From positions 1-52,090 of the forward strand of contig CADFHB010000005.1 of the NCBI GenBank assembly GCA_902834055.1: DNA of 52,090 nt, in the 5' to 3' direction. A program made the position numbers and the translations under genes. Below are positions 1 through 52,090 of this stretch, piece after piece; positions within the stretch are counted from its first letter, which is position 1, and each line of letters begins with the position of its first letter. The DNA comes from Lactobacillaceae bacterium (GTDB lineage: Bacteria > Bacillota > Bacilli > Lactobacillales > Lactobacillaceae). The notes beneath the pieces were generated by a model, which worked only from the letters and a program-made list of their open reading frames with translations, ran no database searches and was not told the origin of the DNA.

Positions 1-32
1 AATCACACGTGGAATCTGAATTCCATAGATAG

Positions 33-114
33 TAACCGGTTAATATATCAAAATGATAAACGTTTTCGCTAGTGATAACCGGTTGACATATTAAAATGTA
101 AGCCCTACCATAAT
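33..114 (+). promoter_or_regulatory. Promoter with two AACCGGTT operator-like palindromes
   Basis: Two copies of a 22-base unit start at 34 (AACCGGTTAATATATC...) and 77 (AACCGGTTGACATATT...), 43 bases apart, about four helical turns. Each begins with the perfect palindrome AACCGGTT. The second overlaps a sigma-A -35 box TTGACA (83-88), followed after 17 bases by TACCAT (106-111) or, further on, CATAAT (109-114). This arrangement fits repression of the VOC gene at 158 by a dimeric repressor bound at two phased operators. The central CG step would suit a LacI-family protein, but the regulator is not in this window and its identity is inference. Confidence 0.6.
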
Positions 115-157
115 AACTGTTGAAAGAAATAAATACATTTCAAGGAGGCGTCGTGCA

Positions 158-568
158 ATGGCATTTAATAAGAGCCTTGCCGGGTATTTTGATGATTTAG
201 CACACGTAGGGATTCCGACCGATGACCTGCCAAAGACAATTGCCTTTTGGGAAAAACTGGGTTTTAAGAAGCAGGGGCAGTTTGACACCGATGACCAGGG
301 CCACCAGGTAGTCTTTATGAAGTATGGTCATTTAATGTTAGAAATCTGGGATAGCGATGGCGCCGTTCACCAAACCGGGGCGATTAACCATATTTCCCTG
401 AACGTCGAGGATGCGGATGGCGCGTTCAAGGCGGCCAAGGAAGAGGGTTTCAACGTCAAGGAAGATGAAGTGCAACACCTCGATTTCTGGAAGCACGGCA
501 TCAAGTTCTTTAACATCGTTGGGCCAAACGACGAAACGGTTGAATTTTGTGAAGTAGTCAAGGGCTAG
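158..568 (+). CDS. VOC-superfamily (glyoxalase-like) protein
   Basis: This 136-residue protein has the single beta-alpha-beta-beta-beta arrangement of vicinal-oxygen-chelate proteins: an N-terminal 'HVGIPTDDLPKTIAFWEKLGF' type repeat and a second half with 'INHISLNVEDADGAFKAA' and a terminal 'ETVEFCEV'. Candidate metal ligands are His17, His78 and Glu131 (approximate positions). Such proteins act as glyoxalases, dioxygenases or antibiotic-binding proteins; the substrate cannot be told here. The start is supported by AAGGAGG 9-10 bases upstream. It stands alone behind an operator-like promoter (33-114), so expression is probably induced by some signal. The next gene follows after 111 bases and could be cotranscribed. 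Confidence 0.85.
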   Translation: MAFNKSLAGYFDDLAHVGIPTDDLPKTIAFWEKLGFKKQGQFDTDDQGHQVVFMKYGHLMLEIWDSDGAVHQTGAINHISLNVEDADGAFKAAKEEGFNVKEDEVQHLDFWKHGIKFFNIVGPNDETVEFCEVVKG

Positions 569-679
569 TCAGAATTTGGGCCGGCCGCTTAAACTGTGCT
601 GGCGCACCATTTGTTAACAGCAGTGAGGAAGCTGAGCTAATACCCAGCCTCGTAGGAATGATTTGAGGAGGTATATCTC

Positions 680-1699
680 ATGAAAGCATTAGTAATGACG
701 GGTAAGAAACAATTAGAAGTCGATGACAACTACCAGAAGCCAACGGTGAAGCCGAATGAGGTGCTGGTTCACACCGCGTGGGCCGGAATCTGTGGGACCG
801 ACAAGGCCCTCTACAATGGACTGCCAGGGTCAGCCGATGCCGTTCCACCGATTGTCTTGGGGCACGAAAACTCGGGGGTAGTTGCCGAAGTCGGCAGTGA
901 AGTAGAGGACTTCAAGGTAGGCGACCGGGTCAGCGTTGATCCGAACATCTACTGTCACAAGTGTTTCTACTGCCGGACTTCCCGCCCCGAATTATGTGAA
1001 CACCTCGACGCTGTTGGTGTTACCCGGGATGGGGGCTTTGCGGAATACTTCACTGCTCCGGAAGAAGTAGTTTACCATGTTCCAGACAACGTTTCGCTTG
1101 AAGCAGCGGCCGTAATCGAACCAATTTCCTGTGCTGCCCACGGGGTTGACCTGCTGGAAACGCACCCGTACCAGACGGCGCTGATTATCGGTGATGGTTT
1201 TGAAGGTCAATTGATTGCCCAAATCCTGAAGTCCCGGGGTGTCAAGGAAGTCACCCTGGCCGGGACCGTTGATGAAAAACTGGAGAACAACCGGAAGCAC
1301 TTTGGCTTTAAGACGATCAATAATATTAAGGAACCAGATGCTATCAAGCCGGATTCCTATGACATCGTTGTCGAAGCGGTCGGCCTGCCAAAGACTCAGG
1401 AACAGGCTGTTGAAGCTGCCCGCCGTGGTGGTCAGGTCCTGATGTTTGGGGTTGGTAATCCTGACTCTGAATTTAAGGTAAACACCTACAAGGTCTACCA
1501 AAAGCAGCTCCACATCCAAGGTTCCTTCATTAACCCGTACACCTTTGAAGACTCAATCGCACTACTGCAATCCGGTGATGTGGACCCACTGCCGTTGATT
1601 TCCAACGTACTTGACTTTGCCCACGTTGAAGACTTCGTGAGTGGTAAGCTGGGTAACATCTCTAAGGCAATTGTCAAGGTGGCTGGCGAAGAGGCCTAA
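680..1699 (+). CDS. Zinc-dependent medium-chain alcohol/polyol dehydrogenase
   Basis: A 339-residue MDR-family dehydrogenase. The N-terminal catalytic domain shows 'GICGTD' (catalytic zinc Cys near residue 37), 'GHENSG' (His-Glu, near 61) and the structural zinc cysteines in 'CHKCFYCRTSRPELC' (near 92-106). The Rossmann part has 'IIGDGFEGQLIAQ', a slightly unusual form of GxGxxG. Family members oxidise secondary alcohols, threonine or polyols (butanediol, sorbitol) with NAD; the sequence does not decide which. GAGGAGG lies 9 bases before the ATG. A hairpin-forming stretch (about 630-654) precedes it, and a strong terminator follows, so it is the last gene of its unit. Confidence 0.88.
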   Translation: MKALVMTGKKQLEVDDNYQKPTVKPNEVLVHTAWAGICGTDKALYNGLPGSADAVPPIVLGHENSGVVAEVGSEVEDFKVGDRVSVDPNIYCHKCFYCRTSRPELCEHLDAVGVTRDGGFAEYFTAPEEVVYHVPDNVSLEAAAVIEPISCAAHGVDLLETHPYQTALIIGDGFEGQLIAQILKSRGVKEVTLAGTVDEKLENNRKHFGFKTINNIKEPDAIKPDSYDIVVEAVGLPKTQEQAVEAARRGGQVLMFGVGNPDSEFKVNTYKVYQKQLHIQGSFINPYTFEDSIALLQSGDVDPLPLISNVLDFAHVEDFVSGKLGNISKAIVKVAGEEA

Positions 1700-1736
1700 T
1701 TAACTGTCGATAAAATTAACTTAATTAACCGCTTTT

Positions 1737-1786
1737 ACTTGCGGCTGTGAGAAAACTCTGTTTCCTCGCAGCCGCAAGTTTTTTAA
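1737..1786 (+). terminator. Rho-independent terminator
   Basis: An 11-base perfect stem, ACTTGCGGCTG (1737-1747) with CAGCCGCAAGT (1769-1779), is followed by TTTTT. It ends the alcohol dehydrogenase transcript. Confidence 0.9.
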
Positions 1787-1876
1787 ATTAGGGCTAGCCA
1801 GGTCCCGCCTACTGTGTTATATTAAAATCCGATTAGAATTATCCACATTCTAAATTAATGAAAGGGGTCTTATATA

Positions 1877-2815
1877 ATGACACGAAAAGTAGCAGTTATC
1901 GGTATGGGAAACGTGGGAGCAACCGTTGCTCACTACATTGTTGCCAATGGGTTTGCGGATGACTTGGTTTTAATTGATAAAAACGAAGCCAAGGTTAACG
2001 CCGACGCCTTAGACTTTAAGGATGCCATGGCCAACCTGCTCCACCATACTAATATCTTTGTAAATGATTACCAACAACTAAAGGACACCGACGTGATTGT
2101 TTCGGCGCTTGGTGACATTAAATTGGAAGATAACCCAAATGCTGACCGGTTCGCTGAACTGCCATTTACCCGGAAGGCTGTCCCAGAAGTCGCTAAGAAG
2201 ATTAAGGAAAGCGGCTTTAATGGTAAGATAGTTGTCATTACTAACCCCGTGGATGTTATTACTTCAATTTACCAATCTGTCACTGGCCTGCCGAAGGAAC
2301 ACGTGCTGGGGACTGGAACCCTGCTGGATTCTGCACGGATGAAGCGGGCCGTGGCCGACCGGCTCCATGTTGACCCCCGCTCCGTGGAAGGCTATAACCT
2401 TGGTGAGCACGGTAATTCCCAGTTCACTGCTTGGTCGACGGTCCGTGTTCTGGAACAGCCGATTACTAAGCTGGCCAAGGAACGCGGTCTTGACCTGGAA
2501 GAGTTGGACCATGAAGCCCGGATGGGTGGCTGGAAGGTCTTCCAAGGGAAAAAGTACACGAACTACGGTGTCGCAACTGCGGCGGTCCGCCTGGTTAACA
2601 CCATTTTGTCTGGCTCACGGACTGTGATGGCGGTATCAAACTTCCGTGAAGAGTATGACTCATACTTGTCATATCCTGCCGTTGTCGGCCGTGATGGGAT
2701 TGAGGAACAGGTACAATTGGACCTGACACCAGAAGAATTGGACAAGCTGCAAACGTCAGCTAATTTCATCAAGGAAAAGTACCAGGAAAGCCTGGAAGCG
2801 AATAAGCAGGCTTAG
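1877..2815 (+). CDS. hicD: L-2-hydroxyisocaproate dehydrogenase
   Basis: A 312-residue member of the lactate/malate dehydrogenase superfamily. It reduces branched 2-keto acids (for example 2-ketoisocaproate from leucine) to L-2-hydroxy acids with NADH, in the cytoplasm. Visible features are the NAD-binding 'VIGMGNVGATVAHYI' at residues 7-21, Asp (LIDKN) binding the adenosine ribose, 'VITNPVDV', 'DSARMKR' with the substrate-binding Arg, and the catalytic His in 'LGEHGNSQ'. Length and motifs match HicDH rather than LDH: the loop lacks the usual lactate dehydrogenase 'QxxGExR' but has 'DIKLEDNPNADRF'. AAAGGGG precedes the ATG. It appears monocistronic. Confidence 0.92.
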   Translation: MTRKVAVIGMGNVGATVAHYIVANGFADDLVLIDKNEAKVNADALDFKDAMANLLHHTNIFVNDYQQLKDTDVIVSALGDIKLEDNPNADRFAELPFTRKAVPEVAKKIKESGFNGKIVVITNPVDVITSIYQSVTGLPKEHVLGTGTLLDSARMKRAVADRLHVDPRSVEGYNLGEHGNSQFTAWSTVRVLEQPITKLAKERGLDLEELDHEARMGGWKVFQGKKYTNYGVATAAVRLVNTILSGSRTVMAVSNFREEYDSYLSYPAVVGRDGIEEQVQLDLTPEELDKLQTSANFIKEKYQESLEANKQA

Positions 2816-2863
2816 GGCTGGTCAACTTAACTGGTTAATGTTACACTTACTATTACGCAGTAA

Positions 2864-3063
2864 AGAGGCTGTGACAAAAGCTCTACAACCTAGTTAAAAC
2901 ATGAACAGCGCAGTACACAAATGGCCTCCAGTGCCTGGCAAAGTCGAACTCTGGAGGCCTATTTGTGCTTTTTAAAGGCTAGCTGCGCGTCGACAGGGGT
3001 TCCCGACAGGCTTGCTTCGTTTCGAAAAACGAACTAGCAAGCTAGTCCTGTCTCACTCCCTTT
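2864..3063. repeat. Intergenic foldback repeat, copy A
   Basis: This gap holds a copy of a repeat family also found near 10.7, 13.9, 33.3 and 40.8 kb. From left to right it has 'GAGGCTGTGACA', 'ACAGCGCAGTACACAAATGG', a hairpin (ACAAATGGCCTCCAG at 2917-2931 with CTGGAGGCCTATTTGT at 2951-2966), the tail 'TTTAAAGGCTAGCTGCGCGTCGAC', and a second foldback ending GAACTAGCAAGCTAG...CTGTCTCACTCCC. It is about 85% like the right part of copy B at 13.9 kb. The hairpin may serve as terminator for hicD. Confidence 0.85.
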
Positions 3064-3099
3064 TGCCGCGGAATAAATTAGTGAAAGGAAACGTTAACA

Positions 3100-4299
3100 A
3101 TGAGCCGTGAAGTAAAAAAGATCATTGCCGTTGTCATTTTCTGTGAATTTTTAATTTGCCTCGGGATGAGCCTGATCTTTCCCGTGATGCCCTTTATCAA
3201 AAATGAGTACCACTTTTCAGCCTTTGACATGGGAGTGATGTCCTCACTTTTTGCCTTTGTGCAATTCGTAGCTTCACCAATAGTTGGCCGGATTTCGGAT
3301 AAGGCCGGTCGGAAGCCAATGCTGGTCTGGGGACTGCTCGTCTTTTCTTTGGCCGAATTTGTTTTTGCGCTGGCTAGCCAGCTATGGCTCTTTGACCTGT
3401 CACGGGCCGTCGACGGTTTATCAGCCGCCATGTTCGTTCCAACCTCAATGGCCTTGGCAGCGGACCTGACGAGTGTTAAGGACCGGGCCAAGGTTATTGG
3501 CTGGTTATCGGCCGCCTTTAGCGGGGGACTAATTTTGGGGCCCGGCCTGGGCGGTATCCTCGCTAACATCAACTACAAGTTCCCTTTCTGGGTGGCCGGC
3601 ATCTTGGGCCTGGTCAGCACGGTAGTTGCCCTGGTGATGCTGCCGCGCGATGATGACGAACGGTTTAAAAGCTCAACCAACAACCCGGAAAACGAGTTGC
3701 TGCAGGGGGGCTGGAGCCAGGTTAAACAATTGCTAACGCCATTGATGGTTACCCTATTTGTAATGATTTTCGTGATGGCCTTTGGTTTAGCAGGCTTTGA
3801 GAGTATTTACAGCCTGTATGTCAACGAGGTTCATAACTTTGACCTCCAAGCAATTGCCTTGGTATTGACATTAAATGGGATCATCTCGCTGGTCCTCCAG
3901 GTCTTCTTATTTGACCGGATGGTTCAGTGGTGGGGAGAAGTGCGATTGATTCGCTACTGCTTCTTTGCTAGTGCGGCCGGGACCGTCTTTGTCATCTATG
4001 ACCATTCTCACTGGCAGCTGATTGTGGCGACCTTAGTGGTATTTGAAGCTTTTGACATGTTGCGGCCGGCGATTACCACCTTACTAACCAAGCTCGGCAG
4101 CGATAATCAGGGGTTGCTAAATGGTGTTAACATGTCCTTGACCAGTGTTGGTAACATTATCGGTCCCTTGATTTCTGGGGCTTTGCTGGACGTTAACTAC
4201 CAGTACCCTTATTGGATCGTAATTGCCTTTCTGCTGGTTTCATTTGCCATTACCTTTGAATTGCAATATATGCGGCGAAAAAAGCTTGAGGAGGAGTAA
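3100..4299 (+). CDS. MFS transporter, drug:H+ antiporter type (DHA1)
   Basis: A 399-residue membrane protein with about 12 hydrophobic segments. The MFS signature between TM2 and TM3 is visible as 'GRISDKAGRKPMLVWG' (near residue 65), and motif C-like glycine-rich 'GLILGPGLGGIL' lies in TM5, typical of exporters of the NorA/TetA/Bmr group. The central loop ('LPRDDDERFKSSTNN') separates the two halves. The exported compound is unknown. AAAGGAAA lies upstream of the ATG. The stop is followed after three bases by the TauE gene, so the two form an operon, suggesting both export a related class of small molecules. Confidence 0.85.
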   Translation: MSREVKKIIAVVIFCEFLICLGMSLIFPVMPFIKNEYHFSAFDMGVMSSLFAFVQFVASPIVGRISDKAGRKPMLVWGLLVFSLAEFVFALASQLWLFDLSRAVDGLSAAMFVPTSMALAADLTSVKDRAKVIGWLSAAFSGGLILGPGLGGILANINYKFPFWVAGILGLVSTVVALVMLPRDDDERFKSSTNNPENELLQGGWSQVKQLLTPLMVTLFVMIFVMAFGLAGFESIYSLYVNEVHNFDLQAIALVLTLNGIISLVLQVFLFDRMVQWWGEVRLIRYCFFASAAGTVFVIYDHSHWQLIVATLVVFEAFDMLRPAITTLLTKLGSDNQGLLNGVNMSLTSVGNIIGPLISGALLDVNYQYPYWIVIAFLLVSFAITFELQYMRRKKLEEE

Positions 4300-4302
4300 A
4301 CA

Positions 4303-5058
4303 ATGAGTAACCTACTGTTGATGGTGATCGTTGGCTTGGCCGTCGGGGTCTTCGTGATTTCACTCGGCGGTGGGGGTGGCGCAATTTACCTAGGCGTCTT
4401 GACCGCCATCTTTCAACTTTCCCCGGGGGCGGCTGCCGCAACCTCGATTGTCACGTCGCTACCAGCCCTGATTATGGGGTCGTGGTCGTACTACCGCCGG
4501 GGGCTAATTAATTTTAGCCTGGGCAACCGGATGATGATCGCGGCCATCCCCAGCATTTTTGTTGGCTTCTTGATTGCACCTTTTTTGCCGGAGAAGGTGT
4601 ATAAAGTTGTGATCGGGCTGATCCTGGCTTTTCTCGGGGCCCAGCTGGTATACAAGCTTTACCGGCAGTCGCCAAAGAAAACGCCCCGTTTATCACCAAA
4701 TGTGGTAAGCGTGCTCTATGGGATCATGGGTGGCCTAATGGTGGGGATTGCCGGCTTAAGCGGGGGTGGCCCGATTACGACCGGACTGCTGTTGCTTGGT
4801 GCGTCTATGGCATCGGCTTCCGCCACCTCTTCGTATGTCCTGGTGGGGATGTCAATCGTGGGCGCCCTCTTGCACATCAGCGGTGGTAGTATTGACTGGC
4901 ACGCGGCCGGTGGTTTAATTGCTGGTTCACTGGTCGGCGCCTTTTTAGCACCGCCAATTGTCCTGTGGATGACTGCTAAGCCAGCCCGGGCCCGGCTGGT
5001 TAAATTGTTTATGGGGATCTTCATTATCATAATGGGGGCCCGGACTGCGCTGGGTTAG
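4303..5058 (+). CDS. TauE/SafE (TSUP) family anion transporter
   Basis: A 251-residue polytopic membrane protein with about eight hydrophobic segments and the duplicated glycine-rich motifs of the TSUP family: 'SLGGGGGAIYLGVL' near residue 20 and 'GIAGLSGGGPITTGLLLLG' near 150. Family members move sulfite, sulfonates or other sulfur anions, generally outward or by facilitated transport. The ATG is three bases past the MFS stop with GAGGAGG just upstream, so it is translated from the same mRNA. A possible link to the sulfur genes at 31-35 kb is only thematic. Confidence 0.85.
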   Translation: MSNLLLMVIVGLAVGVFVISLGGGGGAIYLGVLTAIFQLSPGAAAATSIVTSLPALIMGSWSYYRRGLINFSLGNRMMIAAIPSIFVGFLIAPFLPEKVYKVVIGLILAFLGAQLVYKLYRQSPKKTPRLSPNVVSVLYGIMGGLMVGIAGLSGGGPITTGLLLLGASMASASATSSYVLVGMSIVGALLHISGGSIDWHAAGGLIAGSLVGAFLAPPIVLWMTAKPARARLVKLFMGIFIIIMGARTALG

Positions 5059-5089
5059 GCGCTTTGCTAACTACTTGCAAGATACTAAA

Positions 5090-5145
5090 ATAACCGTGGC
5101 TGGTGGGAATGTTAAGATTTTCTCACTAGCCACGGTTTTAATTTT
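5090..5145. terminator. Bidirectional terminator between convergent genes
   Basis: A long imperfect stem, AACCGTGGCTGGTG (about 5092-5105) pairing with CACTAGCCACGGTT (about 5124-5137), is flanked by AAAAT on the left and TTTTAATTTT on the right. It serves the TauE gene and the convergent nth gene, whose stop codon lies in its right arm. Confidence 0.85.
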
Positions 5146-5797
5146 GCTTAAAGACGCTTTGTTGCCCCGTAATGCACATGGGGAGGAGCGGACAGTCGTT
5201 ACAACGGGGGTTGCGGGCCATGCACCGGTAGCGGCCCCAAAAGATCATGCTGTGGTGGGCATCCAGCCACTTTTCCCGGGGGATGGCGGCCTGGAGACGC
5301 CTTTCAACTGCCAAGACGGTTGCCTTAGGCGGAACCATGGCTAGTCGGTGGGCAACCCGGTTGACGTGGGTGTCGACCGGGAACGCGGGAATCGCGAAGC
5401 ACTCTGCCAAAACAACGTTGGCCACCTTGCGCCCTACACCCGGTAGGGAGGTTAGTTCCGTTAGCGTTTGGGGCACCTGCCCGTCAAAGGTAGTTACTAG
5501 TTTGCGGGCACAGTTAACCAGGTACTTCGCCTTATTGTGGTAGAGACCCAGACGCTTAATGTATGGTTCGACGTCGACTGGTTCGGCCGCGGCCAGGTCT
5601 TGGGGGTGGGGGAAACGGTCAAACAGGGCCGGTGTTAACTTGTTCACCGCTTGGTCTGTCGACTGGGCACTCAGGATAACGGCCAATAGGAAGTGGAAGG
5701 TAGTACCAGCAGTAAGGGTGGTACCGGCTTCGGGATATTCCCGACGCATGACCCGTAGTGCCTCACGAATTTCTTGGTTATCAAGCATTATTGTCAC
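5138..5797 (-). CDS. nth: Endonuclease III (DNA glycosylase/AP lyase)
   Basis: A 219-residue protein that removes oxidised pyrimidines and cuts the abasic site in base-excision repair. The helix-hairpin-helix 'LTSLPGVGRKVANVV' carries the catalytic Lys, and the catalytic Asp lies in 'FPVDTHVNR'. The C-terminal [4Fe-4S] loop has the expected spacing C-X6-C-X2-C-X5-C in 'CMARNPRCNDCPLLPMC'. Full length for the family. The upstream sequence on the minus strand has 'GAGGTGACAATA', a Shine-Dalgarno just before the annotated ATG; a second ATG three codons in (MLDNQ) is possible. It is transcribed alone and convergent with the transporter pair. Confidence 0.95.
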   Translation of the reverse strand: MTIMLDNQEIREALRVMRREYPEAGTTLTAGTTFHFLLAVILSAQSTDQAVNKLTPALFDRFPHPQDLAAAEPVDVEPYIKRLGLYHNKAKYLVNCARKLVTTFDGQVPQTLTELTSLPGVGRKVANVVLAECFAIPAFPVDTHVNRVAHRLAMVPPKATVLAVERRLQAAIPREKWLDAHHSMIFWGRYRCMARNPRCNDCPLLPMCITGQQSVFKQN

Positions 5798-5935
5798 CTC
5801 AGAAGTGTTCTTTTCTTTAGTTTACTACAAATGCTAAAAATATTCACAAGCGTTAATTCCCCGTCCCAAGTGGGATCTAGGATGGCAGTAGCTTAGCTGG
5901 TTTTTGGGGAAAGGGGTTACAAGTGAAATTAATAT

Positions 5936-5964
5936 TTGACTAGAGTGCAAACGGTTGGTAGAAT
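5936..5964 (+). promoter_or_regulatory. Sigma-A promoter of the APC permease gene
   Basis: TTGACT (5936-5941), a 17-base spacer and TAGAAT (5959-5964) lie 56 bases before the permease ATG. The spacing is ideal. Confidence 0.75.
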
Positions 5965-6019
5965 AAATTAAAGATTTTCTTATAATTCTAATAGAATTTT
6001 AATTAAGGGAGGAAGAGTC

Positions 6020-7453
6020 ATGAGTCTTTGGAAAACAATCACGCGAAAAGAAGACCCGCGTGTCTATGAAAACAAGGATGGCCACTTAGTCCGGTCATTG
6101 AAAGTACGGGATTTCCTAGCACTCGGGGTGGGAACAATCGTGTCAGCATCCATTTTCACTCTTCCCGGTGAAGTGGCAGCGATGCATACCGGTCCGGCCG
6201 TTGCAATTTCCTTTGTCGTTGCGGCGATCGTTGCCGGCTTAGTCGCCTTTGCGTACGCAGAAATGGCAGCGGCAATGCCTTTTGCCGGGTCAGCGTATTC
6301 ATGGATTAACGTGGTTTTTGGTGAATTCTTCGGCTGGATTGCTGGTTGGGCATTACTAGCTGAGTATTTTATTGCCCTGGCCTTTGTGGGGGCCGGGTTG
6401 TCTGCCAACCTGCGGGCACTGTTGGCCCCGGCGGGAATCAAACTACCCGTGTCCTTATCCAACGCCTTTGGAACTGAAGGTGGGGTTGTCGACATTATTT
6501 CCGTGGTGGTAATTGCTCTGGTAGCGATTTTGATCGCCAACGGTGCTTCGAAGGCTGCCCGGGTGGAGACGTTACTGGTGTGCCTTAAAGTATTCGCTAT
6601 CCTGCTCTTTGTGGTAGTCGGGATGACCGCGATCAAGTCCAGTAACTACGTCCCCTTTATTCCTAAGTACCACGAAACGGCTAACGGTCCGTTTGGGGGC
6701 TGGCAAGGAATTTACGCCGGTGTGTCAATGATTTTCCTATCCTACATCGGGTTTGATTCAATTGCGGCTAACTCAGCGGAAGCCATTAACCCCCAAAAGA
6801 CGATGCCACGGGGGATCCTGGGATCGTTACTGATTGCCGTGGTCCTGTTTGTTTCCGTTGCGATGGTTCTGATGGGTGTTTTGCCATACAGTAAGTACGC
6901 AAATAACGCTGAGCCAGTTGGTTTAGCATTGCGGGCTGCCGGCCATGGTGGTGTGGCCGTGGTTGTACAAGCAATTGCCGTCGTGGGGATGTTTACTGCC
7001 CTGATTGGGATGAGTCTGGCTGGATCTCGGCTGATCTACTCATTTGGCCGTGATGGAATGCTGCCAAAGTGGTTAGGAAAGTTAGACAAGTCGGGTCGAC
7101 CGAACCGGGCACTGTGGACGTTAACGATTGTTACAATTGTTATTGCTGCCTTCTTCCCATTTGCCTTCCTGTCACAACTGGTTTCCGCAGGGACGTTGAT
7201 TGCCTTCATGTTTGTGTCACTGGGAATCTACGCCTTGCGCAAGCGGGAAGGTAAGGACATCGCAGACCCATCGTTTAAGATGCCCTTCTACCCGGTAATG
7301 CCGGCGCTTGGCTTTTTAGCCGCACTCTTCGTGTTCATTGGTCTTGATTACCAGGCTAAACTCTATGCCGGAATTTGGTTTGTCCTTGGGCTAATAATTT
7401 ACTTTGTCTACGGGATGCGGCACTCATTTTTGGCCGGTAAGAAGGATAAATAA
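6020..7453 (+). CDS. APC-family amino acid permease
   Basis: A 477-residue transporter with about 12 membrane segments. The N-terminal 'LGVGTIVSASIFTLPGEVAA' (residues 36-55) is the unwound TM1 substrate-binding segment of APC carriers. Further family blocks are 'AYAEMAAAMPFAGSAYSW' and 'FLSYIGFDSIAANSAEAINPQKTMPRGI' in the middle. The pattern is closest to the cationic amino acid transporter/YfnA branch, which import amino acids by proton symport; the actual substrate is not visible. GGGAGGAAG precedes the ATG. Promoter at 5936 and terminator at 7461 make it a single-gene unit. Confidence 0.88.
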   Translation: MSLWKTITRKEDPRVYENKDGHLVRSLKVRDFLALGVGTIVSASIFTLPGEVAAMHTGPAVAISFVVAAIVAGLVAFAYAEMAAAMPFAGSAYSWINVVFGEFFGWIAGWALLAEYFIALAFVGAGLSANLRALLAPAGIKLPVSLSNAFGTEGGVVDIISVVVIALVAILIANGASKAARVETLLVCLKVFAILLFVVVGMTAIKSSNYVPFIPKYHETANGPFGGWQGIYAGVSMIFLSYIGFDSIAANSAEAINPQKTMPRGILGSLLIAVVLFVSVAMVLMGVLPYSKYANNAEPVGLALRAAGHGGVAVVVQAIAVVGMFTALIGMSLAGSRLIYSFGRDGMLPKWLGKLDKSGRPNRALWTLTIVTIVIAAFFPFAFLSQLVSAGTLIAFMFVSLGIYALRKREGKDIADPSFKMPFYPVMPALGFLAALFVFIGLDYQAKLYAGIWFVLGLIIYFVYGMRHSFLAGKKDK

Positions 7454-7460
7454 GACTATT

Positions 7461-7486
7461 TCCCGGGAAATCCCCGGGATTTTTTT
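7461..7486 (+). terminator. Rho-independent terminator
   Basis: TCCCGGG (7461-7467) and CCCGGGA (7473-7479) form a tight stem followed by seven T residues, ending the permease transcript. Confidence 0.92.
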
Positions 7487-7503
7487 AAACGGCGCCGTGC
7501 TGC

Positions 7504-7533
7504 TTGCCAGGAGAAAGCACCCTCGGTTATAAT
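7504..7533 (+). promoter_or_regulatory. Promoter of tRNA-Thr
   Basis: TTGCCA (7504-7509), an 18-base spacer and a consensus TATAAT (7528-7533) end six bases before the tRNA's first base. Confidence 0.75.
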
Positions 7534-7539
7534 TTAGGT

Positions 7540-7612
7540 GCCGTCTTAGCTCAGATAGGTAGAGCACATCCATGGTAAGGGTGCTACGGCAGTTCAACTC
7601 TGCCAGACGGCT
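7540..7612 (+). tRNA. tRNA-Thr (anticodon GGT)
   Basis: A full cloverleaf can be drawn. The acceptor stem is GCCGTCT (7540-7546) with AGACGGC (7605-7611), and T7612 is the discriminator. The D stem is GCTC/GAGC with loop AGATAGGTA. The anticodon stem is CATCC/GGGTG with loop ATGGTAA, anticodon GGT at 7574-7576. The T arm is GGCAG-TTCAACT-CTGCC. It reads ACC and ACU. The variable loop has only four bases (CTAC) and CCA is not encoded. The gene stands alone between its own promoter and terminator. Confidence 0.9.
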
Positions 7613-7616
7613 CTAA

Positions 7617-7664
7617 ATAAAAGGAGGAACGCGGGTGTACCGGCGCTCCTCCTTTTATTTTCTA
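7617..7664 (+). terminator. Terminator after tRNA-Thr
   Basis: AAAAGGAGGA and TCCTCCTTTT pair across a loop that itself can pair partly (GCGGGTGTACCGGC), followed by ATTTTCT. It lies directly after the tRNA. Confidence 0.85.
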
Positions 7665-7810
7665 TAAATTGATGGTAACTATAAAATCCCCGGAGTCTTA
7701 AAATACTTCTCGGCGGACCGCTCTTAGTAATAACTTTAAGAAGTCTTCGGCAAGTAGTCACCTTTTCTTGGTACGCTATGGTTAAAACTCTAGAAAGGGT
7801 GGGAAGAACC

Positions 7811-8332
7811 ATGCAAAAGTACACACGACAGGCCAAAGTAACTGATTTACCACAGATTTTAGCAATTCTTCGCGATGCCCGGGCGCAGTTGAAGGAGACG
7901 GGGAGTTCGCAGTGGCAGGGGACCTATCCGGCTAAGGACGATATCGTTTCTGACATCAAGGCCCAAAACGGCTATGTTTTTATCAATGGCCGGGTTATAG
8001 CGGGCTATGCGGCCGTAATTGTTGGCGATGACCCGACTCACCAGATAATTGATGGGCGGTGGCAAAATGACGTTGATCCCTATGCAACGCTCCACCGCGT
8101 TTGCTTTAGTTTCACCTACCAAGGTCAGGGCTTGGCCAAACAATTCATGGCTTGTATCCTTAGCCTGCAGTATGCGAACGGAATTAGAAATTTCCGCATC
8201 GATACTTCTAAGTTCAACCAACCGGTCCAACACATTGCTAAACAAACCGGCTTCTCTTACCGGGGGGTTATTAAGGTAACTGGTGACCAGGAAAATCCCC
8301 GTCGGCGGGCCTATGAGTTAAACTCGGAATAA
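7811..8332 (+). CDS. GNAT-family N-acetyltransferase
   Basis: A 173-residue protein when started at the ATG at 7811, which has GGGTGGGAAG just upstream; an in-frame ATG 33 bases earlier has no ribosome-binding site. The GNAT acetyl-CoA site is seen as 'RVCFSFTYQGQGLAKQFM' (motif A, Q/RxxGxG/A), then 'IRIDTSKFNQPVQHIAKQTGF' of motif B. 'W' and 'Y' residues of the central sheet ('NGYVFINGRVIAGYAAVI') fit the fold. The acceptor substrate is unknown. The gene is flanked by terminators and monocistronic. Confidence 0.85.
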   Translation: MQKYTRQAKVTDLPQILAILRDARAQLKETGSSQWQGTYPAKDDIVSDIKAQNGYVFINGRVIAGYAAVIVGDDPTHQIIDGRWQNDVDPYATLHRVCFSFTYQGQGLAKQFMACILSLQYANGIRNFRIDTSKFNQPVQHIAKQTGFSYRGVIKVTGDQENPRRRAYELNSE

Positions 8333-8348
8333 TATGGTTGCCAATTGA

Positions 8349-8442
8349 AGAAGCTCGCCATAAAGCGTGGCCAGCTTCCCCAGAAGTACAAAGTGACCAC
8401 TAGCATTCGGCTTTTCCGGACGCTAGTGGTCACTTTATACTA
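8349..8442. terminator. Two successive hairpins between convergent genes
   Basis: The first hairpin pairs GAAGCTCGCCA with TGGCCAGCTTC (about 8349-8378). The second is long: AAAGTGACCACTAGC (about 8391-8405) with GCTAGTGGTCACTTT (8421-8435), with the inner loop ATTCGGCTTTTCCGGAC. The loop CGG-CTTTT-CCG recalls that of the repeat family at 10.7, 33.3 and 40.8 kb, although the flanks differ. It separates the acetyltransferase from the convergent SDR gene. Confidence 0.85.
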
Positions 8443-8467
8443 TCAATAAGCGTTCTTTACTCTACAC

Positions 8468-9268
8468 CTATGGTCGTTGCCCCAGGCCCCCTTCCAGGGT
8501 AATTGTTTCACCAGTCATGTATTTAAAGTCCGGGGAAGCTAGTTGGACACATACCCGGCCAATCTCCATTTCGGCATCACCGAAATGGCCGATTGGTGGA
8601 ATGTGGACGTTAGCTTTAAAGGCGTCGGGGAAGGCGTTTTTGAACTGCTCTAATTTGGCGGTCCAGGCAAGTGGGCACACAACGTTAACGTTGACGTTAT
8701 CACGGGCCCACTCCGTTGCTGCCACCCGGCTTAGCCCCCGGATACCTTCTTTAGCGGCCGCATAAGCACTCTGTCCGTAGTTACCGAATAAGCCGGCCCC
8801 GGATGCAAAGTTAATGACGGACCCCGCGGTTTTCTTTAGGTGGGGGTAGCAGGCCCGCATGTAATAGAAGGCGGCGTAGAGCCCGGAGTAGATTGCCAGG
8901 TCAAATTGCTCCTTAGTATGGTCGGCCAGGGTCACCCCCGAGGCCGAGGCCTGAGCATTATTGATTAAGACGTCCAAACGCCCAAAATCGGCAATTGCCT
9001 TGTCGACCACGTTTTTAACGACGGCCTCGTTATCGGCCTGCGGATTAATATCAGCTGGGACCGCTAGCACCTTAATCCCATACTTGGCAGTTAGTTCTTC
9101 CTGGGCTGCAGTGAGTTTTGTTTCATTGCGTCCCGTGATGACTAAGTTCGCGCCTTCTTTGGCGTAGGCGGTTGCGATTCCGTAGCCGATTGAGCCGCTC
9201 TTCCCATCACTTAAAACTGCCCGTCCGGCACCGGTAATCAAGGCAACCTTACCGTTTAAAAAGCTCAT
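8468..9268 (-). CDS. Short-chain dehydrogenase/reductase (SDR)
   Basis: A 266-residue classical SDR. The start chosen is the ATG at 9268 (MSFLNGK), with AAAGGAGG eight bases upstream, rather than the ATG seven codons earlier. The NAD(P)-binding 'ALITGAGRAVLSDGKSGSIGYGIA' is a TGxxxGxG motif enlarged by about eight residues, as in enoyl-ACP reductase-like SDRs. 'LVINNAQASA' matches NNAG, and the catalytic set Ser ('INFASGAGLF'), Tyr and Lys ('YGQSAYAAAKEGI') is complete. The C-terminal 'MTGETITLEGG' is typical. Substrate is unknown; it may be a 3-hydroxyacyl or steroid type oxidoreductase. Confidence 0.88.
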   Translation of the reverse strand: MSFLNGKVALITGAGRAVLSDGKSGSIGYGIATAYAKEGANLVITGRNETKLTAAQEELTAKYGIKVLAVPADINPQADNEAVVKNVVDKAIADFGRLDVLINNAQASASGVTLADHTKEQFDLAIYSGLYAAFYYMRACYPHLKKTAGSVINFASGAGLFGNYGQSAYAAAKEGIRGLSRVAATEWARDNVNVNVVCPLAWTAKLEQFKNAFPDAFKANVHIPPIGHFGDAEMEIGRVCVQLASPDFKYMTGETITLEGGLGQRP

Positions 9269-9486
9269 GTTGTTTCCTCCTTTAGTCAACGATTACTTTC
9301 GATAAGGTGATCGTATCATTTGTGGAACTCAAAGTCTTGAAATAGCCATCCATCTTAACAAAAAAATAATTATGTAAAAATCGCCTAGTGCTCGTCTCTT
9401 TAATTAGACGGTTTATTCATTGGCGCCAGATAATTTCGCGCTTTTGTGCTATGATTGGTCAGGTAATAGGAAGTGGAGGAACAAAT

Positions 9487-10659
9487 ATGGAATTTATTGC
9501 GACCCTTGCTGGGATCTTATTGTTGACCCAAGTAGTGGCTCATTACTGCCGCCGGGTAGAGATCCCAGAAGTAATCGGTCAAATTTTGGTGGGGATTATT
9601 GTCGGCCCGGCAATGTTTAACTGGGTACACCTTAATTCGATGATGAACGAGTTTCAAGAAATCGGGGTTATCATCCTGATGTTCATTGCGGGGTTGGAAA
9701 GTGACCTTTCCCAGCTGCGTAAATACCTTAAGCCAGCCTTCTTTGTGGCAGCTGCGGGGGCGATTATCCCGGTCATTATCATGGCACCGGCGAGTTACCT
9801 TTTTGGTTTCACCAAGACGGAATCGGTCTTTATCGGTGTTATCTTTGCGGCAACCTCAGTTAGTATCTCTGTTGCCGTTTTGCGGGAATTTAACCAACTT
9901 AGCAGCCGGGAAGGGGCCACAATCCTGGGCGCCGCGGTTGCTGACGATATTATTGGGGTAATGATGTTATCCATCATGATCAGTGTTATTAATGGTGAGG
10001 GCGGTAATGCCCACAGTAGTTTACCCCTGTGGTTAGCATTATGCCTGCAAGTGCTCTTCTTTGGTGGGACCTACCTCTTAGTACGCTGGTTGGCCCCATA
10101 CTTGATGCGGATCAGTGAACGGATGTTGACTGAGGCGGCACCGTCGGTAATGGCCATGATTATTTGCCTGGGGATGGCTGCAATTGCCCATTACGTTGGC
10201 CTAAGCGGTGCAGTTGGTTCCTTTTTCGCGGGGATCGCGGTTGCTAATACCCACCGGAAGGCAACGATTGACCGCAGCTTTGAACCAATTGGTTATGCGC
10301 TGTTTATCCCCCTATTTTTTGTCAGTGTCGGATTAAACATGCGCTTCGATGACCTTTCGGAGTCGATCGTTTTCGTGGTTGTAATGACGATCCTGGCTTG
10401 TTTGACAAAGCTGGTTGGTTGTGGCGCTGGTGCCCGACTGGCGGGCTTTAACATGACTTCGTCCTACGTGGTTGGTAGTGGGATGGTTGCCCGGGGTGAG
10501 ATGGCCCTGATTACCGCGCAGATTGGGTACGAAGCCCACTTGCTATCGTCAATGTATTATTCCGATGTTATTACTGTAATCATTTTGGCAACCGTTTTGG
10601 CACCGTTTATCTTGAAACACTCATTAAAGAAGTTGCCCAAGTCAGCGGCAGCCGAATAA
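9487..10659 (+). CDS. CPA2-family cation:proton antiporter (KefB/NapA type)
   Basis: A 390-residue protein with about 12 membrane segments, started at the ATG at 9487 (GGAGG nine bases upstream); the 33 codons before it are hydrophilic and lack a ribosome site. 'QVVAHYCRRVEIPEVIGQILVGIIVGP' is the characteristic first block. 'LGAAVADDIIGVMML' carries the paired Asp residues of the ion-binding site used by CPA2 exchangers, and 'LSGAVGSFFAGIAVAN' is the later crossover helix. No TrkA domain follows, so it is a minimal Na+/H+ or K+/H+ antiporter (NapA-like). Monocistronic. Confidence 0.88.
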   Translation: MEFIATLAGILLLTQVVAHYCRRVEIPEVIGQILVGIIVGPAMFNWVHLNSMMNEFQEIGVIILMFIAGLESDLSQLRKYLKPAFFVAAAGAIIPVIIMAPASYLFGFTKTESVFIGVIFAATSVSISVAVLREFNQLSSREGATILGAAVADDIIGVMMLSIMISVINGEGGNAHSSLPLWLALCLQVLFFGGTYLLVRWLAPYLMRISERMLTEAAPSVMAMIICLGMAAIAHYVGLSGAVGSFFAGIAVANTHRKATIDRSFEPIGYALFIPLFFVSVGLNMRFDDLSESIVFVVVMTILACLTKLVGCGAGARLAGFNMTSSYVVGSGMVARGEMALITAQIGYEAHLLSSMYYSDVITVIILATVLAPFILKHSLKKLPKSAAAE

Positions 10660-10704
10660 CTGGAAAATTATTAACGTGAGGGGGACAGCACTCCCTCCTA
10701 AAAA

Positions 10705-10768
10705 AGCAGTACACAAAGGGACTCTAGCGTTCGAATTCTCCGAATACTAGAGCCTTCTTTGTGTTGAC
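10705..10768. repeat. Intergenic foldback repeat, copy C (hairpin only)
   Basis: 'GCAGTACACAAAGG' opens a stem, ACACAAAGGGACTCTAG (10711-10727) pairing with CTAGAGCCTTCTTTGTGT (10747-10764). The loop contains TTCGAATTCTCCGAA, itself able to pair. The flank GCAGTACACAAA is shared with the copies at 2.9, 13.9 and 40.8 kb while the arm sequence differs. It probably terminates the antiporter transcript. Confidence 0.8.
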
Positions 10769-10827
10769 TAAAGGTAAGGATGTACGAAGTCATTAACGTA
10801 CCTTTAGAAGCCCTTAAGACTGGTCAA

Positions 10828-10856
10828 TTGGGCTAGCGGGCATAAAATGCTACAAT
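10828..10856 (+). promoter_or_regulatory. Promoter of helD
   Basis: TTGGGC (10828-10833), 17 bases, TACAAT (10851-10856); the helD ATG is 36 bases downstream. Confidence 0.65.
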
Positions 10857-10892
10857 AGTACACTATGAATAATTAGGAAGCGAGGGTCTTTA

Positions 10893-13202
10893 ATGGACGA
10901 AGAACAGCGCCGTGAGCAAGCCCGGGTTAACCGGGTTGATGAAGAAATTGCCCACCAAATTGATGCAACTGAGGAAGCCGTGGCTACCGCCCATAAGGAA
11001 ACACGGGCGGTGGAAAAGAACTATAGCGAAAATGCATCGATTAACCGTTATGAAGTCGATGATATTGCCGAGTCCCGTTCAGAACTGGAGCAACAGCGGC
11101 GGCTGGTTTCGCAAGCGGCAGAAAATGAAACTATCTTACAACACCAACTCCAGACCCTTAAGAACCTCCAGGGGTCACCATATTTTGGTCGAATCGACAT
11201 CCTTGACCCGGGCGAAAAAAAACCAGAATCACTGTATATCGGAACGGCCTCGTTAATGAACGACGATAAGACCGACTTTTTGGTTTATGACTGGCGGGCC
11301 CCAATTTCGGGAGTTTACTACAACGGCAACCTTGGCCCGGTCAAGTACACGACCCCCGCCGGTGTTCAGTCAACCGAGTTAGTAAAGAAGCGCCAGTTTA
11401 CTATTAAAAATGGCCAAATCACCAACATGTTTGACACTAATGATACCGTGGGGGATGAACTCCTCCAGGCTGCGTTAGGTGAGCAAAATGACCAGTACAT
11501 GCATAATATTGTGGCTACCATTCAGCAGGAACAAAATGACATCATCCGCGACATCAAGAGTGACCTCTTGCTCGTTCAAGGGGTGGCGGGTTCAGGAAAG
11601 ACCTCGGCAATTTTGCAGCGGATTGCCTACCTCCTTTACCATAGCCGGGCGGAACTGAATGCTGACCAGATCGTCCTCTTTAGCCCCAACAATCTCTTTA
11701 GCCACTACATTTCTGAAGTTCTCCCTAGCCTGGGTGAACGGAACATGCGCCAGGTAACCTTGGCGGGCTTTTTACGCCGGCGGTTTGAAGGCTTAAAGGT
11801 TGAAACCCTCTTTGACCGGTATGAGGACCGGCAAGTAGGCAGCGGCGACTACCCGATTGCGGATTTCTTGGAAGGAACTACGGTGATGGCGGCGGTACGA
11901 TCCTATGTTCATAAATTACCGGTCGACCAGCTCCAGTTTGCGGACCTCACTTTCCATAGCCAGGTCTTCTTTAGTGCGGACCACATCCGGGAAATCTACC
12001 AGGCACTGCCAACTTCGTTGCCGACCGCTGACCGCCTGGTTCAGTTAAAGAATAAGTTGATCCGTGAACTTCAGCACCGGGTAAGGACGGAGGCAAAGAA
12101 GGACTGGGTCGCCAAGGCCTTAGATGACCTAAACGTGCAGCAACTCCACCAGCTTTATGGCCAGCGCACTATCGATGATTTTAAAGATGAGGATGAGCAG
12201 TATGCATACCTATCGCGAAAGTTAGCCAAGCGCCGTCTACGGGTGGTTGCCGATGCAATCTATAACAACTATTTTATCGATTTCTATAACCAATACGAGC
12301 GCTTCTTACGTCAGGTAGACCTTCCTAAAAACATTAGCAAACGAGACTGGATCGGAATGATAACTGAATACCAGGATGAAATTGAGTACCACCGGTTGAA
12401 GTTAATGCACACGGCGTCGTTAATGTACTTGCGGGACCTGTTAACCGGCAGCGGACAAAACCAATCCTTCCAATATGTCTTTATTGATGAGATGCAAGAC
12501 TACCCATTAGCAATGCTGGTTTACTTGCGCCACGCCTTTCCCCGGGCTAAGTTTACCGTCTTAGGTGATAGTGAACAGGCGCTTTTTAAACCACTTCAGC
12601 TTCCCCAGGCGATGCTGGTGGAACTAAGTACCGCCTTGGATGCCCAACGGCCGAACCTGATTACGTTAAACCGGAGCTACCGGTCGACAAAAGAAATTAC
12701 TGACTTTGCGAAGGCATTGTTGCCGGATGGCGACCAGGTGATTTCCTTTACCCGCCATGGGGACAAGCCCCAGCTCAAGATCCGCTATGACCAGGCGGCC
12801 TACGACCAGGCCTTGTTAGGCAGCGTTGCTGAGTTGCGCCAGAAGTATGACACCGTGGCAGTCTTAACGAAGAACCTGGCACAGGCGCAAAGTGTTTACC
12901 GCTTCCTCCACCAGCAGTCAGTTTCCGACTTGCACCTACTTCACGCCCGTGATAGTGAGTTGCCAACCGGGGTCCTGGTTTTACCGATTTACCTGGCGAA
13001 GGGGCTGGAATTTGACGCTGTCGTGGCGACCGATGTTTCTGAGAACAACCTGGCTAACGTGGATGCGGTGGGGATGGTGTACACGATGGCCACCCGGGCG
13101 ATGCACCGGCTAACCCTGTTGAGTAAGGGGGCGGTTAGTTCCGCAATTAATGCGGTGGCTAGCCGGCACTTGGTCATTGACCATGAATTAGCGGACAAGT
13201 GA
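10893..13202 (+). CDS. helD: RNA polymerase recycling ATPase HelD (UvrD/Rep-like)
   Basis: A 769-residue superfamily 1 helicase-like protein, close in length to B. subtilis HelD, which frees stalled RNA polymerase from nucleic acids. The first about 75 residues are a charged coiled coil ('EQRREQARVNRVDEEIAHQ'), the secondary-channel arm of HelD. A family block 'YIGTASLMNDDKTDFLVYDWRAP' follows. Walker A is 'LVQGVAGSGKTSAILQR' (near 230), motif II is 'YVFIDEMQDYPLAML' (near 530), motif III is 'LGDSEQALF', motif IV is 'LNRSYRST', and motif V/VI are 'YLAKGLEFDAVVATD' and 'YTMATRAMHRLTLL'. All ATPase motifs are intact. GAGGG lies before the ATG. Confidence 0.92.
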   Translation: MDEEQRREQARVNRVDEEIAHQIDATEEAVATAHKETRAVEKNYSENASINRYEVDDIAESRSELEQQRRLVSQAAENETILQHQLQTLKNLQGSPYFGRIDILDPGEKKPESLYIGTASLMNDDKTDFLVYDWRAPISGVYYNGNLGPVKYTTPAGVQSTELVKKRQFTIKNGQITNMFDTNDTVGDELLQAALGEQNDQYMHNIVATIQQEQNDIIRDIKSDLLLVQGVAGSGKTSAILQRIAYLLYHSRAELNADQIVLFSPNNLFSHYISEVLPSLGERNMRQVTLAGFLRRRFEGLKVETLFDRYEDRQVGSGDYPIADFLEGTTVMAAVRSYVHKLPVDQLQFADLTFHSQVFFSADHIREIYQALPTSLPTADRLVQLKNKLIRELQHRVRTEAKKDWVAKALDDLNVQQLHQLYGQRTIDDFKDEDEQYAYLSRKLAKRRLRVVADAIYNNYFIDFYNQYERFLRQVDLPKNISKRDWIGMITEYQDEIEYHRLKLMHTASLMYLRDLLTGSGQNQSFQYVFIDEMQDYPLAMLVYLRHAFPRAKFTVLGDSEQALFKPLQLPQAMLVELSTALDAQRPNLITLNRSYRSTKEITDFAKALLPDGDQVISFTRHGDKPQLKIRYDQAAYDQALLGSVAELRQKYDTVAVLTKNLAQAQSVYRFLHQQSVSDLHLLHARDSELPTGVLVLPIYLAKGLEFDAVVATDVSENNLANVDAVGMVYTMATRAMHRLTLLSKGAVSSAINAVASRHLVIDHELADK

Positions 13203-13272
13203 TAAAACCGCTTTCAAGAGAGATCCTAATATGGTAACCTATTATTAGTGATTTATAAGGAGATGTTTCCCA

Positions 13273-13737
13273 ATGGTAAAAGATGAATATACGTTGGTAC
13301 TGGTAAAGCCGGATGGTGTTAAGACCCGGCACATCGGGGATATCATCACGCGGATTGAACGGAAGGGCTACAATATCGAAGCTCTGAAGATGATTATCCC
13401 AACCGAAGAAAAGCTGCGGCAACACTATTCTGACAAGGTTGACAAGCCATTCTTCCCAGAACTGTTAGAATACATGACTGAAGGCCCGGTCGTGGGGATC
13501 GTAGTCTCCGGGACAAACGTTGTTCAGGCCATTCACAACATGGCCGGGGCTACTAACCCTGGTGAAGCCGAGTGGGGGACCATCCGTGGTGACTATGGAC
13601 GGGAATGGCCCGATGGCAACCTACGAAACATCATCCACACGTCAGACACGGTCGATAGTGCCAGCCGGGAAATAGGAATCTGGTTCCCTGAATTTGACGT
13701 GGAACAAGCTCGTAAAGCACACTTAGAAGATAAGTAA
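13273..13737 (+). CDS. ndk: Nucleoside diphosphate kinase
   Basis: A 154-residue enzyme that passes the gamma phosphate of ATP to NDPs through a phosphohistidine. The N-terminal 'TLVLVKPDGVKTRHIGDII' and the core 'GPVVGIVVSGTNVV' match the family. The active-site stretch 'GNLRNIIHTSDTVDSASREI' contains the phosphoacceptor His in the NxxHxSD motif. Slightly longer than the usual 130-150 residues. AAGGAGATG lies eight to nine bases before the ATG. It follows helD by 70 bases with its own likely promoter (TATTAT near 13240). Confidence 0.95.
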   Translation: MVKDEYTLVLVKPDGVKTRHIGDIITRIERKGYNIEALKMIIPTEEKLRQHYSDKVDKPFFPELLEYMTEGPVVGIVVSGTNVVQAIHNMAGATNPGEAEWGTIRGDYGREWPDGNLRNIIHTSDTVDSASREIGIWFPEFDVEQARKAHLEDK

Positions 13738-13743
13738 TTAAAA

Positions 13744-14009
13744 AGGGAGACAGAACTAGCTTGCTAGTTCGCTTTGCGAAGCGCAGCAAGCCTGTCGGAA
13801 ACTCCCGTCGACGCGCAGCTAGCTTTTAGAAAGCACAAAGAGGGCTGTGACATAATCTCTACAGCCTAGCTAAAGTACGAACAGCGCAGTACACAAATGG
13901 CCTCCAGTGCCCGGCAAAGCCGAACACTGGAGGCCTATTTGTGCTTGCGGGGGTTCGAAGACGAACTAGCAAGCTAGTTCTGTCTCACTCCCTTTATGTA
14001 CTGCGCTGT
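13744..14009. repeat. Intergenic foldback repeat, copy B (MITE-like, long inverted repeats)
   Basis: This fills nearly the whole 313-base gap between ndk and the convergent regulator. A perfect 24-base inverted repeat bounds it: 13748-13771 matches the reverse complement of 13962-13985 (CGAACTAGCAAGCTAG... in the right copy). A second pair, ACAGCGCAGTAC (13881-13892) and GTACTGCGCTGT (13997-14008), is also perfect. Inside is the hairpin ACAAATGGCCTCCAGTG with CACTGGAGGCCTATTTGT (13912-13953). The left third is the inverse complement of the right third of copy A at 3.0 kb. No open reading frame of note, so it is a non-autonomous element or a processed remnant. Confidence 0.85.
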
Positions 14010-14050
14010 AGCATTTTACTCTTTTATGAGGAGCCTCTTTTAAAAGTGCC

Positions 14051-14881
14051 TTAATGTAAATTTTGCCGGTAAATCATCGGGCTAAAGCCGCTGTAGCGCT
14101 TAAAGGCCTTAGAAAAGGTAAATTCATCCCGGTAGCCAACGCGGTGGGTGACCTCTTGGACGGTTAGGTCGGTGCCCCGGAGTAGCTGGCAAGCCGCTTC
14201 CATCCGCAGGTGGGTGAGGTAGCTTTGGGCAGAGACGTTGAGGTTCTTTTTGAAAATGGTGTAGAGGTAGCTTCGCGAAAGGTTAAGGTGGTGGCAGAGG
14301 TCTTCAATGTTGCAGGTCGGCCGGTGGAAATTCTTTTGCAGGTAATAGGTGGCCAATTTAAGTTGATCATGGGCCTTAGTGCCCGTCTTGGGGGCCGTGC
14401 TCGGAAACTCGGTGACCAGTTGGTAAAACATCTGGTAGGTTAGTGCTTCAACGCGGATGTCGTTGGCAAGGGAACTCTGGTGCTTGAGTGCCGCAAAGAG
14501 TTGGGAAAGGCTTTGGTAGAACTGGCTGTGCTGGACCTGGCGGAGGTAGCGCCGGCTTAGCAGCGTCGAGCCCGCCAACATCGTCTTAATCTTTGTCCCA
14601 GATAGGCCAATCCAAAAGTACTTCCACGGGTGGACGCCATCAGCTTGGTAAAAGCAGGGGACCCCCTTGGGGAGGAGGAAAATGTCCCCCTTCTTTAGGG
14701 TCACCGCCGGTCGGTTGGCTGATGAAAAGGTGCCCTGGCCGTCCATAATGTAGTGAATGATGTAATTGTCCCGGACGTTATTTCCCCGGTAAAAATAATT
14801 AGGTGGGCAGTTATCCTGGCCGATGAAGAGAATATTGCTTTCAAAGCTTTTGCCCGTCAGGCTCTTGTATTCACCATCCAT
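14051..14881 (-). CDS. AraC-family regulator of the raffinose locus (MsmR/RafR-like)
   Basis: A 276-residue regulator. The N-terminal cupin domain (residues about 20-90, 'IIHYIMDGQGTFSSANRPAVTLKKGDIFLLPKG') would bind sugar, and 'PWKYFWIGLSG' is usual in MsmR/RafR proteins. The C-terminal domain holds two helix-turn-helix units, 'NIEDLCHHLNLSRSYLYTIFKK' and 'TVQEVTHRVGYRDEFTFSKAFKRYSGFSP'. It is divergent from the permease-alpha-galactosidase operon, so it most likely activates it in the presence of raffinose or melibiose. GGGGAG is 12 bases before the ATG. The gene is convergent with ndk. Confidence 0.88.
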   Translation of the reverse strand: MDGEYKSLTGKSFESNILFIGQDNCPPNYFYRGNNVRDNYIIHYIMDGQGTFSSANRPAVTLKKGDIFLLPKGVPCFYQADGVHPWKYFWIGLSGTKIKTMLAGSTLLSRRYLRQVQHSQFYQSLSQLFAALKHQSSLANDIRVEALTYQMFYQLVTEFPSTAPKTGTKAHDQLKLATYYLQKNFHRPTCNIEDLCHHLNLSRSYLYTIFKKNLNVSAQSYLTHLRMEAACQLLRGTDLTVQEVTHRVGYRDEFTFSKAFKRYSGFSPMIYRQNLH

Positions 14882-15022
14882 GCTAATTCACGCTCCCCTT
14901 GCCATGGCAATTTGTTTACTATTATTTAAATGCATTGGTTATTATAGCACGATTCATCATTAGATAATGTCATTTTGTTCGTAAGATTATTTCGCAGGGT
15001 TTAGGCGCTTTTGGCCATGGAA

Positions 15023-15072
15023 TGATAAACGATTATCAAATATAATAATCTTGAAAAATGGAAGCGGATACA
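15023..15072 (+). promoter_or_regulatory. Raffinose operon promoter with operator dyad and cre-like site
   Basis: TATAAT lies at 15041-15046 without a good -35 box, as expected for an activator-dependent promoter. Just upstream is the perfect dyad TGATAA-ACGA-TTATCA (15023-15038), a candidate site for the AraC-type regulator. Just downstream TGGAAGCGGATACA (15059-15072) matches the CcpA cre consensus TGNAANCGNTNNCA at all but one defined position, which would give glucose repression. Confidence 0.65.
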
Positions 15073-15110
15073 AAAACCGTTTTTAAACCATATTGAGAGA
15101 AGGAAAAGTT

Positions 15111-17066
15111 ATGAGTACTGAAAATAAGAACAAGATGCCGATGCGGCAACGTCTTGCTTATAGTTTTGGTGCATTTGGTAATGACTCGTTTTATGGCCTG
15201 CTGTGTGGCTACTTAATCATGTTCATTACATCGCACCTGTTTGATACTGGTAACCAAGCATTAGACAACAAGATGATTAGTATCGTGACCCTGATCATCA
15301 TGTGTCTCCGGTTTGTGGAATTGTTTATCGACCCCTTTATTGGGAATGCGATTGACCGGACCAAGACCCGGTGGGGACACTTCCGCCCGTGGGTGGTAAT
15401 TGGTGGGACCGTGTCAGCGGTCATCCTACTGTTGCTGTTCACTAACATGGGTGGCTTGTACAAGAAGAGTGCTGTTGGGTACTTGATTTTATTCGGGATC
15501 CTCTACATCATGATGGACATCTTTTACTCGTTTAAGGATGTTGGTTTCTGGTCAATGCTGCCGTCACTGACGACTGATTCCCGGGAACGGGAGAAAACCG
15601 CTACCTTTGCCCGGGTTGGTTCAACCATCGGTGGGGGCATGGTTGGAATTATCGTAATGCCAGCCGTGATCTACTTTTCAGCTACGAAGACTAGCACTGG
15701 GGATAACCGCGGTTGGTTCGTCTTTGCCCTGATTATCTGTTCACTGGCCATGCTATCTGCTTGGGGGGTCGGGATCTTTACCCGGGAAACCAACAGTGAG
15801 ATTCGGAAAAACAAGCAAGATACCGTTGGGGTGATTGGTATTTTTAAGGCCCTCTCTGGTAATGATCAGTTAATGTGGGTTGCTTGTGCCTACCTCTTCT
15901 ACTGCGTTGGAATTAACATCATTAACTCGCTCGAAGTTTACTACTTTACCTACATCATGGGGGCCCCGAAGGCGTTCTCAATCTTTTCAACGATCAACGT
16001 TTTCTTAGGGATCATTGGGACGTCACTGTTCCCATTTTTCTCCCGGCACTTAAGCCGGAAGGCCCTGTTTACGAGCTTATTAGTCTTTATGCTATGTGGA
16101 ATTGCCTTGTTCACCGTTGCCGGTGATAACTTGGTACTTGTGTTGATTGCGGCATCAATGTTTGGGTTCCCCCAACCGATGGTCTTCTTAATTGTCCTGA
16201 TGGTCATCACCGACTCAGTTGAATACGGGCAGTTAAAGCTGGGTCACCGGGACGAATCCCTGGCATTATCAGTGCGGCCACTGCTCGATAAGTTCGGTGG
16301 TGCCGTTGCCAATGGGGTTGTTGGTCAAGTGGCCATCCTGGCCGGGATGACGACCGGGGCGACCGCCTCATCCATTACCGCTACTGGACGGATGAACTTT
16401 AAGGTGATGATGTTTGCGGTACCGGCCGTGTTACTGGTAATTGCCATCATCGTCTTTGCCAAAAAGGTGATCTTAAGTGAGGAAAAGCACGCGGAAATCG
16501 TGGCTGAACTGGAAAAAACCTGGGGTAAGCACATTAAAGATGATAACCAGGATACCAAGTCAGTGGCGGTGCCAACGCCAGTCACTGGTCAGTTGATGAA
16601 CCTGGCAGATGTTAACGACGACACCTTCTCATCTGGCGCCGCTGGTGATGGCTTCGCGGTCAAACCAACTGATGGTCGCGTATTAGCGCCGTTTGATGCT
16701 GAAGTCAAGCAGGTCTTTACGACTCGGCACGCAGTCGGTCTACTCAGTGATGATGGGGTCGCCTTGTTGATCCACATTGGAATTGGGACCGTTAAACTGA
16801 AGGGTACCGGTTTTGTTTCCTACGTTGAGGAAGGTCAGCGGGTTAAAAAGGGTCAAGAAATTCTTGAATTTTGGGACCCAGTGATTAAGAAGGCCGGCCT
16901 TGACGATACGGTCATTGTTACGGTGACAAACACCGAGAAGCTCGGGCCAATTAACCTAACTGCGGCGCCCAGAACGACCGTCCACGCGGGTGATGATGTT
17001 TTACGAGTTGAATTACAAAAGCAGCCGCAAGATGATGATGAACAACTAGTGCTCGCAACAAATTAA
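15111..17066 (+). CDS. rafP: Raffinose/galactoside permease, GPH family with C-terminal EIIA domain
   Basis: A 651-residue LacS-type transporter, started at the ATG at 15111 (AGAGAAGGAAAA upstream). Residues 1-460 hold 12 membrane segments of the GPH family with the block 'FIDPFIGNAIDRTKTRWGHFRPW' after TM2. Residues about 490-650 are an EIIA-Glc-like domain with the phosphorylatable His in 'LLIHIGIGTVKLKG' and 'VEEGQRVKKGQEILEF'. The domain lets HPr phosphorylation tune uptake of the galactoside. Being paired with an alpha-galactosidase points to raffinose, melibiose or stachyose rather than lactose; the symbol is by analogy with rafP. Confidence 0.88.
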   Translation: MSTENKNKMPMRQRLAYSFGAFGNDSFYGLLCGYLIMFITSHLFDTGNQALDNKMISIVTLIIMCLRFVELFIDPFIGNAIDRTKTRWGHFRPWVVIGGTVSAVILLLLFTNMGGLYKKSAVGYLILFGILYIMMDIFYSFKDVGFWSMLPSLTTDSREREKTATFARVGSTIGGGMVGIIVMPAVIYFSATKTSTGDNRGWFVFALIICSLAMLSAWGVGIFTRETNSEIRKNKQDTVGVIGIFKALSGNDQLMWVACAYLFYCVGINIINSLEVYYFTYIMGAPKAFSIFSTINVFLGIIGTSLFPFFSRHLSRKALFTSLLVFMLCGIALFTVAGDNLVLVLIAASMFGFPQPMVFLIVLMVITDSVEYGQLKLGHRDESLALSVRPLLDKFGGAVANGVVGQVAILAGMTTGATASSITATGRMNFKVMMFAVPAVLLVIAIIVFAKKVILSEEKHAEIVAELEKTWGKHIKDDNQDTKSVAVPTPVTGQLMNLADVNDDTFSSGAAGDGFAVKPTDGRVLAPFDAEVKQVFTTRHAVGLLSDDGVALLIHIGIGTVKLKGTGFVSYVEEGQRVKKGQEILEFWDPVIKKAGLDDTVIVTVTNTEKLGPINLTAAPRTTVHAGDDVLRVELQKQPQDDDEQLVLATN

Positions 17067-17118
17067 GGCTATAATAGTCATTGTAAATGCTTACAATTTT
17101 GTAAAGGGGTTATTCAAA

Positions 17119-19338
17119 ATGAGTATCCATGTTAATGAAGAACAACAACTTTTCCACTTACAGACCGCTAAGACGAGCTACGTCTTTAAGATCCTGGAAA
17201 ATGGGGAAGCCGGCCAACTCTACTACGGGCCACGGGTCCCAGTTAAGGCCGCTTACCAGAACTTGGCCAGCCGTGAAGAACACGACTGTACCAATACCTT
17301 GACGGTTGAACAGCCCGATTTTCAACTGGAATTAATCAAGCAGGAGTATGCTGGTCTTGGCAAGGGTGATTACCGTTATCCGGCCTACCAAATTAATTAT
17401 AACGATGGTTCGCGGACGTCGGAATTTAAATACACCGGCTTCAAGATTACTGATGGTAAGAAGCGTCTGGCGGACCTGCCGTCTTCTTTTGACGACCAGG
17501 GGACCGATGCGCAGACACTAGATGTTGAATTTAAAGACGAGTACGCAAACGTTACCTTAACGCTTCATTACACCGTCTTTGACCGTGAAGACGTGATTGT
17601 CCGCAGCGCTACCTTCCTGAACCATGGTAAGGACATCGTCTTGGACCGGGCGTTAAGTGCGCAATTAGACCTGCCGGACGCTAACTATGACATGGTACAA
17701 TTCTCCGGTAGCTGGGCCCGGGAACGGCACCTGATTCGGACACCGTTACGTTCTGGTGTACAAAGCATTTCTAGCCTCCGGGACGCTTCTAGCCACCAAC
17801 AGAACCCATTCTTTATGCTGGCGCGGCCACACACTGATAACAACCAGGGAGGCGCCTTTGGGTTCAACTTCATCTACTCCGGCAACTTCATTGATTCTGT
17901 TGAGGTCGACCAGTTTGATACGACCCGGGTCCTAGTGGGGATTAACCCGGACGAGTTTGGCTGGCACCTAGCTGATGGTGAGCGTTTCCAGACACCTGAA
18001 GCGGTGATGACCTACACTAGTGCTGGTTTTAACCAGTTAAGTCACCAGTTAGCAGACTTCTACCAGGACCACCTGATTAACCCCCATTTTGCCCACGAAG
18101 AACGGCCTGTTTTGATTAATAACTGGGAAGCAACCTTCATGGACTTTAATGAGGATAAGCTGATGCCAATCGTTGATGAAGCCCATCGGTTAGGAATTGA
18201 GATGTTTGTCTTAGATGACGGTTGGTTTGGCCACCGGGACGATGATAAGTCCAGTCTGGGTGACTGGTTCGTCGATGAGAAGAAGTTTGCAACGGGAATC
18301 GACGGTTTTGCGAAGAAGGTGCACGACAAGGGGATGAAATTTGGCCTCTGGTTCGAACCGGAAATGATTTCGATCGATAGTAAGCTCTATGAAGAACACC
18401 CCGACTGGATGATCGCAACGCCTGGTCGGCAGAGTACCCCAGCCCGGAACCAGTATGTCTTAGACATGAGCCGGCAAGAAGTGGTTGACTACCTGGTAGA
18501 TCACATTAGTGCTATCATTAAGAAGACCCAGTTGGACTACATCAAGTGGGACATGAACCGGAACATCACAGAAATGTTCGGGGCTAAGTTACCGGCTGAC
18601 CGGCAGCTAGAGTTTGCCCACCGCTACATCCTCGGGGTATACCAACTATATGCCCGCCTGACGAGTGCCTTTCCAAAGGTTCTCTTTGAATCTTGTGCCT
18701 CTGGTGGTGGTCGTTTTGACCTCGGGATGATGTATTACGCACCACAGGCTTGGTGCAGTGATGATACGGATGCCGTTGAACGGATTAAGATCCAGGATGG
18801 GACCTCGTATGGTTACCAACAGTCAATGTGGGGTGCTCACGTTTCCGCAGTGCCAAATGACCAGGTTGGCCGGTTAACGTCACTAGCAACCCGGGCAGCA
18901 GTTGCTTACTTTGGTGACTTTGGTTACGAACTAGACATTACCAAGCTCCCGAAGGAACAACTGGCGGAAATTAAGTACCAAGTGGCCTTTTACAAGAAGT
19001 ACCGTCAACTCTTCCAGTTTGGCCGTTTTTACCGGTTAGAGAATCCTGATACGGTTAGCGATAACGTTTACGGGTGGGAAGTCGTTAATGATGATCGGAC
19101 GGCAGCAATTGCCGCACGCTTCCAGATCCTTAACGGTGCTAACCCAGCCTATATTCGAGTCTACTTTGCGGGACTGGATCCTGAGAAGCAATACACGGTT
19201 AACGGTGGGGATGAGAAGTTCTCCGGTGCCGAATTAATGAATGCTGGCTACTTCGTTTCCCGGATCATGGACCGGACCAAGCCGGAAAAGGATCCGTCGG
19301 ACTTTAGCTCCCGGCTCTTTGTGGTCGAAGAGGCCTAG
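17119..19338 (+). CDS. aga: Alpha-galactosidase, GH36
   Basis: A 739-residue cytoplasmic enzyme that removes terminal alpha-1,6-galactose from raffinose-family sugars and melibiose. It has the N-terminal beta-sandwich (to about 330) and a (beta/alpha)8 barrel. The nucleophile Asp lies in 'DYIKWDMNRNITE' (near 480) and the acid/base Asp in 'AWCSDDTDAVERI' (near 550). 'LFVLDDGWFGHRDDD' and 'FESCASGGGRFDLGMMYY' are invariant GH36 blocks. AAAGGGG precedes the ATG; it follows the permease by 52 bases. The two form an operon closed by a terminator. Released sucrose and galactose would enter other pathways outside the window. Confidence 0.95.
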   Translation: MSIHVNEEQQLFHLQTAKTSYVFKILENGEAGQLYYGPRVPVKAAYQNLASREEHDCTNTLTVEQPDFQLELIKQEYAGLGKGDYRYPAYQINYNDGSRTSEFKYTGFKITDGKKRLADLPSSFDDQGTDAQTLDVEFKDEYANVTLTLHYTVFDREDVIVRSATFLNHGKDIVLDRALSAQLDLPDANYDMVQFSGSWARERHLIRTPLRSGVQSISSLRDASSHQQNPFFMLARPHTDNNQGGAFGFNFIYSGNFIDSVEVDQFDTTRVLVGINPDEFGWHLADGERFQTPEAVMTYTSAGFNQLSHQLADFYQDHLINPHFAHEERPVLINNWEATFMDFNEDKLMPIVDEAHRLGIEMFVLDDGWFGHRDDDKSSLGDWFVDEKKFATGIDGFAKKVHDKGMKFGLWFEPEMISIDSKLYEEHPDWMIATPGRQSTPARNQYVLDMSRQEVVDYLVDHISAIIKKTQLDYIKWDMNRNITEMFGAKLPADRQLEFAHRYILGVYQLYARLTSAFPKVLFESCASGGGRFDLGMMYYAPQAWCSDDTDAVERIKIQDGTSYGYQQSMWGAHVSAVPNDQVGRLTSLATRAAVAYFGDFGYELDITKLPKEQLAEIKYQVAFYKKYRQLFQFGRFYRLENPDTVSDNVYGWEVVNDDRTAAIAARFQILNGANPAYIRVYFAGLDPEKQYTVNGGDEKFSGAELMNAGYFVSRIMDRTKPEKDPSDFSSRLFVVEEA

Positions 19339-19373
19339 CCAGTCCCAATAATCCCTCAATAGTAATATTAAAA

Positions 19374-19434
19374 TAAACCGGCGGCCATTGGTTGCACTTC
19401 GTTGTTAGTGTAGCCAATGGCCGCCGGTTTTTAA
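19374..19434 (+). terminator. Terminator of the raffinose operon
   Basis: AACCGGCGGCCATTGG (19376-19391) pairs with CCAATGGCCGCCGGTT (19414-19429), followed by TTTTAATTT. Confidence 0.92.
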
Positions 19435-19469
19435 TTTAATGAGCCTGTAATTGGACGATTAATTTTAAA

Positions 19470-19515
19470 GAACAAACGGAGCCGGTGAGAAAGCAGAACT
19501 TTTTTCGGCTCCGTT
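19470..19515 (-). terminator. Terminator of the minus-strand TVP38-YdjY set
   Basis: AACGGAGCCG (19475-19484) and CGGCTCCGTT (19506-19515) form a perfect stem. On the minus strand it is followed by TGTTCTTTAAAATT, a modest U-rich tail. Confidence 0.7.
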
Positions 19516-19521
19516 CACAGC

Positions 19522-19905
19522 CTAGCGTCTCCTCACAAGGGGTTTAAGACTCAGCAAGAACCCCGCGATAATGATAATGACCAGCACTAGGTTAATACTG
19601 GTAAATGAAACATTCTCAGTATGGAGCCCTTCACGAATGAAGGCGGCGGGGATAACCAGCAAGTTGGTCACCCCTTCGACCGCTAGTGCAACCACCGTAA
19701 CGATAACCGTATTGATTACGGTCAACCAACGATTAACGGTTCGGTGGCGCATTACTAGTGACCAGATAATCACTAGTAGCAACCAACAGGCAAAGAAGAG
19801 GTAACCGATATTGACCCGCATTTGCAACCAGGTGTCATTAAAAAGAAGGGTAGCAATCAAGAGACTCCATAAGAACGAGTTATAAATCCCAATAAGTAGT
19901 TTCAT
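19522..19905 (-). CDS. Small integral membrane protein of unknown function
   Basis: A 127-residue protein with four predicted membrane segments (about residues 5-22, 33-52, 62-82 and 103-120) and a basic C-terminus ending in RRR. I recognise no family. It begins four bases after the YdjY-domain gene's stop, so it is the third gene of the minus-strand set. Its context next to a TVP38 protein and a YdjY protein suggests a role in the same membrane-linked process. No strong ribosome site is seen, which fits translational coupling. Confidence 0.7.
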   Translation of the reverse strand: MKLLIGIYNSFLWSLLIATLLFNDTWLQMRVNIGYLFFACWLLLVIIWSLVMRHRTVNRWLTVINTVIVTVVALAVEGVTNLLVIPAAFIREGLHTENVSFTSINLVLVIIIIAGFLLSLKPLVRRR

Positions 19906-19909
19906 TAGT

Positions 19910-20563
19910 TTACTTTTCCGCGAGTTTAACGATCAGCGTAACGTGGGTACCATCCTTTGGCAGGACCTTTTGGTTACCGCGGAAGCTAACAACGTGGTTA
20001 GGTTCCGTTGAACCAGTTGGCCAAGCATGGTCAGAAACGATTCCCGTAGCACAGCTGTCAAAACAAACGACACAACCAGTGTTCATCGTCTTGGCCCGGC
20101 CCAAGTTACCACCGAAGCGGAAGTCGGTCTTGTACTTCTTTGAAGACTTAATGCTGTCTTGAACAGGGACCGCCTTGTGTCCCTTCCACTTGATGTAGAT
20201 GTTAAGCTTGCTACCTTGAACGCGCTTGCCCTGCCCCTTAGCAGCCTTCATATCAGCTGGGCGTAAATTGTTACCAGGTTTGGCACCAATTTTCTTGAGG
20301 GCGTTGTAGAAGGTGATTTCACTAACTTCACCGCGTAGGACGGCCTTATCACCATTGGACCCGTTTTTGTAAACGACCAGGTGCCGGGTTGGTTGGGTAA
20401 AGTAAGTACCATTGACAACGGCCGGGTACTCAACTTCCTTTTTTGCCTTGTTGACGGTAATTTTCTCATCAGCATAGGCGGTGTTTGATTGAGCAAGGCT
20501 CACGCCGATGGTTAGTAGAGACAGTGCCGCAGCAAATCCCACGAAGAGTTTCTTTAAGTTCAT
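19910..20563 (-). CDS. Secreted YdjY-domain protein with a Cys cluster
   Basis: A 217-residue exported protein. Residues 1-31 are a Sec signal peptide ending near 'AYADE'. The mature part holds the YdjY-type pattern, with 'VVYKNGSNGDKAVLRGEVSEITFYNALKKIGAKPG' and a cysteine cluster 'TGCVVCFDSCATG' (CxxCxxxC), suited to a metal or Fe-S site or to thiol chemistry outside the membrane. E. coli YdjY sits between two TVP38 genes, ydjX and ydjZ, and here too the neighbour is TVP38. AGGAGG lies nine bases before the ATG. Function is unknown in any organism to my knowledge. Confidence 0.75.
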   Translation of the reverse strand: MNLKKLFVGFAAALSLLTIGVSLAQSNTAYADEKITVNKAKKEVEYPAVVNGTYFTQPTRHLVVYKNGSNGDKAVLRGEVSEITFYNALKKIGAKPGNNLRPADMKAAKGQGKRVQGSKLNIYIKWKGHKAVPVQDSIKSSKKYKTDFRFGGNLGRAKTMNTGCVVCFDSCATGIVSDHAWPTGSTEPNHVVSFRGNQKVLPKDGTHVTLIVKLAEK

Positions 20564-20581
20564 TGTCTAGTTCCTCCTGAA

Positions 20582-21325
20582 TTAGTTTTTGTTATTAGCT
20601 TTTAGTTCATCATCTTGGTGACGGTTAACGTAAATCTTACGGAATAAGACTACTAGTGCCGAGAGGGCGAAGAGAATTAATAGGGCCATCGTAAACATCT
20701 TGGCACCGCCAACTAGCATCCCGCCGACGTATGAATAAATTACTGTGGCGGGGAGTTCACCGATTGCCGAAGCAATGATGAAGCCACTAAATGACATCGA
20801 GGTTAGTCCAGCGGCATAGCTGACGAGGTCAAATGAAATGAACGGTAATAGCCGGCAGATAATGATGCAGTTCCGACCATAACGGGCAAAGAAGCGGTCG
20901 ATTGACTGGAGCGCCGACTTGGTGGTGAGCTTTTCGACCGCGTCCCGGCCTAAAAAGCGGGCAATGTAAAAGCAGAGTGCCGCCCCAGCCAGTGAACTGA
21001 CCCAGGATAGCAACATTCCCTGCCACCAGCCAAAGAGACTCGCGTTCGCAAAGGTAACCAGGAAGGCCGGTAGTGGGGCCGCAACGCTTTGAAAAACCAT
21101 TAGGAAAAAAGAAATAACAGCAGCGTAAACCCCATATGAGGCAACAAAATCCTTCACAACGGTAAAATCACCGGAGCTAAACATATAAATAATTTGATTA
21201 CAAAAATACTTAACTGCGGGTATTGTGAAGTAAGTAATAATGCCAAGCAAAATAATAGCAATCGTTATCCATCGGCCTAGTCGGTAACTTTTCTTTGGGC
21301 TGGAAAGATTGGATGACGTATTCAA
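20582..21325 (-). CDS. TVP38/TMEM64 (DedA-like) membrane protein
   Basis: A 247-residue protein starting at a TTG (21325) that has AAAGGAGG seven bases upstream; the longer ATG frame (from 21424) has a poor, non-membrane N-terminus. It shows about five to six membrane helices. The SNARE-associated/VTT domain is seen in 'PLPAFLVTFANASLFGWWQGMLLSWVSSLAGAALCFYIARFLGRDAV' and 'CRLLPFISFDLVSYAAGLTSMSFSGFI'. The family moves or scrambles lipids or couples ion flux; substrates are mostly undefined. It is the first gene of the minus-strand set and divergent from the Fe-S/ABC operon. Confidence 0.85.
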   Translation of the reverse strand: MNTSSNLSSPKKSYRLGRWITIAIILLGIITYFTIPAVKYFCNQIIYMFSSGDFTVVKDFVASYGVYAAVISFFLMVFQSVAAPLPAFLVTFANASLFGWWQGMLLSWVSSLAGAALCFYIARFLGRDAVEKLTTKSALQSIDRFFARYGRNCIIICRLLPFISFDLVSYAAGLTSMSFSGFIIASAIGELPATVIYSYVGGMLVGGAKMFTMALLILFALSALVVLFRKIYVNRHQDDELKANNKN

Positions 21326-21514
21326 AGAGATTCCTCCTTTGGCAGCGCTCTCAAAATAAGCAAAAATAGGGCAAAAACTAATTGCGTTATTAGCTATTTT
21401 GGGATAATGTGAATAATGTATCAAGACTAATGAACATTTATTATCTTATCACTAAAAGTCACAAATGGAAGGCCACGTTTTTAAGTGGTCAAAGATCTAA
21501 GGGGAGAATTTTAG
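21326..21514. promoter_or_regulatory. Divergent promoter region of the ydj/ynj-like locus
   Basis: This AT-rich 189-base gap must carry promoters for both gene sets. A loose dyad, GTGAATAATG (about 21410-21419) against CATTTATTATCTTATCAC (about 21434-21451), could bind a regulator, but the arms differ by several bases. I cannot assign -35/-10 pairs with confidence. Both gene sets lying back to back suggests shared control. Confidence 0.45.
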
Positions 21515-21904
21515 ATGAAGTTTTCTCGACACACGAAAGCGCTTGCAAAAAATATCGTTGAGAATTGTACGGAGTGTGGACGTTGTATGCCAGACTGTCC
21601 ATTCTTGCAAGCCTACTGCAAGTCGCCCAAACAACTGTTTCAAAAATTTTTGGATGATGGTGACATTGACCCAGAAATCCCCTACTCGTGCCTCTTATGT
21701 GCCCACTGTACCCGGGTGTGTCCACAACAATTAAAGCTGGACGAAGCCTTTTACAGTATGCGTAAGGACCTGATTAAGAATAGTCGTAAGCGGCCGTTAA
21801 AGTCGTTGCGGGGAGTCTACTTTCACCAGCGCTTTTCGTATTGCTCACTATTTACAACGGTTAATAAGGGGCATGGTAAGGCAACGAGCAAGGAGGAAAA
21901 GTAG
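21515..21904 (+). CDS. HdrC-like ferredoxin with two [4Fe-4S] motifs
   Basis: A 129-residue protein with two cysteine motifs: 'CTECGRCMPDCP' (near residue 18) and 'CLLCAHCTRVCP' (near 59), both CxxCxxCxxxCP. This is the layout of HdrC, GlpC N-terminus and LutB-type electron-transfer subunits. The C-terminal about 45 residues are basic. AGGGGAG is eight to nine bases before the ATG. It ends two bases before the CCG-domain gene and must form a complex with it. It opens the plus-strand operon that continues to about 31.7 kb. Confidence 0.85.
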   Translation: MKFSRHTKALAKNIVENCTECGRCMPDCPFLQAYCKSPKQLFQKFLDDGDIDPEIPYSCLLCAHCTRVCPQQLKLDEAFYSMRKDLIKNSRKRPLKSLRGVYFHQRFSYCSLFTTVNKGHGKATSKEEK

Positions 21905-21906
21905 GA

Positions 21907-22662
21907 ATGAAATATGGATTTATGCCGGGCTGTTCACTAGCTTCCACTAGCCCAGAGAATGTTCAACATATTATTAATTACTTACAGGATTTATATCCCG
22001 ATTTAGCGATCATTGAAGCTTGTTGTGGCAAGCCGATGAAGATGATCGGTGAGACGGAAAAGTTTGAAAACCACTTTGCAAACCTTGCAGAGATGGTCCG
22101 TGATGCTGAAATTGACGACCTATTGTTGGCCTGTCAGAACTGCCTAAAGGTGATGACCGAAGAAAAGAAGTTTAAGGTCGATTCACTATGGGTAAAGATG
22201 GCGGAATGGGGGTTACCAGAAGAGTACCACAACAAGGCTAAGGACAGCGACGTGGTCTTTTCAATTCAAGACTCCTGTTCTGCACGTGACCGGACGGATG
22301 TCCAGCGGGCGGTCCGCCAAATTATGAAGTTCCTGGGGTATAAAGTCGCGCGCAACCGGTTATCCTTGCGTAATACCCTTTGCTGTGGCTTTGGTGGCAT
22401 GTGCGGTGTCTCAAACGCCCAGCTAAGCCACGAGGTCGCCCGTAAACGGGTACAGACCTTTAAGACGGACTACGTAGTTAGTTATTGCTCAAGCTGTACA
22501 CTGGCAATGTCAATTGGTGGTGCCCGGTCTTGGCACCTGCTGGACTTGATTTTTGGCCCCGTAGTTCACCTAGGAGATCAGCCTAAGCCGAATGACCTGG
22601 GAAACACGTTGAAGGCTTGGCAAAACCGCTATCGGACAAAGAAGATTATTCAAAAGGCATAG
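21907..22662 (+). CDS. HdrB-like Fe-S oxidoreductase with two CCG domains
   Basis: A 251-residue protein with two cysteine-rich CCG domains. The first runs Cys9, 'ACCGKP' (near 39) and 'CQNC' (near 77). The second runs 'QDSCSARDR' (near 123), 'LCCGFGGMC' (near 158) and 'YCSSC' (near 196). These match CX31-39CCX35-36CXXC, which in HdrB binds unusual [4Fe-4S] clusters that split disulfides. With the preceding ferredoxin it makes an HdrBC- or GlpC-like two-subunit reductase. The substrate is unknown; a disulfide, persulfide or similar sulfur compound is a reasonable guess given the neighbourhood. Confidence 0.85.
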   Translation: MKYGFMPGCSLASTSPENVQHIINYLQDLYPDLAIIEACCGKPMKMIGETEKFENHFANLAEMVRDAEIDDLLLACQNCLKVMTEEKKFKVDSLWVKMAEWGLPEEYHNKAKDSDVVFSIQDSCSARDRTDVQRAVRQIMKFLGYKVARNRLSLRNTLCCGFGGMCGVSNAQLSHEVARKRVQTFKTDYVVSYCSSCTLAMSIGGARSWHLLDLIFGPVVHLGDQPKPNDLGNTLKAWQNRYRTKKIIQKA

Positions 22663-22681
22663 AAATGGGGAGTAATTGAAA

Positions 22682-23947
22682 ATGAAGCAAAAGCGACACG
22701 CGCGGTGGCGATGGTTATTACTACTGGCTGCCTGTATGGTAGTGACGGTAACACTGACCGCATGTGGTAAGTCATCTAGCAGCCAATCTGGTACTGGTGA
22801 CAAAGTTACGACATTTAAGCATGCCGAAAAGACGGCCCGGGGTAAGGAAGTAACCTTCTATGGCTTTGGCGGAAACGAACAGGCCAACAAGTGGGTTGAT
22901 GAAATCGTTGCCCCAGCGATGAAAAAGAAGTATGACATCAAAGTTAAACGGGTCCCAATGGACATCGATAATATCTTAAATAAACTGGTGTCAATTAAAC
23001 AGTCTGGGAAGACCGGCAACATTGACGTAATCTGGATTAACGGTGAAAACTTCTATACCGCTAAAAAAGAGGGCCTCCTCTATGGGCCATTTGCCAACAA
23101 GGTCCCGAGCTTTAAGAACTTGATGTACACTAACGGTCACTATTCAAAGTATGATTTTGGGACACCAATTAAGGGTTACGAAGTGCCATACGGAACGGCG
23201 CAATTAACCTTCTTTGGTCGGCCGGGGGACTTTGATAACCATTTCCCAGATAGTGCCCAACAACTATTGGAGTATGCCAAGGCCCATCCTGGTAAATTAA
23301 CGTACACGGCGCCGCCGGAATTTACGGGGAGTGCCTTTGTCCGCAACGTGATCTGCAATATTGTTGGCTATAAGCGGGTGTACGATGCACCAGCGACGAA
23401 GGCCGGAATGTATAAGGCTATCAAGCCGGGCCTTGACTACCTTAATGAATTGAAGCCATACCTTTGGAAACAGGGGAAGACCTACCCGACGACGACGGCC
23501 CAACTGGATAAAATGTATGCGGCTCATCAGATCAACATGGACTTTAGCTATTCACCAACTCATGGGGCAGTTGAACGTGATGAACACCAGTTTAGTGCTG
23601 ACACCCAGCCGTTCTTCTTTAAGAAGGGTAACATTGCTAACGAAAGTTACTTAGCGATTGCCAACTCATCCGCTAACAAGGATGCTGCGTTGTTATTGAT
23701 CAACGAAATGACCAGTGAATCAGCACAAGTTAAAAAGGCGGAGGCAAAATATGGGTACTCACTGCCACCGTTTGACTACAGTAAGCTGACACCACAAAAC
23801 CGGCAAAAGCTAGAAAGTCTGTACACTAACAAGGGCGTGCCATCAGACCAAGAGTTACGCTCCCACCAAATTCCAGAAGTTCAGGCAAAAAAGATTGCTA
23901 TTATTGAGTCACTCTGGAAGGAACATGTCCTGCACGGGGATAATTAA
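22682..23947 (+). CDS. ABC importer substrate-binding lipoprotein, YnjB type
   Basis: A 421-residue lipoprotein, started at the ATG at 22682 (GGGGAG nine bases upstream) rather than a TTG two codons before. The signal ends at the lipobox 'TLTACGK' (Cys28). The mature protein contains 'VDIDNILNKLV'-like and 'GNIDVIWINGENFYTAKKEGLLYGP' blocks, followed by 'KGYEVPYGTAQLTF', which I recognise from the YnjB family (solute-binding family 1, Fe3+/spermidine/thiamine-like fold). The ligand of YnjB is not known. The stop overlaps the first permease start (TAATG). Confidence 0.85.
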   Translation: MKQKRHARWRWLLLLAACMVVTVTLTACGKSSSSQSGTGDKVTTFKHAEKTARGKEVTFYGFGGNEQANKWVDEIVAPAMKKKYDIKVKRVPMDIDNILNKLVSIKQSGKTGNIDVIWINGENFYTAKKEGLLYGPFANKVPSFKNLMYTNGHYSKYDFGTPIKGYEVPYGTAQLTFFGRPGDFDNHFPDSAQQLLEYAKAHPGKLTYTAPPEFTGSAFVRNVICNIVGYKRVYDAPATKAGMYKAIKPGLDYLNELKPYLWKQGKTYPTTTAQLDKMYAAHQINMDFSYSPTHGAVERDEHQFSADTQPFFFKKGNIANESYLAIANSSANKDAALLLINEMTSESAQVKKAEAKYGYSLPPFDYSKLTPQNRQKLESLYTNKGVPSDQELRSHQIPEVQAKKIAIIESLWKEHVLHGDN

Positions 23948-24816
23948 TGAAAAAGAAATATCTTTTATTGATCCTACCGTTTGTAGGTCTGAATAGCGTT
24001 GTAATTATTGCAGCGCTTTTTCAGTCTATTGCGATTAGTTTAGGCTACTACCCGGTAATTGGGTTGCGCCACTTAACGTTGTCTTATTATTTTGCTGTTT
24101 TTAGTGACCGTTACTTTGTCCGCTCGTTGATATATAGCCTTTATTTAGGCCTGGTTTCGACAGTCGGGGCCCTGGCATTGGGGTTAGTGATGGCGATGGC
24201 CTTAGAACGAGTGGCTGGTAACCACCGCTGGTTAGCACGCCTCTTTACGGTTCCAATTACCATCCCCCATATCATTGTCGCCTTGATGATCATGCAACTG
24301 TTGACCCAATCTGGGCTGGTGTCGCGGGTCGCCTACTACCTTCACCTAATATCTTCTATTGATGCCTTCCCATTATTAGTCAATGATCATTGGGGGACCA
24401 GTATTATCATTGTCTTCCTCTATAAAGAAATACCATACGTGGCGGTGACTATGTTGGCAATCTTGCGCCAGCTCCAGAGTGGCTACACCAGTGTGGCCCG
24501 CAATCTGGGGGCTTCACGGTGGCAGGCCTTTTGGCACGTCACGCTCCCGTTAGTTCAACCGACCCTGTTTACCCTATTTATCATTCTATTTTGCTTTACC
24601 TTTGCGAACTTCGAAGTACCGTATATTTTAGGTAACCCCGGCAATGAAACGATTGCTTTAACCATCTATGATCAATTTTTACAACCGGATTTACAGTCAC
24701 GGCCGGCAGCCTTTGCTTTAAACACAATATTGTCGGTGATTTGCCTGGCAGCAACGCTGTTAGCACTGTTAATTAGCCGGTTACTCCCTGGCGGAAAGGA
24801 CCGGTATCAAGAATGA
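23947..24816 (+). CDS. ABC importer permease 1 (YnjC N-terminal half type)
   Basis: A 289-residue permease with about six membrane helices. The EAA loop is visible as 'SVARNLGASRWQAFWHVTLPLVQPTL' (near residue 180). In E. coli YnjC two permease halves are fused in one polypeptide; here they are two genes, this being the first. The ATG shares a base with the upstream stop, and the stop overlaps the next start (ATGA), so translation is coupled. Confidence 0.85.
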   Translation: MKKKYLLLILPFVGLNSVVIIAALFQSIAISLGYYPVIGLRHLTLSYYFAVFSDRYFVRSLIYSLYLGLVSTVGALALGLVMAMALERVAGNHRWLARLFTVPITIPHIIVALMIMQLLTQSGLVSRVAYYLHLISSIDAFPLLVNDHWGTSIIIVFLYKEIPYVAVTMLAILRQLQSGYTSVARNLGASRWQAFWHVTLPLVQPTLFTLFIILFCFTFANFEVPYILGNPGNETIALTIYDQFLQPDLQSRPAAFALNTILSVICLAATLLALLISRLLPGGKDRYQE

Positions 24817-25601
24817 GAAAAAAAGTGGTAATTTTATGGTTAGCCAGCCTGATGGTACTGGTCCCAATCGTGATGATCATTTTATGGGCGGTAGCGGTCA
24901 AGTGGACTTATCCGGCGGTCTTGCCGAGTCAGTATGGCTGGCTGTATTTCCGGCGGGCATATGCTGACCCTAATTTCTGGCCTAGCATCTGGAATAGCAC
25001 GGTGATTGCCTTTGTTGCGACGGTAGTTACACTGGCAATTGCCTTACCAGCGTGTCGGTTTTTGACTATGCAACATTTGCTATCCGGGCGTCTGATTGAA
25101 TTCATCATTTACTTGCCGATGATCTTACCGGCAATTGCGATTGTGACATCAACCGAAACGGAATTCTTGCGCTGGCAACTGAGCGGGACTTACCTTGGGG
25201 TGGTCATCCTCCACGTTTTCTTTATGTTGCCCTACGCAATGCAGATTATGCTGGAAAGTTACCGGAAAATGGGGACGGCTTACCAGCTAACGGCTTATAA
25301 CCTCGGTGCCAACACCTGGCAAACGTTTTGGCGAGTAACGGTACCGCTACTGCGGCCGGGATTAATCGCCGCGGCCAGCCTGTGTTACATCATTTCATAT
25401 AGCCAATACCTACCGACCTTCTTCGTTGGTGATAGCAACATTATTACCTTGCCATTACTGCTGATTCCGTTTGCTAATAACGGTCGGTTTGGTGTTGGAT
25501 CAGTCTATAGCATTATTTTTATCGTGACGTCGTTAATTGGTGTCGGTGTGATTACAACTATTATTGGGGGTCGTCATGGGATTAAACGTCAAAGAAATTA
25601 G
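24813..25601 (+). CDS. ABC importer permease 2 (YnjC C-terminal half type)
   Basis: A 262-residue permease with about six membrane helices. The EAA loop reads 'LTAYNLGANTWQTFWRVTVPLLRPGL' (near residue 155). With the preceding gene it forms the heterodimeric channel for the YnjB-like lipoprotein. It starts in an ATGA overlap and its end overlaps the ATPase start by 26 bases. Confidence 0.85.
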   Translation: MRKKVVILWLASLMVLVPIVMIILWAVAVKWTYPAVLPSQYGWLYFRRAYADPNFWPSIWNSTVIAFVATVVTLAIALPACRFLTMQHLLSGRLIEFIIYLPMILPAIAIVTSTETEFLRWQLSGTYLGVVILHVFFMLPYAMQIMLESYRKMGTAYQLTAYNLGANTWQTFWRVTVPLLRPGLIAAASLCYIISYSQYLPTFFVGDSNIITLPLLLIPFANNGRFGVGSVYSIIFIVTSLIGVGVITTIIGGRHGIKRQRN

Positions 25602-26583
25602 TTATCGTTATGGGAAACGACCAGTTGTTAAGGATGTTTCGTTTACGGTCAATGAGGGGGAGATTGTTACCCTATTTGGGCCGTCCGGGGCGGGGAAAAC
25701 AACGATTTTAAAGATGATCGCGGGACTATTGACTCCCCAGACCGGGACCGTTGAATTTACCGGTAATAATTGCCGTGCTAATACCCTGCTGGTCTTTCAA
25801 GACTACCTCTTATTTCCGCACATGACGGTTCGTGAAAACATTGCTTTTGGCTTAAAAATACGCCATGTTGCGCGCGCTGAAGTACGCCAGCGGGTGGCAG
25901 AGATGGTGACCGAATTTCAATTAGCTGGGTTAGAAAAGCAGTATCCAGCCCAGTTATCCGGTGGACAGCAGCAGCGGGTTGCACTGGCCCGGGCAATCAT
26001 TTTACGCCCCAAGCTCCTCTTGTTGGATGAGCCATTCTCCAGCCTGGATGGTAACTTGCGCCAGCAAATGTATGCTTACCTGCGGCGACTGCAGGCACGG
26101 TATCACTTTGCCGTTATCATGGTCAGCCATGACCAACAGGAAACCTTCTTACTGTCTGACCGGGTAGTGGTGATTGCCAACCACCAGGTCCAACAGGTGG
26201 CTAGTCCGCAAAAATTGTATACCCAGCCAGTAAGTCGGTTGGTGGCCGACCTGTTAGGGTGTTTTAACTACCTTCGGGGGACGGTGAAAGGCACTAGCTT
26301 TCAAGTGGGTACCAGCCAATTAACAGTTGCCAACCCAGACCACCTGCAAGGGACGGTGGAACTATTAGTGCCGTTTACCTGTAAGGCAACGCTTCGCAAG
26401 GACGGTGACTTATTAGCGACGGTTAAAGATGTATTTTGGCAGCCGGCTGGGCCGACCGTGGTCTTTCAGGTTGATAACCAGCGGCTTGAACTACGGCAAA
26501 CGGCCTTTACCCAGGAATTAGCGGCTGGCACCCAGGTCCACCTTGACTTGCCGGCCGGGGGCCGGGTGGTTCGATGCCATTAG
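25576..26583 (+). CDS. ABC importer ATPase (YnjD type)
   Basis: A 335-residue ATPase, started at the ATG at 25576, which sits inside the end of permease 2. Walker A is 'LFGPSGAGKTTILKM' (near 37), the Q-loop 'LLVFQDYLLFPHMTV', the signature 'LSGGQQQRVALARAI' and Walker B 'LLLLDEPFSSLDG', with the switch His in 'MVSHDQQE'. After residue 235 there is a C-terminal TOBE-like beta domain, usual in ATPases of the iron/spermidine type and possibly regulatory. All catalytic residues are present. The last ten bases overlap the glycosyltransferase gene. Confidence 0.9.
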   Translation: MGLNVKEISYRYGKRPVVKDVSFTVNEGEIVTLFGPSGAGKTTILKMIAGLLTPQTGTVEFTGNNCRANTLLVFQDYLLFPHMTVRENIAFGLKIRHVARAEVRQRVAEMVTEFQLAGLEKQYPAQLSGGQQQRVALARAIILRPKLLLLDEPFSSLDGNLRQQMYAYLRRLQARYHFAVIMVSHDQQETFLLSDRVVVIANHQVQQVASPQKLYTQPVSRLVADLLGCFNYLRGTVKGTSFQVGTSQLTVANPDHLQGTVELLVPFTCKATLRKDGDLLATVKDVFWQPAGPTVVFQVDNQRLELRQTAFTQELAAGTQVHLDLPAGGRVVRCH

Positions 26584-27275
26584 TATCAGTTATTATTCCT
26601 ACCCTGAATGAGGAGAAAAACCTTGGTCGATTGCTGGACCAGCTACCGGCGGTATGTGCTGACATAAGTTATGAGGTGGTAGTGGTGGATGCTGATAGTC
26701 ACGATTACACAACCCGTGTTGCGAGTCAGCACGGCGCCCGGGTGGTTGAAACAGCCAAGGGGAACCGGGGCCGTCAGTTGCGGCTTGGTGTCCGGCACAG
26801 TTGCGGGGAGTACCTGTGGTTTCTTCACGCCGACGTGCAACTAAGGGCCTATCCACACCTGGGTCGCCGCCTGACGCGAGCGGTTGATGGTGGGGCCGTG
26901 GCTGCTTGTCTTCGCCTTAACTATGTTCAATCAGGGTTCTTCTACCGTTTTTTGGCGGTCAGTTCTAACTGGCGGGCCCGTCACCTTGGCCTAATTTTTG
27001 GTGACCAGGGCCTCTTTGTTAGCCGGGAGATGTACGACCGGGTGGGGGGCTTTCCTGATGAACCATTGATGGAGGACTGGATTTTAAGCAAGAAGTTGGC
27101 TTGCTGTGGGTACTTTGCCCAGTTGCCAGACCAGATCCAGGCATCTAATCGCAAGTATGCCCAGCACCCCTGGCGTGTTCACGCTAAGTTAATGGGAATC
27201 AAGGCCTTATTTCTTTGCGGTGTTTCCCCACAGAAATTGGCCCAGCTTTACTATGGAAAGGACCGACAGCAATGA
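26574..27275 (+). CDS. Family 2 glycosyltransferase of the TIGR04283 type
   Basis: A 233-residue GT-A enzyme. 'VSVIIPTLNEEKNLGRLLDQL' opens the nucleotide-binding fold; 'VVVVDADSHDYT' and 'LWFLHADVQ' supply the Asp residues (DxD equivalent is H-A-D near 85); 'GGFPDEPLMEDWILSKKL' is the acceptor-side ED motif. In other bacteria this subfamily is named for arsenosugar biosynthesis because it lies beside arsM/arsS and a TIGR04282 protein. Here the TIGR04282 partner is present two genes on but no arsenic gene is, so the arsenic label should not be carried over. Confidence 0.8.
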   Translation: MPLVSVIIPTLNEEKNLGRLLDQLPAVCADISYEVVVVDADSHDYTTRVASQHGARVVETAKGNRGRQLRLGVRHSCGEYLWFLHADVQLRAYPHLGRRLTRAVDGGAVAACLRLNYVQSGFFYRFLAVSSNWRARHLGLIFGDQGLFVSREMYDRVGGFPDEPLMEDWILSKKLACCGYFAQLPDQIQASNRKYAQHPWRVHAKLMGIKALFLCGVSPQKLAQLYYGKDRQQ

Positions 27276-28291
27276 CAAAGCAAGCACAGTTGATTGAACG
27301 AATCAAACACTACCTGGCCCAACATGGCCTTATTGAGCGGTTGCACCTGGCTCAACCGGTGCGGGTTCAATTCCTGGCCCAGGGTGAGTATAACCAGAAC
27401 TTTTTGATCGATGCGGGAGACCACCAGTACGTTTTTCGGTTAAACTATGGGAGCCAGATTAATGCCAGCAACCAGATCCGCTACGAATATAACGCACTTA
27501 AGTGGTTGGAACGTTCCGGCTGCACACCGCGGGGGTACTATGTTGATGACCGCAAACGCGACTTTGACCAGGGCCTCTTGATTATGGAATTCTTGCACGG
27601 GCATCCCCTGGACTACCGAACTGATATGCAGACGGCGGCCGGGATCTTTGGCCGCATTCACCAGTTGGCAGTTGACCGGCCGGCCGCTACCAACCTGATT
27701 GCAGAAAAGGATAATATCTTACGGGCCCGGGTAGCAGAATGCCAGCAACTATTAGCACCGGTTTGGGGGAGCCACTTTGTCCCTCGGCATGCCCAGAACG
27801 TGTTGGAAAAAGCTCTGGACCGGTGCCAACAAAACGTTGGTCAGGAAGCTTTTTTCAGCGACCAACAGTTGTGGCGGGTTAACAATACCGAGGTCAATTC
27901 CCATAACTTTATCATTGGTCGGCAGGGCTGGCTAATTGACTGGGAAAAGCCGGTAATCAGTCACCCGGTTCAGGATATCTCGCAGTTTTTAGCATCAACG
28001 ACGACCCTCTGGCGGACTGATATTCGCTTGGATCAGACTACCAAACGGGCTTTTATCGACAAGTACCTGGCAATGACGGGCTTTGACCGGGAGGCATTCT
28101 TAACGGCCTTGCGGATTTACCATCCCTACTTAATGCTGCGGGCATTGTCTTGGTCAGCAATGGCACTAGACGAGTATGCCAGTGGGGAAAAGCAGTTACA
28201 AAACCAAGAAATTTACCGTAAGGTTACCCAGTACATGCAAGATGATTTTATTGACCACGCAATTAAGGAGCAGGTGCTCGATGAAAAATGA
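27272..28291 (+). CDS. APH/choline-kinase-fold phosphotransferase with altered catalytic loop
   Basis: A 339-residue protein, started at the ATG at 27272 in an ATGA overlap with the glycosyltransferase. The N-lobe has 'FLAQGEYNQNFLID' and 'YVFRLNYGSQ', where R replaces or neighbours the usual ATP-binding Lys, and 'GLLIMEFLHGHPL' is the hinge. The catalytic loop, normally HxDxxxxN, reads NTEVNSHN (near residue 210), so the general base Asp is Glu and the His is Asn; 'WLIDWEKPVISHPVQDIS' keeps the metal-binding Asp. It may phosphorylate a sugar that the neighbouring DUF2064 protein activates, by analogy with AmgK-MurU. Activity cannot be assumed. Confidence 0.75.
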   Translation: MTKQAQLIERIKHYLAQHGLIERLHLAQPVRVQFLAQGEYNQNFLIDAGDHQYVFRLNYGSQINASNQIRYEYNALKWLERSGCTPRGYYVDDRKRDFDQGLLIMEFLHGHPLDYRTDMQTAAGIFGRIHQLAVDRPAATNLIAEKDNILRARVAECQQLLAPVWGSHFVPRHAQNVLEKALDRCQQNVGQEAFFSDQQLWRVNNTEVNSHNFIIGRQGWLIDWEKPVISHPVQDISQFLASTTTLWRTDIRLDQTTKRAFIDKYLAMTGFDREAFLTALRIYHPYLMLRALSWSAMALDEYASGEKQLQNQEIYRKVTQYMQDDFIDHAIKEQVLDEK

Positions 28292-28940
28292 CAAAGCCTA
28301 TATAATCTTTACCCGCATCCCCACTCCTAACAAGTGTAAGACCCGGCTGACGCCAACCTATACCGGCCAGCAGGCCAGCAGTGTCCAGGCCGACCTATTA
28401 GCTGACCTATTAGCTAGTGCGGCCCAGTTACCCTCAGCGGGAGTGGAAGTCTTACTAGCGTACTCTGACGAACAAGACCCAGCCGCTTTTTTAGCGGACT
28501 TACCGGCGTTTGTTACTGCCTTTCCCCAACACGGAGATAACATTGGTCAGCGGATGAATAACGCCTTTGCAGATGCCTTCGCCCGTGGCTACCAGGAAGT
28601 AGTTTTGACTGGCAGTGACCTCCCACAACTGACGGCCACCACGGTTGAGCGAGCCTTTCAAGTTATGAAGGAGGTTGTAATTGGCCCCAGTGTTGACGGC
28701 GGTTATTACCTCATTGGTGCGCAACGGGGGATTGATTTGACCCCACTGTTTAATGCTGCAATTGACTGGGGGCATTCAACCGTTCTCCAGTCGACCCTTA
28801 GTCGGGTGGCCGGGCATGATGTGCAATTGCTGGCCGCGCAGACCGATGTGGATAGTCCCGCTGACTTGCAGGTGGCCCGGCGCCAGCTCGATGATCATAA
28901 CAGCCGACTTCGTCTATGGTTTAAGGAGGAAAATGAATGA
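28281..28940 (+). CDS. DUF2064/TIGR04282 GT-A-fold protein
   Basis: A 219-residue protein, started at the ATG at 28281 inside the end of the kinase gene. 'AYIIFTRIPTPNKCKTRLTP' resembles the G-x-KTRL loop of nucleotidyltransferases such as CofC and MobA; 'VVLTGSDLPQLTATTVERAF' carries the metal-binding Asp, and 'VIGPSVDGGYYLIGAQ' is the family hallmark. The fold suggests transfer of a nucleotide or sugar. It is the usual partner of TIGR04283 glycosyltransferases. Ends in an ATGA overlap with the next gene. Confidence 0.8.
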   Translation: MKNDKAYIIFTRIPTPNKCKTRLTPTYTGQQASSVQADLLADLLASAAQLPSAGVEVLLAYSDEQDPAAFLADLPAFVTAFPQHGDNIGQRMNNAFADAFARGYQEVVLTGSDLPQLTATTVERAFQVMKEVVIGPSVDGGYYLIGAQRGIDLTPLFNAAIDWGHSTVLQSTLSRVAGHDVQLLAAQTDVDSPADLQVARRQLDDHNSRLRLWFKEENE

Positions 28941-29839
28941 GTGAAAAAGTGATCTTGGATTGTGACTGCACCTTTGACCTACCAGGCTGTGACGTTGACG
29001 ATGGCCTAACTATCATTTACCTGTTGGGATCGACCAATATCGACCTGCTCGGGGTTACCCTCGACCATGGTAATAGTGACTGGGCGGGGGTCTTGGCAGC
29101 AACCCGGCGGCTTAAAGAGCACCTTTGCCTGCCGTTTAACTATTACTTTGCACCGGACACGGGTGAAGAACCTGATGAAGCTGCTAGGGACTTCCTTGTC
29201 CGAATGGTTAATACCTATCCCCATGAAATCACCCTCCTGGGGACGGGGGGCCTTACCAACATCAAACGGGCCGTAGCGACTGACCCCCTTTTTCTGAACA
29301 AGGTCAAGCGGGTTGTCTTGATGGGGGGGGATTGCTTCCCGTTGGTCATTAATGGCCATGAGGTTGGTGAGCTTAACTTTTCAATTGACCCGGCAGCTAC
29401 CCAATTGATCTTGGCCAGCAGTGTGCCGCTGGTGATCATGAACGGGCACATGACCACTGAAGCCCTGTTTTCCCAGCACTTTAACCAACAACTGACCACC
29501 CACTTGCAGGAACAATTGCCCACTGACCAGTACCGGTACTTCACGACGGCAATCAACGAGTGGATTGCCGTCCAGCAGCGGGATCTGGGGTTAGACGGCT
29601 TCTGTAACTGGGACATTACGACGGCTGTCTATTTGGAGCAGCCGGAACTGTTTACCGCTGAGCGGGTCTTCCTGGCGGCTAACCAGCCAGCATTGGCGAG
29701 TGTGGGCCGCCTGCAATTAGTTGATTACTCATCCCGGTTGGTAACGATGCCGGCTCACATTAAGGACCCGCTGGCCTTTAACAACCTCATTTACCGCCGC
29801 TTGCTCGCTGGTCTGCAGGGGAATAAGGGGGCCCAGTAA
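28937..29839 (+). CDS. Nucleoside hydrolase-fold protein
   Basis: A 300-residue member of the inosine/uridine nucleoside hydrolase family. The N-terminal calcium site, normally DxDxGxDD, is 'DCDCTFDLPGCDVDDGL' (residues 8-24), an expanded and cysteine-rich version that keeps the terminal Asp pair. 'VLMGGDCF' and 'ELNFSIDPAATQLIL' match the NH core (the usual 'EFN...DPEAA'), and 'NWDITTAVYLEQPELF' replaces the usual 'HDPxAV' with Asp kept. It could cleave an N-glycosidic bond in a nucleoside-like compound made or taken up by this operon. ATGA overlap on the left, one-base gap on the right. Confidence 0.82.
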   Translation: MSEKVILDCDCTFDLPGCDVDDGLTIIYLLGSTNIDLLGVTLDHGNSDWAGVLAATRRLKEHLCLPFNYYFAPDTGEEPDEAARDFLVRMVNTYPHEITLLGTGGLTNIKRAVATDPLFLNKVKRVVLMGGDCFPLVINGHEVGELNFSIDPAATQLILASSVPLVIMNGHMTTEALFSQHFNQQLTTHLQEQLPTDQYRYFTTAINEWIAVQQRDLGLDGFCNWDITTAVYLEQPELFTAERVFLAANQPALASVGRLQLVDYSSRLVTMPAHIKDPLAFNNLIYRRLLAGLQGNKGAQ

Positions 29840-29840
29840 A

Positions 29841-30515
29841 ATGAAAAAGATTATTATCTTCCTCGTTGTGTTTATCCTGGTTTTGCTTGCCGCTTACCAG
29901 CTGGGGTTGACCAGGCTATTAACCGACTTTAACCAATTGCGGGCCCTGATCCAGGGGAGTGGCTGGTGGGGCTACTTAATCTTTATCGCCCTGTCCATCT
30001 TTACCTCGGTCTTCCTGCTACCAGGGCAGCTGCTGGCGATCGTCGGTGGTATTTGTTGGGGCGGTTTCATTGGTGGTGCCCTGACGGTGATTGGTGCCAC
30101 GATTGGTTGTTCGGTTTCCTTTGTCCTGGGGAAGTACGTTGCCCGTGACTACATCGTGGAAAAGATGGGTGATAGTCCCACCTTCAAGAAAATTGAGCGG
30201 GGGGTGCGGGAGAACGGAACGACCTTTTTAATTTTCACCCGATTGGTGCCCGTTTTCCCATATGCTATCCAGAGCTATGCTTATGCACTAACCCCGATGA
30301 CAACCCGAAAGTTCACGGTGATCTCCTTTTTGACAATGATGCCGGCCTGCTTTATCTATTCCTATTTAGCAGCCCAGATCTTAAAGGATGGCCTTTCACC
30401 AAAGCTCTTCTTAGACTTGACCATCGCGGGGATTCTTTTAGCGGGTCTTTCGATGTTGCCTAAGCTAAGCAAACGGTTACGACGGTTAAGCAATGAGTAC
30501 CAAAATAAGGGATAG
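29841..30515 (+). CDS. TVP38/TMEM64 (DedA-like) membrane protein, second copy
   Basis: A 224-residue protein with five to six membrane helices. 'FLLPGQLLAIVGGICWGGFIGGALTVIGATIGCSVSFVLGKYVARDYI' and 'FTRLVPVFPYAIQSYAYALTPMTTRKFTV' are the VTT-domain signature. It is diverged from the copy at 20.6 kb, so the two probably do different steps, like YdjX and YdjZ in E. coli. It begins one base after the nucleoside-hydrolase stop and is the last intact gene of the operon. Confidence 0.85.
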   Translation: MKKIIIFLVVFILVLLAAYQLGLTRLLTDFNQLRALIQGSGWWGYLIFIALSIFTSVFLLPGQLLAIVGGICWGGFIGGALTVIGATIGCSVSFVLGKYVARDYIVEKMGDSPTFKKIERGVRENGTTFLIFTRLVPVFPYAIQSYAYALTPMTTRKFTVISFLTMMPACFIYSYLAAQILKDGLSPKLFLDLTIAGILLAGLSMLPKLSKRLRRLSNEYQNKG

Positions 30516-31688
30516 GGCGCGAACCGGTTGCCCAGATTGACGTTGCGGTTTCGGCGAATGTTTTTAAAAATGCGCTGGCGGTCATCGTTCCTGGTACCGG
30601 CGAAGCGGGGTTGCCGGTTGCGGCGGCCATTGGCTACTTGGTGGGTAACCCCACTGCCGGCTTAGGGGTTATCCCCCGCGTGACGGCCGCTCTATGTGAC
30701 CAGGTAAAGAAACTGGCCCACTCTGGGAAGGTTCGTGTGACTGTGGCTGATGTGGAAGAGAAGCTCTATGTGGCGGTCCGGGTAACTACGGTTACTGGGC
30801 ATACCGCCTGTGCCAACATTGCCGGTAGCCACACCAACATTTACCTGGTTAAACATGATGACCAGGTAGTTATTGACCGGGGAAAGCCGACGGCGGCTAA
30901 GCCGAGTAGCTGGTTGGCCTTCATCCGGCAGACTAATCTCGCGGACATCTGGAACTTTGCGACGACTGCCCCGCTGGACCAGCTAGAATTTATAACGGCC
31001 ACGAAAGACTACAACATGGCCCTGGCACGGGAAGGGCTTAACCACCAGTATGGGATGGGCGTTGGTCGGGCCCTCAATAATCCTGACGGCCTCGGTGAAA
31101 CGACGACCCTCACTAACCAGGTTGTGGCGCAAACCGCGGCTGCTGCGGACGCCCGGATGGGGGGGCCAGCTGTTAGCAGCCACAAATTCAGGCTCCGGTA
31201 ACCAGGGGATTACGGCAACTGTACCGGTTTGCGTGGTGGCTGACCACTGGCATTCGTCACCAGAACAACTGGTCCGGGCATTAACCCTTTCCCACCTGAC
31301 CTTAATCTATATACACTCCTTTTTGCCGAGTTTAACGGCTTACTGTGCAACCCATGCGGCGGCAATGGGAGCCGCGACTGGAATCTGTTACCTAGCCGGT
31401 GGCAGCGTTGCTGATGCTGGCCGGGCAATTAAAATCATGGTCGGTGATGCCAATGGGATGATTTGTGACGGGGCTGGTTGCTCATGTGCTGTCAAGGTGT
31501 CAACCTCCGTTCAGACGATGCTCAAGGCCGTCAACATGGCCTTACAAGGGATCACCATCCCGGCGACGAACGGGGTTGTTAGCGAATCAGTTGATGATAC
31601 AATCCGGGATCTCGGACGGCTGACCGGTGAGGGGATGGCCGCTACCGATTCGGTTATTCTGAAGATCATGCAGGCTAAAAAACATTAA
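30516..31688 (+). pseudogene. Broken L-cysteine desulfidase (UPF0597, CyuA-like)
   Basis: Two reading frames together give about 390 residues of a UPF0597/cysteine desulfidase protein, an Fe-S enzyme that turns cysteine into pyruvate, ammonia and sulfide. Frame 2 carries 'REPVAQIDVAVSAN', 'VIVPGTGEAGLPVAAA' and 'IAGSHTNIY'; the next frame carries 'AATNSGSGNQGITATVPV' and 'MICDGAGCSCAVKVSTSV'. The frame changes at a run of seven G (31159-31165), where six would restore 'RMGGQLLAATNSGSGN'. In addition the first about 45 codons, including the GCTEP motif and the start, are absent: homology begins right at the TVP38 stop. Two independent lesions make this a true pseudogene even if the G run is an error. 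Confidence 0.85.
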
Positions 31689-31698
31689 TAGGCAAAAG

Positions 31699-31742
31699 AT
31701 AGTCCGTGGGCTGAGCAGTAAGCTTGACCCGCGGACTTTTAA
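31699..31742 (+). terminator. Operon terminator
   Basis: AGTCCGTGGG (about 31700-31709) pairs with CCCGCGGACT (about 31727-31736) and is followed by TTTTAATT. It closes the transcript that began at 21.5 kb. Confidence 0.88.
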
Positions 31743-31762
31743 TTATGTATAATGACCAGATT

Positions 31763-31804
31763 TTGCATAAATGTCGGTAATATTATAGAATGAAATCGTT
31801 TCCA
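31763..31804 (+). promoter_or_regulatory. Symporter promoter with a perfect cre site
   Basis: TTGCAT (31763-31768), 17 bases and TAGAAT (31786-31791) form the promoter. TGAAATCGTTTCCA (31791-31804) matches every defined position of the CcpA consensus TGNAANCGNTNNCA and overlaps the transcription start, the usual place for catabolite repression. Confidence 0.75.
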
Positions 31805-31881
31805 AACGGTGGTAACTAGTGCCATGAACTTGTAGCTTGAGAGGAGATGGGTAAGACTTTAATTAATTGAGGTGTTTTTCA

Positions 31882-33170
31882 ATGTCAACAACTGTGTGGA
31901 TGAGTCTAGCAACACTTGCTGTCTCATTGCTGGCATGTTATGTCGTTTACTTATTACTTAAAAAATTGGGTTTGGCTTTACAGCGGTAATTGCGCTGGTG
32001 ATCGGGATCGTAATTGGCCTGATCTTTAAGGGCTATACCTCGTATGATGCTGTTATTGGGACTATTTACGTCAAAGTGATTACCATGATGGTAATTCCCC
32101 TCTTACTGGTTTCGTTGATTCAGAGCATTTATTCAATGAATTCGGCCAGTAAGCTGAAGACGATTGGTGGTAAGGCACTCTTTTGGCTGCTCTTTCAGAC
32201 GCTACTAGCAGCGATTGTGGGAACGGTCTTAGCATTATGCACCAACCTCGGTAAGGGTGCCCATTTGAGCATCGTCAACGGGGTTAAGGTCGGTAAGGTG
32301 CCGCCATTCACCCAGGTCATTACCGACCTGTTTTCAGAAAATATTTTTCAGGCGATGGCCAAGGGCCAGGTCATTCCGGTTGTCTTCTTCGCAATTATCG
32401 TCGGAATGGCAGTGGTGGCGATTACTGAGAAACGCGGTGGTGATGCTTTGCACTACTTTAAGGGCTTTATTGATGACTGCCACGATATTGTTTACAAGCT
32501 GATCGCGGTTATTATTTCTTTCCTGCCGTACTCGATTATCTTCTTAATGGCCGATACGATGGGGACGAGTGACCCGAAAGCATTATTGCCATTATTATGG
32601 ATTATTGTTCTGACTTTTGTTGGTTGTTTTTTCCACTTGGCAGTTACCGACAGTCTCTTATTGAAGTTCGCCGGTCACCTATCACCAGTGAAGTTTTATC
32701 ATGATGTTTTGCCAGCCCAAACAATGGCCTTTTCAACACGGAGTAGTGCGGGAACGTTACCGCTCTATGTTGAATGCCTGACTAAGAAAGTCAGGGTTTC
32801 AGAAGAAATCGCGAACTTCGTTGGGTCGCTAGGGACCGCAGTGGGGATGTCCGGATGTGCCGGTATCTGGCCGCCACTATTGGTGATCTATACAATCCAT
32901 TCGATGGGTGGTAACATTTCGCTGACCCAGGCAATCATCATTATTATTTTGTGCCCGATTATTTCCTTTGGGACCGCGGGGGTTCCCGGTGGTGGGATCA
33001 TGCTTGCTACGGCCATGTTCGTTGTCCTGAGGTTACCAGTTGGTCTGATCAGTATTTTTGCTGGAATTGACAGTTTTGCCGATATGGCCCGGACTACCAC
33101 TAACGTTACAAGTTCGATGGTCGCCGCAACGCTGGTTTCACAATCGGAAAAGCGGGCAACTAGTAAGTAG
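31882..33170 (+). pseudogene. Frameshifted sodium:dicarboxylate/cystine symporter (DAACS, TcyP-like)
   Basis: The ATG at 31882 has GAGGTG upstream and opens a frame that stops after 35 residues (31989). From about 31971 the next frame continues the same protein for about 400 residues to 33170. Adding one T to 'GGGTTTGGC' at 31968-31973 would give 'LLKKLGFGFTAVIALVIG'. The rest is intact: 'FSTRSSAGTLPLYVECLTKKV', 'GTAVGMSGCAGIWPPLLVIY' and 'SFGTAGVPGGGIM' are DAACS substrate-site motifs, and the 'TRSSAGTLP' form is like TcyP cystine carriers. A GTG at 31998 could restart a shortened protein lacking the first helix. Decay or sequencing error cannot be separated here. Confidence 0.82.
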
Positions 33171-33264
33171 TTAACAATGCACACCTCTTCTCAAAGGACA
33201 CTAGACCATTGAAATAGGCAACTTCCAAGTATATTAAGGGGAGACCTAATTTGTTTATTTTTTT

Positions 33265-33378
33265 AAAGTGAAGCAAGCCTGTGGGACCCCTTAATGACGT
33301 GCAGTTAGCTTTTAGAAAGCACGAAGGGCCGACAGCGTTCGGATTTTCCGAATACTGCCGGCCCTTCGTTCATTTTTA
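33265..33378. repeat. Intergenic foldback repeat, copy D
   Basis: The left part 'AAGCAAGCCTGT...GTGCAGTTAGCTTTTAGAAAGCAC' matches the left third of copy B. It runs into a hairpin, ACGAAGGGCCG (33321-33331) with CGGCCCTTCGT (33359-33369), whose loop holds TTCGGATTTTCCGAA. It lies between the symporter and the convergent YeeE/YedE gene and may terminate both. Confidence 0.8.
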
Positions 33379-33405
33379 AATGTTATCCAGTAAGTGTAGC
33401 GGTGT

Positions 33406-34398
33406 CTAGAGCCGTGCAGCCAGCTTACTGTTTATCAGCCGGGCAAGCCGGTCCGTGAGCATGAAACCGACCACGATGAAAATAAGGGCGAGCCAGCCCT
33501 GGACGGAAAGCATTGCGGTGTAGACTAATCCGTTTGAGGTAAAGGTTCCCTTAGAAAGACCGGCACCAAGGCCCATCAAGAGGCCACCGCCGAGTGCGCG
33601 AATTAAGGTTATAAGACTAACTGCCCGCCAACGAAACTGCCGCTGGCAAAGTGAGGACAGTAGTGAGCCAACAATGATACTGGCAGTGAAGTACATTCCC
33701 CAGCTAACGCTGATCCCGGCGCCCCGGCCCTTAATGAAACCATACCAGGTAAGGAGGGGATTGACCACGGCAAAGCTACCAAAACCTCCTGCTAACGAAT
33801 TTGCCAGGAAGGCTAGTCCGGCAAGGAGGCCAATACCAACCGCCACAGCAAGGAACCAGTAGGCTGACCGGCTAACTGACCGGGTCTTAAAGTACCAAGT
33901 CAGTCCAGCCCCGGTGATAACTAGGAGGACCAGGAGTGAGACCGGGAAAGCGTAGTGGGTAGCTTGTAGCCAGGTATCGCTAACCAGGTTGTTGCCGGTT
34001 AAAGCATCAAGGCTCTTGCTAAAGAGGCCCCGATTGTAGAAGACGAGGGTCAAGATAAAGGTAACTAGCGTGAGCAAGGCGTTGCCATCCAGGGCCCCAA
34101 GGTCAACTAAACAGTCAATCATGCAACCGGCACTGAGCTGCATTCCACAACCGAAGATGAGGCTGCCGCAGATGACTGCAGATGGCGAGTAGTCGGGATT
34201 GTCGGGTAACGTTACGACATTAACACTGACGAGCCCCCAAAGGACCAGACTTGCGATGAGGATAATGACCAGGATGTTTAGCCACCCAGCCGATTGCTGA
34301 CTGGTTAGACCGGGCCGGAGTTCATGTGCAAAGTTGAACTGGCTTTGACGGAGGAGAAAGCCAAGCACAAAACCGAAGATAATGCCTGTTTGGATCAT
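33406..34398 (-). CDS. YeeE/YedE-family sulfur (thiosulfate) transporter
   Basis: A 330-residue protein with about nine to ten membrane segments, started at the ATG at 34398 (TAGGTGG just upstream); a GTG three codons earlier is less likely. The duplicated family motif is visible as 'FGFVLGFLLRQSQFNFA' near the start, 'SLIFGCGMQLSAGCMIDCL' (near 100) and 'GGLLMGLGAGLSKGTFTSNGL' (near 280). In YeeE (TsuA) conserved cysteines relay thiosulfate through the pore; here Cys residues occur in the 'GCGMQLSAGCMIDC' repeat, but the second repeat lacks one ('GLSKGTF'). It is divergent from a secreted rhodanese. Confidence 0.82.
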   Translation of the reverse strand: MIQTGIIFGFVLGFLLRQSQFNFAHELRPGLTSQQSAGWLNILVIILIASLVLWGLVSVNVVTLPDNPDYSPSAVICGSLIFGCGMQLSAGCMIDCLVDLGALDGNALLTLVTFILTLVFYNRGLFSKSLDALTGNNLVSDTWLQATHYAFPVSLLVLLVITGAGLTWYFKTRSVSRSAYWFLAVAVGIGLLAGLAFLANSLAGGFGSFAVVNPLLTWYGFIKGRGAGISVSWGMYFTASIIVGSLLSSLCQRQFRWRAVSLITLIRALGGGLLMGLGAGLSKGTFTSNGLVYTAMLSVQGWLALIFIVVGFMLTDRLARLINSKLAARL

Positions 34399-34443
34399 AA
34401 TAACCACCTAATTTTAAAAGAATTTGTTAAACCAAATTAATTA

Positions 34444-34472
34444 TTGCACAGATACCCGGTTGGTGGTATGAT
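34444..34472 (+). promoter_or_regulatory. Promoter of the rhodanese gene
   Basis: TTGCAC (34444-34449), 17 bases, TATGAT (34467-34472). CCGGTTG occurs twice nearby (34457 and 34478), 21 bases apart, a possible regulatory repeat. Confidence 0.65.
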
Positions 34473-34534
34473 AAATCCGGTTGAAAGAGCTTACATACTA
34501 GTGCAGATTAGCTAATTGAGGAGGAGTTTCACTT

Positions 34535-35578
34535 ATGACTAAATTTCTTAAATGGGTGGGGGTCGTACTGGGTGGCCTATTGATGGGCTTCCTGTTTACT
34601 AATGGCACTACCCACGCAGCCAGTCAAGAAAGTCATTTTGTTAAAGAAGACCAACAGATTACGGATAATACATATTACATCACTGCTAAGCAGGCTCAGC
34701 AGTTGAAGAAGCAAAACCCGAATACCGTTGTTTTGGCGGTTGCCTATGGTAAGGTGCCGGGCTTTGCGAAGGGCCACATCCCTGGTGCGGTTCAGATGAG
34801 TACCAACGAAGTGGAAAGCCAGGCTAACCACTGGAACATTCTAGATGCCAGCCAGTTACGGAAGAACTTCTTGAAGAAGGGGGTTACCGCTAACACACCG
34901 ATCATTGTTTATTCCCCAGATATTTCGGCTGCTTCCCGGGTGGCTTTTGCGGCCTACTGGTTAGGGGTTAAGGATGTTAAGATCATTGATGGTGGACAGC
35001 AGGCATGGAAGAAGGCCGGCTTACCGCTACAAAAGAAGAGTGTTAAGGCACAAAAACAGACTGACTTTGGTAGTAACACCGTTGCCCACCCAGAAGCGTT
35101 GATTAAGACGCCAGCGGAATTGGTTCAAGCGGAAAAGAAGAATCCCGACCTGAAGCTGGTAAGTACCCGTTCCTGGAAGGAATACATTGGTGATATTAGT
35201 GGTTACTCCTACATTAAGGAAACAGGTGAACCTAAGGGGGCCATCTACGGCCGAGTAAGTAAGAGTAGCAGTGATGTTGCCTACTTGACTAACGCTGACG
35301 GGACTGTTAAGAACCCCCAGGCAGAACTGGCATACTGGAAGAAGAAGGGGATCACGCCAGATCAAGAAGTGGTCTTCTACTGTGGGACCGGTTGGCGTGC
35401 TTGTGTACCGTTCTTCATCGCTAAGGAAGAGGGCTTTAAGAACGTCCAAATTTACGATGGTGGTTGGTATGACTGGAATATGAGCCACAAGAAGGATCCA
35501 AAGAAGTACCAAGTTCAAAAGGGCGCACCAGGTTCCAAGAACTTTAAGATTGAAAAGACCGTTTCCGTAGAACGTTAA
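34535..35578 (+). CDS. Secreted two-domain rhodanese (sulfurtransferase, YnjE-like)
   Basis: A 347-residue exported protein. The signal peptide covers about residues 1-29 ('GVVLGGLLMGFLFTNGTTHAAS'). Rhodanese domain 1 (about 45-165) has 'GHIPGAVQMSTNEVE' and 'IIDGGQQAWKKAGLP', but its loop 'YSPDISAASR' has no Cys, so it is structural. Domain 2 (about 185-325) has the active loop 'FYCGTGWRACVPFF' with catalytic Cys. An exported tandem rhodanese with a CGTGWR loop recalls E. coli YnjE, whose gene follows ynjBCD. It would transfer sulfane sulfur outside the membrane and is divergent from the YeeE/YedE transporter. GAGGAGG precedes the ATG. Confidence 0.88.
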   Translation: MTKFLKWVGVVLGGLLMGFLFTNGTTHAASQESHFVKEDQQITDNTYYITAKQAQQLKKQNPNTVVLAVAYGKVPGFAKGHIPGAVQMSTNEVESQANHWNILDASQLRKNFLKKGVTANTPIIVYSPDISAASRVAFAAYWLGVKDVKIIDGGQQAWKKAGLPLQKKSVKAQKQTDFGSNTVAHPEALIKTPAELVQAEKKNPDLKLVSTRSWKEYIGDISGYSYIKETGEPKGAIYGRVSKSSSDVAYLTNADGTVKNPQAELAYWKKKGITPDQEVVFYCGTGWRACVPFFIAKEEGFKNVQIYDGGWYDWNMSHKKDPKKYQVQKGAPGSKNFKIEKTVSVER

Positions 35579-35619
35579 TTTAATTGTTTGGCGAGTGGTA
35601 GGCGGTTCAAGTTAAAATA

Positions 35620-35678
35620 GTATGCAAACAGGCTTCCAATACTCGGTATGACCCGAGCGTTGGAAGCCTGTTTGCATT
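35620..35678. terminator. Bidirectional terminator
   Basis: ATGCAAACAGGCTTCCAA (35621-35638) pairs perfectly with TTGGAAGCCTGTTTGCAT (35660-35677). It lies between the convergent rhodanese and TetR genes. Confidence 0.85.
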
Positions 35679-36264
35679 AGTTGGGCTCAATTCCAAGCAC
35701 CCGCATATGGCCGTCGAGGGCGAGCCTGATCAAGGTGTGGACGAGGTTACGGGCGCTCATGTGGTGTGCCGGTCCTTCATGGAGCCACCAGGCGAGGACG
35801 CTAATAAAGATGGCGAGGATATAAGTGATCACCAAATCGGAGGGGATCGTGCTCTTTTTATCAATGCCAAACTCTTTTAAGATCCCCATGAGGTTGGTGT
35901 TAAGAATCGGGGTTAGTTGATTTTGGAGGACGCGGGAGGGGGTGCCGTCAATGATTAACAAGAGGAGATCCCGGTTTTCAAAGCAGTTTTCAAGTACCTC
36001 AGTCAGGGTATCCTCAAGTTTAGAGAACATGACTTGGCGGTTCAAAAAAAGGAGGGGGTTGCGGAGGGGGGTGAAGAGGCCGATTGCCTGGTTGAAGATC
36101 TGGTCATAGAGGTCCTGCTTGTCGTGGTAGTAGGCATAAAAAGTGGCCCGGTTTACCATCGCTTTATTGGCAATTTCTTGAATGGTAATCGCGTCAATAC
36201 TCTTTTCCTTAGTTAGGGCGATAAAGGCCTTGATAATGTTTTGTTTGGTCCGTCGTACCCGCAT
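35677..36264 (-). CDS. TetR/AcrR-family regulator
   Basis: A 195-residue regulator. Residues 1-55 form the helix-turn-helix: 'TKQNIIKAFIALTKEKSIDAITIQEIANKAMVNRATFYAYYHDKQDLYDQIF'-type pattern with recognition helix 'VNRATFYAYY'. The C-terminal part is ligand-binding and of the TetR_C_7 kind seen in DhaS-like proteins. It is divergent from the fused dehydratase gene with 177 bases between and probably controls it. The ATG has no good ribosome site at proper distance; a 22-codon ORF in another frame (36277-36209) with AAAGGAG upstream overlaps its start. Confidence 0.88.
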   Translation of the reverse strand: MRVRRTKQNIIKAFIALTKEKSIDAITIQEIANKAMVNRATFYAYYHDKQDLYDQIFNQAIGLFTPLRNPLLFLNRQVMFSKLEDTLTEVLENCFENRDLLLLIIDGTPSRVLQNQLTPILNTNLMGILKEFGIDKKSTIPSDLVITYILAIFISVLAWWLHEGPAHHMSARNLVHTLIRLALDGHMRVLGIEPN

Positions 36265-36330
36265 GTCTTCCTGTCATAGTTGTACCGCTCCTTTTAAAAG
36301 CAATCCGACAGAATGTTGGAATTTGTTGCC

Positions 36331-36402
36331 TAACAAACACACCCAATCAATTTGCTGATTGAACGTTAGTTGTTTTGTTATCAAGATATAATTAACTATT
36401 AT
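36331..36402 (+). promoter_or_regulatory. Promoter and nested operator dyads of the dehydratase gene
   Basis: TTGTTA (36375-36380), 16 bases, TATTAT (36397-36402) form the promoter. Upstream and partly overlapping are two nested dyads: TAACAAA (36331-36337) with TTTGTTA (36374-36380), and CAATCA (36344-36349) with TGATTG (36356-36361). They are good candidates for the TetR regulator's site. Confidence 0.6.
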
Positions 36403-36441
36403 TATACAAACTGTTGGAAAAGTAAGGGGAGGATTTTTACG

Positions 36442-39400
36442 ATGGCAGAGAGACTCTTTGGTGGAATTGATGTCGGGTCAACCACGGTTAAGCTGGTGGT
36501 GATGAATAGTGCTCACCAGACCCTTTTCTCTCGCTATGAACGTCACTATGCAGATGTTAAAGCAGCGAGTGAGCGGGTAATCAAGGAAGCAATTGCTGAA
36601 CTGGGTGGCGATACCCCGATTGCCTTTACGATTACGGAATCCGGTGGGATCGGCCTAGCCAACCTCTTGCAATTAAAGTTTATCCAGGAAGTAATTGCCT
36701 GCACGAAGACCGTCGAACAGCTAATTCCCGAAACGGACGTGGCCATTGAGCTGGGGGGTGAGGATGCCAAAATCACCTTCTTTGGCGACTCTTTGGAACA
36801 GCGGATGAACGGGAGTTGTGCCGGTGGGACCGGAGCCTTTATTGACCAGATGGCGGTCCTCTTGGATACCGATGCCGATGGGCTGAACAAGTTGGCTCGG
36901 CACGCGGAAAAAATTTACCCGATTGCCAGTCGGTGCGGGGTCTTTGCCAAGACTGATGTCCAACCACTGATCAATGACGGGGCCCGGAAGGAAGATATTG
37001 CGGCCAGTATCTTTCAAGCCGTGGTCAACCAGACGATTTCCGGTCTGGCTGCTGGGCATAAGATTAGTGGGCACGTTGCCTTTTTGGGTGGGCCCCTCTA
37101 CTTCATGGACCAACTCTGCCACCGTTTTATCGAAACCCTCCACCTGACCGACGATGAAGTTATCTTCCCAGAGAACCCACAACTCTTCGTGGCCCAGGGG
37201 GCAGCCCTTTACGCTAATGACCAGCCAACCTTGTCGTTAGACATCTTGTTGGACCGGTTGGAGCACGGTGATTCCGCCGTCCTGGCACCATCACACGCCC
37301 TCGACCCGCTCTTCAATAACGACGACGAGCTGGCGGCCTTCCGTCAGCGGCACGCCAAGGACCGAGTTGAGGCTGGGGACCTGGCAAACTACCACGGGAC
37401 GGCCTTCTTGGGGATTGACGCTGGTTCGACAACCACCAAGATTGTCCTGATGTCGGCTGACCACAAACTCCTGTTTACTGAATACGACAACAACGACGGG
37501 GACCCATTAGAGAAGACCAAGCAGATGCTTAAGGACCTGAACCTGAAGATGCCGGCTGATGTGAAAATCGGTAAGGCCTGTGTCACCGGGTATGGTGAGC
37601 ACTTGATCAAGAACGCCCTCAACGTTGACCTTGGCGAAGTGGAAACGGTGGTCCACTACCAGGCGGCCCACTACTTCCAGCCCGACGTTGACTTCATCCT
37701 GGACATTGGGGGCCAGGATATGAAGGCAATGACGGTTAAGAACGGGGCCTTAGCCGATATCAAATTAAACGAAGCCTGCTCATCTGGTTGTGTGTCCTTT
37801 CTGGAAACCTTCGCTACCGGGCTGAAGTACAACATCCGAGACTTTGCCCAAGCCGCCTTGCTGGCCAAGCACCCGGCCGACCTGGGCTCCCGGTGCACGG
37901 TCTTCATGAACTCCAAGGTTAAGCAGGTCCAAAAGGAAGGAGCCACGATCGGCGACATTTCCGCCGGTCTGTCATTCTCTATCATCAAGAATGCCCTCTT
38001 CAAGGTAATTAAGATGCGGAGTGCTGACGAGCTGGGTGACCACATCGTTTGCCAAGGGGGAACCTTCTATAACGATGCCGTCCTGCGGGCCTTTGAAAAG
38101 ATCGCGGGTGTTGACGTGATTCGGCCAAACATTGCCGGCCTGATGGGGGCCTATGGTGCGGCCCTGATTGCCGAACATAACTACCAGGCGGGTGACCGGA
38201 CCAGCCTCCTTTCCGTCAGGGAGATGGAAAACCTGACCTTTGAGGAGGAATACATGCACTGTGGTGGCTGTGCTAATAACTGTGAGCTGACTTTGACCAT
38301 CTTCAATGATGGCCGGAAGTTTGTTACTGGTAACCGCTGTGAACGGGGTGAGGCCCGGGCCCTCCGCCTGCATGGCCAGCGTCCCCGGAATAATGGGAAG
38401 GTCAACCTGGTTGAACGGAAGTACAAGGAGCTCTTCAAGTACCGACCGCTCCGCAGTAAGTTAGCTACGCACGGGACAATCGGCCTGCCCCGGGTCTTGA
38501 ACATGTACGAAGACTACCCCACTGTGGGCGACTTTCTTCAAGCAGCTGGGCTTCCGGACGATCTTGTCACCCAAGGGGAGCAAGAAGCAGTACGAAAAAG
38601 GGATGGAAACGATCCCGTCCGACACGGTCTGTTACCCGGCCAAGAACGTCCACGGCCACATCATGGCTTTGATTGCCAACCGTCACGTCGACCGGATCTT
38701 CTACCCGGCAATCGTCTACGAACTGCAGGAGAAGAAGGCTGCTAACAACCACTATAACTGTCCAATCGTCCAGTCCTACCCCGAAGTAATCCGGAACAAT
38801 GTCGACGAAATCCGGAGCGGCCAGGTCGACTTCCGGGACCCGTTCCTGAACCTGGCGGACCACCAGTCAACGGCGGAAAACCTCTACGAATGTTTCAAGG
38901 ACTTGGGGGTAACAAAGCAGGAGGTCCGTGATGCCCTTGCGGCTGGCTACCAGGAACTGGACAACTTCCACCAGAAGGTCCACAACTGGGGTGAAGACAC
39001 CCTGATGATGTTGAAACAGAAGGGTGAACACGGGGTGGTCCTTGCCGGGCGGCCTTACCACCTCGACCCGATGATCAACCACGGGATTTCCCAGATGATC
39101 ACGGCGGCTGGTTTTCACGTCCTAACGGAAGACTCGATTGCCCACCTAGGCGATGTCAAGGGCCTCCGGGTAGTTAACCAATGGTCCTACCACTCCCGCC
39201 TGTATGCGGCGGCCCGGATTGCGGCCAAGACGCCGGAGCTGGAATTCGTTCAGCTCAACTCCTTCGGCTGCGGCCTGGATGCCATTGATACCGACCAAGT
39301 TGAAGAGATCATGAACCAGTACAACCGCCTCTACACTTGCTTGAAGATTGATGAGGGGGATAACCTTGGCGCCATCCGGATCCGGATTCGGTCACTGAAG

Positions 39401-40725
39401 GCGGCAATCAAGGAGCGGACGGAAAAGGAGATTCATCCGGAAAAGCTCTACGATAACCCAACGCCGGTCAAATTCACCAAGGAAATGAAGAAGGAGAAGT
39501 ACACCCTCCTGTTGCCGATGCTGTCGCCAATCCACCAGCATAACCTGGTTGACGTGGCCCTCCAGGCATCGGGTTACAACATCGTTAACCTGCCAATCAA
39601 GGACCGCCGTTCCGTCGATGTCGGGACCCGGTACGTGAATAACGATGCCTGCTACCCGGCGATCATTTCAATTGGGCAGATGGTCGAAGCACTGCAGAGT
39701 GGTAAGTACGACTTGAACCATACCGCCGTGATGATGAGCCAGACCGGTGGGGGCTGCCGGGCCACTAACTACGTGCCATTGATCCGTAAGGCCTTGAAGG
39801 ATGCCGGCTTCTCGCAGGTGCCGGTGGTTTCCATTTCGCTGGGGAACCAGGGGGGTGAATCGACCCCCGGCTTACCTTTACCCTGCCGTTGATCAAGCGG
39901 GCTTCGATCGCCTTTTTGTACGGGGACCTCTTCGAACGACTGGTCTACCATACCCGGCCGTATGAGGTGGAGAAGGGGGCGACGAATGCCCTCTATGCCG
40001 ACTGGCTCGACCGGGTCCGGCCCAACGTGGAGAACGAGAGCTTTAAGGAATTTAAGCGCAACGTTCACGCAATTGTGCACGACTTTGACACCCTGCCAGT
40101 GCGGGACGTTGTTAAGCCCAAGGTCGGCGTGGTTGGTGAAATCCTGGTCAAGTACTCGCCAATTGCGAACAACGACATTGTGGGGACCCTGGAAAAGGAA
40201 GGGGCCGAAGCAGTGGTTCCGGATATTGTGGGCTTCATGAACTACTCCCTGTACAACCAGGTTTACCGTCACCAACACCTTGGTGCCAAGAAGAGTTCCC
40301 AGCTCTTCGCGGCTGTCTTGTTGAAGCTGATTCGTCAGGCCGAGAAGCCAATGGATGCGGCTTTGCGGGCTTCAAAACACTTTAACGGGATTACCCCGTG
40401 GGATGAAGTGATGGCCGGTGCTAAACCGGTCCTCTCCCTGGGGAACATGACTGGTGAAGGGTGGCTTTTGCCAGGTGAAATGGTCGAACTCCTCCGATCC
40501 GGCGTTAATAACATCGTCTGCATGCAGCCGTTTGGGTGCTTACCAAACCACATTGTTGATAAGGGGATGCTAAAGGAACTGCGCCGTGAATACAAGGGTG
40601 CCAACCTGATGCCAATTGACCATGATCCGGGTGCTTCGGTGGTTAACCAACTTAACCGGATCCGGCTAATGATGGCCACCGCTAAGAAGAAAGTGGCCGC
40701 TAAAGAAGCAGTAACCAGTGAATAA
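36442..40725 (+). pseudogene. Giant fused 2-hydroxyacyl-CoA dehydratase/activase, interrupted by two compensating frameshifts
   Basis: Read through two indels, this is one 1427-codon gene. Residues about 1-310 and 325-600 are two BadF/BcrA/HgdC activase domains: 'GGIDVGSTTVKLVVM', 'GSCAGGTGAFIDQMA', then 'LGIDAGSTTTKIVLM', 'EACSSGCVSFLETFA'. 'CGGCANNCELT' follows, and the C-terminal half resembles HgdB-type dehydratase with 'DTVCYPAKNVHGHI', 'GCGLDAIDTDQV', 'NNDACYPAIISIGQM' and 'GGGCRATNYVPLIRKAL'. The first lesion is an extra G at 38548-38550 (removal gives 'FLQAAGFRTILSPKGSKKQYE'-type continuity). The second is a missing T at 39871-39873 (addition gives 'TPGFTFTLPLIKRAS'). The net shift is zero. 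Homologues are radical Fe-S enzymes; the substrate in lactobacilli is not known. GGGGAGG precedes the ATG. Confidence 0.82.
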
Positions 40726-40765
40726 ATGCTCGGTAAGCTGAGTAGCGCTGGGCTAGTGGGCTTAC

Positions 40766-40836
40766 CACAGTACACAAAGGGACGCTAGTGTTCGGATTTT
40801 TCTGAATACTAGCGTCCCTTTGTGCTTTCTAAAGAC
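40766..40836. repeat. Intergenic foldback repeat, copy E
   Basis: 'CACAGTACACAAAGG' opens the stem ACACAAAGGGACGCTAGT (40772-40789), which pairs with ACTAGCGTCCCTTTGTG (40808-40824); the loop holds TTCGGATTTTTCTGAA. 'CTTTCTAAAGACTAG' follows, as in copies A and B. It lies between the dehydratase and the convergent YolD gene. Confidence 0.82.
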
Positions 40837-40875
40837 TAGTTTGTCCTATGCTGCAGTATTTGTAGGAGACAAAGG

Positions 40876-41316
40876 TTACATTTCTTCTTTTAACCTGATA
40901 TCCTTCAAATTCCGGATCACCACCGACTTACCATCCCGGAACCGGAGCCGCTGCTGGCGCCAGTCGACGTTAACCAGTTGACCGGCATAATGCTCGTAAA
41001 AGCCAGTTTGGCCGTCAAAGTAGGTGACGATAACGGTGGGCCAGGGCCGAACCTTACTCAATTGCTTGATCTCCTTGATAAGGGCCAGCAACTCTTCACG
41101 ACTGAGGTAGTCCTTATTGTGGTAGCGTTTGGCCGTCTGGTCCAACAGTTCCTTGTAACCAGTCAAAGCGGCAAACGGAGCGAACTGGCCGGCCCGGTCA
41201 ATCTGAGGCATCGGCAGGTGGGCCCTTGAAGCGTGGCGGGGGTCGTTCATGATGTCCTTATAACGAGAGGTATCATTGAACTGCTTTTTCTCGGCTTCCC
41301 ATTGCTTATTGTCCAT
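40876..41316 (-). CDS. YolD-like protein
   Basis: A 146-residue protein of the YolD family. 'DRAGQFAPFAALTGYKELLDQTAKR' is the hallmark N-terminal block, followed by a beta-rich domain ('VIVTYFDGQTGFYEHYAGQLVNVDWRQQRLRF'). YolD proteins are encoded next to UvrX/ImpB-type Y-family polymerases in Firmicutes and may act like UmuD. Its ATG overlaps the polymerase stop by one base, so the two are cotranscribed and translationally coupled. Confidence 0.88.
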   Translation of the reverse strand: MDNKQWEAEKKQFNDTSRYKDIMNDPRHASRAHLPMPQIDRAGQFAPFAALTGYKELLDQTAKRYHNKDYLSREELLALIKEIKQLSKVRPWPTVIVTYFDGQTGFYEHYAGQLVNVDWRQQRLRFRDGKSVVIRNLKDIRLKEEM

Positions 41317-42839
41317 TATGCCCGGTGTCCCCCAATCTCCTTGTTACGCTTTTTAGCAACTGCCCCGTCCTTGAGGTCCGCGGCCCGAATAATCGAATTC
41401 TTGCCAAACTGGTCCTGGAGCTTGAGAACCATCTTTTGGACCCGTTGATCTTGCTGGCGTTGCCGCCTTTCCTGGTCAACACGTTGTAAATGACGGTGGG
41501 TATTAGTAAAGAGGTCGAGCTGTTCCGTGTGGGTCATTTGGTCCGCCACCGCTTGTTTGACCAGGTGGTTTGCCGTAACGGTCACCCGCCGGATGAAGAG
41601 GTCGGGGTTGACCTGCTGGCAAAATAGTTCCAGAAAGTGGTCGGTTAGTTCCCGTGGTGATGCGGTCGGTAGCTTAGTGGTGAAGCTCCCGTGGTCGGGG
41701 TGGGGGACTTCTCGGCCATAAAAGTCAGTAGTGGTGGCGCCGTGGTAACCGTGCCCCTGGTGAAGGCTTTGAACGTCGTAGTTGACAGTTAACGAAAACT
41801 GGTCCGCTACCAGGTCGCGCTTGACCATCTGGAGGCTGAGCATGTCGACCATTTCCCGGACCACCAGCCGGGCTTCGCTATACCGATACGGCTTGGGCAA
41901 GACGATGCTGGAGTAGATACCGTGGTTGGCTGACCGGTAGTTCTTAATGTCTTTCATGGTCGCCGATTCGTATCCCCAGGCGTGGTCAATGATTAGCTCG
42001 GCGTTTTTACCAAACTCCCGGTAGAGGACCTCCTCATTTAGGGGGTCGGACAGCTTACCCAAGGAACAACGGGCAATGTCGCCCATCGTATGAAGCCCCA
42101 GCTTGGCGAGGCGCTTGGCATACCCCCGGCCAATCCGCCAGAAGTCGGTCAAAGGTTGGTGGGCCCAGAGGTAGTGGCGGTAGGCTTGCTCGTCCATCTG
42201 AGCGATCCGGACTCCATCTTCATCGGCGGGAATCCGCTTGGCAACGATGTCCATGGCGACCTTGGCCAGGTACAGGTTAGTACCAATCCCGGCGGTGGCG
42301 GTGATCTTCGTTTCTAATTGGATTGTTTGGATGATTTCCTTGGCCAATGCATGGGCCGACATGTGGTGACCCGCCAAGTAATCAGTCACATCCATCAAGA
42401 CCTCATCGATTGAATAGGGGTGGATCATTTCCGGTGGCAAGTAACGGAGGTAGATTTCATAGATTTCCGCGCTCTTTTGCAAGTAGAAAGACATCCGCGG
42501 TGGCACGATTTTGAAATTAATCCGCAAGCGGGGGTTACGCAAGAGTTGTGGCCGGTAGATCGAACCATACTTAGCCAGCCGATGACCAGGCGCATTATGG
42601 GCCCGCTCCCGGTTTAAGTGGCCCACGATTTGTTCGACCTCAAATAAGCGGGGGCGCCCGGGAACGCCGAACCGTTTAAGGGCCGGTGAGACGGCTAAGC
42701 AGATAGTCTTACTGGTGCGGGATTCATCGGCGACCACCAGGTTAGTAGTCAAGGGATTGAGGTGGTGGGCGGCACATTCCGCCGAGGCGTAGAAGGATTT
42801 CAGGTCAATTGCGAGGTAGGTGCGGTCCACAGTAGTCAT
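41316..42839 (-). CDS. Y-family DNA polymerase (UmuC/UvrX type)
   Basis: A lesion-bypass polymerase of about 507 residues. 'YLAIDLKSFYASAECA' carries the first metal-binding Asp, 'YSIDEVLMDVTDYL' the second Asp-Glu pair, 'TATAGIGTNLYLAKVAMDIVAK' the Y-family nucleotide block, and 'DFWRIGRGYAKRLAKLGLHTMGDIAR' the helix-hairpin-helix. The C-terminal part (from 340) is the little-finger domain. Three starts are possible: GTG 42848, ATG 42839 and GTG 42830. GAAAGGA sits directly against the ATG but nine bases from the 42830 GTG, so the last deserves consideration. A LexA-like box controls the operon. Confidence 0.92.
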   Translation of the reverse strand: MTTVDRTYLAIDLKSFYASAECAAHHLNPLTTNLVVADESRTSKTICLAVSPALKRFGVPGRPRLFEVEQIVGHLNRERAHNAPGHRLAKYGSIYRPQLLRNPRLRINFKIVPPRMSFYLQKSAEIYEIYLRYLPPEMIHPYSIDEVLMDVTDYLAGHHMSAHALAKEIIQTIQLETKITATAGIGTNLYLAKVAMDIVAKRIPADEDGVRIAQMDEQAYRHYLWAHQPLTDFWRIGRGYAKRLAKLGLHTMGDIARCSLGKLSDPLNEEVLYREFGKNAELIIDHAWGYESATMKDIKNYRSANHGIYSSIVLPKPYRYSEARLVVREMVDMLSLQMVKRDLVADQFSLTVNYDVQSLHQGHGYHGATTTDFYGREVPHPDHGSFTTKLPTASPRELTDHFLELFCQQVNPDLFIRRVTVTANHLVKQAVADQMTHTEQLDLFTNTHRHLQRVDQERRQRQQDQRVQKMVLKLQDQFGKNSIIRAADLKDGAVAKKRNKEIGGHRA

Positions 42840-42863
42840 TCCTTTCACTAGTTATTAATTCCT

Positions 42864-42899
42864 ATTATACGGGGTGTCGGCGATGGGAACAAGTGTTTG
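42864..42899 (-). promoter_or_regulatory. SOS promoter with LexA/DinR-like box
   Basis: On the minus strand TTGTTC (42892-42887), a 17-base spacer and TATAAT (42869-42864) form a good promoter. The -35 is inside CAAACACTTGTTCC (42899-42886), which agrees with the Gram-positive LexA box CGAACRNRYGTTCC at 12 of 14 positions. Repression in the absence of DNA damage is expected. Confidence 0.8.
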
Positions 42900-42954
42900 T
42901 GTAGGTGGCTTGCCTTTTGAACCAAAAATCGCTAAAATATGACTATTAAGTAGC

Positions 42955-43106
42955 ACGAGTTTAGCGAGGGACGGCTGGTGAAAAGATCCCCAGGGTGCGA
43001 ACTGGATTTTAACATAATCATAATTAAGAGCGGCAAGTTATTTGCAATTTAGGTGGCACCGCGCGCAAGCGTCCTATTAGTTAATTGGCTAATGGGGCGT
43101 TTTTAA
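42955..43106 (+). promoter_or_regulatory. T-box riboswitch, tryptophan type
   Basis: The conserved T-box 'AGGTGGCACCGCG' is at 43051-43063. It is followed by the terminator CGTCCTATTAG (about 43070-43080) with CTAATGGGGCG (about 43089-43099) and TTTTTAATTT. The specifier is probably TGG at 43003-43005 in 'GAACTGGAT'. Uncharged tRNA-Trp would stabilise the antiterminator and allow trpS transcription. Stem I looks short, about 50 bases. Confidence 0.85.
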
Positions 43107-43111
43107 TTTAA

Positions 43112-44146
<1,035 letters not shown>

Positions 44147-44160
44147 TATGTAGCATTAAA

Positions 44161-44187
44161 GCCTACCCATAGCGGGTGGGCCTTTTT
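44161..44187 (+). terminator. Terminator of trpS
   Basis: GCCTACCC (44161-44168) pairs with GGGTGGGC (44174-44181) and is followed by CTTTTTAG. Confidence 0.88.
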
Positions 44188-44250
44188 AGTTGGGTTGGGC
44201 ACCATTGACTAGTAAAATGTAAGGGAAAATAAAAATGGGAGGACCACACA

Positions 44251-45228
44251 ATGTGTACAAGCATTTACCAGGTTACACGCGACCATACCCACCTCTTGGC
44301 CCGGACAATGGACTGGCCGGTTTTGGCAGTGTCGCCGCTTTTTATCCCCCGGCACTTTACTTGGCAGTCGGTGTATGACCACCGGGTTTACCGTAATAAG
44401 TATGCTTTAATCGGGGGCGGGAGCCTGTCGGCAAGTCGGGTTGATGTTTCGGATGGGGTGAATGAATTTGGCTTGATGGCGCAGAAACTAACTTTTGACA
44501 ACGGTGCGCAGCTAGTGGATAAGCCGAACCGTCACCAGGTTCAGTTGGCAGCGTACGAGTTTGCTTTTTATGTCTTGGGGAATTTCAAATCCGTCGACGA
44601 CCTTGTCGACCATATCGGTGAAATTGAATTGATGAGTGACGTGCACAATGATATTAAGTTTGGCAAGTCAGAAATGCACTTTGCGGTGGCTGATCGGACG
44701 GGACGGGTAGTGGTAATTGAGCCGACAACCCAGCCGATGCGGGTAATTGAAAACCCACTGGGGGTCGTTACTAATAGCCCGGACTTTGACCGTGAGATCA
44801 AACAGATGGCTAAGTATGTTGACTTTATCCCCGAATTTAACCAGGGGAAAGTGCCCCGCAATACGCCCCGGGTGACTAGCGGGCGCCTTTCCGGAAAGGC
44901 TAATCCGCCGGGTTATTATTCGCTAAGTGCGCGCTTTATTCGGGCGGCCTACCTCCGTGAACGGTCTGATGTTCCAGCCGATAAGGTGACCGGGGTAGCG
45001 AGCGAGTTTCACCTTTTAGATAGTGTAACCGTGCCGCAGAACCGGCGTCACCAGCCTACTTATTCGGTCTACCGGTCGGTCACGGTTGCTGAAGACCGGG
45101 AGTATTACTTCCAGTCTTACCACCGTGGCGATACCTCCCGGCTTCGGCTGACTGATACAATGCTGGAGTGGACCACGCCCAAGGTTTACAACGTCCCCGA
45201 CCACTTAACCGTCCGGGAACTCCGCTAG
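44251..45228 (+). CDS. Choloylglycine hydrolase-family (Ntn) amidase
   Basis: A 325-residue Ntn hydrolase of the bile salt hydrolase/penicillin V acylase family. After loss of Met the nucleophile is Cys2 ('MCTSIY'); Arg18 and Asp21 ('LLARTMDW'), Asn in 'VVTNSPDFDREI' (near 173) and Arg in 'SARFIRAAYLR' (near 230) complete the catalytic set. The loop that reads about NFPGNA in Lactobacillus bile salt hydrolases is 'LTFDNGAQL' here, so bile-salt specificity is uncertain. GGGAGG is eight bases before the ATG. Cytoplasmic, monocistronic. Confidence 0.88.
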   Translation: MCTSIYQVTRDHTHLLARTMDWPVLAVSPLFIPRHFTWQSVYDHRVYRNKYALIGGGSLSASRVDVSDGVNEFGLMAQKLTFDNGAQLVDKPNRHQVQLAAYEFAFYVLGNFKSVDDLVDHIGEIELMSDVHNDIKFGKSEMHFAVADRTGRVVVIEPTTQPMRVIENPLGVVTNSPDFDREIKQMAKYVDFIPEFNQGKVPRNTPRVTSGRLSGKANPPGYYSLSARFIRAAYLRERSDVPADKVTGVASEFHLLDSVTVPQNRRHQPTYSVYRSVTVAEDREYYFQSYHRGDTSRLRLTDTMLEWTTPKVYNVPDHLTVRELR

Positions 45229-45387
45229 CTAGCCCAAATTATCTACCGGTGAGTTACCTAAGTTGGGAGTTATTGACGAAAACTTCCCTTCTGCCCATTC
45301 TTGATAGTGTTTCACAGGGCGGAACATGGTAACATAAAGGAGATAGTTTTTTTTCGAAGTAAATCTAACGTAGCGGAGGTGAAAATA

Positions 45388-46323
45388 GTGGAAAACCTCG
45401 CAATTGTTGACCTCGGCTCTAACTCGGCCCGAATGGCAATTACAGAGATTGCACCGGACGGACGCTTTCGGGAAATTAAGCGGGTGAAGGAAAATACTCG
45501 CCTCTCAGAAGGCATGGGACGTGAAAAGCTTCTCCAAGAACCGGCCATGAACCGGACCATTGAGGCCTTGAAACGGTTTAAGCACCTCTATGAGGAAGTG
45601 CCAAACGTGAAGGTCCGGGCCATCACCACGGCAGCGGTGCGTCAGGCCCGTAACCGGCAGGAATTCTTGGACCGGGTCCAGCGGGAAGTGGGGATTAAAC
45701 TCCAGGTCCTGTCGGGAAAGAAAGAGGCATATTACGACTACTTAGGGGTGATTCGGACCCTTAAGCTTAACCACTGTTTGATTTTAGATGTTGGTGGTGC
45801 CAGCTGTGAATTGGTACTGGTGCAGCAGCGCCAGGCTCGGGACCTAATCTCGATTCCGGTAGGCGCGGTTAACTTATCAGAACAGTTTCACTTGAACGGT
45901 TATGTTCGGTCAGCGGACCTCTTTCGGGCCCAGGTAGCGATGAATGACCGCTTGAAAAAGATTCCGTGGATGCGGTATGCCACCCGGGTGCCGATCGTGT
46001 TACTGGGTGGCGCAAATCGGACCCTAGCCCGGATGGCCTGGTCTTACCACCACCGTCACCACCGGCGGTCAATCCATGGTTACCAACTTAGCGCCCGGGC
46101 GGTATATGCAACCTACCGGGAATTATTGAATCGTAACCTTGCCCAGCGCAAGAAGATGCCGGGGCTGGAGCCAGAGCGTGCGGACATCATTGTGGGGGGG
46201 ATGTTACCCCTCATTAGCTTGCTGCAGCGCAACAGTGATGGCCGGGTGATCTTTTCGGAGAGCGGTGTCCGTGAAGGCATCATTACTGAATACGTCAACC
46301 AAAGGAAGCAAAAACATGAGTGA
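45388..46323 (+). CDS. ppx: Ppx/GppA-family phosphatase (exopolyphosphatase)
   Basis: A 311-residue protein, started at the GTG at 45388, with GGAGGTG ten bases upstream; in-frame sequence before that is not conserved-looking. The sugar kinase/actin ATPase fold shows 'AIVDLGSNSARMAITEI' (phosphate 1 loop), 'ILDVGGASCELVLVQ' (phosphate 2) and the adenosine-like 'IVLLGGANRTLARMA'. It hydrolyses polyphosphate ends or pppGpp. This is the short form lacking the C-terminal HD domain. Its stop overlaps the mvaA start (ATGAGTGA). Confidence 0.88.
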   Translation: MENLAIVDLGSNSARMAITEIAPDGRFREIKRVKENTRLSEGMGREKLLQEPAMNRTIEALKRFKHLYEEVPNVKVRAITTAAVRQARNRQEFLDRVQREVGIKLQVLSGKKEAYYDYLGVIRTLKLNHCLILDVGGASCELVLVQQRQARDLISIPVGAVNLSEQFHLNGYVRSADLFRAQVAMNDRLKKIPWMRYATRVPIVLLGGANRTLARMAWSYHHRHHRRSIHGYQLSARAVYATYRELLNRNLAQRKKMPGLEPERADIIVGGMLPLISLLQRNSDGRVIFSESGVREGIITEYVNQRKQKHE

Positions 46324-47569
46324 TTGGCAACACGGCTTTTATAAGTTAAGTCCTGAAGAGCGGCGGTCCCGATTAGCAATGGCCCGCCACCTTCCTGCCA
46401 CGGTTAGTCAGCTGCTGGCTAACCAGTCATCACAACTTGGTGACCAGTTGGTGGAAAACTACCTTACTGACTATGCCTTGCCAGAAGGGGTGGTATTAGG
46501 TCTACGGGTTAACGGGACTGATTACCTAGTGCCGATGGTGGTAGAAGAGCCATCGGTTATCGCGGCCGCCAGCAATGGTGCCCAGCGGATTGCTAGGTCC
46601 GGCGGCTTTGTTGCCGCTCCCCAGCACCGGGCACTGGTTGGCCAGGTGGTATTGGTTCCGGCCGCCGGCAGCCGGGCGGCGGACCTTGCCTGGTTAAAGG
46701 ATCACCGGACCGACTTAGTAGCGGTTGCGAATGCTGCCCACCCATCGATGAAAAAGCGGGGTGGGGGAGCCTTGGCAGCTAGTTTTCGGACCCCCGGTAA
46801 GTTCATTAGTGTTGACCTGCAGATTGACGTTTGTCAGGCGATGGGGGCCAACAGTGTTAATACAATGGCGGAGGCGGTCGGCCACTGGCTGAGTAACCAC
46901 GGCTTTAACGTTTTGACTGCTATTCTTAGTAACTACGCAACCACCAGTTTGCAACAAGTAGAATGTCACGTTAACTTTGAACAGTTAGCTACGAAAGCGA
47001 TGGCAGGACAGGTGGTCGCCCAACGGATGGCGGACTTAAGTGCGTTAGCCCAGGTTGACCCCTACCGTGCGGCTACCCATAACAAGGGGATTATGAACGG
47101 CATTGATGCGGTAATGATTGCGAGTGGTAATGACTGGCGGGCCATTGAAGCGGGTGCCCATGCCTATGCCGTCAAGGACAGTTCCTACCGGGGCTTGAGC
47201 ACATGGCGAGTTGTTGATGATCAGTTAGTCGGCCAGTTAACCCTTCCATTACCGGTAGGGGTTGTTGGTGGCTCAATCGGCTTAAACCCGTTGACAAGGG
47301 CGAACTACGCAATTAGTGGAATTAAAACCGCGGAGGAATTAGCTGCAGTGACAGCGAGTGTTGGCCTGGCGCAAAACCTGGCGGCCTTGCGGGCACTAGC
47401 TAGTTCCGGGATTCAGGCGGGGCACATGAAGTTGCAGTACCGGTCGCTAGCGGTTAGCGTTGGTGCAACGCCGGCCGAGGTTCCCGCGGTAGTAAAGGCA
47501 CTCGCTAACCATCCCCACGTCGACCGAGCATTGGCCCAACAAGTTTTAAAAGAATTAAGGAAGGATTAG
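46316..47569 (+). CDS. mvaA: Hydroxymethylglutaryl-CoA reductase, class II
   Basis: A 417-residue mevalonate pathway enzyme, which converts HMG-CoA to mevalonate in isoprenoid synthesis, started at the ATG at 46316 with AAAGGAAG upstream. 'VEEPSVIAAASNGAQRI' carries the catalytic Glu, 'VCQAMGANSVNTMAEAV' binds the cofactor and CoA, and 'HNKGIMNGIDAVMIASGNDWRAIEAGAHA' has the catalytic Lys and the Asp. The C-terminal His is in 'QAGHMKLQ'. It overlaps ppx by eight bases, so both are in one operon. Confidence 0.95.
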   Translation: MSDWQHGFYKLSPEERRSRLAMARHLPATVSQLLANQSSQLGDQLVENYLTDYALPEGVVLGLRVNGTDYLVPMVVEEPSVIAAASNGAQRIARSGGFVAAPQHRALVGQVVLVPAAGSRAADLAWLKDHRTDLVAVANAAHPSMKKRGGGALAASFRTPGKFISVDLQIDVCQAMGANSVNTMAEAVGHWLSNHGFNVLTAILSNYATTSLQQVECHVNFEQLATKAMAGQVVAQRMADLSALAQVDPYRAATHNKGIMNGIDAVMIASGNDWRAIEAGAHAYAVKDSSYRGLSTWRVVDDQLVGQLTLPLPVGVVGGSIGLNPLTRANYAISGIKTAEELAAVTASVGLAQNLAALRALASSGIQAGHMKLQYRSLAVSVGATPAEVPAVVKALANHPHVDRALAQQVLKELRKD

Positions 47570-47573
47570 TTGC

Positions 47574-48533
47574 ATGAGTGAAGAAATTAAGTTGAATGCG
47601 GCCAACCAAGCGCTGTTGAAACAGGTAAATGACCTGTACCCGGAAGGATCGGTGTTTGTCCAATTTCACGGTGAGAAGGCTGGCTACGTGCGTCATGACC
47701 AGGCGACCCAAAAGACGCTTCCTGGTGGTTTGTTCATTATTGTTACGGACCTGACGGCACCTAACTACACGGCCTCACACGAGTTATTACACCTGTTGAT
47801 GTTACTGCGGGGCTTTCCACAGATCTTTTTCCAATTGTCGCTTGGTGATAAGCAACTTGATGAGCAGATGATGATCATGTCCACTGATCTTTACAACGTT
47901 GCCATGCACCGGGTTGTTGTTGCCGAGCAGCGCAAGCATGGCCTGATTGATGAAACAATTGAAGAAGAATACTTAAAGGGGATTAACCACACCCTGACAC
48001 CAGAGGGGAGTAAAGACGACGAAGAAAAAACACTCCGTCTGTTAACCCTATTAGATGCGTTAGTCTTTTATGGCGACCACTTTGCCAAGTATGCGGACGC
48101 CATTAAGGAGAAGTACCCAACGGCACTGGCCGCTGCACAGCAGATCTACGCTAAGCTGGTTGCCAAACCGATTAAGTCACCATTTGACATGCGGCGGTCA
48201 ATTATTAAGACCTATTCCCTATTTGACCAGCAGATGCAAGAATGGGGACTGCCAGCACTGCATAATAACGAGTATACGACGGTATCACCGGTGTTAAGCG
48301 AACGCCAGCTCCGGTTAAGTCTCCGTCAGGTCTTTGAAATTTACCATTCAGACATGAAGGAACGGGGGACCACTAAGCGGGCTTATGTCGGTATCCGGCG
48401 GAGTGATGGGCAAAATTCGTTTACGATGCCAGCACCAAACCCCGAGACGCCCGCGGCGTTTAAAAAGCTTTATGCCCAACCCGTTAAAGAATTTTTGGAA
48501 CAGCACAGTATCCCTTATATCGTAAGGAAGTGA
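47574..48533 (+). CDS. Lactobacillus conserved protein with HEXXH motif ('IpaB/EvcA family')
   Basis: A 319-residue protein that databases commonly label 'IpaB/EvcA family' in lactobacilli, a name with no functional support here. I see no signal peptide or membrane segment. Residues 69-73 form HELLH in 'NYTASHELLHLLMLL', the zinc-binding and catalytic motif of gluzincin-type metallopeptidases, within a hydrophobic helix as required. A third ligand is not obvious; 'VAMHRVVVAEQRKHG' and 'DEQMMIMSTDLYN' are candidates. It is four bases after mvaA and four before the sirtuin gene, in one operon. Confidence 0.75.
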   Translation: MSEEIKLNAANQALLKQVNDLYPEGSVFVQFHGEKAGYVRHDQATQKTLPGGLFIIVTDLTAPNYTASHELLHLLMLLRGFPQIFFQLSLGDKQLDEQMMIMSTDLYNVAMHRVVVAEQRKHGLIDETIEEEYLKGINHTLTPEGSKDDEEKTLRLLTLLDALVFYGDHFAKYADAIKEKYPTALAAAQQIYAKLVAKPIKSPFDMRRSIIKTYSLFDQQMQEWGLPALHNNEYTTVSPVLSERQLRLSLRQVFEIYHSDMKERGTTKRAYVGIRRSDGQNSFTMPAPNPETPAAFKKLYAQPVKEFLEQHSIPYIVRK

Positions 48534-48537
48534 TCTG

Positions 48538-49236
48538 GTGGATACGCAGATTCAAACGGCATTTGACGATGCTAAACACATTGTTTTCCTAACCGGAGCA
48601 GGGGTATCAACCGCCTCCGGGATCCCCGATTTCCGGTCCGCCAATGGACTATATTCACAGAACCAAAATGCGGAGTACTACCTTAGCCACCGCTATTTTG
48701 CCAGCGATCCGGAAGGCTTTTATGAGTTTTGCAAGAAAAACCTCTACTTTCCAGATGCTAAGCCGAATGTTATTCATGAAAAGCAGGCGGTATTAACCCA
48801 GCAGGACCGGGCAACGGTGATTACGCAAAACATTGATAACCTGTACGAAGAGGCGGGAACAAAGTACCTGGTTGACTTTCATGGCAACCTCTACCACGTT
48901 TATTGTGAAAAGTGTGGTCAGACGGTTCCAGTGGAAGAATACCTTAAGAGCCGGATCCATAAGCTTGACGACGGTCCGTTGCGGCCAGACATCGTGCTGT
49001 ATGACGAAGGCATTAAACAGCAAAACATTATCGATGCGGTTAAGGCGATGCAAACGGCCGACCTGGTAGTAATCGTGGGCACCTCAATGAAGGTGTACCC
49101 GTTTGCCGGCCTGCTGGAGTACCGCAATAAGAACGCTAAGGTAATTGCTATTAACCGGCAAAAGTTAAGCTTCTCCTTTGACTTTGAGATGGTCCAAGAA
49201 GATGCGACTAAGTTTTTTGAAGAATTACGGGTATAA
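48538..49236 (+). CDS. NAD-dependent deacylase, Sir2 family (sirtuin)
   Basis: A 232-residue sirtuin starting at a GTG with AAGGAAG upstream. It removes acyl groups from lysines using NAD. 'FLTGAGVSTASGIPDFRSANGLY' binds NAD, 'TQNIDNLYEEAG' forms the NAD/ribose site and 'DFHGNLY' carries the catalytic His. 'VIVGTSMKVYPFAGL' and 'INRQ' complete the fold. The zinc ribbon normally has two CxxC pairs: the first, 'CEKC', is present, but the second is missing between 'IHKLDDG' and 'PLRPDIVLYDEG'. It is the last gene of the ppx-mvaA operon. Confidence 0.92.
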   Translation: MDTQIQTAFDDAKHIVFLTGAGVSTASGIPDFRSANGLYSQNQNAEYYLSHRYFASDPEGFYEFCKKNLYFPDAKPNVIHEKQAVLTQQDRATVITQNIDNLYEEAGTKYLVDFHGNLYHVYCEKCGQTVPVEEYLKSRIHKLDDGPLRPDIVLYDEGIKQQNIIDAVKAMQTADLVVIVGTSMKVYPFAGLLEYRNKNAKVIAINRQKLSFSFDFEMVQEDATKFFEELRV

Positions 49237-49254
49237 CGGGAAATAGCCATCCCG

Positions 49255-49307
49255 TATAAAAATAGGGTTCAAAGTCCGGGAAACCGAACTCTGAACCCTA
49301 TTTTTAT
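49255..49307. terminator. Bidirectional terminator
   Basis: AAAAATAGGGTTCA (49258-49271) pairs perfectly with TGAACCCTATTTTT (49292-49305), with an inner AGTCCG/CGAACT part. It lies between the sirtuin gene and the convergent feo genes. Confidence 0.88.
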
Positions 49308-49338
49308 GTTGAACGCACCAGCAGCAACCGGTCACGCG

Positions 49339-49506
49339 CTACTGTAATGCATGGTCATGTTTGTCTTTAAGCCGCTTGAGTTCGCAGTCGTAGTCACAGG
49401 CAGCACATTTGCCACCGACCTTCACCTTATGGAAAGTACGGATGATAATGACTGCCGCCAAGACAACGACAGCCAGGATAATTAAAGCATTGACTAATAT
49501 TTTCAT
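49339..49506 (-). CDS. FeoB-associated Cys-rich membrane protein
   Basis: A 55-residue protein. Residues 4-23 form one membrane helix ('LVNALIILAVVVLAAVIIIR'), followed by basic residues and the cysteine cluster 'GGKCAACDYDC' (residues 32-41), then a charged His-rich tail ending HDHALQ. This is the pattern of the small FeoB-associated proteins (also called virus-attachment p12 family) found after feoB in Firmicutes. It starts 14 bases after feoB with GGAGG upstream. The cysteines may bind iron or a Fe-S cluster. Confidence 0.88.
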   Translation of the reverse strand: MKILVNALIILAVVVLAAVIIIRTFHKVKVGGKCAACDYDCELKRLKDKHDHALQ

Positions 49507-49520
49507 TTAATACCCGCCTC

Positions 49521-51506
49521 CTAAACAATGAGAGAACCAATTTGAAAGATTAGAAACGACGTAACGTAAGCGATTAGAAGGCTCATCCCCACCGAGAACA
49601 ACATCCACTTAGTTGACCCGGTTTCCTCACGGATTGTAGCCAGTGTCGCAAAACATGGAATGTAAAGTAGGACGAAGGCCATCATCGAGTAGGCCGCGAC
49701 CGGACCCATGAATTGCCCGAGCGCGGTGATTAACACGGCCTTGCTACTGGTATGAAACATCACCATCATGCTCGAGGTGATAACTTCCTTGGCTAAAATA
49801 CCAGTGAACAGGGCGCTGATTGCCTGCCACTGGACGATGCCGAGCGGACGGAAGAACGGGGCCAGTCCGTGGCCGAGGGCCGCAGCAAAACTCTTTGTGG
49901 AGTCGGTAACAAAACCGCTGGGGCCAAAGCTGGACAGCAGCCAGATGAGGACGGTCCCGGCGAAGATAATGGTCCCCGCCTTTTTGATGAAGCCTTTCCC
50001 CTTGTCCCAGGTTCCGTGCCAGATGATGTCGAGCCGGGGAAGGTGGTATTCCGGCAGTTCAACGATGAAGACCGACCGTTCCTTAACGTGGAAGAGGAAC
50101 TGGTAGAACTTGGCTACCAGGAGGGCGACCACGATCCCCAGGAAGTAGATTGAGAGGACGATCAATGCCTGGTGGTGGGGGAAGAAGGCGGCAACGATCA
50201 AGCCGTAAATCGGCAGCCGGGCCGAACAACTCATGAAGGGCATGATTAGTGAGGTGACCAGCCGTTCCTTGGGCTGTTCAATTGTTCGGGCCGCCATGAT
50301 CCCGGTAACGTTACACCCAAAGCCAATGATCAGGGGGATAAAAGATTTCCCGTTTAGGCCAATCATTTGCATCAGCCGGTCAGTCACGAGTGCTGCCCGG
50401 GCCATGTAGCCAGAGTCCTCAAGCAATGAGATGCAGGCAAAGAGGGTGAAAATCTGTGGGATGAAGGCTAAGACTCCCCCCACCCCGGCGATTAAGCCGT
50501 TAACGACTAGGGACCGTAACGGGGCCAGTGCGCCAACCTGGATCAAGAAGTGGTCGACGGTGTTAGAAACTGGTACCGATAAGAACCAGTCAAGGCGGTC
50601 CGAAAGGGGGGTCCCGACCCACTCAAAGGAAAGCTTAAACATGAGGTAAAAGATGCCAGCAAAAATTGGTAAACCAAGGATCGGGTTGGTAACTACCTTG
50701 TCGATCTTACTGGTCAATTGTGGTTCATTGCTGACGGCAGATTGGGCGGCGTCTTTGAGCAGCTGCTCAATAAAGGTTAGCCGGGTCTCGTAGATTTGTT
50801 TGCTAAACTTCTGCGCGTCATAATAGGCGGCCTGTTTAAGCAGTGGCGCCAGCTGGTGGCTTTTAGCGTAGGCCCGGATCGCACGACTTTGGTCAATGAA
50901 GTTGATCGCTAGCCAGCGGGCAGTGGCATTATCGTAGTGATAGTCATCATGTAGTGCTTCCGTTGCCTGTCGGATCGCCTGCTTGAGCATCGGAGGATAG
51001 TCCAACTGGAGCCGGTGGTGGGCAACGTCTTGATAGTTAATGATCTGCTGACGTAGCTGGCTAATCCCTTGGTGGCCGCGGGCGTTAGTCGTGGTTACCT
51101 GACAACCCAGACGCTGGCTAAGAAGGTCCAGATCATAGGTTTGCCCGCTGCGGCGCAGGTCATCAATCATGTTGAGAATCAGGATGGTTGGCACCCCCCG
51201 CTCCAACACTTCGATGGTTAATAGGAGGTTGCGTTTAAGCTGGCTTGCATTCGTGATGTTTAAAATCAGGTCCGGACGGTTAGCCAGCAGGTAGTTGGTA
51301 ACAACGGCCTCATCCTTGGTGAGGGGGTTCAAGGAGTAGGTACCGGGAAGGTCAACTACTTGGATATCAGAATCTTTGAGGGTCCCGACCTTCTTTTCAA
51401 CGGTCACCCCCGTCCAGTTGCCAACAAAGGCATACTTGTCCGTCAGTGAGTTAAAGAGGGTCGTTTTACCGGTATTCGGGTTACCGATTAGTGCCACATC
51501 TGCCAT
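49521..51506 (-). CDS. feoB: Ferrous iron transporter FeoB
   Basis: A 661-residue Fe2+ importer. The N-terminal G domain has G1 'ALIGNPNTGKTTLFN' (residues 5-19), G2 'GNWTGVTVE', G3 'VDLPGTYSLNPLT' and G4 'LNMIDD'. The helical linker follows to about 270. The membrane part has two Gate motifs with the cysteines in 'FGCNVTGIMAARTI' and 'FMSCSARLPIYGLIV', and later 'FTGILAKEVITSSM'. Length is at the short end of the family. Its start overlaps the feoA stop by one base, so translation is coupled. Confidence 0.96.
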   Translation of the reverse strand: MADVALIGNPNTGKTTLFNSLTDKYAFVGNWTGVTVEKKVGTLKDSDIQVVDLPGTYSLNPLTKDEAVVTNYLLANRPDLILNITNASQLKRNLLLTIEVLERGVPTILILNMIDDLRRSGQTYDLDLLSQRLGCQVTTTNARGHQGISQLRQQIINYQDVAHHRLQLDYPPMLKQAIRQATEALHDDYHYDNATARWLAINFIDQSRAIRAYAKSHQLAPLLKQAAYYDAQKFSKQIYETRLTFIEQLLKDAAQSAVSNEPQLTSKIDKVVTNPILGLPIFAGIFYLMFKLSFEWVGTPLSDRLDWFLSVPVSNTVDHFLIQVGALAPLRSLVVNGLIAGVGGVLAFIPQIFTLFACISLLEDSGYMARAALVTDRLMQMIGLNGKSFIPLIIGFGCNVTGIMAARTIEQPKERLVTSLIMPFMSCSARLPIYGLIVAAFFPHHQALIVLSIYFLGIVVALLVAKFYQFLFHVKERSVFIVELPEYHLPRLDIIWHGTWDKGKGFIKKAGTIIFAGTVLIWLLSSFGPSGFVTDSTKSFAAALGHGLAPFFRPLGIVQWQAISALFTGILAKEVITSSMMVMFHTSSKAVLITALGQFMGPVAAYSMMAFVLLYIPCFATLATIREETGSTKWMLFSVGMSLLIAYVTSFLIFQIGSLIV

Positions 51507-51715
51507 TAAACCTCCGCCTCCGTCAGTGCCGCAAAATCACGGTAGCGGATACCAATTCGCTGGTGGTTATTTTCAATAATTACCGGGCCGTGGAAAGGGT
51601 AGCGCTGAACAACTTTGATGGGGCAGCCTTCGCAAAGTCCCATGTTGTGAAGCCGGCTGGCCGTGGGCTTATTCAGGCAGTCAAAAGAATGTAACGTGTA
51701 ATGATGGTTAATCAT
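51506..51715 (-). CDS. feoA: FeoA-family SH3-like protein
   Basis: A 69-residue cytoplasmic protein with the FeoA beta-barrel: 'ASRLHNMGLCEGCPIKVVQRYPFHGPVIIENNHQRIGIR' matches the family pattern 'RL..MGl..G..i.v.....p.gpi...v.g..iair'. FeoA is needed for FeoB transport. A possible start is the ATG at 51715; the AT-rich leader has 'GTGAGGGAACAAT' upstream. First gene of the feo operon. Confidence 0.9.
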   Translation of the reverse strand: MINHHYTLHSFDCLNKPTASRLHNMGLCEGCPIKVVQRYPFHGPVIIENNHQRIGIRYRDFAALTEAEV

Positions 51716-51774
51716 ATTGTTCCCTCACAATCTATTATTCCTAAAATATATAAAAAGCCAGATTTTATATCCCT

Positions 51775-51800
51775 ATTATACTCCGTTGGAAACGCTTAAA
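51775..51800 (-). promoter_or_regulatory. feo promoter with cre-like site
   Basis: On the minus strand TATAAT spans 51780-51775. TGGAAACGCTTAAA (plus strand, 51787-51800) matches the cre consensus with one mismatch and lies between -10 and the weak -35 region. CcpA might repress feo or affect the divergent suf genes. Confidence 0.5.
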
Positions 51801-51817
51801 AATAATCAAATGTAAAG

Positions 51818-51845
51818 TTTCATTTTAAAATTATTCGGTTATAAT
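51818..51845 (+). promoter_or_regulatory. suf promoter
   Basis: A consensus TATAAT at 51840-51845 has TTTCAT (51818-51823) at 16 bases spacing. The sufC ATG is 72 bases downstream. Confidence 0.5.
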
Positions 51846-51916
51846 GTAATTGTATTATTTTTAACAAAATTTCGCTGTGAATATTTTGGAATATTAAGTA
51901 AGGGGATGCTTTGCAA

Positions 51917-52090
51917 ATGGCCACACTTGAAGTGCGTGATTTACATGTTTCGGTAAAGGATGAAGAGAGCAAGAAGGAAAAAGAAATCCTCAAAGGGGTT
52001 AACCTCAAGATGCAGACGGGTGAGATCCATGCCATCATGGGACCTAATGGGACGGGGAAGTCGACCCTCTCCCAGACAATTATGGGTCAA
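51917..52090 (+). CDS. sufC: SufC Fe-S cluster assembly ATPase (partial, cut by window end)
   Basis: The first 58 residues of SufC, the ABC-type ATPase of the SUF machine. '[14 protein letters not shown]', '[36 protein letters not shown]' includes Walker A (GPNGTGKST) in the form typical of SufC. The gene continues beyond base 52090. AAGGGGATG is upstream of the ATG. Genes sufDSUB would be expected next. Its nearness to feo ties iron import to Fe-S assembly. Confidence 0.95.

Follow-up and report, generated by a model that had tools for sequence, protein, structure and literature searches.

The window, a 52,090-nucleotide stretch of DNA from a member of the Lactobacillaceae, carries a cluster in which a YnjB-type ABC transporter is accompanied by genes for a GT2 glycosyltransferase, an APH-fold kinase, a DUF2064 protein and a nucleoside-hydrolase-fold protein (hereafter sugar genes). 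At ynjBCD loci these genes are hardly ever combined with a YnjF-type CDP-alcohol phosphatidyltransferase, a feature that is new here, as are the overlap between the gene set of the window and the surroundings of ArsS genes and the presence of a phosphorylase beside actinobacterial DUF2064 genes, which recalls methylthioxylose synthesis. The cluster may, in our tentative reading, be an importer-fed version of pathways for 5-X-5-deoxypentoses, in which position 5 of the sugar is modified.

Gene Content of the Cluster

Every gene that an earlier, sequence-only reading had named was recovered in its place, and the corresponding proteins passed the curated cut-offs of Pfam or NCBIfam profiles wherever models exist. 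The genes form two divergent sets, at 19522–21424 on the minus strand and at 21515–30515 on the plus strand, the latter being an operon whose genes overlap or nearly so. The minus-strand set comprises a VTT/TVP38 membrane protein of the DedA superfamily (20582–21424; PF09335, 97.4 bits, cut-off 33.9), whose start is uncertain, a secreted YdjY-domain protein (19910–20563; NF040466, 147.7 bits, cut-off 50) and a small membrane protein (19522–19905) with no Pfam or NCBIfam match, relatives of which adjoin YdjY in two clostridial loci (L052 and L053). The motif TGCxxCxDSC of the YdjY-domain protein recurs as (T or S)GC-x2-C-x-DSC in 14 of the 15 relatives listed, the remaining one having FSC instead of DSC. 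The intergenic region between the two divergent sets contains one 9-nucleotide inverted repeat, which is not accepted as an operator; the sole Rfam match in the window at gathering thresholds is a tRNA.

The plus-strand set starts with an HdrC-like protein with two 4Fe-4S sites (21515–21904; Fer4_8, 36.5 bits) and an HdrB-like protein with two CCG sites (21907–22662; PF02754 in two stretches, CCG, 59 bits, cut-off 20.6). The latter scores 183 bits over part of NF045663, under its cut-off, and in some relatives it is joined to an NAD(P)/FAD domain, two of these fusion proteins (L023 and L129) exceeding that cut-off. The transporter that follows consists of a YnjB-type substrate-binding lipoprotein with a lipobox-like LTAC (22676–23947), two permeases that are YnjC-type halves (23947–24816 and 24813–25601; PF00528, BPD_transp_1, 74 and 35.8 bits, cut-off 26.4) and an ATPase in the role of YnjD (25564–26583; PF00005, ABC_tran, 128 bits, cut-off 25). 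Next are the GT2 glycosyltransferase (26574–27275; TIGR04283, 200.7 bits, cut-off 182), an APH/choline-kinase-fold small-molecule kinase (27272–28291; APH, 46.4 bits, cut-off 23.2), a nucleotidyltransferase-like (CofC-like) DUF2064 protein with a solved relative, 3cgx (28281–28940; TIGR04282, 170.7 bits, cut-off 134), the nucleoside-hydrolase-fold protein (28937–29839; PF01156, IU_nuc_hydro, 113.5 bits, cut-off 34.2) and a second VTT/TVP38 membrane protein (29841–30515; PF09335, 91.3 bits, cut-off 33.9). Some of the listed open reading frames start upstream of the likely real starts, which are near 27272 for the kinase and 28281 for the DUF2064 protein.

An exported, YnjE-like rhodanese of two domains lies 4 kb further on, with other genes in between (34535–35578, plus strand; PF00581 in two stretches, 92 bits, cut-off 22.2), and E. 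coli YnjE scores 295 bits against a profile made from its relatives. A YeeE/YedE-type sulfur or selenium transporter (33406–34407, minus strand; PF04143, 144.6 bits) is likely associated as well; in some relatives a split YeeE and TusA were recognised by eye near YnjB, L129 having been scanned.

Comparison with E. coli and Recurrence of the Neighbourhood

The lipoprotein of the window scores 385 bits with NF008633 (cut-off 203), and E. coli YnjB scores 559.9 bits, so that the proposed similarity to YnjB stands. The same is true of the view of the cluster as a counterpart of E. coli ydjXYZ-ynjABCDE and ynjF insofar as both have two VTT proteins, YdjY, the YnjB-type transporter and a YnjE-like rhodanese, but a plain counterpart it is not, since the E. 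coli locus includes the AhpD-like YnjA, a long single YnjC rather than two halves, and YnjF. No YnjA/AhpD-like protein was found among those scanned at 19522–35578, and an AhpD-like profile made from ArsS-type members has no match in the window. A YnjF-type protein is matched neither in the window nor, at E 1e-10, in the nearest comparison genome (G001), the same search matching three control genomes with YnjF at 252–317 bits. In turn, the same profiles that recognise the GT2, kinase, DUF2064 and hydrolase genes of the window find none of them in a 24-kb E. coli stretch. Passages from the open-licence PMC literature on ynjB, ydjY and YdjX/YdjZ name no substrate for the E. coli locus. In the open-licence PMC literature, TVP38 is not joined with selenium and rhodanese or with arsenosugar, nor are MtxS, Rv0540, methylthioribose, DUF2064, arsenosugar and ynjBCD paired together.

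The neighbourhood extends well beyond one strain, to lactobacilli, enterococci, Clostridia, Desulfobacterota, Spirochaetota and Eggerthellaceae. In the loci of the best 80 of at least 586 YnjB relatives, with score thresholds set by hand (e.g., 120 and 50 bits for DUF2064), ynjBCD is accompanied by GT2 in 23, DUF2064 in 21, APH in 29, nucleoside hydrolase in 30, VTT in 47 and HdrB in 29. YnjB exceeds its cut-off in 30 of 398 Bacillota genomes, a count that leaves out a match in G188 below the cut-off, and TIGR04283 is found at E 1e-40 in 28, of which 26 are over the cut-off. Both occur in seven genomes, and about 3 kb separates the two genes in six of them, the seventh (G087) having them on different contigs; since in genomes of this size we estimate that a random gene would fall within 10 kb of another about 1% of the time, the linkage exceeds chance. 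The kinase adjoins the transporter without GT2 in one full-length stretch (L058) and three shorter ones (L062, L067, L069), and so does the hydrolase in one full-length stretch (L015) and two shorter ones (L020, L070), so that both enzymes look tied to the imported compound.

The sugar genes, which had been taken for an extension of the E. coli-type locus, are present as claimed but appear rather to be an alternative to YnjF. Among the same best 80 of at least 586 loci, 38 have sugar genes (form B), 31 have a YnjF-type gene (form A) and none has both. The Fisher p of 4e-13 for this exclusion ignores shared descent, and a better guide is therefore the number of switches between the two forms on the YnjB tree, about 10, in a tree that came from a fast procedure, carries SH-aLRT support alone and has E. 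coli YnjB and L083 on long branches. Strict exclusion is ruled out by L133, which carries both sets. A strong YnjF-type match lies elsewhere in two of the 38 form-B genomes (L071 and L083, 163 and 190 bits), and a third (L067) has a weak one (48.9 bits). TIGR04283 at E 1e-40 is absent from all 31 form-A genomes and present elsewhere in four of the 11 genomes with neither set.

Arsenosugar and Methylthioxylose Contexts

The genes around radical-SAM ArsS ('arsenosugar') genes are largely shared with the cluster. TIGR04283 at E 1e-40 was found in 10 of 11 ArsS-positive Bacillota genomes, in nine of the 10 inside the ArsS stretch, and 12 ArsS stretches, again scored with thresholds set by hand, include VTT in seven, rhodanese in three and HdrB in three. 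One operon (L171) unites ArsS, APH, DUF2064, GT2, VTT, rhodanese and HdrB, in a genome that also has ynjBCD and the hydrolase. ArsS occurs in four of the 15 form-B genomes without GT2 at the locus (L020, L040, L056, L074) and in none of the 23 with it.

Of the 82 DUF2064 places listed for Actinomycetota, in 74 of 296 genomes, 20 were picked by hand, mainly for long contigs and thus not giving a random-sample rate, and eight of these 20 loci have a methylthioadenosine phosphorylase close by. A search of 143 other loci found no phosphorylase, the counts for YnjB loci and for further stretches being 0 of 80 (best of at least 586) and 0 of 33. Neither the kinase nor the hydrolase was found in the 20 loci, and the phosphorylase, GT-C-like and GalE-like profiles are unmatched in the window. 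These three profiles were made from the same loci and match them by construction, an independent check being the NCBIfam scan of five phosphorylases, two of which exceed cut-offs; 'GT-C-like' was assigned by eye, and Pfam and NCBIfam gave no match for the one such protein scanned. Sixteen of the 20 DUF2064 proteins are under the TIGR04282 cut-off, among them all eight adjacent to the phosphorylase (98–131 bits), which nevertheless pass Pfam DUF2064. GT2 neighbours in five of the eight phosphorylase loci score 28–34 bits with our own GT2 profile, and two that were scanned score 40–46 bits with TIGR04283, being nearer to dolichyl-phosphate sugar transferases. In mycobacteria we take Rv0535 to be the methylthioadenosine phosphorylase, Rv0536 a GalE-type enzyme, Rv0540 the DUF2064 protein and MtxS a GT2 enzyme. 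According to PMC11127046, the synthesis of methylthioxylose starts from methylthioadenosine and involves a decaprenyl-phosphate donor, and PMC8780516 has MTX-P-C50 formed by MtxS.

Features of the Individual Proteins

In APH kinases the catalytic motif is H-x-D-x4-N. It is replaced in the window kinase by N-T-E-x4-N, with the glutamate kept in 30 of 30 sequences and the last asparagine in 29 of 30. A sequence search against solved structures gave no match for this kinase; by fold its neighbours are choline, homoserine and N-acetylhexosamine kinases, the nearest being homoserine and choline kinases, LicA included. Methylthioribose kinase is absent among the fold matches listed, which excludes nothing.

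In the hydrolase, a tryptophan precedes the last Ca-binding aspartate (W225-D226), both residues being kept in 30 of 30 sequences and standing, in the alignment, where the two top-scoring solved structures have H-D. Tryptophan at this position marks the purine-specific group II nucleoside hydrolases, as described in PMC8910321. The window enzyme shares this residue with them, but additional residues separate its first Asp pair from the DD pair (D8, D10 ... D21, D22), and its alignment shows no conserved equivalent of their second active-site tryptophan, located in the β3–α3 loop.

For the AlphaFold model of the YnjB-type lipoprotein (pLDDT 88), binding proteins for sugars, polyamines and other ligands come out at close Z scores (28.7–26.4), with no single ligand class picked out.

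Proposed Pathway and Alternative Explanations

The sequence-only reading had suggested that a compound is imported, a sulfur-like bond handled by redox chemistry and a sugar attached, which we retain as an inference and for which the ArsS and methylthioadenosine-phosphorylase contexts now supply a concrete logic; its gene assignments and the recurrence hold as well. Methionine salvage proceeds either by one phosphorylase or by a nucleosidase and a kinase. The hydrolase and kinase of the window would best be read as a two-step replacement for the single step of the phosphorylase, so that the operon would turn a 5'-modified purine nucleoside into an activated, probably lipid-linked pentose. The identities of the genes, their conserved clustering, the two nearly exclusive sets and the motifs are observed; the substrates and products, the order of the steps, the lipid attachment and the flipping we infer as follows. 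YnjBCCD would import a compound that resembles a purine nucleoside or is closely related to one, probably with S, Se or As at its 5' end; the hydrolase would strip the purine, and the kinase would phosphorylate the freed sugar, most likely at C1. The DUF2064 protein would then make a nucleotide-sugar, from which the GT2 enzyme would pass the sugar on, the probable acceptor being polyprenyl phosphate or another lipid. Flipping of the lipid product may fall to one VTT protein or to both, the exported YdjY and rhodanese may act on the outer side, and the HdrCB pair may give reducing power for a thiol-like group. Points against this scheme are the close Z scores of the YnjB fold matches, the kinase without H-x-D and the kinds of kinase that are its fold neighbours, the 16 of 17 ArsS stretches that have neither hydrolase nor kinase, the lack of the second hydrolase tryptophan, and a locus (L134) with sugar genes in a genome without a YnjB match; the actinobacterial DUF2064 scores below the cut-off and the weak GT2 matches further lower our confidence in it.

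An unlikely alternative is a headgroup pathway of the Kennedy type, in which an imported alcohol or polyol is put on a phospholipid, being joined to CDP-diacylglycerol where YnjF is present and converted by the APH kinase and the DUF2064 protein to a phospho- and then an NDP-alcohol where it is not. CDP-alcohol phosphotransferases have a conserved aspartate motif, and the YnjF-type proteins keep it in 31 of 31 cases (D68, D71, D88, D92); for the two that were scanned, L012 and E. coli YnjF, the best-matching families are archaetidylinositol- and phosphatidylinositol-phosphate synthases, with scores under the cut-off. The near-exclusion of the two gene sets and the fold neighbours of the kinase also fit, yet this pathway leaves no role for the GT2 enzyme or the hydrolase, and L133 has both sets. 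Less probable again, the imported compound would be the acceptor, with the hydrolase only freeing ribose from an ordinary purine nucleoside and the kinase, DUF2064 protein and GT2 enzyme attaching this ribose. Such a route fits the same genes and would account for the importer persisting in the four ArsS-bearing form-B genomes listed above, although the adjacency of hydrolase and kinase to the transporter without GT2 fits direct action on the cargo better.

True arsenosugar metabolism, as the NCBI family names would have it, seems quite improbable. TIGR04282 and TIGR04283, both named arsenosugar biosynthesis glycosyltransferases, exceed their cut-offs in the window and, together with ArsS, in the Synechococcus elongatus control genome; much of the gene set is common to ArsS loci, and a protein resembling arsenite methyltransferase was seen by eye in L120. 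However, our ArsS profile has no match in the window, ArsS (TIGR04167) is absent from G001 (90% complete) and from 34 of 38 form-B genomes, and 18 of the 28 Bacillota genomes with TIGR04283 have no ArsS over the cut-off. A TusA-like neighbour of YnjB was counted in 8 of 30 and in 4 of 80 (best of at least 586) loci, and a TusA-like gene in none of 12 ArsS loci. That the genes are unrelated neighbours without a common pathway is very improbable indeed: gene order and strand differ greatly among lineages, but the same families reassemble across phyla, and the close spacing of YnjB and TIGR04283 argues against it.

Returning to the importer-fed pentose pathway, we can speculate on a broader and rather doubtful generalization, that a widespread scavenging route has YnjBCD as its importer and takes up purine nucleosides or pentosides substituted at the 5' position with S, Se or As, which alternative modules, either YnjF (phosphatidyl transfer) or kinase–DUF2064–GT2 (glycosyl transfer), convert into membrane lipids moved by VTT proteins. 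If so, a function would be assigned to E. coli ydjXYZ-ynjABCDEF, candidate downstream enzymes would be at hand for arsenosugar lipids, and a methylthioxylose-like pathway would exist beyond mycobacteria. The analysis leads from an orphan E. coli locus to specific, testable reactions. It also points to candidates for the enzymes that follow ArsS and for those that transfer a 5-thio-pentose outside lipoarabinomannan, the latter a matter called unclear in PMC11127046, and it shows that the name 'arsenosugar biosynthesis glycosyltransferase' spans many genomes free of ArsS.

Comparison with Known Systems

In arsenosugar synthesis a radical SAM enzyme, named as ArsS, adenosylates arsenic, according to PMC12159101. 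The ArsS clusters share TIGR04282 and TIGR04283 with the window, some of them also VTT, rhodanese, and HdrB or an FAD oxidoreductase, but they rely on radical SAM synthesis, where the window would have import instead. They include an AhpD-like protein in seven of 12 stretches, the kinase in one of 17 and the hydrolase in none of 17. The capping of mycobacterial lipoarabinomannan with methylthioxylose (MtxS, MtxT) likewise brings a 5-modified pentose from a purine nucleoside onto polyprenyl phosphate, as proposed for the window. The actinobacterial DUF2064 loci with phosphorylase and GalE-like genes are likened to that system by gene content. In place of the phosphorylase, the window has the hydrolase and the kinase, and it adds an importer.

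Gene Content of the Cluster

The cluster consists of two divergent gene sets. The set on the minus strand (19522–21424) encodes a small membrane protein, a secreted YdjY-domain protein, and a VTT/TVP38 protein. The plus-strand operon of tightly packed genes (21515–30515) carries in its first part HdrC-like and HdrB-like proteins, a YnjB-type lipoprotein, two permeases, and an ATPase, and in its remainder a GT2 glycosyltransferase (TIGR04283), an APH-fold kinase, a DUF2064 protein (TIGR04282), a nucleoside-hydrolase-fold protein (hydrolase), and a second VTT protein. The names are backed by Pfam and NCBIfam, with NF008633, TIGR04283, and TIGR04282 exceeding their cut-offs. An exported rhodanese (34535–35578) is separated from the operon by a gene of the serine-dehydratase-alpha type that appears broken and by genes for an SDF and a YeeE-type transporter. 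The first of these comprises two overlapping ORFs in different frames (30611–31688) and looks like a single interrupted gene, since the second ORF matches serine dehydratase alpha (PF03313); it is also in two pieces in the nearest genome (L128).

The rhodanese gene is followed by a TetR-type gene (35677–36264, PF00440), and the region 36370–40725 encodes an acyl-CoA dehydratase activase-type protein and two more overlapping ORFs, which may represent an interrupted or frameshifted long gene; three ORFs matching these in size occur in L128. In Agrilactobacillus, Enterococcus, and Vagococcus (L005–L009) a small membrane protein of ~130 residues comes directly after the rhodanese gene, and LysR-type regulators, identified by eye, adjoin the cluster in several Clostridia (L013, L023, L072, L133, and L138).

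Conservation of the ynjB Neighbourhood

Species genomes were searched with a YnjB profile, and the best 80 of at least 586 relatives were kept; their loci come from Lactobacillales, other Bacilli, Clostridia, Desulfobacterota, Spirochaetota, Eggerthellaceae, and further groups. Within ~10 kb of ynjB, or less where the contig ends, these 80 loci include genes for VTT proteins (47), the hydrolase (30), the kinase (29), HdrB (29), GT2 (23), DUF2064 (21), and rhodanese (20). Gene order and strand vary widely, so the linkage goes beyond common inheritance of a single segment. Among 398 Bacillota genomes sampled independently, YnjB exceeded its cut-off in 30 and TIGR04283 matched in 28; both were present in seven, lying ~3 kb apart in six of them. 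Among the control genomes, NF008633 was found in E. coli only. The neighbourhood picked out by the sequence-only reading is real and widespread.

In E. coli K-12, ydjX, ydjY, ydjZ, ynjA, ynjB, ynjC, ynjD, and ynjE lie in a row, with ynjF divergent, and its YnjB, YdjY, and YnjF belong to the families treated here. Expression studies list ynjABCD in a table of the BaeR regulon (PMC2731931) and ynjE and ydjY in a table for YgfI (PMC9068703), with no substrate named where these genes are tabulated.

Proposed Alternative Finishing Modules

Among the same best 80 of at least 586 loci, 31 carry a YnjF-type CDP-alcohol phosphatidyltransferase (form A) and 38 carry at least one of the sugar genes, i.e., GT2, DUF2064, kinase, or hydrolase (form B); none carries both and 11 carry neither. 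TIGR04283 was not found genome-wide in any of the 31 form-A genomes (E 1e-40), and a strong YnjF-type match elsewhere in the genome was seen in two of the 38 form-B genomes. On a YnjB tree of 82 rows, including the window and E. coli, the two labels require at least 10 changes; with unlabelled rows counted there are 13, nine of them forced by well-supported branches. The 30 YnjB loci of the 398-genome sample comprise 18 with YnjF only, nine with sugar genes only, one with both (L133), and two, both on contigs shorter than 9 kb, with neither. In view of exceptions such as L133, the exclusion is strong rather than absolute, and YnjF and the sugar genes are mostly alternatives, which would act as two finishing modules. 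All 31 YnjF-type proteins keep four aspartates, and the two that were scanned are nearest, below cut-off, to archaetidylinositol- and phosphatidylinositol-phosphate synthases. The earlier proposal of import, reduction, and attachment or removal of a sugar in a counterpart of the E. coli locus is partly supported, with the sugar genes now placed mostly as an alternative to YnjF rather than as an extension.

Association with Radical SAM Proteins

Some of the sugar genes, GT2 and DUF2064 above all, also accompany ArsS, a radical SAM "arsenosugar" protein. ArsS exceeded its cut-off in 11 of the 398 Bacillota genomes, 10 of which are among the 28 with TIGR04283; in nine of these ten the GT2 gene lies within the ArsS stretch, and in G025 it is on another contig. 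Twelve ArsS stretches contain DUF2064 (11/12), GT2 (8/12, at least 130 bits), AhpD-like (7/12), VTT (7/12), rhodanese (3/12), HdrB (3/12), and YdjY (1/12) proteins, with neither kinase nor hydrolase found; in all 17 ArsS stretches examined, the kinase occurs once and the hydrolase never. One Lachnospiraceae operon (L171) combines ArsS, kinase, DUF2064, GT2, VTT, rhodanese, HdrB, and AhpD-like genes, and the same genome has ynjBCD and the hydrolase elsewhere (L020). Of the form-B genomes, 23 have GT2 at the ynjB locus and 15 lack it there; ArsS is present in none of the former and in four of the latter.

Twelve further TIGR04283 stretches without ArsS or YnjB (the genome of one, L131, has YnjB elsewhere) contain C_GCAxxG (7/12) and VTT (10/12) proteins. 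Radical SAM proteins of other kinds occur in at least seven of them, ArsS-like in three (76–84 bits) and BioB-like in four, as determined by scanning in L139, L140, L141, and L142 and by eye or profile in the remainder. L139 and L140 also have confirmed flippase-like LPG_synthase_TM proteins. L136 and L139–L142, with TIGR04283/DUF2064, C_GCAxxG, flippase-like, and ArsS-like or BioB-like proteins, possibly form a further branch of the pathway family. Another importer class carries the same module in Roseomonas (L181) and Miltoncostaea (L182), where DUF2064 and radical SAM genes accompany a phosphonate-type (PhnD) binding protein; the Roseomonas locus has a permease and an ATPase as well, and the Miltoncostaea locus lies ~5 kb from selD and selA.

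Proposed Pathway and Comparison with Known Systems

The sugar genes resemble 5-modified-pentose pathways, in a version fed by an importer. A search of 296 Actinomycetota genomes for TIGR04282 matched 74 genomes at 82 places, 20 of which were examined, 16 of them below the family cut-off. Their stretches contain methylthioadenosine phosphorylase (MTAP, 8/20), a GalE-like protein (16/20), and a putative GT-C transferase, a membrane protein recognized by eye (11/20), one of which was scanned with no family match; the kinase and hydrolase were found at none of the 20. Two of five scanned phosphorylases exceeded NCBI cut-offs, and MTAP was the best family, below cut-off, for the other three. The eight MTAP-adjacent DUF2064 proteins all passed Pfam DUF2064, scoring 98–131 bits, below cut-off, with TIGR04282, and a GT2 gene lies near at least five of the eight MTAP loci (28–34 bits, own profile). 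MTAP was not found in 143 other loci tested, nor in the window.

According to one paper, methylthioxylose (MTX) capping begins from methylthioadenosine and uses a donor linked to decaprenyl phosphate (PMC11127046); another has MTX-P-C50 formed by MtxS (PMC8780516). The actinobacterial GT2 enzymes are related to TIGR04283 at a distance only, the two scanned scoring 40 and 46 bits, and thus the reading given next rests on pathway logic, not orthology. MtxS itself is a GT2 enzyme. On the simplest reading, the hydrolase and kinase would stand in for the phosphorylase en route to pentose-1-phosphate, which DUF2064 would activate and GT2 would move on. The full mechanism, leading from an imported 5'-modified purine nucleoside to an activated, probably lipid-linked pentose, is put forward tentatively, as having somewhat less than an even chance of being correct.

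As for the element that the pentose would carry, a TusA-like protein (threshold 50 bits) is encoded near YnjB in 8 of 30 loci of the 398-genome sample and in 4 of the best 80 of at least 586, and in none of the 12 ArsS stretches, which tips the balance towards sulfur or selenium in the forms fed by an importer. In several cases the gene sits between two YeeE halves; such an arrangement near ynjB was seen in L129 (scanned) and in L133 and L138 (by eye), and in L129, the sole locus scanned, the proteins are nearest, below cut-off, to the YedE/FdhT and YeeD families. The match of the HdrB protein covers part of NF045663, a family of fused NAD(P)/FAD-dicluster proteins that NCBI abbreviates as diclust_near_Sec. 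Arsenic is a possible alternative. A review of microalgal arsenolipids outlines a proposed route in which arsenic is added to the ribosyl of S-adenosylmethionine, a nucleosidase then removes adenine, and lipid attachment follows (PMC10456119); as outlined there, that route has the same shape as the one proposed here for the operon.
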